Source: Thunnus maccoyii
Lineage: Eukaryota > Chordata > Actinopteri > Scombriformes > Scombridae
Reading direction: 5' to 3'
Assembly (NCBI RefSeq): GCF_910596095.1
Contig: NC_056550.1
Location: 14,478,501-14,542,500 of the forward strand
DNA length: 64,000 nucleotides
The notes beneath the pieces are model-generated. The model was not told where the DNA came from. It was given only the letters and a program-made list of their open reading frames with translations, and did no database searches. Position 1 is the stretch's first letter. Each line of letters opens with the position of its first letter. This document shows, in pieces, positions 1 to 64,000 of the stretch. Position numbers and translations under genes: made by a program.

Positions 1-470
1 AGCAAACTTGATGACTCTTTTCTATTTGTGCTACTGTCATACTGTGTTTTAAATTTGACATCATCCCTTATTTGTCACTTATGATAGATACGACTGACAT
101 TTAATATCACAAACAGATAATTTGGCCATCTCGCCTGATAATATCATTAGGTTTTGATGCTCTGATTTCCAGGTGGAGGAGACAGTTATCTGTTTGTCAT
201 CTTAAGTCACTGGAATGGCACAATGTTAATTCTGTTTTTGGGCAGAATTTGACCTTGAAGTTTGAAAATGGACGCATAGAATAAACTGTCGTCTCCAGAA
301 GCTAAAGAGAAGAGAGTTTTGGTGACCAGGGACAAACTGTGTGGACATTATAACAGTAAGAAAATATGAGAACAAATATTTATATACAGTATGTCTATAA
401 TAATTGTATGTATGTCTGTATTATGTAAGTAGGGATGCGCACATTGACTCCTTAAGTATTAATATTATTT

Positions 471-806
471 AGAGCTGCAATTAATCAAGTCAAATGACAG
501 AAAATTAATCGCCACTATTTTTTTAAGCAAAAAATGGTAAAATTCTCTTGTTCCAGCATCTTAAATGTGAATATTTTCAGGTTTCTTTAGTCCTCTATGA
601 TAGTAAACTGAATATTTTTGGGGTTGTGGACTGTTGGTCAGGACAAAGCATGACATCTTATGTTGCATGCTAGGCTTTAGGAAATCGCATCATCAAACAT
701 TTTCCATCATTTTTTGACATTTTAGAGACCAAACAGTTAATTATTTAATCAAGAAAATAATCAACAGATGAATCCATAATGAAAAAAATCATTAGTTGCA
801 TCCCTA
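471..806 (+). repeat. MITE-like element, copy 1 (GCTGCAA ends)
   Basis: Ends read agagctgcaa at the left and gttgcatccct at the right, an imperfect inverted repeat. The interior has the fish pattern 'acagaaaattaatcg', 'ttcttta gtcctctatgatagtaaac' and 'gtggactgttggtcag'. Two more copies of the same family lie at 17718-18036 and 19741-20102. It is known as an abundant AT-rich non-autonomous DNA element in percomorph genomes. Confidence 0.75.
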
Positions 807-1517
807 ATATTATCATTTTATTGTGGATATCAAAAATGTATTTATACTGTGAAAGCATCTTTAGATTAGCATAGTTGTTTAATCATTTATAATATTTTTT
901 AACCATTTGCCTCTGGAGAATTAGCCCATTACTGAGTCACTATCTTTTTTTATTTTACTATTAATGCATGCCATTTGACTTTGTGATTTATGATAATCCA
1001 TTAACATACAGCAGGCAGTTGATTATAAGCATATTTCTAAATCAGTCTTGATGCGTGTATTCAGTAAATGAATTACAAATAAAATACATACACTTCATGC
1101 TTTTACCTCTGCAGTATTTAATGATGAAAAGTTTTGGTGGTGTCAGTGTGAGTCCCGGCCTTGTTTTACTTGGTATCAGATCAAAATCAGTCATTTATTG
1201 TCAGAATGGCATTTATAAATTCCTTGCCAGGAACATTTTGTGTGCTCAGTAAAACATTTCCTAGAAAGTACATGAAAGTACAGCTTTTTTTCTTTTTTTT
1301 TTATTAATACCAAGAATAAGAATAGGCTCCTTTTTTGTGATGTGTACAGTAAATACATCAACATATCATAAAGCTGAACAGCAACATTGTACATTCAGTG
1401 ATGACTGATCACAACCCCTTTAAATAGGAGTAGTCTTTAATTAAGCTTGTGACTTACAGTGCCTGTGCAGACAATGTGATTTCAATGATGATTTTAATAA
1501 AATTCATGAGATCATAG

Positions 1518-1623
<106 letters not shown>

Positions 1624-3622
1624 TTTGATTACTTTCCCATTGTGCATCACAGATTTAGCTTCGCTCTAACGCGGGCCACCCAATCTTCAAAACTCTCCGG
1701 GCATTTCCAGTGAGCAGCTGCACATGATAACTAATAGGGAAAAGGAGCAGTTATGAATGTCATTTGCAGAGACTGCTTGCTGGGTGAGACAGTGAGAGAG
1801 CAGAAGAGAGACAGAGAGGCGGTGGGAGAACAAGAGGGGGTGAGGGGGTAGGGGGAGCGACGCTGATTGAAGGTCTTAATGTTACATTTTAGCAGCAATT
1901 TGAACATGTTTTCACCCCCAGGAGTGTCACTCAATAGCTCTCAGGGGAAAGCCTCAGAGAGGAGACCATCTTTACATCTGGGACTTGCAAATCACAGAGG
2001 CAAGCTAGAGATCACTGTACATCCCTGTGTGAATTTTTAAGCTTTCAAAATTACCCTTTCCTCTCCATCTCTCTTGTCTTTTTTTTTTTTTTTTTTCTAA
2101 AACGCCCACACCGCCCAGCTTTTCTTTCTTCTGTCTTTCTCTCCTAGGTTCTCTTCACGATGACTGCTATAATTAAAGAGACTGGTCAGGGGGGAGGCCC
2201 TCTACGGCTGTTCTCCAACTCATTACCAGATGTTTAGAGGTCACTCCAGTTTATACACACACACACTCATACGCACACCAAAGACTTTTTGACGCTCTTG
2301 TCGTCGAGTGAGAAAGAAGCAAACAGAAGATACATTCATGTGGACCGATACTTAAGTGTTGATAGTGCGCTGTTGTCGACATTGTCGTTCATTTCGAGAT
2401 GAAAGTGGAGAGAACGCTGAAGGGGGGGGAAAAAAAAAACAATAACACTGTGCTGACGATTTTTCACAACCCTGTCTAAACATGGTTCAACACATATGAC
2501 AAGACTTCAAGTAAAACAGAAGGCAATCAATTTCTCTGTCGGGATAAAACCATGAACTATGCTCTCTTTGGCAGACACCGATGTCATATCCATCCAACAC
2601 CTCAGACAGGAAATTCATATTATATGTTATGATGGTAATGTGTACACAGTAAAGCTCCCATTGCTCAACAGGTAACATGAACGTCCGTGTCTCAGACTTT
2701 ATCAGAAGGAAACATATGGCTTGTTTCCTCCTGCCTCCCGGGAAACACAAGTTGAAAGAAATTATGAGAATGTTCTTAACCACAATCTGATGCCGAAATA
2801 TGCAGAGCCCTATGTAAACACATTCTTACTTCTGTTTTGGGCCTGAAGTGTTTTCCAAGAAACAAGTTGTGCCCTCTATATTTAAAGAATCGCTCATGCA
2901 AGGATATAATATTGCTAAATATTTGTAATTGCTGATATAAACGCAAACATTCATTCTGAAAATGAAATTAAACCAACTTAAAAAGTACCAGTAATTCATT
3001 ATATTCCTATTTGTAGGTTGAACCCTTCTTTGTTAACACCAAAGGTTTGGATTTCATTTTAAAAATGTCTGCTCAGACTTGAGATATGCACATATAATTT
3101 GATATTCACACAAATATGCCATTGTGAGAGCACAGGAACATATTTAAAAGTTCAAGTTCAAGTCCTGTGAATGGATTCCCAGTTCTGTTTAACCCTCTGG
3201 TCAGAGTCTGCATGAATTTGGGCCAGTTGCCTCAGACCCTGATGCGACCCCTGCCCACAAAGCCCATGGAAGTATGCCAAGCCAGCAGCAGACTAGAACC
3301 AACATAGTGGCTGGTGATTGTCCGTTCTGCTTCAAAAGGAAAGCAGCTTCTTGACCTCTGGCCTGTCCAGCACCAAACCGTCCTTATCACAGATTCATGT
3401 GATACTGAACGTTGCAAATAACATTCTGGTAAGGCAGTATTCCACATTGCACCACATGAAAGGATCAAGTGGAAAAAAAAATCCTCAGTAAGATAGTGAT
3501 TGCAAACTAAAAGCAGGGAGAAGTTAGAGGGCAGCAAATAGTTCAGGAATCCAGCTGATGGATCCAAACCTTGCTGTATTAACAGGAGCCAAGACCAGCA
3601 AAAGCTCCCCACAACCTCCACC

Positions 3623-6600
3623 TCAGGGCTGTTTCCGGAAGGTGAAAATATCCCGGGTTTTGGAGCCTCTCTTGCCCTCCAGTGGAGGCTCAGGGGTGGA
3701 ATTTGGTGAGGGCGAGGGTGTGGATGAAGGGGAGGGCGAGGAGGGCTGTGGGGTGGGGGTGCCTCCATAGGGGCAGCTCTGTGAGTCCGGGTGTTCTCCA
3801 GAACACTCCACAGTGGGGATGTAGCGGCTGTCCCACATCCCAGGGCCACACAGTTTACAGAGGTCATGTAGGCTGCATGGGATCCTGGGTAGGAGGCGGA
3901 ACTGGTAGAGAAGGCTGCGGGCCTGGAGGAGCGGGACGAAAGTGGCAAGATGAGCTAAAATATGTAAATGTGACGGGGTGAAAGGAGCTTTGGATTGACA
4001 AGAAACAAAAGTCAGTGGATGCAGAACAGCTAGTTGCAGATTTCAAATAAAGTGGTTTAAAACATTAAAATAGATCAATAGCCTTGACTTCCAGCAAAAA
4101 AGGATAACAAAACCCTGTCAAGGTCAGCACTGCGCTGTGTTACCTGAAGGTAATAAGCCGGCCTGCCTGCTCTTAAAACATTGGATGCAAAATCTCTGGC
4201 AACAAAAAAAAAAGGAGTAACGCCAGCTGCATGCTAACATGAACCCACTGCCCGTGGATGCAGCTGGACTAACACAGCATCCATAAACATGAGAAAGCAG
4301 GCAGAGACACAGTAGCGGGGATGCAGATCATAAATCCTCTGCATAGCATGGCAGCATCCCATTTAGCACCTCAAGGCCTCTGTGGGCAGGTTACAGTATA
4401 TTAAAGCTGCTTTGCTGCAGCATTGAGCAGGGCCCCATGATGCAAACAAAACACTGAGCTGAATTGAATATATAGTAATGCAGTAGACTGTGGAGGGATT
4501 GTCATGAGTATGATCATAAAGTCAAGATTATTATAATATTTGAAGAGAAAGGGACACCCATGTATATTGGGTGTACAGAGGTGCAAAATGAAACAGCTTA
4601 AACATTACATAAAGGTGACAAAACCAAGAGCTTTTACTGTGATACCTTGCGTAGCACCAGTTCTCCATTCATATGCATGGAGAGGTTGCTGAAGTGGAGC
4701 AACATTTGGTCAGTGGCGAGCTGCTGGTCTGTCACATCCTCCCCATACAGAACGATGATGGCCACACACAGGAACAGGTGGAAGTAGTCCGTCTATAAAA
4801 AAATAGGGGAGAGGTTATTGACTTTCAGTTAATAAAGAACAAGTTGTTCATAAGGTGAATGCCATGGTGGTGAAAAAAAAACACATATTGAGCAAGCAAG
4901 AAGAGTTTCAGCTTTTTGGGGGGCTTAACAGACAGATATTATTGTGATTGTGTCAGATCTGTGTATTCAGTCATGACCTTGCTGCAGGGAACAAGCTGAA
5001 GGTTACCACAAAACAAGGAAAGACAAAGAATTGATACTGAAGGCACAATGAAAATTAACAGTGAAATCCAGTTCAAGGAAAATACAAATTAGGAAGATAT
5101 TAATGTTATACTTTTAGAAAATGTAAGTTTAGAGATGCAGGGTTTGAAAAAAAAAGGTTAAGGTAATGGAACAACTTGGAGGATTGAGACTTTGTACAGT
5201 GTTTTGTGTGTAAATAGGAAGTAATGTTTTATTGCAACATGAAATAAATTCTATAAATCTGCAGGAACCTTTGAGAGATTAACGACTTCAAAGATCTCTG
5301 CATTGTTCACTTCGATTATCACTGGTAATGTACCCAGAGTTATATATTTTACCTTACTTTTTATTACAAAAGTATGAGTTATATACAACAATATGAGTAA
5401 CCACGCCAACATCTTGATTTCAAACTGCACCTCCCAACAACATATTTGAGTGTCAGTTAGTCTAAACATTTCAAATGACAAGAGCTAAAAATCAGATATC
5501 TATCAGATTTTTTTTTTTTTGCTTTTGGTCAGTCCAGTATGTGACATTCAACTGTCTAAACCGAGATTTCACTCTCCTATCTCCTCCATCGCCACCTGTA
5601 GCTGAAGATCAGCACATCTAGCAGGGAGTATGAACAGATGGCACGAAGCAGAATAAGTGATATTTGACTCTGCGACAGCAAGAAGACGTGTTAAGCTCTG
5701 TGTCATGGCAGTGAACATGACATGATACTAGACCCCAAATACAAGACAGAACGGCTGAAAAAAAACCTGCATTAGAGGTTGGAAAGACAGCTATATTTAC
5801 TTACAGTGTCACTTTTTAAAATCTTTAAAATTAAAAGCTGTTATGCTTTTAGGAAGTATTTAACATTAGGAAAAAAAAATGATATGTTGAATCTTTACTG
5901 AAAGAATCAACCATTAAACCCCTTTGAGACCAAGTAATATGACATTTTACAGGCATTTAGGAGGATTATAATAGGCTTTAAAGGAATTACATGGACTCTT
6001 TCTGTTGCAGACAATGTTAACTGCATTTTGCATCCTCCTGACAAATCGTCAGATATCTGGTGCTGTAGTTAAACAGAATACAGCTCCATATACTCATATA
6101 CACAAAGTTTTTCTTACGAACTTGTGTATGCAAAGGAGCAGTTTGGACTTTGCCCTGACCTGATAGTGTGCCCAGCAGGCCTCCCACATGCGCAGAGCCT
6201 CCGTGTCAGGGAACTCTCGTTTGAAGCAGAGCAGGATCCAGCGGTGGCAGAAGAGCAGCTGGAGGCCGTCCTCCCCCAGCCTGGTCAGGTGCTGGTGGAA
6301 GTGGGGCAGCATGAGACGCAGCAGCTCCCGCAGGTACATCTGGAGGCAGGTCAGAGAGGTCTTACAAACACAACTAAGCATTTTCTGGTGGTATTTTAAG
6401 CATTCTTATTCTATGATAAAATCTGACATTTGCCACACACACACACAAACACACACACACACACACATCCTACCAGCTGCCTCTCCATGTCTTCGTCCCG
6501 TGGTGAGCTAATGAAGATGGTATTCTCCATAAGGCCAACAAAGCACCAGAAGGTGTCGCTTTCATCCTGGATCTCAGTGAGCAGGGGGGCCACCAGGTCA

Positions 6601-9600
6601 GACATGCCCTGGCAGTAGCCCATGTCAGGATTAAACACTGCATAGTTGAGCAGAATTCGCCTGGAGCAAGAACAACCACGGACATCTTAGGGCTGTTAAA
6701 ACATCTCTGCAGCAAACGGCACTTATGAAAGGGCAATATAGTGTCCGAAAAATTACAAATTTTCCCTTTTTATTTATTTATTTTTTGACAGTCTCTTATT
6801 TTGACATGTTCAAGACCCTGCAGCCCAGCCAAAACCGCTGAAAAGTACGGTCCCACCCAAACACACTGAATGATCCAACATGTGTTTCAGCATTGCAGCT
6901 AAAACCCAGAAAAAGATGACAAGCCCTGCTTTAGTGGTTGCTATGCCGACTCCACTGGTAACCAGGGAGCTAATTAATGATCTTTTTTGTTTTTTCTTTT
7001 TTTTTTTCCTTATACGGATACCACTTGAAAGAAAACTTCCCTGGTAGTGCTCATGCATAATTAAGTATTGTTAAAACAAAGGGAAAACCTTAAGGACATG
7101 TAGTGCAATATATAGATGGATATATAAAAGTGGAAAAAAAAAGTCATTTAGAAAAACAAACCAGTTTCTAAATCAGTTTCTGAGAGGTTGGCTTTTTGGA
7201 GAAGCAGACTCTGCGGTGGGTTTGTGTTTAGATAATTAAAGATAAAAAAAATGATAAGAGGATGCCAGCATCTTCAGCTCAAATGACACGGCAGAAAAGA
7301 TGACTGATTGCATGTCAGTACAATAGATGTGAGATAAATGAGAAAGTATGAGATAAGTGCTCTGCATCTGGACATGTGCAGCGCTGGTATCACTCTGCCC
7401 AGGCGCAGCATAAAACATGATGCCTAGACAAATACCTGGAGCCTCAATGAGAGTCACTAAACTAATATGCTATTTAAATCCTCTTGCTCCTCGTTTAGAA
7501 AGCCATTAGCTCTGAGTATGCATCAAAAGTGCTCAGACGGCTTAGTCAGAGTCAATAAAGCATGAAACTCATTTGCAGCTCCCCCAGGGTTCAGAATATG
7601 AAATGAATAGGTACGCCTGTGCGTTGGGCTGAAGAATCGGAATGATAAGGATGAATTGAGAGCGGGTGAAAGAAGGAGAGGATGGAAGAGATAGAGAGAT
7701 AGAAATTGGGAGCAAATGAAATGGGGGAAAAATGAGGAGAGGTGGTCTAACCTCATGATCTCCACATTGGGGTTATTCTCTCCTCTGAAGAAGTGATTAC
7801 TACGGTCCGTTCTCACCACGTCTTTATCCACTGTGAACTGGACCTTTCTCCAGAACTCACTGTGCTCCTCAGGGCTCATGGACAACCTGAACAAACACCA
7901 GGCAGAAATGAAATAAGAGTTAGATATAGTATAGGCACAAAAAGAAAATAAATGCTGCAGCTGTTTTCCTGTTGTTTCTTGCTCAGTTATGATAGATTAA
8001 AAAGACAAGTGCAAGTGAGTTGAAGAAAGTTTTTACTGTACAGTCTCTCAGGAAATGCCTGGTAATTAGGATTTTTTTTAAAAAGTGCTATCAAATAATC
8101 TTTACCATAAATGTCACCCTAGTGTAAAAACTAATGGTTAGCTGCAAATGAACTAAAAACATGGGGGTGGGCAAGCAGTGGACTGAGGGGGTATTTCACC
8201 ATCAAGCACCCCATGGAGGATAACACCACAGCCATAAAAGTGCCATCCATCCCTCTAAATGTTAGGGACTATATTAGCAATGTACTCTGTGTATGGCACT
8301 AATGTACTCAAGTCCTAACAAGCAGAAGGGATTTAATTAACACTGTTTATTTTCCATGTGGCCCCACAAGGAATAATGAGCGCACACCTGATGCAATGCC
8401 ACGCAACTGTTTAGTTTCTGTGCTGTGTGTGGCCCCTCCCCCGCCACCTTTCTATCTTTCTTTTGTGTTTACATAGGATTATCAAAAAGGAGCATTGTTG
8501 TTTTACACCGATCCCTACATGGGCCTTTAAAATATACAAAACTCAACAAGGAAATACAAACAAAACAGCACAAAACGCTAAAAATGATACAATAAAATTA
8601 CAATAAAACTAAATGACAAGCACCAGATCATTAATGGCTACATGAGTGATAAAAAACTGTTTAGACTTGAGCTTAAAATGATCCAAATCAGGATACATTT
8701 TGAGTTCAGTCAAAGGTGCGTTTATGAATAAAAAAAAGAGTAAGTGGTAAAGAGAAGTGAACTTCCTCTTCTCTTCCATAAATCTAAGCAGAGCCTTGTG
8801 GTCGCTGGTGCACCAAATAATAAATATAACGGTCTCTTCATGTCAACCAGAGGGAACATTTTTTAATTTACAGAATACAGCAAGTTATATGACAAATTTG
8901 AAATGTTTTAAAGGCAGAAAAGAACTAAACATTCTTTTCTGTCACTTTGTTCATTGCCTTTTGACTTATGTCAATAATAGTGTTTATATATATAGTGTTT
9001 TGTATACAGTGTAGTGTGTATCGTATATACAGTGTTTATAACTACATAGTGCTTGATTCATCAAATGACTTCTTACTTGCTACAGCTGCATTGCTTCCAC
9101 GAACAGCTGCTTAGTTATCATAGCTAAGGGAAGGAGACAAGGTTAGGAAACAAGGAAGAGAGACTTGTATCCTTGTTCCTAATGATCAACTAGTAGCCCT
9201 GGAGGCTGCTCTAGTCAAATGGTCTTTAAAGGAATCCACATTAGAGTCAGAACAAGGGCTCTAATTACCTGACTTGGATAAGACTTTCTGAAGTACTCAA
9301 AATGTTAATAGGCCACACAGATGAAACCTGTCCAATTATCATATTCATTACAGACAGAGTGGCAATACGCGTGAAAATATGTGCACACTCAACCTTTTGG
9401 TCGTGGGGTGGAAACGGATGTGCTTGTGTGTGTGTGTGTGAGTGTGCTTGTCCGTGCATACCAGCGCGGCTGTTTTTTTCCTCCTTCTGACAAGAGGGTA
9501 TGATCTGATAAGCGCTGACATGTATTTTCTCCAGAGACCTTTTATTTTACACCCAACACCTCCCCTTTACACTTCCCTGATTGTGCCTATTGATTGCTCA

Positions 9601-12600
9601 ACGCCTGTGATGAGAAGCCACAATAGACTCACATATGGTTTAATGTTTGACTGACTGAGCATTTGGCAGCCAATACTGCAGCCACGTGACAGTTTATCTC
9701 AAAGCGTCTCAGTCAGACATTTCAAAATTAATTGATTTCCAGATTGCATGTGCAAATAATCCCTGGGATGACTTAAAATTTCATTTCGTGGCACAGATGT
9801 TATCAACAACCAGGAAATCTCCCTACTCTGATACAACAAGCACACATGTATCTTTTTTCTCTCTCTCTCTCTCTCTCTCCACGTTCTCCCCACCTCCTCT
9901 GCTGGATGTCATGATAGTGGGTGCGTTTTTGCAGTCTCCAGGCCTCCCTCTCCTGGGAGCTGGAGTCATAGCTGTAGTAGTGCAGCAGGAAGGGCCACAC
10001 CTCGCCACGGATGGATGGGTCGATACCACCGAAGAAGATGGCCTGGTGGATAGTGGGAGGTGAGCAAACACAGTGAGCACAAAAGGGAGTGTTCTCAAAC
10101 ATTCAGAGGGTAAACAGGGGGGCACACAGCGAGGGAACGCTTCTACTGTTCTGGATAACTGTGTGAACTTATCTTGTATGCAAACAAGGACATGCAGACA
10201 GCTGTGTAGATGTACTCCACTGTGACCTTACAAAACTGAAGTGGTTGTATTATTTCATGAGTGTTGCAAAATGCTGCAAAACTGAAACTTCTACAAAACA
10301 AACAGTGTATATATGTCCAGTGAAAAATGAAACGGTTCTCTTACTGCATGTGCGTGTTTATTGAGGAAATGTCTTGGTCACAGTCTAACTGCCGCTGAGT
10401 CAGATGGTAAACCTTCAACTGAGTCAAATTGAGAGAACCCAAATGACTCACAGGGGGACATTGGCCAAGAGCAACCCTCTCATTATTTACAGATGGGGGT
10501 GCTGATTAAAACTGAAAGTTGTTCACTGCAGGGTTGACTTTCAAAATGACTTTCAGTGTGCAAATGCAAAAAAAAAAGAAGAGAAAACAAAAAAGTGAGG
10601 CATGACTACATGGATAAAATGGATAAAGTCTCTCCTGATGATCTACCTTGCGTAATTTATACTCCTCCTCCACCTGTCCACTATGGTTGAGGTGACGTAG
10701 CCAGGTGGTGACATCCAGCCTCCGATAAAGCCTCTCCTCTGGGTGGGTCTCAGCCGATGGCAGGGTGGGCCTCTGGATGGAAAACTGCATGCAGGATTTC
10801 TCATCTGACACCTGATACAAAGAGAGACAGATGGAAAACGGTAAACTGTGAGTCAGGAAAGATTAAACAGATTTTTTTTTCATCAGTTGAGCAAAAAAAA
10901 GTAAAGACTAGCAAAGGAAGAGGTTGAAAAAGTTCTAATTTCTCAATAAAACCAGATGCCAAACTGGATTTAAGATTGTAACCTGACCTGGTCTTTAAGC
11001 TGAGTTTCCCTGCAGCACTTCCACTGTTGGAAGACCTCAGCCAGCTTATCCAGGCCAGCGTGATGGAAGTGGAGGATTTTATATTGGCTCTCTCTGCTGG
11101 CGATCACCAGCTGGCCACTGGTACACGCCTCATCACTGCAACAGCACCATAAAGAATGATAAACAGAAGAAAATAACATTCACAAAACATTTTCCACCTT
11201 TGAAATTTTAAGGAATGCTTCATTTATTTATGTAGTAAAAAACACTTCTTGCTCACTTATTTCTAATCATACCCACAACTCATTTTCCACTAATTACCAT
11301 AAAACAAACCGTCCTGAAACCTACAAAACAGCAACACCTCAAGGTGTCCCCTCATGACCTCCCTGTGACCTTTCTGGACTCCCAGCTGACCTGAAGAAGA
11401 GTCTCAGCGACCTCATGTGACCCAGGTCCACCCTGAAAACTCCACACAACTGCTCCAGAGCCAGCACCTTCTGCTGCTCCTCCCACCGCGCGCCATGCGA
11501 CTGGCAACCACTTTCAGATGGGGCGTGGCTGTCCAGACTGGAGGCGGAGCTTACTGAGTGGTTCATGGACTCCTCGCACAGCTCCCTGGGAAAAACAAGA
11601 CAGAGATATTTTCTGTGAATTAAGTTTTAAGATCTGAGTTGGATTTCAGAGAAGTGAGGTTGGAGGTTATTTAAAATATGGGTTCCAGGAATTAGATTTA
11701 GTTTTTGAGGTTGGGTATGAAAGAGGGCTTTTTTTTTTTTGTTTGATTGTGCTAAAAGGGAACTGAGTCATGTGTTCCGCGAAATCAAAGGACTGCAGAT
11801 GCAGAAACCTTGCACAAAAATATCTTCTTCATAGTTCCTTGGCCTCACAAGGAACAAGGAAAACAGAGCCATTCCTCTATGTGGGACATTAATAATAAAT
11901 ATCATGTAGACAGTGGCCAGTCCTGTTTAGCCCGGTGGTAATTGTGCAGACATATAGGCTTATCCCCAGCTGAGTTCTGCCCTGTTGTTTTGTGTCTCAA
12001 TATGGTTCTGCCAAGAGGCTGAGAATGGGAGGAATGCATGGAGGCTTCTGAGGACACACATACACACTCACACACACACACACACATAAGGAAATCTGTA
12101 CACACAAATCACACTGTCTGCCGTACAATTTCCCCTGTCATTCCCCCATGGCCAGCATGTTGTTCCCGGCACTGAAACCTGAGCCGAGGGTTCCTCTGCT
12201 TGCTGGAGGAGACACACAAGCACACATACACACTATACATATACATGTACAGAAGAGAAACACACACATGTGACAACACAGACAACAGACATGAGTATGT
12301 ATGCTGCCAAATATGCTGTATGCTGCAAACACACACAAGTTCCTGAATTGTTAGAATTACAGGCTGGCATTTTTAACATCTTTCTCTCTTCACGCACGCA
12401 CACACACACACACACATGCACACAAGTGAATGGACCATAGCTAATGACCATAATGCACTCTCAAACACGTCTCTAGACATGCTAATGCTGAGAAACACAC
12501 CAACACAGAAATGCGTTAAACCCGCTGACACTTGAGACGTTGACATCTAAATAAACTTATTTGCTTGCTACTCACTATCAAATAAGTGTTGCCTGTTTAG

Positions 12601-15600
12601 AGAATTAAAATAATTTATTCAATTCAAAATTCAGTTTATTATATCTCTAACACAAAAAAAATATTTCACAAGTCTGCATGAATAAAAACACATCTTTTCA
12701 CTCCGAAAACAATTTTCTATTTACAACAATTTTATAGGCAAACACGAGTGGATAACTGGTACTTTGAAAAGACGGGGGAGGGCAGGTCTAATCTATTACA
12801 CCCTGAATCAATCATGTCTGGCTAATCATTTCCCTGTTAGCAGATGGGAAAATAACAAGGCTGATCAATCCAAGCTGCACAGTTTCCTCTGCTATCTGGT
12901 GATTTACTGCTCTCTGTCTCATGTATCATGCCACAAACCAGACTGTGGAATACTAGGAGACCGAGAGAGAGAGGCACAGAGAGCTCTGGTAAGGGCGTTA
13001 AGCAACCTGAAATATGGAGGAGCTCTTTTAAAAAGGACTACTGTACTCATTTTTTCACTCACTCCAATGACTGTCGAGCCCTGGGTGTTTACAAGGCCTG
13101 CGAGCCCATTCAAAGCAGACATTTACGTACATATGAAAAAAAGGTTTTTGCATATTTCTCCGCGCTGAGATGAAAATGCAAAAACCATGGAAAACGTGGT
13201 GGGAAAGCACATGATTCTCAGTATTTTAGGGTGGATCATCCTCTGTGCTGCGTTCAAGCGGAAACTGAACAAGTGATTAACAACGTCTGTCAGTGTAAAC
13301 AGCCTAATTCTATTCAAGTACTGTAGGCAGCGAATGTACGGTAGGCAGCAGCCAAGCCATAAACTGCACAGAGAGAACATTATGTAAACAAGCTGTTTTG
13401 ACGGAGGCTGCTGTAACATGGCATGTCCCACCAGGCCAAGGTGAGATCAAACTGCCCTGAGGCCCTCCATAACACCTTTTTTTTCCACATATATGAGGCT
13501 TTACCCCAAGGGAAAGAGCTGTTTGGTCACACTGAGAACTGGGACCGAGTGCTACAGGCCTCCTGGGACTCCTAGGCCCTTCAGCTAATCCCTGGAGTGA
13601 ACAGAGAGACGAGGGAGGGCTTGGATCAAGCGGGTGGAGTGGGCTCTGCAGGCGCACACTGCAGAGTGGTCAGTACGGTTTGGAGTTTGGAAAAAGGAGA
13701 AAAAAAAATCTGACATCAATTTTTCTTATTTGTTAATCATGAGGTATCAAATAATCCCAGAACCATAATAGCATACAGTGTTGTTACTGTAAAACCTTCT
13801 TTTCCATGACTTTTCACACACTAGGCCTCTTCTAGAAAAGGATGCTAGATATATCAGAGAGGCTCTGAGATGATTAACAGGATAGGAAAGCAGAAAAAAA
13901 AAAAAAATGTATTAAAGGTTATTTTTTTTAGGACTTTTCTTGTGAATTACGGGATAATTTTATTTCTTCAGAACTCAAAGTCTGGTTAAACAAGTAACAG
14001 CAAGTAAACATAATGTAACCAGTGATAAGTGGTCACAAGTAGACATTGCAAAAATGCTGGCAACCGCTGTCCTGGGATTTAATTGTAGTACACACTGACA
14101 GCCAACAGTGGTTTCATAAACTACTGTTAAACTTGTTAAAAAGCTGGACAGAAATTGCTGTGGATTTCTATCCTCTCCCTCCACTCTCCTCCTTCTCCCC
14201 CCTTTTCATCCGCTCTCACTCTCCCATACGCGGCCCTTTCTCTTTGAATGATTCCAAGTGACATGTTTCCAGTTCCTGGCCCCTTAACAGTGTCAATTAA
14301 AGCAAGAGAGAGAGAAAGAGAGATTGAGTGGGTTCCAGAGTTTTGGCTGCTGCTCCACTCTCTTCAGTCCTCTAATCCGGAGAGCTGACATTCAGCCCAG
14401 CACAACAACCCCGGGAGCACTGGGAATCAAAGGGCTTCACACAGACTTTAGGAAGGGAGGAGGAGGGGGTGGGTAGGAGGGGGGCGAGAAATTTGAGAGC
14501 TGGGCGACACCAAAAGAAACAATATTGAGAAAAACAGAGAGAATGACCAAGAGGAAGAGATGCAAAATGAAGGGTGGAAGGAATGGACAGGTAGCGGAGA
14601 ATCCAAGTGAGGAAGGGAAAAACAGGCGAAGGGGACCCACACAAAGTGCCAGAGAGCTGAGGACAGACACTAACAGTGAGTGAAACCCAGAGGAGTGAAG
14701 GAAGAGGAGGACAGAGTAAAGGTTAGAAGCTGTGAAGCAGAGAACGTTGCCAAGTCACACACTGACTGCACTTACAGCAAGCTGGGGTCTGAGAGTGGTT
14801 AAAAAGGCTTAAACACACACTGACTCTCACTCTCTCTCTTTTTGACACACACTGACACAGGCTCACATTCTGGGCAACATGTCAGGCCAAATAGCTGTGT
14901 GAGGAAACGACCACGGAGGGAATCATAAAGTCAAACGGCCGTGAGGTCCGAACAGCAACACAATCACTGTCCAGATGGCTCCCTTGACTAGAGAGCAGGC
15001 TTTGGAAGCTCTGAGGTTGAGAGTTTGTTGGATATGGGGAATGATTGTGGGCCATCTGTGACATTATAAAATGTTTAGGTTGAGACCTGCTTTAAGTAAG
15101 TGAACCCATTTTGAACTCTGATAACGTTATCGTGCTGCCTAGTGAGGTCATCTACCTGCTTTCACTCCCTCTGGGACATTCAGCTGTAGAGTAGTGAGCC
15201 ACCATGTGGCCTCAGAGTGTAAACCACCCTTCATGACATCAATTTTTTTCTCTTTGGCTCCACCTTGTGGCAGGTTAGGGTAACTGTAAAAAACACCTTT
15301 ACAGGATAGGTTCACAACGTTCCAAATCTGTCTTAAAACAATAGTCAGGTGCTGTATGAACATTAAAACAGGCGAGTTGTAATCATTCCTCCTGTTCATA
15401 CTGACTATTGAAAGATCCCTTCCTCAAGCACGTTCAATACAAGTGAAGGGGGACAAAATCCACAGTCCTCCTTTTGTGCAAAGATGTATTCAAATTCAAA
15501 TAAAAAGAGGCTTCAGCAGTCCGAATTAGTCAAATCAAGTGGATATCTTCCAAATTTACAGTCCTTTCAGTACAAAATAGTTTGTTACTATCTTCCCACT

Positions 15601-17494
15601 GTAGCTCATCAGGGAAACACTCTGTCAAGACACAAAGATGGAATTTCATACTGAAAACTAACTCCAACTGATGAAGCTTCATATGCATATTAGCTAAATA
15701 AACGCTTTAATACATTTTTGCTCTAAACGAGGTCCCATCACTTACATTGAAAATGCTTTATGAAGGGATCTTTTAATAGCCAGTGTGAACATGGGGGAGG
15801 ATTACAGCCTTTGTGCACCTTGCTATTGCTTTAATACAGACTTGAAAAATTGTGAACCTATCCTTTAAAATGAACTTGCATAACAAATGACCACAGATAA
15901 CTGCTGATATTTTTCTGTCTGACAGTGGGGTAGCAATTAAATATCCTAACCTAGGTGTGATGCAGTTTAGGTGAATAAAATTAAACTAGTTCAGATCAGT
16001 GTAGTCATGAGAATCCATCAGAAATACATCACTGAGATATTGAATACACATAATTCACAAACTAAGACTGGATCAGCTGATAGCATGCCTTCAGAGCTCC
16101 ACCAGAACTACTGTGGGATAGGGATGCCAGGTTGTTACTGGCTGAACTGCTGGTGCATCACTCATACATACTGCAAACATATGTGATATGGTAAAAGGAG
16201 AAGTGTCAATAATTGTGTGCAAAAAACACAGAAAAAGTGCACTGGTAGCAACAGTTGGTCTACAGTGGTCACAAAAGTAGACTTTCATAAAAACTGATTG
16301 CAAGATATTTGCGAAACAAAAGTTCTAATTACAGGTTCAAAAAATTTGATATGTTTTTGGACTTTATTGAAAAGTTGACAGTACAGAGGCAGACACAAAA
16401 TGAGGGGAGAGAGAGATGGGTATGAAACATACAGTAGGTCTCCTGCCAGTATCGAGCCGCGGATGTTGGTTACAGTATGTGGTATGCAACTATTCTGCTA
16501 CCAAGGTGCTCAAAACATAATTTTTGATAATATGAAGGGCAGCAGTGGAATTACGGATGTGGAGAACAAGGGACGAAAAAAAATGGTCATGATGTTTTTT
16601 TGTTGATGTATTTTCCTGCCGCTGAATGACAAAACTAAGCTTAAACTTAACTCTGCTGTGTGAAAATAATACTATAGATCATGAATGAAGCTCACGTTAT
16701 CCCTCGCACTGACCTGCTTTCATTGTCCAGGAAGACAGAGCCGCTGCTCTCACAGAGGGCCTCGCTGACAGGGGACAGACAGAAGGGGGAGGAGAAAGTG
16801 TCTGAGTCTGAACCCATGGTGCTGTCGCGGCTCACTTCGTCCGACAGCTCACAGGAGCCTTCATCGCCCTCCTCTCCAGCCGAGGGCAGCTGCTGCTGGT
16901 GCGAGGAGGCATCTGCTCCGGCTTCTACAGCCAGACTGTGGCTCTCTGCAGAGGTGCTGCTGGTAATGTTCCTTTCCTCGTCCTCATCTTCCTCCTGGGC
17001 TGCTGGGGGACGGGAGTGGGGTCTGGAGGGGGGGTAGTTGATTTAATATGGCATCAGTATCATGTATAATACTGAAATAAGGCTGCACACTTTATCAAGA
17101 ATGTTTTTAATCTGAGTGCAACTGTGGTTTTTATACTGTAACCGCATGCTTTTTCTCAAATTGAATATCTTAAAGAGTATTCTTTAAGAGATCTTCCCTA
17201 CCGTCTGCCTCGGCGGCGTGCGTTCCTGCGTACAGGGGAGCTCTCGGGGGTGATGTAGCGCAGTGCCTCCTCATCCTGCCGCTGGATGCGGGAGTTTGGC
17301 ACCCAGGTCAGAATCAGAGTGGTGCCCAGGCTCTCGTCCTTCTCCATGTGCACACAAAGGTAGCCTGCAGGGGGCGTGGTTAGTTCAGGAATTATTATGT
17401 TGAGAAAGGTAACGTGAAAGGAAATGACATGAAATCTGAGAAGAGATAACCCAGACAAAGTTATGACGACACAGAGGGAAACTTGAGACTTGTT

Positions 17495-17554
<60 letters not shown>

Positions 17555-18502
17555 GTCAATAGTGGAGAATCATAGGTGTGTATCAAAGAGATAAGGGATC
17601 AAGAAATTGAGGAAATGCTGTGAGTGTTCATACCAGTATGAGTTAAAAAATGTCAACCAACAACACAGGCCACTAGCACTCTCATTTTTAAAACCAGTGC
17701 ATCAGAATCATACATCTAGAGGTGCAACGATTAGTCAGTCGACAGAAAATTAATCAGTAACTATTTTAATAACTGAATAATTGTTTTAGTCCTTTGTTTA
17801 AAGAAAAATGCTGAACATTTGCTGGTTGCAGCTTCTCAAATGTGATGATTTTAAGCTTTTTTATGATATTCAACAGATAAAGTTTGGATTTTAGACTGTT
17901 GATTGGACAAAACAAGACATGTAAAGATGTCATTATGGACTCTAAGAAATTATAACTGAAATTTGCACTATTTTCTGACATTCATCATCAATCATCAGAT
18001 TAATCGATAATGAAAATAATTGTTAGTCGCAGCCCTACTTACCTCCTTCACATTCATAAATAAGGTAGACCGAGGTTAAATAATTTCACTCTGTGTAACA
18101 GCAGTCTTAGGAATAATATTGTGGGTTTACAGTAATAAAGTAGCAAGAATGAGAGCGCCATTAAAGCCTGGCTGCACTTGCAACCCTCTTTGATTATGTC
18201 CCATAATTTATAACCTTCTAATTTCAGGAAACAGTAAACTAAAGGAAAAGCGTTTTCTGCCAGGCCAACAACTGCATTCACACCAAAAGAAAATACAGTT
18301 GGAAAATCAGTGCGGACTAACCTGGGTGGTGCTCTGCCAGGCCAGGCAGGGGCTCTGCGGGGTGCACGCAAACATTATTTTTGGAGAAAATGATCTCGCC
18401 ATCCAGGCCTGAGCGTAACGACGAGCCCCCCGCCCCAGGGTTAAAGGTCAGGAGGTCGGAGGCCTTGGAGGAGGCACGCCGCAGGAGCCGACCCAGTGAC
18501 AT
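3623..18502 (-). CDS. tbc1d16: TBC1 domain family member 16 (Rab GAP), complete, 12 coding exons
   Basis: Rab GTPase-activating protein; the mammalian orthologue acts on Rab4A/Rab5-type endosomal recycling. Coding exons in transcript order: 18502-18322, 17364-17202, 17022-16714, 11585-11391, 11135-10988, 10811-10647, 10042-9894, 7886-7752, 6660-6474, 6339-6160, 4792-4646, 3922-3623. All junctions are GT/AG, phases agree, and the sum is 2,259 nt (752 codons plus stop; human is 767 aa). The start was chosen because MSLGRLLRRASSKASDLLT opens the human protein too. The TBC domain begins near residue 388 (FFGGIDPSIRGEVWPF). The catalytic arginine finger is in VDKDVVRT (R462) and the glutamine finger in GYCQG (Q499), so the GAP should be active. 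An acidic/Ser-rich linker is at about residues 117-220. The C-terminus is Pro/Ser/Thr-rich before the stop. Family identity is near certain; single exon edges could be off by a few bases. Confidence 0.95.
6434..6468. repeat. CA microsatellite at a TBC1D16 intron edge
   Basis: CA tract interrupted once, ending a few bases from the donor of the 6660-6474 exon (edge at 6474). On the transcript it is a TG run just inside the intron. Confidence 0.9.
9858..9880. repeat. CT microsatellite next to a TBC1D16 exon
   Basis: Perfect CT tract about 15 bases from the donor of the exon 10042-9894 (GA on the transcript). Confidence 0.85.
11586..16713 (-). other. Large TBC1D16 intron (about 5.1 kb)
   Basis: No exon-like sequence with family resemblance was seen. 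It contains CA tracts at about 12065-12085 and 12397-12416 and purine-rich low-complexity stretches near 14450-14720. A 134-codon open frame on the plus strand (12764-13168) has no recognisable domain and is most likely chance. Confidence 0.6.
17499..17551. repeat. CA microsatellite in a TBC1D16 intron
   Basis: Perfect CA tract of about 50 bases, upstream (in transcript sense) of the exon 17364-17202. Confidence 0.95.
17718..18036 (+). repeat. MITE-like element, copy 2, in a TBC1D16 intron
   Basis: Starts agaggtgcaacgattag and ends gttagtcgcagccct, the best preserved inverted ends of the three copies. The interior shares 'gacagaaaattaatcag', 'gcttctcaaatgtgatgatttt' in two parts and 'actattttctgacattc' with the others. 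It lies in the intron between the first two coding exons. Confidence 0.8.
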
Positions 18503-18534
18503 CTCCTCAGAAACCGGGACACTGGGCCCATCCT
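18503..18534 (-). other. tbc1d16: 5' UTR part of the first coding exon of TBC1D16
   Basis: The exon with the start codon is preceded by a good acceptor (cttccag before 18534), so about 32 nt of 5' UTR sit in this exon and at least one non-coding exon lies upstream. The UTR stays open in frame with the ATG, but the start matches the human one. Confidence 0.6.
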
Positions 18535-18882
18535 CTGGAAGTGGAGATTTGCAGATAGAATAGGAAGCGGAAGAAGGGAGCATAGAAGATGACAGACACG
18601 GCATGAGAGCGTAAAGGTGCAGGAAATGAAAAGGGAGGACATCAGAGGGAAAAAAAGGAACGTGACGGTCAAGCAAATGTGTAAACGACATCGTGACACA
18701 TCTTTACTGTAGAGATACTGCACAGATCCTCACCTACACTTCACCTCCTCTGTCACATGTGTGTGCTTGTATTTACTGCAGTGTCCTTACTGCAGAGCTC
18801 AACCCCAGAATCCCCTCTTCCCTCTGTACTTGTTCAGCAGTTCTCTGTGCCACATTTTCCTTTGCCTCCACCTTCTCCTTAC

Positions 18883-18928
<46 letters not shown>
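18883..18928. repeat. CA microsatellite in the TBC1D16 5' intron
   Basis: Perfect CA tract of about 45 bases. A shorter CA-rich stretch follows near 18996-19026. Confidence 0.95.
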
Positions 18929-18930
<2 letters not shown>

Positions 18931-19740
18931 ATTCACGGCGTCTCTGTATACTGTAATTGTGTGTAACTAAAGGGTGTCCCCACCTTTTGTAAACAACACA
19001 CACACATACAGGTATGTACACACACAAAGACATGTGCAAACACCCTCCACTTCATTCGTGTGAAATTCTAGGCAGTTATCAGTAGCCAACAGATGTCACC
19101 ACCATCAGCACTGAACTGGGATCAGCATGTCACACCACCAACGCTTAACTTGTCTGTTTCAGAGAGAGAGAGCATCGTGTGATGAGACAAACTTCTCTCT
19201 TTTGATGCTGCAGCAGCGTCTTTGAAAAGGCTTGGAGGGGATCTTACTTTTCAGGCTGAAAGAACACTAAAAGTAATTAAAGTCATACTTGCTAGAGAAC
19301 GTCTGCGGGGTTTTTTCTTTCTGTTTAATCTCCTTGCAGAGAACTCACAGATTAATTTCCTTTCTCTTAACTTTGACACATGTGTCTGTATCTTTGGAAC
19401 CCACTGAATCTGTGTAACCTTGTTTTTTTTTGTTGGCTGAACACTCTGACACGTACTCCCCACTCTATCTGAGGAATGTTCCCTCCTTTTTCCTCACAGG
19501 GCATGTTTACCTCTGCTTGATTAAGCAGGCACCCCACTTCCTGATGCCAGGCCCCAGACGGGAAGTCTGCTGGCACGAAATTGAGGCATGACCTCGAGGA
19601 GGAACACAGACGTACTGTAGGCCATCATTTGGCTTACATTAAAAAAAAAAAAAAAAAAAAGCAGGAGTGCGTAGTGTGTTTTTTTGCTGAATTTCACCAA
19701 TTCACATTGTAAAAGGGGCGGCTGTTTTTTGCAGATGTCA

Positions 19741-20102
19741 ATAATCCACAGTTATTTTCATCAACGATTAATCTGTTCATTATCTTTTTTAATAAATTGA
19801 TAAATCTTTTAGCCTAGTCAAAAGATTTGTCCATCACAACTTCTGAGAGTCTAAAGTGATGTCTTGTTTTGTCTGACCAGCAGACCAAAGTCCAAAGATA
19901 TTTAACATAAAATGAGATAAAACACAGGAAATCAGCAAATCCACACAAGCTGGAGCCAGAAAATGTTTGACATTTTTACTTGATAAATGACTGACACAAT
20001 GAATCTAAATCAAAATTCAACTGAAACAGTTCCCGTAAAATTTTCTGTTGGTCAACTAATTGAATTGTTGAATTGAATTGTTTCATTTCTACAATAGTTG
20101 CA
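19741..20102 (-). repeat. MITE-like element, copy 3, inverted, in a TBC1D16 intron
   Basis: Same family read in reverse: 'ttattttcatcaacgattaat' appears at the left in two pieces, 'gatgtcttgttttgtctgacc' in the middle, and 'ttttctgttggtcaactaatt' at the right. Ends are more eroded than in copy 2. Confidence 0.7.
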
Positions 20103-22040
20103 AGTGATTCAAAATATTTTTCATATTTTTCAGACTCTTTGAGGGGGAAAAAAAATCTAAAAATGTAATCATTTAAAAGAAGAGGATGAAGTCACAGATC
20201 CTCTATCCTGCAAGCCATAATATTAGACTACAACTGAACATAGCGGCAACTGGACTATTTGCATACTAACTGCCTTAAAAAGCACCAGACCGATCCACTT
20301 GTAAATAAGCCAGACTGGACTCATGCAGTGTCCACACACAGGCTGGGATCATATGCATGACATGCCACTATAACTAATAGCCTGATAACAGCAACAATAT
20401 ATTCACTGCTGTGCTATTATCCAGTGGTTATTTTGGTCTCTATGTGATTACAGAGCCACCCAGGTTAGTTTGATAGAGCCTGTCCAGGCTGGCGGCTTGG
20501 CCGTTAAAGGACAAAGTCCTCACACGTCTTTCTTCTCGCTTCATTTTTTATGCTGTCAACACCTCAGTGCGCTCACACATTGCCTCTCCTCTCTGACCTT
20601 TCACTGTTTTATCAAATGACTAACATCATTAGGATTGAAACACCATTCAAAAACCAGCCCCGCCCCACGGTGACCTGCAGAATACTTTGCTTTTTTTACA
20701 AACTTCTAACAGATTGCCTGACAAAAAGAGAACTTTTAATAAGAACTTGAAACCTACACCATAGAAATTTAGCTGCGGGTATAGACGCCACAAGCTTCCA
20801 GGGTCTCAGCTTCTCACCTATGGGCTACATTAATTAAGTTGTCATGCTGACATTTGAATAGAGGAGCCAACGCTGAACACTGAACAACGTGCCTGAGGCA
20901 GCTGAAAAGAGACCGGCCACAAAGAAGCCTGAAAAACAAGGTTCTTCTGGATTCTTCACAGTCTGGCTTAGTTATGAGGAAACTTTATGGGTGACTCAAT
21001 GGCAGCGTGTGTAGACACTTTAGGCTTTGTTACACCTGATAAAATCATTCAAAACGTATATCTGTAGTAGAGGAAGTCATATAGTAATGCATCCCTGTGT
21101 GCTCTAAAATCTAAATACACATAACCAGCAGTGTGAAGAGTCTTCAGTAACAAAACATGCTAAATAATTTATAAGCTTAATACATAAACCCTGCAACCAC
21201 CTGCTGGTATTATATGGTGTAGTGCCAATTGAAGGGTGGTTGACTTGTATTTGGTGATTGTTTAAATACCAGTACATATAAAAAATACTGCTGTTCAAGA
21301 AAAAGTGTTTAATTGTTTAAAAATAACAAGTTTAAAAATGCTTTTTTTTCTGTAAGAAATGTGATGAAAGATCATGAACTGATTTTATACACTCAAATAT
21401 CTGCATTCGCCTCAAAAATCCTGTATCTGTCTGACTGTAACTCATGTGCTCATCCTTATAGTGACCAGAGGAATATAGAAACACATGTAATGCAATGCAA
21501 TACTCTCTGAGGCTGTACATTGTGATGTTCTTGTATCATTATTATTATTATTATTCAAAACTCTTTTACGTATGTAGTAGAGAAAAGTATTAAAAATCCT
21601 ACACAACAATGCAATGTGATACAAAAACACCACAATCAAGAGCCTCAAATATTACCATAGAGCTGGATCAGAAGAAGAATTGAACTTTCACATAGAAAAT
21701 ATTTACTACAAAACTGTTGTAGGCTATTAAATCGCATTATAATGTAACGGTATTTTCATTTTTCTTGTCAGTCAGTGCTTACTCTGACACTGTAGGTCAA
21801 AGGTGTCAGTCCCATGAAGTGGGTAAACTATTTTCTACCAAACGCTGATTGAAGGTGGCCTTTCTGTGTCCTGGCTGTGGCAGGAGTGGAGGAAATGCCT
21901 CAGCAGTAACAGTGTAGCCTGTGTGAGGCGTGCCATGATGTCGGGGGCTCCATCAGCTATCAGCCTGACAGGAGGAGGAGAGGGGAGGAAGGCTTTTGCC
22001 ACCGCAGCACTTTTTATGCAGAGGGCCCATAGTAACCTAT

Positions 22041-22058
22041 ATATATATAAATATATAT

Positions 22059-22090
<32 letters not shown>

Positions 22091-22103
22091 GTATGTGTGT
22101 GTG
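22041..22103. repeat. TA/CA/TA/TG compound repeat with self-complementary arms
   Basis: Order is (TA)n, (CA)n, (TA)n, then (TG)n. The CA and TG arms flank a TA core, so the segment can fold back on itself. Confidence 0.85.
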
Positions 22104-22199
22104 TTTGGCCCGTGCAGGGACTCTATCTGTACCATCTTGGATATAAATATTTTAGTTTAGCAGGCTACCATGGCTGAAACCCTTTGCTTGTTACATGTC

Positions 22200-22560
22200 A
22201 TGCTGTCCAGGTAACTTTAAAGTTTGTTTTATCCAACGGCAGCGCGCAAAAAAGACGCAACACTGACACATTATTCGCTCGTACCGGACAAATTCTTGGC
22301 ATACACCTGTTCCAGCAGGAGGAGAAATGAATGAATAGCAAGCAGCATGTAGAGGAAGGGCTCCAAGCGGCTGAGCTCTCACCTTCAGTCCCGCCGCAGG
22401 AGGCTACAGCCCGTGTCGGACATCCAGCTCACTCACCGGGCAGCAAGGACCGGGCACCGCTTCACCTCTTCTCAGCTGGATTTGGCTCCGTTGTTAGGAA
22501 CTGTTTAGTCCTGTTTGCATCCCCGTGTTTTCCGACAGTGACACCACACGTCTGACTGCT
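22200..22560 (-). promoter_or_regulatory. tbc1d16: Candidate promoter and non-coding first exon of TBC1D16
   Basis: This is the only CpG-containing, GC-richer stretch between the TBC1D16 ATG exon and the GAA 3' end. On the minus strand a strong donor (CCCG then gtgagtgag, exon edge near 22437) and a second one (CTGAAG then gtgagagc, near 22380) could end a non-coding first exon that splices to 18534. Placement is inferred from position, composition and donor sequence; no transcript evidence was available. Confidence 0.4.
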
Positions 22561-23860
22561 GCTGTTCCTGCAGCAAAAAGCGCACATCCGGTTGCAACCT
22601 TCAAAGTAAACCCTCCCCTTTCGGGTATGGCGTATTGGTGCGTTTAGAGACTTTCTGACGCTTTAATTTGTAAGCAAATTTGCCTCACTTCCTATAATCA
22701 CATGGTGTTTATTTCTAACTTGACTTAAGTGCTCCAGACTAGACCATTCCCTCTAAATTTCGCTGCTTCCGGAAGGCCAAAGGCTTTTTCCTATCACGGG
22801 ATTTTTAGATTTCAGATTGAAAACACAAAGCAAGGCTGAAATTTAAAATATAAACATATATATTTTACATGAACTAACATCCGACTCAGCCTACCATATG
22901 AAGCTGCCCCCTTTTTCATCACAAGTGACGTTTTAAAGGTCATTGGGAAAAGCTTGGATGCAGTTGGTCCATCATCAGGACCGGAGCTGGAGTCAGAGCA
23001 CCCCGTCACACAGTCGCTGCAGGCTTCACCTGTCCCTTTAAAACCTGTTTCAGCCCACAACTGACTGCCTACAACAACCAAAACGTATTTTAACCGTCAC
23101 ACATTGTTCCTATTGAGACCCTTCACAGTATCCCCTCATAATTATTCTCTATAACAAATTTCTGAACCACAAATCATTTATGAATGCCCCCATCAGTCGA
23201 AGATAAATGATTAATCCTTAATGAAGCTTTCAGAGAGCAGAGTGCATTCTTTAGTTTTTATGCTTTTTTTTATGCAGAAAAATATTTACAATCACACTAT
23301 GTAAAGATCTTATTTTACATAAAACAGGAAACAAAACGATTTCAGTGAATATTAAATGTGCAGAATGCAATAGTATTTTTGAATGATTTTTTAAAATATA
23401 TGAATATTGATCAAACACTACAAAAAATCAGCTGCACAAAGTTGAAATGTTTTCATTTTTGTATATTCTGGGTCACATTACAAGTTTAGATGTTTATACT
23501 GCTCTCAAATGTAAAAATGGGTCAAATTCGACCCTGAATGATATGTAACTTCGGCTTAGAGAAAAAAAATTAGCAATAACAATAAATTAAATTCACAATA
23601 AATAATGTATATATTTATTCAATGAATGATGTACACTGGATGCAAAAGTTTAGTCCTCTAATGTTTCATATTATGAATAACTCCAGGATATCTGGCTATG
23701 AGTTTATTGTCTCATATTGGTTTGATTTTGTCAAATTATTCTGATGATAAAAAGTAATGACATAATGGATCTCATCTCAGATAGAAGATAAATTAAGGGC
23801 ATGAAATAATACCTCATCTCAGGAGAATCAGCTCAGATGCAGCGCTGCAGACATTTTTTT
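22561..23860. other. Intergenic DNA between TBC1D16 5' end and GAA 3' end
   Basis: AT-rich, with no convincing exon, RNA gene or intact mobile element. TBC1D16 and GAA are both on the minus strand, so this holds the upstream flank of TBC1D16 and the downstream flank of GAA. Confidence 0.55.
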
Positions 23861-23866
23861 CACTAC

Positions 23867-23876
23867 TTTATTTATT
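23867..23876 (-). terminator. Candidate GAA poly(A) signal (overlapping AATAAA pair)
   Basis: The minus strand reads AATAAATAAA about 380 nt after the GAA stop codon, with a T-rich stretch following in transcript sense. This would give a 3' UTR of about 0.4 kb. Confidence 0.5.
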
Positions 23877-24257
23877 TCAGGAAGAAAGACGTTATTATAT
23901 AAATACTATTTATAAAAATATAAAGAACTACAAACAGTTAGAAAAGTTATCTACATTTCCAAGACATTACAATGACATGATTCAGTGTAGCAGTTAGCAG
24001 CAAAAATGACATAGCAAGACACATGAAGATGATGGCTTCAATGGTTTGATATCATCACATGTATAAAAACCTTCTGCTTACAAAGCTTGCCAATTTGGGA
24101 AAAGAGGCACAGCAAGTGTAAGGTGCATATTGAGCTCGGTGATGGCTGGACTGGCTCAGGGAAATCTGCTAGTGTCAGCCCAGAAAATTACAGCTTTTCA
24201 GGGGTAGTGCAGAATGCGACGGTTCCCTAAGGCTCATGGGTAATGAAGTTCAGTACA

Positions 24258-32139
<7,882 letters not shown>

Positions 32140-32165
32140 GTCCTCATTAGAGCTGCACTGTCAGG
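32140..32165 (-). other. gaa: 5' UTR part of the GAA start exon, with acceptor
   Basis: The sequence before the ATG reads cctttgacctgacag and then about 20 nt to the start codon. This is a plausible acceptor and agrees with the mammalian gene, where the first exon is non-coding. The upstream exon was not located; it may lie within 32,200-32,560. Confidence 0.4.
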
Positions 32166-32795
32166 TCAAAGGGTATTTAAGGTGAGCTTAGCAACACACG
32201 CCTTTTCCTCGTATGTTGTAAATATTCAGTAATAGAGTAAGTTGGAGCTATTACAGAAAGGCATCGTGAACGTTTAGCTAATAGAGAATCATTCTCACTC
32301 ACTGTTGTGTTTAGTTTGTTGATGTTGTTTTTCATGAGCTGTATCCTCACTGGCAGCTAGACTGGTTAGCCATTAGCTATTGAGCAGTTCAGTGTCGGAG
32401 ATATTTATTGGGCTTTTCCCTCAAACGTGTGAGCCGAGGCAGAAGAAACGTATTGTTACAAAGTTAAAATTAAGCAGAATTAGATTAGAAATAAAACGTC
32501 TACAATATATTAATATGCCCTCAGACGACTAGGCTAGAGTCCAACTACGGCAAACATGCGTGGACAAAAGTGCTCAAACGTATTATTGCTGCTGCTGCTA
32601 ACCCCCCCGCCTCCTTATTGCTCTCATTTTTTGTACATGAAAGACACACACACACACACACACAAATCAGTTATAAAAAATGTAATAAGTGCTTTCAAAG
32701 TTATTTAAATCAACTTCCATTATGTGATGTTTCGTTTCCTGATAGACCCTCGCTAGTTTTATCATTTCAGACTTTATTATTCATAATACATATTA
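32166..32795. other. GAA upstream flank up to the edge of the SAMD9L duplication
   Basis: Holds the likely GAA promoter and a short CA tract (32645-32661). Similarity between the two SAMD9L duplication arms begins at about 32796, so this piece is outside the duplicated unit. Confidence 0.45.
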
Positions 32796-33769
32796 TGTGT
32801 GTTGGTTTACCAATCACTCAAATTGTTTCATACTTTAATCCCTGAATTATCTCTAATAGTCATAATTAAAACTAATTAAATTTTGAACACAAATGAATGT
32901 AAATCTGATGACCAATAGTTAAAATGAGGTTCATACATTGAAACAGAAAGTTTGCTGGTGATGTGTTCAACCAAACTTTGGAGCCATTTTGATTCTTGTC
33001 TTAATGAATTATCACAATTTTAGTTTGTCTAATAATTTTCTGAGTAGAAAATGTATTAATCTTGTATTGACTAACTTGTCTCATAAAATCCAGTGTACTG
33101 GTCCGAAATGTTTTAAACTGATTTAAATTGAGAAAACAGACAACATGCCATCGTACACATTTTACACAATGTACACTGGTTTTCAGGTAATTTTATAATA
33201 CGTTAAATTCTTTCTAAAGTTATATGGTTTATCTCTAACGTATTTAGAAGTATCACAATGAACAAAGTTAATGTTTCCAAGTGTAAAATAGTAAGATAAT
33301 GAAGCACTGGCAATAATGGTCCTTAACCTTTGGAACAAATTTTCTGAACTCCTATTACAAATTGAAACTCATTTATAATTTTTCTTCAACTGTTAACACT
33401 GCAAAGTTGCAAGGTATGATTTTTTTCTTTTTGAAGAATACATTTTTTTGCATTTCTAGAATTTGCCAAGTGCAAAGTGTTAAAATACAAGCCTGATATG
33501 GTGTGTCACTTTATGTTAATTTTTCAGGTAAGAACAGGTCTGTTTTGTAAAGTTGCCAGCTGTTGCAGTGTAATTCATATAATCTGAACATTGATGTAGT
33601 TTGTTTAAGGAATGACATCATAAAGTTAAAATTGAAAAAAAAAAGTTTACTGTATTCAGTGATATGTTTTACATATGTTTAAGAACATAAATAAGAGTCA
33701 AATCTTTCTTAATGTCAAAAACAAATCAAATGTATGAAAAGTATAGGTATGCACACTAACCCAACTGGT

Positions 33770-33775
33770 TTTATT
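33770..33775 (-). terminator. samd9l: Candidate poly(A) signal of SAMD9L copy 1
   Basis: AATAAA on the minus strand about 1.1 kb after the stop; the same hexamer is kept at 53557-53562 in copy 2. Other A-rich hexamers are nearby, so this is a candidate only. Confidence 0.3.
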
Positions 33776-34892
33776 TCCAGTTTCATCCTAAGACGTAGTA
33801 GGTTTTCATAGTTCATGGATATTCAATATCGATACAACCACTAAATTCTGCATGTTTCTAAAAACATTTTCATATCAAAATGTATATACGTTCCTATATA
33901 ACTGTAAATAATGTTGCTCTTAAGGCTTTTATACATTTCATGTCAAAACATTGATACAATTGAAGATTATTTTGTTTTTTGACACATATAGGTGCATTGA
34001 ATTGCATTACATTATACATTGCATCTTGGAAAATATAGAAGAATGAGTATAAGGTATCATAATCTACTAGAAGTTTAGGCCCTGCTCACACTTGGAACCA
34101 AAATTCATCTTGTGTGATGTGATCACAAGTAGACTCACAGTGAGGTACCAAAAAGCCACAACACTCCTCTTCTCCAGTTGTATGGCTGAGAGAAAATGCC
34201 TATTTTTAGGTATGCTAGCAGCATGGTTCTAGAGATAGCAATCAGTCTGTCATGCTAACATGCTAAACTGAAGGTGAATATGGTCAACATTATACCATTC
34301 GCATGTTAGCATTGTCATTAGCAGACTCTTGTTTTTTGTTTGTTAGCATCTAGTTTCCTGACAACACAAAGCAGAAATAGTCACTTGAGATGCACTTTGA
34401 TGCCATGTGTGAGCTGCAGTCCATCTCAACTGGATCTACAAACAATCTGAGTATAGAGAGATACAGGTCTGAACAGGGACTCAAAAGTAACTATTTGAAA
34501 AGCATTGAGCTGTAGCAAATTCAGTTTACATTGTTCCTTGTGACATAAACATGTTTTTTTGCAATTCAGCCGTAGTCCAGGTTAGATGTGATATACACAA
34601 AAACTTGTTATTAATTCTTATGACACTTTTTTTGAGTAGACCTACATATGTATATTCAGGTACAAAAAAATGAAATATCAAAACATCTTACATCTTACAA
34701 AACAATGCAATACTCATACCATATCATGTGCTTCAACATTTAGTTTTGTCTTCTCCAAATATTGCTTAATTCACAAACTGACATAAGAAGCACTGAGTGC
34801 TTTGAATTTATCTTTTCATAGTCCATTGTTGCTGGATATTTGGTCCATGCAAGTTGACATACAGCCGTATGTGATCATTGTCCAAAGGCAAA

Positions 34893-37800
34893 CTATTTTT
34901 TCACAATGATGTTGCAGGCAACAGGGCCTCTAAAGGTAAACCCCAAGTAGAACGTGATGTTTTCATTGCTATGAGGTACTGAAGGTACATGAAGAGGCAG
35001 GATACTGAACTTCTTTTTCTTAGGGCCCTGAAGGTACACCACTCCATCTTCAGTCCATCCAGAAACACATTTCAGCATCTGGGCAATCTCAGGCTTTTTC
35101 CATGCCTCACCACTTAACCATTTCATGCGTTTCTCAGAGACTGAGAACATCTTTGTGATTTTTTCAAACTTTCTCTTGTGGACAAATTTATCCAATCCAT
35201 TTCCACTGCCCAGAAAAAAATGGGTGTAAATCCGTCTCTTCCGCTGTGGAATGTCCTTCTTCTTAGTCCAGTAGTCTTTTTCCAGGTGTTCAACAGCTGA
35301 TTGCACAATTTCATATTTGGTTTCTTTCTCGTGGCCTGTGTCATGATCCTCTGGCCAAAATAGCAATGTAAGCAAGAACAGGGCACTTGGTAAACATTTC
35401 CTTTTATCAGTTGGGAACTGATGACACAGTGCCTGTAGATCTTTCAGAGAATCTACTTTTGAAGACTGAGGTGACAGGGATTTCAGAGTAATGTGGGCCA
35501 CTATGTAGTTGGCAATATCCCTTTGACCAAATTTGGCCTTTATTGGATTTCTGGGGTAGAGAGAAAGGATGCTCTCTAGAAGACGCACTGCATCCCTCTG
35601 GTCAGTCAGCTTTGAGAGGATGGATGTGATGTTGCCCCCACCAAGATGATAAATGATCATGCGTTTTTGAAAAGGCGTTAAATTGGCTGGGATCAACTGC
35701 CCGTGTTGTAGCAGTGCAGTAGAATGAGCTTCACTGAAGTACTTCCCATACTCTGAAGATTTTTTTGCCAACCATTTCAGTGGATGGCTTATCTTCTCCT
35801 CAGGACTTTTAGGGGTTTCTTCTTCATCTGCACTAATGTCTGTTTGGAAGTAACTTAGGTCTTCTGAAATCCATTCCAAGGCATCTTGCATTGTCTTGTG
35901 AAGTTTTTTCAAACGGCCATGAAATGGTTGCCAGGCTTCTTCAACTTCCTCAGGAATGTAATCTGTTAACAGGTACTTCATACACTCTGAATAGCCATTG
36001 CCCCTGTTTGCAAACACTTGTAATGAAGAGATCAGTTTGAGCAGGCTGCACCCAACCTCAACCTCAGAAAAAAACCCTGAACTGTTAACGTTTTCCATAT
36101 CTGCCTCAGCTGCTTTCTCACATTCTTGAAAACACTCCAGGGCTTTCAGTGCAGTCTCCACAGCATCTGCTGTATTTTGGGCTGTCTTTGGTGCATTGTC
36201 ATTGTCAATAGCTTTGCATTTAGCTTGGAACCACTTTCTGTACACTTGTCCTTTTGTGTCTAGTATGTATGAGTTGTTGGGCAGCTTTTTAGCAGCTGTC
36301 TCTGCCCAGTACTTTGCGTCTTTGAACTTTTCATAAGAATAATGAAGACGAGCAAGTTGCTGTGCAAAGAACGGATCTTCATGGAAACGCTGGAAAGCTT
36401 CCGTGAGTAACTCAATTGCTTTTCCTGGGCTTTTCTCGTTTTCGCAAACGTGCTCAATCAGAGGAGAGAAAAAACTATCATATTCGTCCCCTTTGCTTAT
36501 TCTGGTTCGCCTAATGAAAAGTGCTCTCAAAAATAACAGATATTCATCCCTTCCAAATCTGTGCTCAAAAAGCACGGTCTCGCAGAGTAAATTCATTGCC
36601 AAACTGCTTTGGGTCTGTTGGTTACTCAGAAGTTGTTGGAGAATTTCCTTTGCAACGAGCGGGTGGATGATTCTGATTGACTCAATGTGTGTCGTCTCAT
36701 CTCTAAGGTGCAAGAAGAGTAATTTAGCCTGATCACCGAGTAATCTCTCAAACTCATACTGCCGAAACCTTTCCAAGTGAATGGTTATGGCAAGCAAAGC
36801 TTCACAATGTGACTGAGAGATGAAAGAGTTTTGAACATAAGTGTTCAGCAGTGCTACATAGTGAATGAGGCGAGTGACAGCAGATTTATGGTCAATGTTT
36901 TTGAGCAAATTTGTCACAAAATGTTGAACGTAATCCTCACTGAATCCTTCACTCATCAAAACAAATGTCAGGATGAACTGAGGCTCATATCGTTTCTCAA
37001 GTACCTGTCGTTTTCCAGCAAACTTTCTTTTCTCTTGATCAGACAGTTTGTGAGTGACAGACACATTCTGTAATGGAGACTTCTTGCATCTTTTCTCTGG
37101 ATCATGGGATTGTCTGCAGCTCAGCAAAATGAAACATAGTGTTCCATACTGGATTCTCTTGACGTTGATAGCAACCTCTAGTTCATTCCTGAGATCATCT
37201 AGATATTCTTTGTCAGAGTCTTCAATGAGGAGCAGCACTGGAAGACACCTCTGTGGATCTTTTTCTTCATATTCTCTTAGTTCAACTGAATGTTGCGCAA
37301 CATCAGCAACTGAGTATGAAGGCTTCACAACCGCACACCTTAGATCTTTCCTGTTGTTCCACAGCACTTGTCTTGCCACAGTGCTTCCACCACTTCCTGG
37401 ATGGTGGTAGATGTTTATACTATTGACCGGAGTCTGATCTGCATTCCATTTCAAAGTATCATGGAGAAGTTTGGAAACCTCTCCATAAGCATTTCTTTCA
37501 ATTACCTCTCCAACGTATTTTTGCTCAGCAAGCCAGAAATTCAACCAGGTCACTCTCCCCCCACGGTAGAACTGTCGTTCAATGTTTTCTTTCTCCTCAT
37601 TGATGAAGTCTTCGCTTGTTTCATCACAATGATCAACAGTCAGAATCTCCAGAGAATACATCTGTTCCTCTTTAAGTGTCTCAAGAAGACATGTCCCTTT
37701 CACAAAGACTGGCAGGTGTTTTTTTGCACATGCTTTTACAGGTTGTACTTGCTGCAGAGTTGCATTAATGTGACTCATTTTCATCCCAACAACACTGGAA

Positions 37801-40800
37801 TTATTCACAGTTTCTGGTCCACATGAACCCTCTGCAAAGCTTTGCCATTTCTGAAAGTTATTCTCTGATTCACAGATGCAGATGATGTCTTCATGGCCTT
37901 CCATGTCTGTGAAAAACTCATAAAAGGTGTGCAAGAGTGGTTTCTCAACTGGTGATGTGAGAAGGAAAAGGACCTGGAATGTCCCTTTTGGCAAGATTTG
38001 TTTACAGATCAAAGACACAGATTCCCTCAGGAGAGTCATTTTTGTTTTGATCCAAGTCATTTCATCACATGGAGTTTCATTTCCTTGGAAGTCAGTACGG
38101 CCATTACAAAAGATCCAGCTAGTTTGTTCAAACAGATGCAAGTTGCTTGCAAATTCTTTGATGCTTGTGTCACTGGATATCCTATAGCTCTGCAAAAAAT
38201 GCATGTTTGCAGCATGATGCTGAAGGTATCTACTGCAAAGACCTGATATCTTTGAGTCTGGGTCAAAGTCAAACACGCAGAAGATGTTCATGTTAAGCAG
38301 CCAGTCAATGTTGCAAAGGTCATCAGGTTTGAATTTGTTTGTGACGAGTATGAACCATTTCTCTGTTTCGATGAATTTCTTTCCACTAGTCATTAGCATT
38401 GTGAGTTTTCTTCCAAGGTCTTGGCAGATCCATGGAGCACTGAGAAACTGACATTTCTCTGCTTCTTCTCTTTGAGTATCCCGATCTTTGACCCGCTGGT
38501 AAAAATCACCTAGGTCTTTGTCGCTCACTGGCTCTGTTTTTGTACCCACCCTCCGCAGAATCTTTTCTTTCTCAAACTCTAATTTGTTGGTTGTCTCATT
38601 GAAGTTTGGCAAACGAACTGCATACACCTTGCTCTTAACAATATGTATTGAAGGCACAATGTCAACCTCTATCACATACTTCTTTTCTGTACTGTCTCGA
38701 TCCATCACCTCAATGAACCTTGGTGGTCTCACACACTGGCGTACATGCTCTTTGTCCGAGGAGAAACTCCTCTCAATGTAGTCCAAAGCATCTACATAGA
38801 TGTCTTTCTCACTTACAGGGATACCAACTATCTCACCGTGCACGTATCCTACATCCTCCTTGCTGTCCATCACACCAAAGTGTATTGTGCCATTTGATCT
38901 GATATTCATACAGCCAGTCGCAAATTTAAGAACCTCTTTAGCAAATTTAGCTCGGAGTCTTGTGCAATCCAAGGTAGCAGCTACAGCAAGAGACTTAAAT
39001 TCATGGCATGGAGATATCAGATTAGAAGCCCCGGATTCAGGCTGCAGGACCCTGTTCTTTACATATAGAAAGTCAATGCCTTCTTGATCAAATGGTCGTG
39101 GTTTGCAGTCTTCCTTTGAGGTCAGCACACATGGTACTTTATCTGTTTGTCTCTCCTCTGAGACATCTTGATCTCTTTCAGGAATCTGTGTTGTGGGACC
39201 TTCACATGTTGTAGGTTGACACTGTACTGATGTCTGCTTGATGTTTTTCTGCTCCACCTCAGTTTTTTTGCCACCGGTGGGCTTTTTCTTCTCCTGAGAC
39301 TTTTTCTGGGAATCAAGGAGCTCGTCTCTCTTTTGAATAATCAAATGAGCAGGCCCTGATTTCATGCAAATCTTTGTCTTCAAAAAGTTCTCATTCAGTT
39401 CAAGAAGGATGTTTCCATCTACTTCTGCCTCATGGAGTTTCTTTATATACTGCGCCTTTAATCCAATAGATCTTAGCCAGGTACTGACTTGAGATTCAGT
39501 CCAATTCTTGGGTGACTGCTCAAGTTCATCAGCTGTATATTGAGAAAAGAAAAAAAACAATGAGTTTGATTATAAATAACAGAGTCACAGAAGCACAATA
39601 GTTCTCTTCACACACTTCAAGCATATTTGCTGTTTGGAAATTTAGAGAAGTCTGGTAGTGGCACATACTTTAATTATGGAATATATTCCAAAATATCTAT
39701 TTTGTCAGCAATGTGTTAATCTGTGTTTAAATACTGTGCAACTTTCTTAACCTGTCTGTGACTATACTATTAGGGCACTTTTTCTGAAAGCAGCTGCCTG
39801 CTGCTGGAAATATGGTTAATGAGAATGAATCAAAACAGTAAAGTTGTGGTTTGTAAAACCAAAACAATGAGCTGAAAGACACTAAAATGCGCCATAGAGC
39901 TACAGGGAAATGCAGAGTTGAGTGATTAATCTCTGTGAGTTTGTAACCACAAACACCTTTCACATTACACGTAGTTATTCGGCTCATATTTTTTGTTTGT
40001 TTGTTTTTAAATGTCTTTAAATTCTATCAATGAGTTTGTATTCACTGTAAATATAAAATGGTCACTTTTGCAGCCTCAAAGGGACGTCAAATGTTTTCAT
40101 TTTTAAAAAAGGATAAAGGGCGGCTGTGGCTCAAGAGGTAAAGCGGGTCGTCCACTAATCAGATTGGTGGTTCGATTCCCGGCTCTTCCTGTCCCCATGT
40201 CAATGTGTCCTTGGGCAAGATACTTAACCCCTAATTGCTCTTGATGGCTGTGCCATCATTGTGAGAATGTGTGTGAATGATTAGATTTCCTCTAATGGGC
40301 AGATTAGGACCTTGCATAGTAGCCCCTGTACCCATTCAGCGTATGAATGTGTGTCAATGGGTAAATGTGATTTGTAGTGTAAAAAGCGCTTTGAGTGGTC
40401 GGAAGACTAGAAAGGCGCTATACAAGTACAGTCCATTTACCATTTAAGTATTTTCATATGTGGATATATCTGTGTTATCAAGGGCTTGTCACACCTACAT
40501 AGGTGTTTCCAATTACTCTGGCTGATTAGACCTTTAGTTAGGTATAAAATGGATGGAGCTATGCAGGGATGTCACCAAGCTGTATAAAAATCATAAGAAG
40601 GTAAGTTGTCCCACCCTGACGAGTTCACAACTGTGTGGGTAGACTAGATATAAGATAAGACTTTTTTTTCCCCGATGGAAATTTGCCTTTGACACACAAT
40701 GCTGCTGCTGTACAGTACCAAATAATTCAACATGACTACACATCATATGTCTCATAAATACAGTGATTAAAAAGTACAATAAATTACTCAGGATAAAAAC

Positions 40801-41324
40801 AAAAAATCAAAAATACAGAATTTTGAGATCCTCAAAATAAAAAAAGGTAAAACACTGAAGAAACTAATCTACTGCACTGGCCCCTGACATCATTTATTAT
40901 ACATTCCCACATTCACCATACAGAACAGTACACAAACATCATCGTCATCACCATCATCATCAACAACAACAACAACAATCAACTCTTGCTACTGTTGGCA
41001 ATGTGCATTAGCTTTAACAGAAGATGGTAAACTGATTATTGTTTTTTGCTACACTGCACTAAATGCTGAGCTGTGGGTCATCATAATATTGCACACATCA
41101 AATCTCATATAGAAGACCAAATTATAATATGCCTTTATTATACAGGGTTAGTAGAGCCAAAACTGTTGTGCACAAAGGAGTATTTGAGGTATTTCAACTT
41201 TGAAAGTGGACAAAAAAATCATAAGATAAATTTCACAGCACACAGCTCAATCTACCACAACATCTTGTAAGTAATCAAAATAAGGATAACTCATAAAAAA
41301 CAACTTGTCAGGTCACTCACCCAT
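34893..41324 (-). CDS. samd9l: SAMD9/SAMD9L-like protein, copy 1 (1,547 codons)
   Basis: Large cytosolic innate-immune protein; mammalian relatives are interferon-induced, restrict viruses and act on translation through an AlbA_2 nuclease-like module. Coding exons: 41324-41321 (ATGG only) and 39532-34893. Join G+CT gives M-A-D-E-L-E. The apparent start MFFFFSQYT upstream of ADELEQ is intron: it is the polypyrimidine tract and acceptor. Predicted order: SAM (about residues 10-72, ending CMKSGPAHLIIQKRDEL), Lys/Gln-rich linker, AlbA_2/Schlafen-like (about 147-337), SIR2-like or linker region, P-loop NTPase with Walker-A-like HHPGSGGSTVAR (711-722) and Walker-B-like LPVLLLIEDSD (765-775), helical TPR-like region (about 1040-1400), C-terminal OB-fold-like part (about 1440-1547). 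The Walker A lacks the usual lysine. Length matches the family (about 1,580 in human). The symbol follows the fish usage for this group; SAMD9 versus SAMD9L cannot be decided here. Confidence 0.92.
40118..40446 (+). mobile_element. tRNA-derived SINE in the SAMD9L copy 1 intron
   Basis: Starts gggcggctgtggctcaag and carries a box-B-like ggttcgattcc, the layout of a Pol III tRNA head. The tail reads 'aaaggcgctatacaagtacag' in two parts followed by ccatttacc, a common fish SINE 3' pattern. It is absent from the matching introns of copy 2 and the middle fragment, where the sequence runs on from 'ggataagta'. Confidence 0.75.
40640..40720. repeat. LINE-like 3' fragment in the SAMD9L copy 1 intron
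   Basis: Contains 'aagactttttttt' and 'ccccgatggaaatttgcc', a motif typical of the 3' ends of fish LINEs. No reading frame remains. Found only in arm 1. Confidence 0.4.
40940..40978. repeat. Trinucleotide tract (CAT/CAA)
   Basis: Short run of atc/cat triplets followed by aac triplets. Confidence 0.8.
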
Positions 41325-41385
41325 GATTTTCTTTCTCCTTTTGTCACATAATCAACTTCAGGGTTTACTTATTATCACCTTCCTC
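41321..41385 (-). other. samd9l: SAMD9L copy 1 start exon (65 nt, ATG plus one base)
   Basis: Acceptor ttcctttgcag precedes 41385; donor gtgagtgacc follows 41321. The exon is mostly 5' UTR and ends ATCATGG. Equal-length exons with the same borders occur at 60672-60608 and 48905-48841. Confidence 0.75.
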
Positions 41386-42094
41386 CTGCAAAGGAAAGCA
41401 TTATACAGTTAACATCTGGCACAGTGGTTCCAGTTTCCTGATCTGGGGTCCGAACCCCCACAGGGGTCCCAAGATGAACCTGAGAGGACACTGGATCAGG
41501 ATAAGAAAGAAAAAGTATTTCTGTCTCTAATTTTGTACCTTTAGCTGTGAAATATGGTTTACTTTACATTGTTCAAAAATCATTCTTGTTTTAAGTGCTT
41601 ACAACTCATGTCCACAGCACTGCCATGAGCTGTGATAAGGATTCACAAGTAGGTACTTCATTTTAAGCGATACCAGTTTTGTGAGGCCGATATTGCTATC
41701 AATGTTTGATAGTTAAAAAAATAAACTGCAATATATTTTTGTTTTTACATACATACACAAACATTTTTGGTAAGGATATCTTTGGCATGTCTGTACTTCA
41801 AATTTCTTGTTACTTATCGGCAGACATACATATGCCAATAGTGATAAAATGTCAGCTGATTTATCACCAGGCTGACAAATCGGCTGACATTACCATGCCA
41901 GTCCACCAGGGGATTATGTGTACAAGTGATCTGTGTAACAAGTCCTCACTACTGCTTGTAAACACGACTAGTTAAGTCTTTGGATTTGTCCAAATCTTCC
42001 TGGCACCAGTGCAGCAAAGGTAAAAAGTTAGTCTTGAGCCTTGATATGTATTACTCAGCCTTTCTCTGTGTTCCTGTGTCAATTTGTGTTAACA

Positions 42095-42098
<4 letters not shown>

Positions 42099-42148
<50 letters not shown>

Positions 42149-42168
42149 CGTGTATGTGTGTATGTTGA
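42099..42168. repeat. TG microsatellite in the SAMD9L copy 1 5' intron
   Basis: About 45 bases of TG followed by interrupted gcgtgcgtgtatgtgtg. Confidence 0.9.
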
Positions 42169-42789
42169 GCTGAGCTGAGCAAAGTTTATTGAAATAAATA
42201 AATAAATTGAATTAATTAATTAATTGGGAAAGAAAATAAGGAAATTACTTTTGAGAGCTTGTAGTTCAAACAAGACAAATTGGACAAAATTCAAAACATC
42301 ATACACACATAGTAGCCATATAAGGTACATCCAATTATTATAGTTATGTTGTAAATACTAAGATTTAGTTTTAGGATCAAGGTTTGAATTTGACTTAGGT
42401 TTTAGGTTGGAGTATGTGATGGTTAAGGTTAAGGGGCTTCAATCAAGTAGGCTTTGACAGTTAGTAGATAAGACAATGTGCGTATGTGTATTCTACCAAA
42501 TATATCGTAACAAGCATTGAATTATAGGGTTATTAGCAGTTTAGAGAAAGTATTTCCTAAAGACCAGTGAAAGCTTCAAAACTCATATATGACTAAAAGT
42601 AAATATTCATGTATTTGAGATAAAACTCACTTGTTTTATTTGATTTGTGTCCAAATTGTGATTTCTATTCTATCACATCAGACCATTTTCCCCTCTTTCT
42701 GTTCTCATCTACTTTGGCCTGCCTGATGTTGTTGCACATTACCATAGCAAAAACCAATACATTGAAAAAAAGGCGATCATTCTTCTTAC

Positions 42790-42946
42790 CTTGAATACTG
42801 AGGGAGAACACTGTCCTTTTCTCATGCAGATTTTTAAAATATCCTGAAGTCACATTTTTTTCTAAGGTTTACATGTTGTTACCGACTAAACCTTCAGGAC
42901 TGCTGCTACTGCACACAATGTGTCAGCTAACTGGGCTGCATGACAC
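42790..42946 (-). other. samd9l: Probable 5' UTR exon and promoter-proximal region of SAMD9L copy 1
   Basis: A strong donor (TATTCAAG then gtaagaag, edge 42790) is preserved at the same place in copy 2 (61720). The 5' edge of the exon is not determined. Similarity between the arms stops near 42946, where the triplicated hAT flank takes over, so the promoter of copy 1 has been rebuilt. I saw no clean GAAANNGAAA element. Confidence 0.45.
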
Positions 42947-45900
42947 TGTAAGCTTCATTCAAGAGTAAGGTCCATTCAGGTGAAAAGGAAAAAGGCTGGG
43001 ATTAGCCCACCTATTTGACCTTTAGAGTGCCATTTATCACAAAATTATATAACTATGGTGAGTCACACCCCAGTATCAACTAGGAGGTGCCTGTTTACCA
43101 GATACAGTGCCAGTATGAACAGTGCAGCCAAAGCAGGTCATAAAAGTTTGAATGATACATACAAAAGAATCTTTAAAGAACTTGTTTTGGACACCGTTCT
43201 GTCACATTGTAAACTCTTGAAAACACCCTTTAAACTTTATAAATACAGCAACACTAATAATTAATAATATTGTGCCAGCTGTGGGTCACGTACACACAAT
43301 CTTCTTTACACATATTGTACATCAGTGGAGGCTGGTCCATAGAGGCAGACGAGGTTGATCCTCCTCTATTTTTTGAGAGGCAGAGGAGTGGGGGACAGAG
43401 GAGGACAGGTGCCTGCTGACCTCCGCAGGGCAGGATCTCTTACATTGGACTCAATGTATTTCTTTTTTTTTCATGCTAATCTGTGATTGGCCATGACATG
43501 TAAAATGACGCTCCAAGGGGGGGGGGGCTGTCCTCCCTTACCAATCAACAACCAGAATGCAATATTGATATCGAGTTGGTCCAATGACAGTTTCCAGATT
43601 TCATCTTCAATTCTCTACACTGTAAAGCAGAGTAGCAGCAGTAGATAGCTCCTTGCGTTAGCCAATGCAAGAGTTAGCTTGTTGTAGCAGCCTGAAGGAC
43701 TCTTTATACATCCATGGAAGGACTGTTAAGGACTGTTGTCAAGCTAGCGGGAGAAATTATCTGGTCTGTGCAGTGCAGCAGCTGCAGGACGCTGCCATGG
43801 AGGCTAGAGAGAGAAGCAACCGGAGAAACAACCAGTAGAGTTAGTTTGTTTGTCATTGTTGCTAATGATATCAGACTAGTTAACCAGCAGCCACAAAGTT
43901 CTCTTAACTAACAAACAAGATGACCAACAGCTACCAATGGACGTTATGACATGAATACTTCATCTACCAAGGTCTACATGTTGTTACCGACTAAACCTTC
44001 AGGACTGCTGCTACTGCACACAATGTGTCAGCTAACTGGGCTGCATGACACTGTAAGCTTCATTCAAGAGTAAGGTCCATTCAGGTGAAAAGGAAAAAGG
44101 CTGGGATTAGCCTACCTATTTGACCTTTACAATGCCATTTATCACAACATTATATAACTATGGTGAGTCACACCCCAGTATCAACTAGGAGGTGCCTGTT
44201 TACCAGATACAGTGCCAGTATGAACAGTGCAGCCAAAGCAGGTCATAAAAGTTTGAATGATACATACAAAAGAATCTTTAAAGAACTTGTTTTGGACACC
44301 GTTCTGTCACATTGTAAACTCTTAAAAACACCCTTTAAACTTTATCAATATAGCAACACTAATAATTAATAGTATTGTGTCAGCTGTGGGTCACGTACAC
44401 ACAATCTTCTTTACACATATTGTACATCAGTGGGGGCTGGTCCATAGAGGCAGACGAGGTTGATCCTCCTCTATTTTTTGAGAGGCAAAAGGGAGATCAA
44501 AATATAAAAAAGAATATTTGGTTGAAATAAACCATTACCAAATCTCAGTATTTATAAAGTGTTTTTCTTTCTTCATTGGAAAAAATCCATTGCTGAAATT
44601 CAGTTTAAAATGCTTCAACAACGACACCTGCAGGGCAGGAGGAGAAAGAGCAGTGTGTGAAGTGGTGGTGGTGGTGGGGGGGGGGGGGCGCAATTGGTGG
44701 AGGTGGAGTGGGGGACAGAGGAGGACAGGTGCCTGCTGACCTCCGCAGGGCGGGATCTCTTACATTGGACTCAATGTTTTTTGTTTTTTTTTCATGCTAA
44801 TCTGTGATTGGCCATGACATGTAAAATGACGCTCCAAGAGGGGGGCTGTCCTCCCTTACCAATCAACAACCAGAATGCAATATTGATATCGAGTTGGTCC
44901 AATGACAGTTTCCAGATTTCATCTTCAATTTTCTCCACTGTAAAGCAGAGTAGCAGCAGTAGATAGCTCCTTGCGTTAGCCAACGCAAGAGTTAGCTTGT
45001 TGTAGCAGCCTGAAGGACTCTTTATACATCCATGGAAGGACTGTTAAGGACTGTTGTCAAGCTAGCGGGAGAAATTATCTGGTCTGTGCAGTGCAGCAGC
45101 TGCAGGACGCTGCCATGGAGGCTAGAGAGAGAAGCAACCGGAGAAACAACCAGTAGAGTTAGTTTGTTTGTCATTGTTGCTAATGATATCAGACTAGTTA
45201 ACCAGCAGCCACAAAGTTCTCTTAACTAACAAACAAGATGACCAACAGCTACCAATGGACGTTATGACATGAATACTTCATCTACCAAGGTCTACATGTT
45301 GTTACCGACTAAACCTTCAGGACTGCTGCTACTGCACACAATGTGTCAGCTAACTGGGCTGCATGACACTGTAAGCTTCATTCAAGAGTAAAGTCCATTC
45401 AGGTGAAAAGGAAAAAAGCTGGGATTACCTATTTGACCTTTACAGTGCCATTTATCACAACATTATATAACTATGGTGAGTCACACCCCAGTATCAACTA
45501 GGAGGTGCCTGTTTCCCAGATACAGTGCCAGTATGAACAGTGCAGCCAAAGCAGGTCATAAAAGTTTGAATGATACATACAAAAGAATCTTTAAAGAACT
45601 TGTTTTGGACACCTTTCTGTCACATTGTAAACTCTTAAAAACACCCTTTAAACTTTATCAATATAGCAACACTAATAATTAATAGTATTGTGTCAGCTGT
45701 GGGTCACATACACACAATCTTCTTTACACATATTGTACATCAGTGGAGGCTGGTCCATAGAGGCAGACGAGGTTGATCCTCCTCTATTTTTGAGAGGCAA
45801 AAGGGAGATCAAAATATAAAAAAGAATATTTGGTTGAAATAAACCATTACCAAATCTCAGTATTTATAAAGTGTTTTTCTCTCTTCATTGGAAAAAATCC

Positions 45901-46273
45901 ATTGCTGAAATTCAGTTTAAAATGCTTCAACAACGACACCTGCAGGGCAGGAGGAGAAAGAGCAGTGTGTGAAGTGGTGGTGGGGGGGGGGTTGTAGCAG
46001 CCTGAAGGACTCTTTATACATCCATGGAAGGACTGTTGAGGACTGTTGTTAAGCTAGCGGGAGAAATTATCTGGTCTGTGCAGTGCAGCAGCTGCAGGAC
46101 GCTGCCATGGAGGCTAGAGAGAGAAGCAACCGGAGAAACAACCAGTAGAGTTAGCTTGTTTGTCATTGTTGCTAATGATATCAGACTAGTTAAGCAGCAG
46201 CCACAAAGTTCTCTTAACTAACAAACAAGATGACCAACAGCTACCAATGGACGTTATGACATGAATACTTCAC
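42869..46273 (+). repeat. Three-copy tandem repeat made of host flank plus hAT left end
   Basis: Units begin at 42869, 43971 and 45289, each with ggtctacatgttgttaccg or a close variant, so they are about 1.10, 1.32 and 0.98 kb. Each carries about 450 bp of host flank, then the hAT left end (43323, 44428, 45741). Unit 1 lacks about 200 bp inside the hAT part; unit 3 lacks another piece after its G run. Two small open frames recur in every unit (69 codons at 43055, 44160 and 45473; 65 codons at 43714, 45032 and 46024); they track the repeat and show no domain. Confidence 0.9.
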
Positions 46274-47593
46274 CTCCATGAAAGAAAGAAGACGTCAGAT
46301 AACGTGAGTCAGATAGGCTACAGCTTCTCTCTCTCTCTGTCTCTTTGGTCGCTAATTTCATCTCTCATGGTTAAATGTCTCTGTGTGGCTTTTTTGTGTT
46401 TTTTATCTCCTTAACAAGAATGCAGCAGAGATCATATAATGTGTTGTGGGTAACGTTAGTTTGCTTGTTGAAGTTACAGTGAGGTGTCTGGACTCACTCA
46501 TTCATTCGTTTTTAATTGAGTGGTTGTTCAGTCACCTGTTGATGTTGTATGATTAGTGTGCAGGAGGTCTGGCTGCTTGCTTCTGACAGTTTCTTTAGTT
46601 CGTTTTAAGCTGAGCCGTATATTGAGTAATAAGCTTAAAGTAGCTAGAATAACAAGTGTTAACTAGTGGAGTAACTGATTGTGGTTGATCCGTGATCCGT
46701 ACGGACCCCCCCCACACACAGTTCGGCAGGCATATGAACTGTGGATTAATTGCAAAATTTAATATCTCATTTAAGACAAAGTAAACAAACTGCTGTAAGT
46801 ACAAGTCATGGACAGACAGCGTGTTGCTAACAGGGATTTTGAAGAGCAACGATCAAACCAGCATCTAACGGGTCCGATGTGACATTTGAGTTATGTTTAT
46901 CAGCTAATTAGTTATCTAGCTGCTAACTGACGTTAGCAGTGAATGTTTGTTATCATCAAGTTTTGATGATGTGGACAGAGGCTGTTTCATTCATTGTTTA
47001 AAAGAGGAAGGTTTTATTTTGTATATCGTACATATAGATAAGGGTGTGTAAGTCATGTATTTGATACATGCATTAATACTTTCTGATGTGAACCTACACT
47101 TTTAGATCTGTGAATGTTTTTAGTGTTCAATCTTTCTAGTATTCAGCACTGATCTGAACCTGTATCACATTATAAGCTTTATGCTACTTTATATATTTCT
47201 GTATTCTAAGAAAATACATAGGAAACACGTGTAAATCATGTGATATGTTGTCTGTTTTTGATGAGAACATAAATTTGTTGTCACAATAGAACAGTACTAT
47301 AAATTTGAATTTCACTTTGTTAGTAAAATGACACATTTGATCCACTCCATGGCTAAAATGGGCACTTCTTTGTTTAGAGACATTATGTATATGCCAAATG
47401 TCTTTAAAGAAGTAGCCTTTTCACCACTCAGGGGTTTTTGTTTTTGAAAGCAAATTGTTTTATTGGCATATAAAATTGCCCCCCACCCCTCGGATTTCAT
47501 CAGGTGGGACAATGATATAGTTTGATGCGGTTTGTTGTAAGATTCCATGTTGGTTTTCCTCCTGTCTATTTTTTGAGTCACCAGCCGCCACTG
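43323..47593 (+). mobile_element. Non-autonomous hAT-type element with 8-bp target duplication
   Basis: The left end is cagtggaggctggtcc; the right end, reverse complemented, is cagtggcggctggtga, a clear terminal inverted repeat. The 8 bases ttgtacat lie immediately outside both ends (43315-43322 and 47594-47601), the size typical of hAT transposition. No transposase frame is visible. The present span is inflated by the tandem repeat inside it; the original insert was probably about 2 kb. Confidence 0.85.
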
Positions 47594-48164
47594 TTGTACA
47601 TACATTCACATACCAACTGACAGAGATGGTTAAATAATATTAATAAAGATTAAAGACTGTGTGTGACCACACAGCTGATTGGTCTTTAGTAGATTTAGAG
47701 TCTAAACTTCATCTATGGTCTTCTCATTAGCGTAGGTAGTCTTGCTTTTAATTTGACAAGTTTACATAATTGATTTCTAATTGACATTGTGGGTGAATGT
47801 GATGTGCTGTTTGTGTAGCTTTGTATTTTGTATTTTGTATGGTGTGTTCTGTGTGTTTTTTGCTTTCTTTGTTGTTGTGCTGTTGTATGTTTTGATTGTG
47901 GGGGACTGCAGATGCATATTAGCTCTGAGCTAACTCCAGTGCAGTGCATCTTTAATGTTTAAAAACTGCACACTGTCCCAATCAATAAATCAAATCAAAT
48001 CAAATATACATACACAGAGATGTGTAAACACTAGGTATTTTTTCACATTATACCCATTTCCTGAGATGATATTCCATTTTATTCAAGAGTGTAAAACCAC
48101 ACTGCTCTAGCCAAGACTCAGGCTTCAAAGTACAAGCCACATTAAAAACAAAAAAAAACAAAAC
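47594..48164. other. Flank between the hAT element and the orphan SAMD9L fragment
   Basis: Contains a possible LINE 3' tail (about 47810-48005, ending in aaatcaaatcaaatcaaat). The stretch 48030-48165 is repeated at about 50725-50830 (both carry 'ctgagatgatatt' and 'gtgtaaaaccacactg'). No gene seen. Confidence 0.5.
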
Positions 48165-50104
48165 AGCAGACATGGAGTGTTAGCAATAATTTGGAGTCAT
48201 GATTCTGGCCACCTTGTTAGGTGTGGTCTGGTCTACACCAGCTTCTGAAGGAAATAACTAGCTCTTAAGCTACTAAATGCTCCACTGTGTTCACTGGTTA
48301 GTCGCTGACTTTGTCTGTTTGGTGATGGGCCAAACTGTGTGATTATTCTCTGTGAGTTTATAAACACAAGCAACACCTTTCAAGTTACTCATAGTAAACT
48401 AGCTCATATTTTTTGTTTGTTTGTTTTTAAATTATTTTTATTAATCAATTTTATTTTTTAAAATGGATAAGTATTTTTATGTGGGTATATGTGTGATGTT
48501 AAGGGCTTGGCACTCCAACACAGATTCCAATTTCCAATTATTTGATTAGACCTGATGATGTATATTAGCTTAAACAGATGATGGTAAATTGATTATTGTT
48601 GTTTGCTAAACTGCCCTAAATGCTGAGCTGTGTTTCGTCATTATATTGCACACATCCAGTCTCATATAGAGCACCAAGTTATAATATGCCTTTATTATAG
48701 TGTTGGTATAGTATATATAACTTTGAAAGTGGACAAAAAAATAAGATAATTTTCACTGCACATGTCTCTACCTACCACAACATCTTGTAAGTAATCAAAG
48801 TAAGGACATCTCATAAAAAACAACTTGTCGGGTCACTCACTCATGATTTTCTTTCTCCTTTTGTCACATAATCAACTTCAGGGTGTACCTATTGTCACCT
48901 TGTCTCTGCAAAAGAAAACATTATACAGTTACATTTAGTCTATTATCACCTAGCACAATGGTTCCCATTTCCCAACCTGGGGGTCGGAAGCCCCAAAAGG
49001 GTCCCAAAATAAATCTCAGAGGTCACCAGATCAGGATAAGAAAGAAAAAATATTTGTTGCTGTTATACAGGATTATACTGTCTCTAATTTTGACCCTTTT
49101 TGTCAGGCTCTCTACCTCTGCATAGCTGGCAGCCTCTCTCCCCCTCCCTTTCCCTCTCTCTCTTTTTGTTTGATTGCAGGAGTGGAGTCAGGTGTGTGGA
49201 GTCAGGTCACCAGCTGCCAGTCATCATCATCGTCCTGCTCAGCTTCAAATACCTGGTCCCAACCTCCACATTCTGCCAGATCGTAGAAAAAGTTACTTTG
49301 TCAGTCACGGTCCAGCTCTTTGACAATCTTTACCTGTCGAAGCCTTTTGTTAATTCTTGTTTCTATTTGCCTGCAACATTCCTGGCCTGACTCCTGCCTC
49401 TGACTCCCCCCTGATCTACCCGGAACCAACTCTGGATCTCCTCCGTTCCCTCAGGCCCTGCGGACTCTTCCTGCCCTGCTTCATCCTGCCCATTCTTCTG
49501 CTCTGCTCTACCCTGCTCAGCCCCCTGCACCTGCCCCTGCCCCAGCCCCAGGTTCGTCTGCCAGCCTCTGCCCCCCCCTTTCCACAAAAGACTCTGCTGC
49601 TCCTTTTTTCCCTGAACATCAGGTTGTAATAAAACCAATAATCCGATTCCAATTCCTTGCCTCTGTTTCTGTGTTCTGCACCCTGGGGTACTAGCCCATA
49701 AGACTTTTGGTGTAAAATACAGTTTATTTTCCCCTATTTAAAAATCATTCTTGTTTTAAATGCGGGGTCTCTCAGGGATACTTTTTTTTAAAAGTTTCAT
49801 TTAATTTTTGTTATGTTCATATTTTGATTTCATTAAGTGGTTAATAGTTAGGGTCCAAATGTTCTTTCTTACCGGATTATTATTCCTTTCATAGACAAAC
49901 ATTGTATGTTCAAAGTATACAACTTATTTTTAAGGGCCATAACCATGTAAGAGAACATGCACGACCAATGTACGTTTTAAAGTATATTGGGGACTGGGGT
50001 CAAGGTTTGAATTTGGCTTAGGTTTTAGGTATGGTCTTAGTGTGGGGTATGTGATGGTTATGGGGCTTCAATCAAGTAGGCTTTGACAGAACAGACAAAA
50101 CAAT
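48165..50104 (-). pseudogene. Orphan SAMD9L 5' fragment: intron plus ATG exon, no body
   Basis: Matches the copy 2 intron and start exon region 59733-61430. It contains a 65-nt start exon (48905-48841) with intact acceptor (ttcttttgcag) and donor (gtgagtgacc), ending ATCATGA instead of ATCATGG. There is no giant coding exon between it and copy 1. It is interrupted by the 603-bp insert at 49101-49703 and shortened near 48336. It is either a dead fragment or an alternative upstream first exon for copy 1 (which would give M-T-D-E-L). Confidence 0.75.
49101..49703 (+). mobile_element. Solo-LTR-like insertion, 603 bp, 5-bp target duplication
   Basis: The empty site is seen in copy 2 (gacccttttggtgtg near 60857). 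Here gaccctttt is followed by tgtcaggctc, and the element ends ctagcccataaga before cttttggtg. The five bases ctttt flank both sides. The interior is C/T-rich and carries an aataaaa signal about 75 bp before the right end, as in fish Ty3-type LTRs. The right end is not the usual CA, so the class is probable rather than certain. Small open frames inside are not genes. Confidence 0.6.
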
Positions 50105-50375
50105 TGGGTAACACTTTATAATACAGCCTGGGTTTTACAGTGTAACTTCCCATCACTTTCCCGGAACTTAGTGTAACTTCCTCGTATGAATCTGTACATA
50201 TAAAATACTTTGCAGTTCTTACTGGTACTTAAATGTAGGTACAGCGGAAGAAAACAAAACGAGAAGCAAGGGAGTAACAATTGGGGTTTTAAAGTGTAAC
50301 TTCCCAACATTTACCATGTAACTTCCCGGAACTTATGGTGTAACTTCCTCGTATGAATCAGTACGTTACATGTGT
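50105..50375. repeat. Repeat with reiterated gtgtaacttcc motif
   Basis: Begins gggtaacactttataatac, a start shared by many fish repeats. The motifs 'gtaacttcccggaactta' and 'gtaacttcctcgtatgaat' or variants occur twice about 150 bp apart. It breaks the similarity of the orphan fragment to the SAMD9L 5' region. Confidence 0.5.
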
Positions 50376-51695
50376 ATATGTGCACTAAAATCAAATGTTT
50401 TTGCTTGTGGCAGTTATGACAATCATTTTTTATGCATGTGTGTTTGACAGGCAAGCTTCACCAACACTCAAGAGATTTATTATGCTTATGTATTCTACTT
50501 CATTGTATCAATTTGAATAGAACAAGTTGAGAAATGGGTCCATACTTTTGAAAATTAGCTCCTAGCAGCCATGTTGGTCCTGCACTGCAGCAGCTCATAA
50601 CAGGCAAACTTACCTCTCAGTAGACCGAGAGATGAACCACTCTGAAATAGACAGGTAATGACTTACTGCTCCCAGAATAGAGAATGACCAGATAATGACC
50701 AGTGGAACAAAAATATTTCCCCCATAATACCCATTTTCTGAGATGATATTTCATTTTATTCAAAAGTGTAAAACCACACTGATGTTGCCAAGATTCAGAC
50801 TTCAAAGTACAAGCTATATTAAAAAAAAACAACTTTTACCTTCACATGGCACAAAAGTATCAATCACTGAATACCATAACACACACTGTAATGAGAAATA
50901 ATCCCACACAACTATAAAAGTTGTAAAAATTAGTAGTAGGATTTTCTTTTTTTAGAGTAACCACACACGTACTTTGCAAACACATGGTAACTTTATCTGC
51001 ATAAAGTATGATGAGCATCCACCACATTTATGATGTTCATTTGTTTAAGTCAACTTTTGCAATAACAAAAGGGCCTTTTTGTGAATTCTTTGGATCTTTG
51101 TTCCTGGTTGGTAGCACCCTGAAAGACTTTGAGATTGAATATAAAGGTAATGAGTAGAGCTTTTGTTTATTGAATGAAAGCCCTTTTTGTATAGAAACAT
51201 AAATAGTCACAGAAGCAGTGTCAGGGTGTGATTGTGAAAGAAAATGTAAATAAAAACGAAGACATTTTAACCTAGACCTTGCAAGCTTTCCTACAAGCAT
51301 ACAATTCTCTATGTTACTGATCTAAATTTGTGAAATCTGGTGTTTATGTTCATACTGTATTTTAGTCTCCCAGTCATCCAATTTTGAGTTTCTTATGATA
51401 TCCCTGGCATGGTTGTGGTGGTAGAAGGGTACAGAGCAAACCAAACTTTTAATTTCCCAAAACTTCCTGTAGCTTCTTCTGAGGGATCTTAAAGGGCTTT
51501 CATTTAGGATGAGATGTGTAATCCCTCCGATGTGTCCTGGATCACTTCTCCATTAGAGCAAAGTTATGTTACCACATGCCAAAACTGCTCTGTCCTGAAT
51601 GCAGAGAGATAAGAGAGTGTTTCTTTAATTTAATAGGTCCTTTTTGGCAGAGGCCTGATTGTGCAACAATGCTCCAAAATGTTTAGTAACAGACA
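50376..51695. other. Broken duplication debris with SAMD9L upstream similarity
   Basis: Around 51590-51695 it matches the copy 2 promoter flank (61909-62155): 'ctgtcctgaatgca', 'gagtgtttctttaatt', 'cagaggcctgattgt' and 'caatgctccaaaa' are in the same order. The part 50725-50830 repeats 48030-48165. No gene seen. Confidence 0.55.
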
Positions 51696-51698
51696 TAC

Positions 51699-52270
51699 AC
51701 AGATCAGCCACATTATTAAAACCACCTGCCTATTGTGTGTAGGCCCCCCTTGTGCCATCAAAACAGCTCTGACCCGTCAATGCATGGACTCCAAAAGACC
51801 TCTGAAGGTGTCCTCTGATATCTGGCACCGAGACGTTAGCAGCAGATCGTTTAAGTCCTGAGTTTAAGTTGTGAGGTGGGGCCTCCATGGAGGATCGGAC
51901 TTGTTTTTCCAGTACATCCCACAGGTGCTCGATCAGATTGAGATCTGGGGAATTTGAAGGCCAAGGCAACACCTTGAACTCTTTGTCACATTCCCTTAAC
52001 CTTTACTGAACAATTTTTGCAGTGTGGCAGGGCACATTATCCTGCTGAAAGAGGCCACCATAAATGGGTGTACTTGGTCTGCAACAATGTTTAGGTAGGT
52101 GGTACGTGTCAAAGTAACATCCACATGAATGCCAGGACCCAAGGTTTCCCAGCAGAACATTGCCCAGAGAATCATATTGTCTCCGCCGGCTGGCCTTCTT
52201 CCCACTGTACAGACATTACAGTTCGGTGCAGTTGTATGAAGAATATGCTCCATGACCCAAAAAATTACTG
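51699..52270 (-). mobile_element. Truncated Tc1/mariner-type transposon remnant
   Basis: The left end reads cagatcagccacattattaa, the known terminal motif of a widespread fish Tc1-like family. On the minus strand the frame PWPSNSPDLNLIEHLWDVLE is the conserved end of a DDE transposase, around the last catalytic acidic residue. Frames are broken and the far half is missing. Not active. Confidence 0.8.
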
Positions 52271-52571
52271 TCAAAATAGTTTAGTAATTCACTTTCTCCG
52301 AAGTGCAGAACAGTAAATGTAGAGCGCGAGTTCCACCCGGAATGTTTTGGCAGTGCACTACTTATTCAGTTCAATTCAGACTTTCTTAAGGACACAACTC
52401 ATTGGAGGTCCATAACACAATACTTAGTTGTAGCATGCTAATGGATGTATGCTAGCCGGCTTAGACAAGGTACCCTCATTACTCTGGTTACCCTGTAGTG
52501 TTGCTGCTGTTAGAATAACAAACAAGAGACCCACAGCACTGACCGAGTGCAACACTATTATTAAAATATGC
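52271..52571. other. Spacer between the Tc1 remnant and duplication arm 2
   Basis: No gene or intact element recognised. Similarity to arm 1 starts at about 52572. Confidence 0.5.
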
Positions 52572-54672
52572 TCCTGTGTGTTGCTTTACCAATCACCCAG
52601 ATTGTCTCATACTTTAATCCCTGAATTATTTCTAATAATCACAATTAAAACTAATTAAAATTTTAAACACAAATTAATAGAAATCTGATGATCACTAGTT
52701 AAAATGAGGTTCATACACTGAAACAGAAAGCTGGCTGGTGATGTGTTCAACGAAACATTGGAGCCATTTTGATTCTTGTCTTAATGAATTATCACAATTT
52801 TAGTTTGTTTCATCCTTTTCTGAGTAGAAAATGTATTAATCTTGTATTGACTAACTTGTCTCAATCACAGAACCCAGTGTACTGGTCCAAAATGTTTTGA
52901 ACTGAATTAAAATGAGAACAGTAAGGACAACATGCCATTATACACATTTTACACAATGTACACTGTTTTCCAGGTGATTTTATAATACATTTAATTCTTT
53001 CTAAAGTTATATGGTTTATCTCTAACGTATTTAGAAGTATCACAATGAACAAAGTTAATGTTTCCAAGTGTAAAATAGTAAGATAATGGAGCACTGGCAA
53101 TAATGGTCCTTAACCTTTGGAACAAATTTTCTGAACTCCTGTTACAAATTGAAACTCATTTATAATTTTTCTTCAACTGTTAACACTGCAAAGTTGAAAG
53201 GTATGATTTTTTTCTTTTTGAAGAATACATTTTTTTTGCATTTCTAGAATTTGCCAAGTGCAAAGTGTTAAAATACAAGCCTGATATGGTGTGTCACTTT
53301 ATGTTAATTTTTCAGGTAAGAACAGTTCTGTTTTGTAAAGTTGCCAGCTGTTGCAGTGTAATTCATATAATCTGAACATTGATGTAGTTTGTTTAAGGAA
53401 TGACATCATAAAGTTAAAATTGAAAAAAAAGGTTTACTGTATTCAGTGATATGTTTTACATATATTTAAGAACATAAATAAGAGTCAAATCTTTCTTAAT
53501 GTCAAAAACAAATCAAATTTATGAAAAGTATAGGTATGCACACTAACCCAACTGGTTTTATTTCCAGTTTCATCCTAAGACGTAGTAGGTTTTCATAGTT
53601 CATGGATATTCAATATCGATACAAGCACTAAATTCTGCATGTTTCTAAAAACATTTTCATATCAAAATGTATATACATTCCTATATAACTGTAAATAATG
53701 TTGCTCTTAAGCTTTTTATACATTTCATGTCAAAACATTGATACAATTGAAGATTACTTTGTTTTTTGACACATATAGTTGCATTGAATTGCATTACATT
53801 ATACATTGCATCTTGGAAAATATAGAAGAATGAGTATAAGGTATCATAATCTACTAGACGTCCAGAAGTTTAGGCCCTGCTCACACTTGGAACCAAAATT
53901 CATCTTGTGTGATGTGATTACAAGTAGACTCACAGTGAGGTACCAAAAAGCCACAACACTCCTCTTCTCCAGTTGTATGGCTGAGAGAAAATGCCTATTT
54001 TTAGGTATGCTAGCAGCATGGATCAGTCTGCCATGCTAACATGCTAAACTGAAGGTGAATATGGTCAACATTATACCATTCGCATGTTAGCATTGTCATT
54101 AGCAGACTCTTGTTTTTTGTTTGTTAGCATCTAGTTTCCCGACAACACAAAGCAGAAATAGTCACTTGAGATGCACTTTGATGCCATGTGTGAGCTGCAG
54201 TCCATCTCAACTGGATCTACAAACAATCTGAGTATAGAGAGATACAGGTCTGAACAGGGACTCAAAAGTAACTATTTGAAAAGCATTGAGCTGTAGCAAA
54301 TTCAGTTTATATTGTTCCTTGTGACATAAACATGTTTTTTTGCAATTCAGCCGTAGTCCAGGTTAGATGTGATATACACAAAAACTTGTTATTAATTCTT
54401 ATGACACTTTTTTTGAGTAGACCTACATATGTATATTCAGGTACAAAAAATGAAATATCAAAACATCTTACATCTTACAAAACAATGCAATACTCATACC
54501 ATATCGTGTGCTTCAACATTTAGTTTTGTCTTCTCCAAATATTGCCTAATTCACAAACTGACATAAGAAGCATTGAGTGATTTGAATTGATCTTTTCATA
54601 GTCCATTGTTGCTGGATATTTGGTCCATGCAAGTTGACATACAGCCATATTTGATCATTGTCCAAAGGCAAA

Positions 54673-57600
54673 CTATTTTTTCACAATGATGTTGCAGGCA
54701 ACAGGGCCTCTAAAGGTAAACCCCAAGTAGAACGTGATGTTTTCATTGCTATGAGGCACTGAAGGTACATGAAGAGGCAGGATACTGAACTTCTTTTTCT
54801 TAGGGCCCTGAAGGTACACCACTCCATCTTCAGTCCATCCAGAAACACATTTCAGCATCTGGGCAATCTCAGGCTTTTTCCATGCCTCACCACTTAACCA
54901 TTTCATGCGTTTCTCAGAGACTGAGAACACCTTAATGATTTTTTCAAACTTTCTCTTGTGGACAAATTTATCCAATCCATTTCCACTGCCCAGAAAAAAA
55001 TGGGTGTAAAGCCTTCTCTTCCGCTGCGGAATGTCCTTCATTTTGGTCCAGTAGTCTTTTTCCAGGTGTTCAACAGCTGATTGCACAATTTCATATTTGG
55101 TTTCTTTCTCATGGTCTGTGTCACGATCCTCTGGCCAAAATAGCAATGTAAGCAAGAACAGGGCACTTGGTAAACATTTCCTTTTATCAGTTGGGAACTG
55201 ATGACACAGTGCCTGTAGATCTTTCAGAGAAGCTACTTTTGAAGACTGAGGTGACAGGGAGTTCAGAGTAATGTGGGCCACTATGTAGTTGGCAATATCC
55301 CTTTGACCAAATTTGGCCTTTATTGGATTGCTGGGGTAGAGAGAAAGGATTCTCTCTAGAAGACGTACTGCATCCCTCTGGTCAGTCAGCTTTGAGAGGA
55401 TGGATGTGATGTTGCCTCCACCAAGATGATAAATGATCATGCGTTTTTGAAAAGGAGTTAAATTGGCTGGGATCAACTGCCCGTGTTGTAGCAGTGCAGC
55501 TTCACTGAAGTACTTCCCATACTCTGAAGATTTTTTTGCCAACCATTTCAGTGGATGGCTTATCTTCTCCTCAGGACTTTTAGGGGTTTCTTCTTCATCT
55601 GCACTAATGTCTGTTTGGAAGTAACTTAGGTCTTCTGAAATCCATTCCAAGGCATCTTGCATTGTCTTGTGAAGTTTTTTCAAACGGCCATGAAATGGTT
55701 GCCAGGCTTCTTCAACTTCCTCAGGAATGTAATCTGTTAACAGGTACTTCATACACTCTGAATGGCCATTGCCCCTGTTTGCAAACACTTGTAATGAAGA
55801 GATCAGTTTGAGCAGGCTGCACCCAACCTCAACCTCAGAAAAAAACCCTGAACTGTTAACGTTTTCTATATCTGCCTCAGCTGCTTTCTCACATTCTTGA
55901 AAACACTCCAGGGCTTTCAGTGCAGTCTCCACAGCATCTGCTGTATTTTGGGCTGTCTTTGGTGCATTGTCATTGTCAATAGCTTTGCATTTAGCTTGGA
56001 ACCACTTTCTGTACACTTGTCCTTTTGTGTCTAGTATGTATGAGTTGTTGGGCAGCTGTTTAGCCGCTGTCTCTGCCCAGTACTTTGCGTCTTCGAACTT
56101 TTCATAAGAATAATGAAGACGAGCAAGTTGCTGTGCAAAGAACGGATCTTCATGGAAACGCTGGAAAGCTTCCGTGAGTAACTCAATTGCTTTCCCTGGG
56201 CTTTTCTCGTTTTCGCAAACGTGCTCAATCAGAGGAGAGAAAAAACTATCATATTCGTCCCCTTTGCTTATTCTGGTTCGCCTGATGAAAAGTGCTCTCA
56301 AAAATGACAGATATTCATCCCTTCCAAATCTGTGCTCGAAAAGCACGGTCTCGCAGAGTAAATTCATAGCCAAACTGCTTTGGGTCTGTTGGTTACTCAG
56401 AAGTTGTTGGAGAATTTCCTTTGCAACGAGCGGGTGGATGATTCTGATTGACTCAATGTGTGTCGTCTCATCTTTAAGGTGCAAGAAGAGTAATTTAGCC
56501 TGATCACCGATTAATCTCTCAAACTCATACTGCCGAAACCTTTCCAAGTGAATGGTTATGGCAAGCAAAGCTTCACAATGTGACTGAGAGATGAAAGAGT
56601 TTTGAACATAAGTGTTCAGCAGTGCTACATAGTGAATGAGGCGAGTGACAGCAGATTTATGGTCAATGTTTTTGAGCAAATTTGTCACAAAATGTTGAAC
56701 GTAATCCTCACTGAATCCTTCACTCATCAAAACAAATGTCAGGATGAACTGAGGCTCATATCGTTTCTCAAGTACCTGTCGTTTTCCAGCAAACTTTCTT
56801 TTCTCTTGATCAGACAGTTTGTGAGTGACAGACACATTCTGTAATGGAGACTTCTTGCATCTTTTCTCTGGATCATGGGATTGTCTGCAGCTCAGCAAAA
56901 TGAAACATAGTGTTCCATACTGGATTCTCTTGACGTTGATAGCAACCTCTAGTTCATTCCTGAGATCATCTAGATATTCTTTGTCAGAGTCTTCAATGAG
57001 GAGCAGCACTGGAAGACACCTCTGTGGATCTTTTTCTTCATATTCTCTTAGTTCAACTGAATGTTGCGCAACATCAGCAACTGAGTATGAAGGCTTCACA
57101 ACCGCACACCTTAGATCTTTCCTGTTGTTCCACAGCACTTGTCTTGCCACAGTGCTTCCACCACTTCCTGGATGGTGGTAGATGTTTATACTATTGACCG
57201 GAGTCTGATCTGCATTGCATTTCAAAGCATCATGGAGAAGTTTGGAAACCTCTCCATAAGCATTTCTTTCAATTACCTCTCCAACGTATTTTTGCTCAGC
57301 AAGCCAGAAATTCAACCAGGTCACTCTCCCCCCACGGTAGAACTGTCGTTCAATGTTTTCTTTCTCCTCATTGATGAAGTCTTCGCTTGTTTCATCACAA
57401 TGATCAACAGTCAGAATCTCCAGAGAATACATCTGTTCCTCTTTAAGTGTCTCAAGAAGACATGTCCCTTTCACAAAGACTGGCAGGTGTTTTTTTGCAC
57501 ATGCTTTTACAGGTTGTACTTGCTGCAGAGTTGCATTAATGTGACTCATTTTCATCCCAACAACACTGGAATTATTCACAGTTTCTGGTCCACATGAACC

Positions 57601-60600
57601 CTCTGCAAAGCTTTGCCATTTCTGAAAGTTATTCTCTGATTCACAGATGCAGATGATGTCTTCATGGCCTTCCATGTCTGTGAAAAACTCATAAAAGGTG
57701 TGCAAGAGTGGTTTCTCAACTGGTGATGTGAGAAGGAAAAGGACCTGGAATGTCCCTTTTGGCAAGATTTGTTTACAGATCAAAGACACAGATTCCCTCA
57801 GGAGAGTCATTTTTGTTTTGATCCAAGTCATTTCATCACATGGAGTTTCATTTCCTTGGAAGTCAGTACGGCCATTACAAAAGATCCAGCTAGTTTGTTC
57901 AAACAGATGCAAGTTGCTTGTGAATTCTTTCATGCTTGTGTCACTGGATATCCTATAGCTCTGCAAAAAATGAATGTTTGCTGCATGATGCTGAAGGTAT
58001 CTACTGCAAAGACCTGATATCTTTGAGTCTGGGTCAAAGTCAAACACACAGAAGATGTTCATGTTAAGCAGCCAGTCAATGTTGCAAAGGTCATCAGGTT
58101 TGAATTTGTTTGTGACGAGTATGAACCATTTCTCCTTTTCGATGAATTTCTTTCCACTAGTCATTAGCATTGTGAGTTTTCTTCCAAGGTCTTGGAAGAT
58201 CCCTGGAGCACTGAGAAACTGACATTTCTCTGCTTCTTCTCTTTGAGTATCCCGATCTTTGACCCGCTGGTAAAAATCACCTAGGTCTTTGTCGCTCACT
58301 GGCTCTGTTTTTGAACCCACTCTCCGCAAAGTCATTTCTTTCTCAAACTCTACTTTGTTGGTTGTCTCTTTGAAGTTTGGCAAACGAACTGCATACACTT
58401 TGCCCTTAACAATATTTACTGAGGGCACGATGTCAACCTCTACCACATACTCCTTTTCTGTACTGTCTCGATCCATCACCTCAATGAACCTTGGTGGCCG
58501 CACACACTGGCGTACATGCTCTTTGTCAGAAGAGAAACTCCTCTCAATGTAGTCCAAAGCATCTACATAGATGTCTTTCTCTTTTACAGGGATACCAACT
58601 ATCTCACCGTGCACATATCCTGTATCTTCCTTGCTGTCCATCACACCAAAGTGTATTGTGCCATTTGATCTGATATTCATACAGCCAGTCGCAAATTTAA
58701 GAACCTCTTTGGCAAATTTAGCTTGGAGTCTTGTGCGATCCAAGGTAGCGGCTAAAGCAAAAGATTTAAATTCATGGCATGGTGATGTCAGATTAAAAGC
58801 CCCTGATTCAGGCTGCAGGACCCTGTTCTTTACATATAGAAAGTCAATGCCTTCTTGATCGAATGGTCGTGGTTTACAGTCTTCCTTTGAAGTCAGCACA
58901 CATTGTTCTTTAGCCGTTTGTCTCTCCTCTAAGACATCTTGATCTCTTTCAGGAATCTGTGTTGTGGGACCTTCACATGTTGTAGATTGACACTGTACTG
59001 ATGTCTGCTTGATGTTTTTCTGCTCCACCTCAGTTTTTTTGCCACCGGTGGGCTTTTTCTTCTCCTGAGACTTCTGCTGGGAGTTGAGGAGCTCATCTCT
59101 CTTTTTAATAATCAAGTGAGCAGGCCCTGATTTCATGCAAATCTTTGTCTTCAAAAAGTCCTCATTCAGTGCAAGAAGGATTTGTCCATCTACTTCTTCC
59201 TCATAGAGTTTCTCTATATACTGTGCCTTCACTCCAAAAGATCTTAGCCAGGTGCTCACTTGAGATTCAGTCCAATTCTTGGGTGACTGGTCAAGTTCAT
59301 CAGCTGTATATTGAGAGAAGACAAAAAAGCAATAAGTTTGATTATAAATAATAGGGTCAGAAAATCATGATTGTTCTCTTCACACACTTAAAGCAAAAGC
59401 AGAAGTTTGGTCATGGCGACTACTTTTAATATTTTGTCAACAAATCCCATGAAAAGACCGAAACCAACAAGAATACAAAACCAACTTCCCTAAACTAATT
59501 TCCCTAACTGCTAAAGGCAGTTTAGGGAAGTTACCTATTAATTTGTACTGAACACTTTAATCTTTAAAGAGAGTATTGTTTGATTTTGAGGGGCCACTTG
59601 AGGGGCAATTGAACAAGCTGTAATCACAACATTGACATATTACAATATATTTTTATATTTATAATTTGGCAGATGCTAATACTAACATCTTATAAAGCTG
59701 ATATTGTGAATTGTTGTCTATTACACATCCAGCAGACATGGAGAAGTGTTAGCAATAATTTGGAGTTATGATTCTGGCCACCCTGTTAGCTGTGGTCTGG
59801 TCTACACCAGCTCCTGAGGGAAATAACTGGCCCTTCAGCTACTAAATGCTCCACCATGTTCACCGGCTAGTTGCTAACTTTGTCTGTTTGGTGCTGGGCA
59901 GGAAGCGTACAGTGGGTTTATCAGAGCTATACTGTACTATCAGAGTGTTTTTGCTGAAAACAGCTGCCTGCTGCTGCTGCGAATAATTTTAATAAGAGAA
60001 TGAGAATGAACCAAAACAGCAAAGTTGTCATCCGTAAAACTAAAACTAGGAGTTGAGAGATGCTAAAATGTTCCTTAGAGCTACATGAACTGCAGAATGG
60101 GGTGATTATTCTCTGTGAGTTTATAACCACAAGCAACACTTTTCAAATTACACATTGTAAATTGGCTCATATTTTTTGTTTGTTGGTTTTTAAATTATTT
60201 TTATTAATCAATTCTATTTTTTTAAATGGATAAGTAATTTGATGTGGGTATATGTGTGATATTAAGGGCTTGGCACTACACAGGTGTTTCCAATTGGATG
60301 TACATTAGCTTAAACAGATGATGGTAAATTGATTATTCTTGTTTGCCAAACTGCACTAAATGTTGAGCTGTGTTTTGTTATTTGCACACATCCAGTCTCA
60401 TATAGAGCATCAAGTTATAATATGCCTCTATTATTGTGTTGGTGGAGCCAAATCTGTTGTGCACAAATGAATATTTTAGGTATTTCAACTTTGAAAGTGG
60501 AAAAAAAAGAGACAATTTTCACTGCACACATCTCTACCTACCACAACATCTTGTAAGTAATCAAAGTAAGGACATCTCATAAAAAAAAAACTTGTCAGGC

Positions 60601-60611
60601 CACTCACCCAT
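54673..60611 (-). CDS. samd9l: SAMD9/SAMD9L-like protein, copy 2 (1,544 codons)
   Basis: Paralogue of the gene at 34893-41324 with the same two-exon coding layout: 60611-60608 (ATGG) and 59303-54673; the join gives M-A-D-E-L-D. A start at 59259 would be the GTG valine of TESQVSTW, inside the SAM domain, and is wrong. Domains as in copy 1: SAM, AlbA_2/Schlafen-like, SIR2-like region, STAND-like P-loop NTPase (HHPGSGGSTVAR), TPR-like helices, C-terminal OB-like part. By eye count it differs from copy 1 at about 41 of the first 465 residues, at 2 of the next 475, and at about 17 of the last 600 plus a 3-residue deletion (HST lost in FSEAALLQHG). Both frames are open, so both are presumably functional. 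The regulatory region is less rearranged than that of copy 1. Confidence 0.92.
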
Positions 60612-60672
60612 GATTTTCTTTCTCCTTTTGTCACATAATCAACTTTGGGGTTTACTTATTATGACTTTGTCT
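60608..60672 (-). other. samd9l: SAMD9L copy 2 start exon (65 nt, ATG plus one base)
   Basis: Acceptor ttttcttttgcag before 60672 and donor gtgagtgg after 60608. Same length and borders as the copy 1 exon at 41385-41321. Confidence 0.75.
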
Positions 60673-61719
60673 CTGCAAAAGAAAACATTATACAGTTACA
60701 TTCAGTCTATTACCACCTAGCAGAGTGGTTCCCATTTCCCAGCCTGGGGGTCAGAACCCCCAAAGGGGTCCCACGATAAATCTGAGAGGTCACCTGAACA
60801 GGATAAGAAATAAAAAGTATTTGTTTCTGTTATACAGGATTATATGTCTCTAATTTTGACCCTTTTGGTGTGAAATACAATTTATTTTCCCCTGTTTAAA
60901 AATCATTCTTGTTTAAGTGCTGGGTCTCTCGGTTTTTTTTGTTGTTGTTAAAGTTGCATTTAATTTTTGTTATGTTCATATTTGAATGATATTTTGATTT
61001 CATTAAGTGGTTAATAGTTAGGGTCCAAATGTTCTTTCTTACATGATTATTATTCCTTTCATAGACAAACATTGTATGTTCATCAAAGTATACAACTTAT
61101 TTTTAAGCCTCCCCAGCACCCCCTAAATTTATTTTATTGAAATAAATAAATTGAATTAATTGACGAATTAATCGGGAAAGAAAATAAGGAAATTACTTTT
61201 GAGAGCTTGCAGTTCAAAACAGGAACTAGGAAAAAATTCAAATCAACATACGCACATAGCCATAAAAGGCATAGACTGTATAAAGGATAAAAGGTACATC
61301 CAATTAATGTAGTTATGTTGTAAATAAGAATTAGCCTAGTTAAAAAAATTAAGAATTAGAAGATTTAGTTTTAGGGTCAAGGTTTGAATTTGGCTTAGGT
61401 TTTAGGGTGGGGTATTGGATGGTTAGACAGTTAGCAGACAAGACAATTGTGTGTAATGTTTTATGTGTGTATTCCCCCGAATACACTAAGAAACATTGAA
61501 TTATAGGGTTATTAGCAGTTTGGAGACAGTTCCCTAAAGACCGGTAAAAGCTTAATAAACTCATATATGAGTAAAAGTAAATATTCATGCATTTGAGATA
61601 AAACTCACTTGTTTTATTCGATGCGTGTTCATTTTCCCCTCTTTTTGTTCTCACTTGCCTACCGACTGTCGTTACATATTACCATAGCAAAAGCAAAAAA
61701 AGACGATCATTCTTCTTAC

Positions 61720-61855
61720 CTTGAATACTGAGTCCTTTTCACCTGTGGATTTTTAAAATATCCTGCAATCACACTTTTTCCTTCGGTCTGGAAGTTGTTG
61801 CCGACTAAACCTGTAGGACTGCTGCTACTGTACAGGATGTGTCGGCCGACTGGGC
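61720..61855 (-). other. samd9l: Probable 5' UTR exon region of SAMD9L copy 2
   Basis: Donor TATTCAAG then gtaagaag at 61720, conserved with 42790 in arm 1. The upstream exon edge and the start site are not fixed. The flank to the right (61860-62160) recurs at 51590-51695, so it may be the original promoter. Confidence 0.45.
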
Positions 61856-62155
61856 TGAATGACTCACTGCGTCTGCTCAGATCTCAGTTTCACCACATCC
61901 CCAAACCTTTCTGTCCTGAATGCACAGAAATAAGATTGGTATTGATCTCCTCCTCTGATGGTAAGCAAACATATTTCCCATCATGTTTGAGTGTTTCTTT
62001 AATTGTTACTTTCTGGCTATATTGCATTGTAGGTGGTTTATATCCTGATCTGTGAGTCTGGTTTTAGATACACTATAACTCTGTAAAGGTCCTTTTTGTC
62101 AGAGGCCTGATTGTACTTAACAATGCTCCAAAACATTTAATTAACAGACACATAC

Positions 62156-63193
62156 TATAGCTACAGTTAACATTGGTTGGAGCACCCGACCTAACACAGA
62201 CTGGAGTGCATACCAGCTACAGTTAAATGAAGACATATTTTTTTAATGTACAATAATAAAAGTGTTACATTTTCTTTGCGGCACTGAGCCTTGATAAATA
62301 TTCCATACTGAGATGCATCAAGATCAATGAACAAACACAATCTTAGTATAAAAAAAATAGAATTTAATGTGCAAGTCATTAACTTCACTTTGACACCCTT
62401 GAAAAGTTCATATACATGAGCGTTCTGCAGCCTGACCTCTAAACTCATATTTGACTAGATAATCAAATGAGGCTAAAATTACCTACAGTATTCAGATGCT
62501 TACCTGAACACCCTTTGGAACAGCCCACTCTTACCGAGTCAGCACGATAAAGTCTTGATTGACAAAAAGAGAAGCAGTCTAGCAGCATTAACTGGAATCA
62601 AGCACATTTAGCATAGTTAATTTTAAAGATCTGTACCCATACAGCACAGTGATATTTTTAAAAAAAAGGCACATTGGCCACATTAAATGATTTATCATCA
62701 ATGATCCAAATTCTGAATCGGTCTATACAAAAATATACATACAGTATCTGTGCAGTGAACAGGCTCACTGAGAAATACAACATTGCACAATAAAACTACC
62801 CAAGTGTTCAATAACATCCACACAATGTTTCCCACAATAGAGGCCAGAGATTTTTGGGACAAACACTATTTTGGACATGCCATTATAAAATAATAATAAA
62901 AAAATTCTCTTTGCTCAGTCCAGCTACAAGATAATGTCCAACAACGCCATGTTGGATATCTGACCTCTTCAAGGCAGAGACAGACTTGTGGACGGTTCTG
63001 TCGGGGAACATTTTAACCCAGGTGAGCAGAAGGCACTTAATTCAGGGTGCAGCTGCTATGCTAGGCAGTGGATCCCAGGCACTGCAGGCCTGGTCCTCAC
63101 CAGCACACGGCACAGCAACTGAGCCCCACTTGGTGTCCACTCTTTAAGGCAATGCTCCCCGTCTGTGCTGGGTCCACCTGACTCTGGTCCGGT
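62156..63193 (-). other. ern1: ERN1 3' UTR and flank
   Basis: Follows the ERN1 stop codon at 63194. ATTAAA-type hexamers on the minus strand occur near 62240 and 62362; no clear AATAAA was seen. No other gene is apparent; the small open frames here lack any recognisable domain. Confidence 0.45.

Positions 63194-64000
<807 letters not shown>

Follow-up and report, generated by a model that had tools for sequence, protein, structure and literature searches.

A tandem array of SAMD9-family genes between GAA and ERN1 in Thunnus maccoyii, with a mosaic of divergence that suggests gene conversion between two intact copies

Organization of the locus

We analysed a window of 64,000 nucleotides from Thunnus maccoyii (assembly GCF_910596095.1, contig NC_056550.1, positions 14,478,501 to 14,542,500 of the forward strand), and all coordinates below are positions in this window. 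Only two open reading frames of at least 250 codons from an ATG occur in it, 34893-39365 and 54673-59136. Both are read from the minus strand and lie within stop-to-stop frames of 1558 (copy A) and 1563 codons (copy B). Self-comparison places these full-length frames in direct repeat arms, 32796-42944 (~10.1 kb) and 52575-61863 (~9.3 kb), in agreement with the first-pass annotation, which had described two open SAMD9L-like genes in direct arms of ~10.2 and 9.3 kb. The lengths of the arms thus stand as proposed; their near-identity, however, is limited to the lower 6.8 kb, namely 32796-39623 versus 52575-59395 (96.7% over 6846 columns), and beyond 39623/59395 the arms align in patches only, at 70-86%, with long unmatched segments in between. 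The window self-comparison yielded no repeat of at least 100 bases touching the DNA left of 32.7 kb, and no inverted repeat of at least 150 bases was found in 28-64 kb.

From ERN1 to GAA the array runs B, C, A, with every gene, the flanking ones included, on the minus strand; C is a third, partial copy described further below. The identity of the flanking genes, likewise proposed beforehand, is borne out by the following exons:

31591-32160, minus strand: GAA exon encoding a P-type trefoil domain, with lysosomal alpha-glucosidase as the best PDB matches
63194-63769, minus strand: last coding exon of ERN1/IRE1, flanking copy B on the right

Exons encoding a GH31 domain lie to the left of the GAA trefoil exon. 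Farther out, the window contains a RabGAP-TBC exon (6411-6686, minus strand) and a TBC-like exon (9803-10102) that has no Pfam match and whose PDB matches are TBC1D17 and TBC1D15. The two exons perhaps belong to TBC1D16, which neighbours GAA in the human genome.

Gene models and family assignment

The exon models of the three copies are predictions made from the DNA alone. For the two complete copies they comprise an untranslated first exon, a small second exon with the start codon and a single long coding exon:

34893-39532, minus strand: copy A exon 3, holding all of the coding sequence except the ATG and the following G (open frame, splice model, phmmer)
41321-41385, minus strand: predicted copy A exon 2, 5' UTR followed by ATG G and then a GTGAGT donor
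42790-42944, minus strand: predicted untranslated copy A exon 1, with a CAAG/GTAAGA donor after 42790 that is common with copy B
54673-59303, minus strand: copy B exon 3 (open frame, splice model, phmmer E 1.8e-172)
60608-60672, minus strand: predicted copy B exon 2, 5' UTR followed by ATG G
61720-61863, minus strand: predicted untranslated copy B exon 1, with a GTAAGA donor after 61720 and an uncertain 5' end

The 5' end of copy A exon 1 is equally uncertain, 42944 being the edge of homology to copy B (block 42684-42944). In both copies the splice model places an acceptor directly before the coding exon, and the join of exon 2 to exon 3 reads MADEL..., giving proteins of 1547 (A) and 1544 (B) amino acids with a single terminal stop. 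The true start is therefore likely to lie in the upstream exon 2 rather than at the first ATG of the long frame.

We assign both proteins to the SAMD9 family because each has a SAM domain and a GG[T/S] P-loop, retains all four acidic tRNase residues and shows a near-whole-length match to human SAMD9. The last amounts to ~580 bits over ~1400 residues for each copy, extends to chain residue 1447/1450 and reaches a phmmer E of 1.1e-172 for copy A against the human SAMD9 structures; SAMD9 makes up the close PDB relatives of both copies throughout. The SAM domain scores above the Pfam cut-off (SAM_2, 4.1e-9 in A; SAM_1, 2.6e-7 in B), and the AlbA_2 and TPR matches fall below it. On the TPR array and the C-terminal OB-fold that characterise the family, the observations are thus these weak TPR matches and an alignment to human SAMD9 that reaches almost the end of the chain. 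The solved human tRNase domain (7ksp) is recovered by phmmer at 1.5e-31 (A) and 7.9e-30 (B). Residues E184, E196, E218 and D241 of human SAMD9 align with E, E, E and D in both copies, as do the tRNA-binding K198 and K214 with K and K, and R221 is replaced by K in both (roles of the residues as in PMC13245274 and PMC12331169); the human numbering was set by hand from a stated domain start of 156, and all seven named residues fit the letters. The P-loop reads GSGGS in both copies, within YHHPGSGGST, with a histidine upstream of the loop, corresponding to the family signature, in which GGT/S replaces GKT/S and a His farther upstream is conserved (PMC5445408). Neither copy has a match in NCBIfam or PADLOC at E 0.1, and none of the pattern stretches found for copy A in viral and prokaryotic contig collections (0 of 16 and 0 of 59) was confirmed as a relative, a result that is uninformative on fish.

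Copies A and B share 1485 of 1545 aligned residues, as against the far weaker match of ~580 bits to human SAMD9. This contrast supports an origin of the pair separate from that of mammals, as the first-pass annotation had held. The human SAMD9/SAMD9L pair, located at 7q21, shares with A and B the SAM domain, the AlbA-type tRNase region with its four acidic residues and the GGT/S P-loop, but the array described here is a separate, later duplication that lies beside GAA and ERN1. The coding sequences of human SAMD9 and SAMD9L each occupy a single exon, whereas the start codon of A and B lies in a short exon of its own; a further difference is the R221 to K replacement.

Mosaic divergence of the two complete copies

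The divergence between copies A and B is distributed unevenly along the arms. At the outer 3' edge the mismatch is 9.1%, in the C-terminal coding part 1.7%, in the N-terminal coding part 5.49%, and in the 91 intron columns adjoining the N-terminal coding end 13%. Two segments stand out:

33201-34892, unstranded: noncoding 3' flank of copy A, with 26 mismatches in 1676 columns against copy B (1.55%; 98.4% identical)
A 36741-38130 = B 56512-57901, unstranded: near-identical tract, with 2 mismatches in 1390 columns (0.14%)

The near-identical tract includes 705 bases without a mismatch (A 36741-37445), the longest identical run, which was matched in none of 10000 permutations. Constraint on the protein could explain the outcome of this test taken by itself. 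Synonymous divergence shows the same partition, with a dS of 0.12 for codons 1-480, 0 for codons 481-900 and 0.038 for codons 901-1545; the longest stretch between synonymous changes spans 518 codons, again matched in 0 of 10000 permutations. Further, the noncoding 3' flank has diverged less than the N-terminal coding part (1.55% versus 5.49%, p 1e-9). Given the synonymous gap and the identity of a noncoding flank, protein constraint is insufficient as the cause. The simplest account that the mosaic suggests is gene conversion or unequal exchange, and the pattern fits an older tandem duplication that was homogenised afterwards by gene conversion.

That the coding sequence is nonetheless constrained is evident from pairwise dN/dS, which outside the putatively converted tract spans 0.26-0.44. 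Purifying selection acts significantly on the tRNase segment (0.32, p 0.0009), the linker (within 0.27-0.32, p 0.03) and the C-terminal part (0.26, p 0.0003), whereas the SIR2-like (within 0.27-0.32, p 0.06) and SAM segments (0.44, p 0.12) are not significantly below 1 on their own. No positive selection was seen in the N-terminal part, where the pairwise A-B values are 0.27-0.44; the segment boundaries were chosen by us, and a pairwise mean can mask single sites.

This constraint would also fit an account that dispenses with conversion altogether: a single tandem duplication of ~10 kb, in which selection held the coding sequence while the rest drifted. It would accommodate both the purifying selection on the coding region and the fact that the upstream noncoding DNA has diverged most. 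However, dS differs between segments (0.12 versus 0), and the noncoding DNA at 33201-34892 is 98.4% identical as against 70-86% for the upstream noncoding DNA. Selection on the protein explains neither of these contrasts, for which reason we judge a single duplication improbable and favor an older duplication with later conversion.

Upstream repeats of copy A

A further difference between the two complete copies lies at their 5' ends:

42864-46278, minus strand: tandem repeats of the DNA at and before copy A exon 1 (self-BLAST, repeat scan and motif scan)

The units of this array are spaced at ~1.0-1.3 kb, are 96-98% alike and are present at copy A only. Each contains one exact TTTCNNTTTCNC interferon-response-like site (42980, 44085 and 45403), and these three are the only exact ones in the window; copy B has a single-mismatch TTTCNNTTTCNC site at 61882. 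The 10-base core TTTCNNTTTC shows no enrichment in the window (6 occurrences versus 4.99 expected, with as many in 37 of 100 shuffles). The 12-base pattern with one mismatch allowed occurs 44 times against a mean of 23.7, a count reached in 0 of 100 shuffles, but we give this excess little weight: the sites are spread window-wide, a good number of them are rich in T, and several are present twice as parts of the two arms. Since the 10-base core occurs about as often as expected by chance, control of A and B by interferon can be offered only as a guess.

Copy C

Between the arms lies the third, partial copy that had been noted beforehand. Its presence is confirmed; a coding part, in contrast, is not detectable in it:

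48164-50104, minus strand: copy C remnant, comprising exon 2 and parts of introns, with patches continuing to 51695
48841-48905, minus strand: predicted copy C exon 2, with ATG A and then a GTGAGT donor

The segment 48164-49934 is 84-91% similar to the region upstream of the coding exon of copy B, and 49997-50104 is 80.9% similar to the upstream region of copy A; the patches 51571-51614 and 51635-51695 match DNA between copy B exon 1 and the coding end of ERN1. No coding body of copy C was found in 42-52 kb by tblastn with copy A as the query at E up to 10, and the same search over the whole window returned A, B and three chance-level pieces. A direct repeat of 108 bases (48046-48153 versus 50723-50829, 88.9%), possibly a mobile element, has one of its copies beside the broken edge of C.

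Over 477 common ungapped columns the similarity is highest between B and C (90.4%), followed by A and C (86.0%) and A and B (85.5%). On this ground copy A was probably the first to split off, prior to the separation of B and C; these being three unrooted sequences, a faster-evolving A would look alike.

Rather than a dead remnant, copy C might be an alternative 5' end in use by gene A. Its exon 2 keeps a start codon and a donor, would splice in frame to copy A exon 3 (at 39532) to read MTDEL..., and lies on the same strand as A and upstream of it. Against this, no exon 1 of copy C was seen, the exon-1 donor motif being present in A and B only; its exon 2 is ~9.3 kb away from copy A exon 3, and the promoter of copy A itself intervenes. 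Such a role for C thus appears unlikely to us, and we treat it as a remnant that lacks the coding body.

The 705 identical bases bear also on the assembly, as runs of this kind are difficult for assemblers and a local collapse could be a partial source of the mosaic. That the array as a whole is an artefact, with two divergent haplotypes from a single locus, or else a collapsed array, set in tandem, is very improbable: the identical run and the high polymorphism that fish SAMD9-like genes can show, as in the akame (PMC11346364), would speak for it, but divergence between the arms amounts to 14-30% in their upstream parts, which also contain long unmatched segments, no exon of GAA or ERN1 is repeated with the arms, C is a third copy that is broken differently, the repeats at 42.9-46.3 kb occur at A alone, and the window contains no N. 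In the akame, which has a low-diversity genome, a SAMD9-like sequence carries 25 low-impact and 92 moderate-impact variants (117) in 2151 bases; its authors removed windows in which depth or mappability was odd, and balancing selection is their preferred explanation for such peaks (PMC11346364). Collapsed paralogues would be an alternative worth checking for that SAMD9-like peak.

Discussion

Taken as a whole, we consider it quite likely that the locus holds a tandem SAMD9-family array in which A and B were homogenised by conversion, C is without a coding body, and the function is antiviral in the manner of SAMD9. In the history that we propose, an ancestral SAMD9-family gene would have duplicated at least twice, with A branching off first and B and C separating thereafter; later ectopic gene conversion or unequal exchange between A and B would have transferred a large part of the coding exon, together with the 3' flank, from one copy to the other, while the N-terminal third and the 5' region would retain the older, larger divergence.

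Human SAMD9 is a nuclease for tRNA-Phe that can be activated by poxviruses (PMC13245274). By analogy, the intact A and B proteins would be kept inactive by their own core, and on infection the AlbA-type tRNase domain would cut phenylalanine tRNA, resulting in a shut-down of translation; the extra copies may increase the dose or spread the target of viral antagonists. Judged by their kinship to the human protein, A and B are probably working translation-blocking antiviral effectors. We met no report of tRNase activity for a fish protein in the excerpts of the SAMD9-family literature that we drew on. A more elaborate possibility, which we hold to be rather doubtful, is a division of labour in which conversion keeps codons 481-980 (the SIR2-like/NTPase region) uniform while the SAM and tRNase regions and the promoters diverge; if true, two versions of the effector end would sit on one common switch, and the promoter repeats of copy A would tune its induction.

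Duplication of SAMD9 in bony fishes is already known. Independent duplications were described in PMC5445408 and are repeated by the review PMC13245274, which both contradict an older claim, quoted in PMC3685527, that fish are without SAMD9/SAMD9L genes. The copies described there resemble A and B in being independent bony-fish copies, but the excerpts that we used of these two sources, and of the trout study PMC12648952, describe neither a position at GAA/ERN1 nor the order of the genes nor a pattern of conversion. A search that left most subscription journals outside found no paper on SAMD9L together with GAA and ERN1, and among papers judged by title and the start of the abstract none dealt with SAMD9 and gene conversion. 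What the present locus adds, as mildly interesting features, is the mosaic attributed to conversion and the repeated units at the promoter of copy A.

Several reports connect the family with antiviral responses in fish. Trout IFNA2 induces samd9l in wild-type Chinook salmon cells, and the induction is lost in a stat2-knockout (PMC6612602); four samd9-like genes take part in a rhabdovirus response specific to one trout line (PMC12648952); salmon gill poxvirus disease has SAMD9L among its induced genes (PMC7509425); and overexpression of a SAMD9L homologue from zebrafish is described, at second hand, as triggering immune genes (PMC12698002).

SAMD9 and SAMD9L are antiviral translation blockers as well as human disease genes. 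The GAA/ERN1 locus leaves knowledge of the family as such unchanged. Fish with multiple copies show, as a natural experiment, how a self-harming effector undergoes duplication, how its copies stay in step and how they are regulated. To this the locus contributes a single, well-defined pair whose exon model is clear and whose pattern of conversion is testable in other fish.
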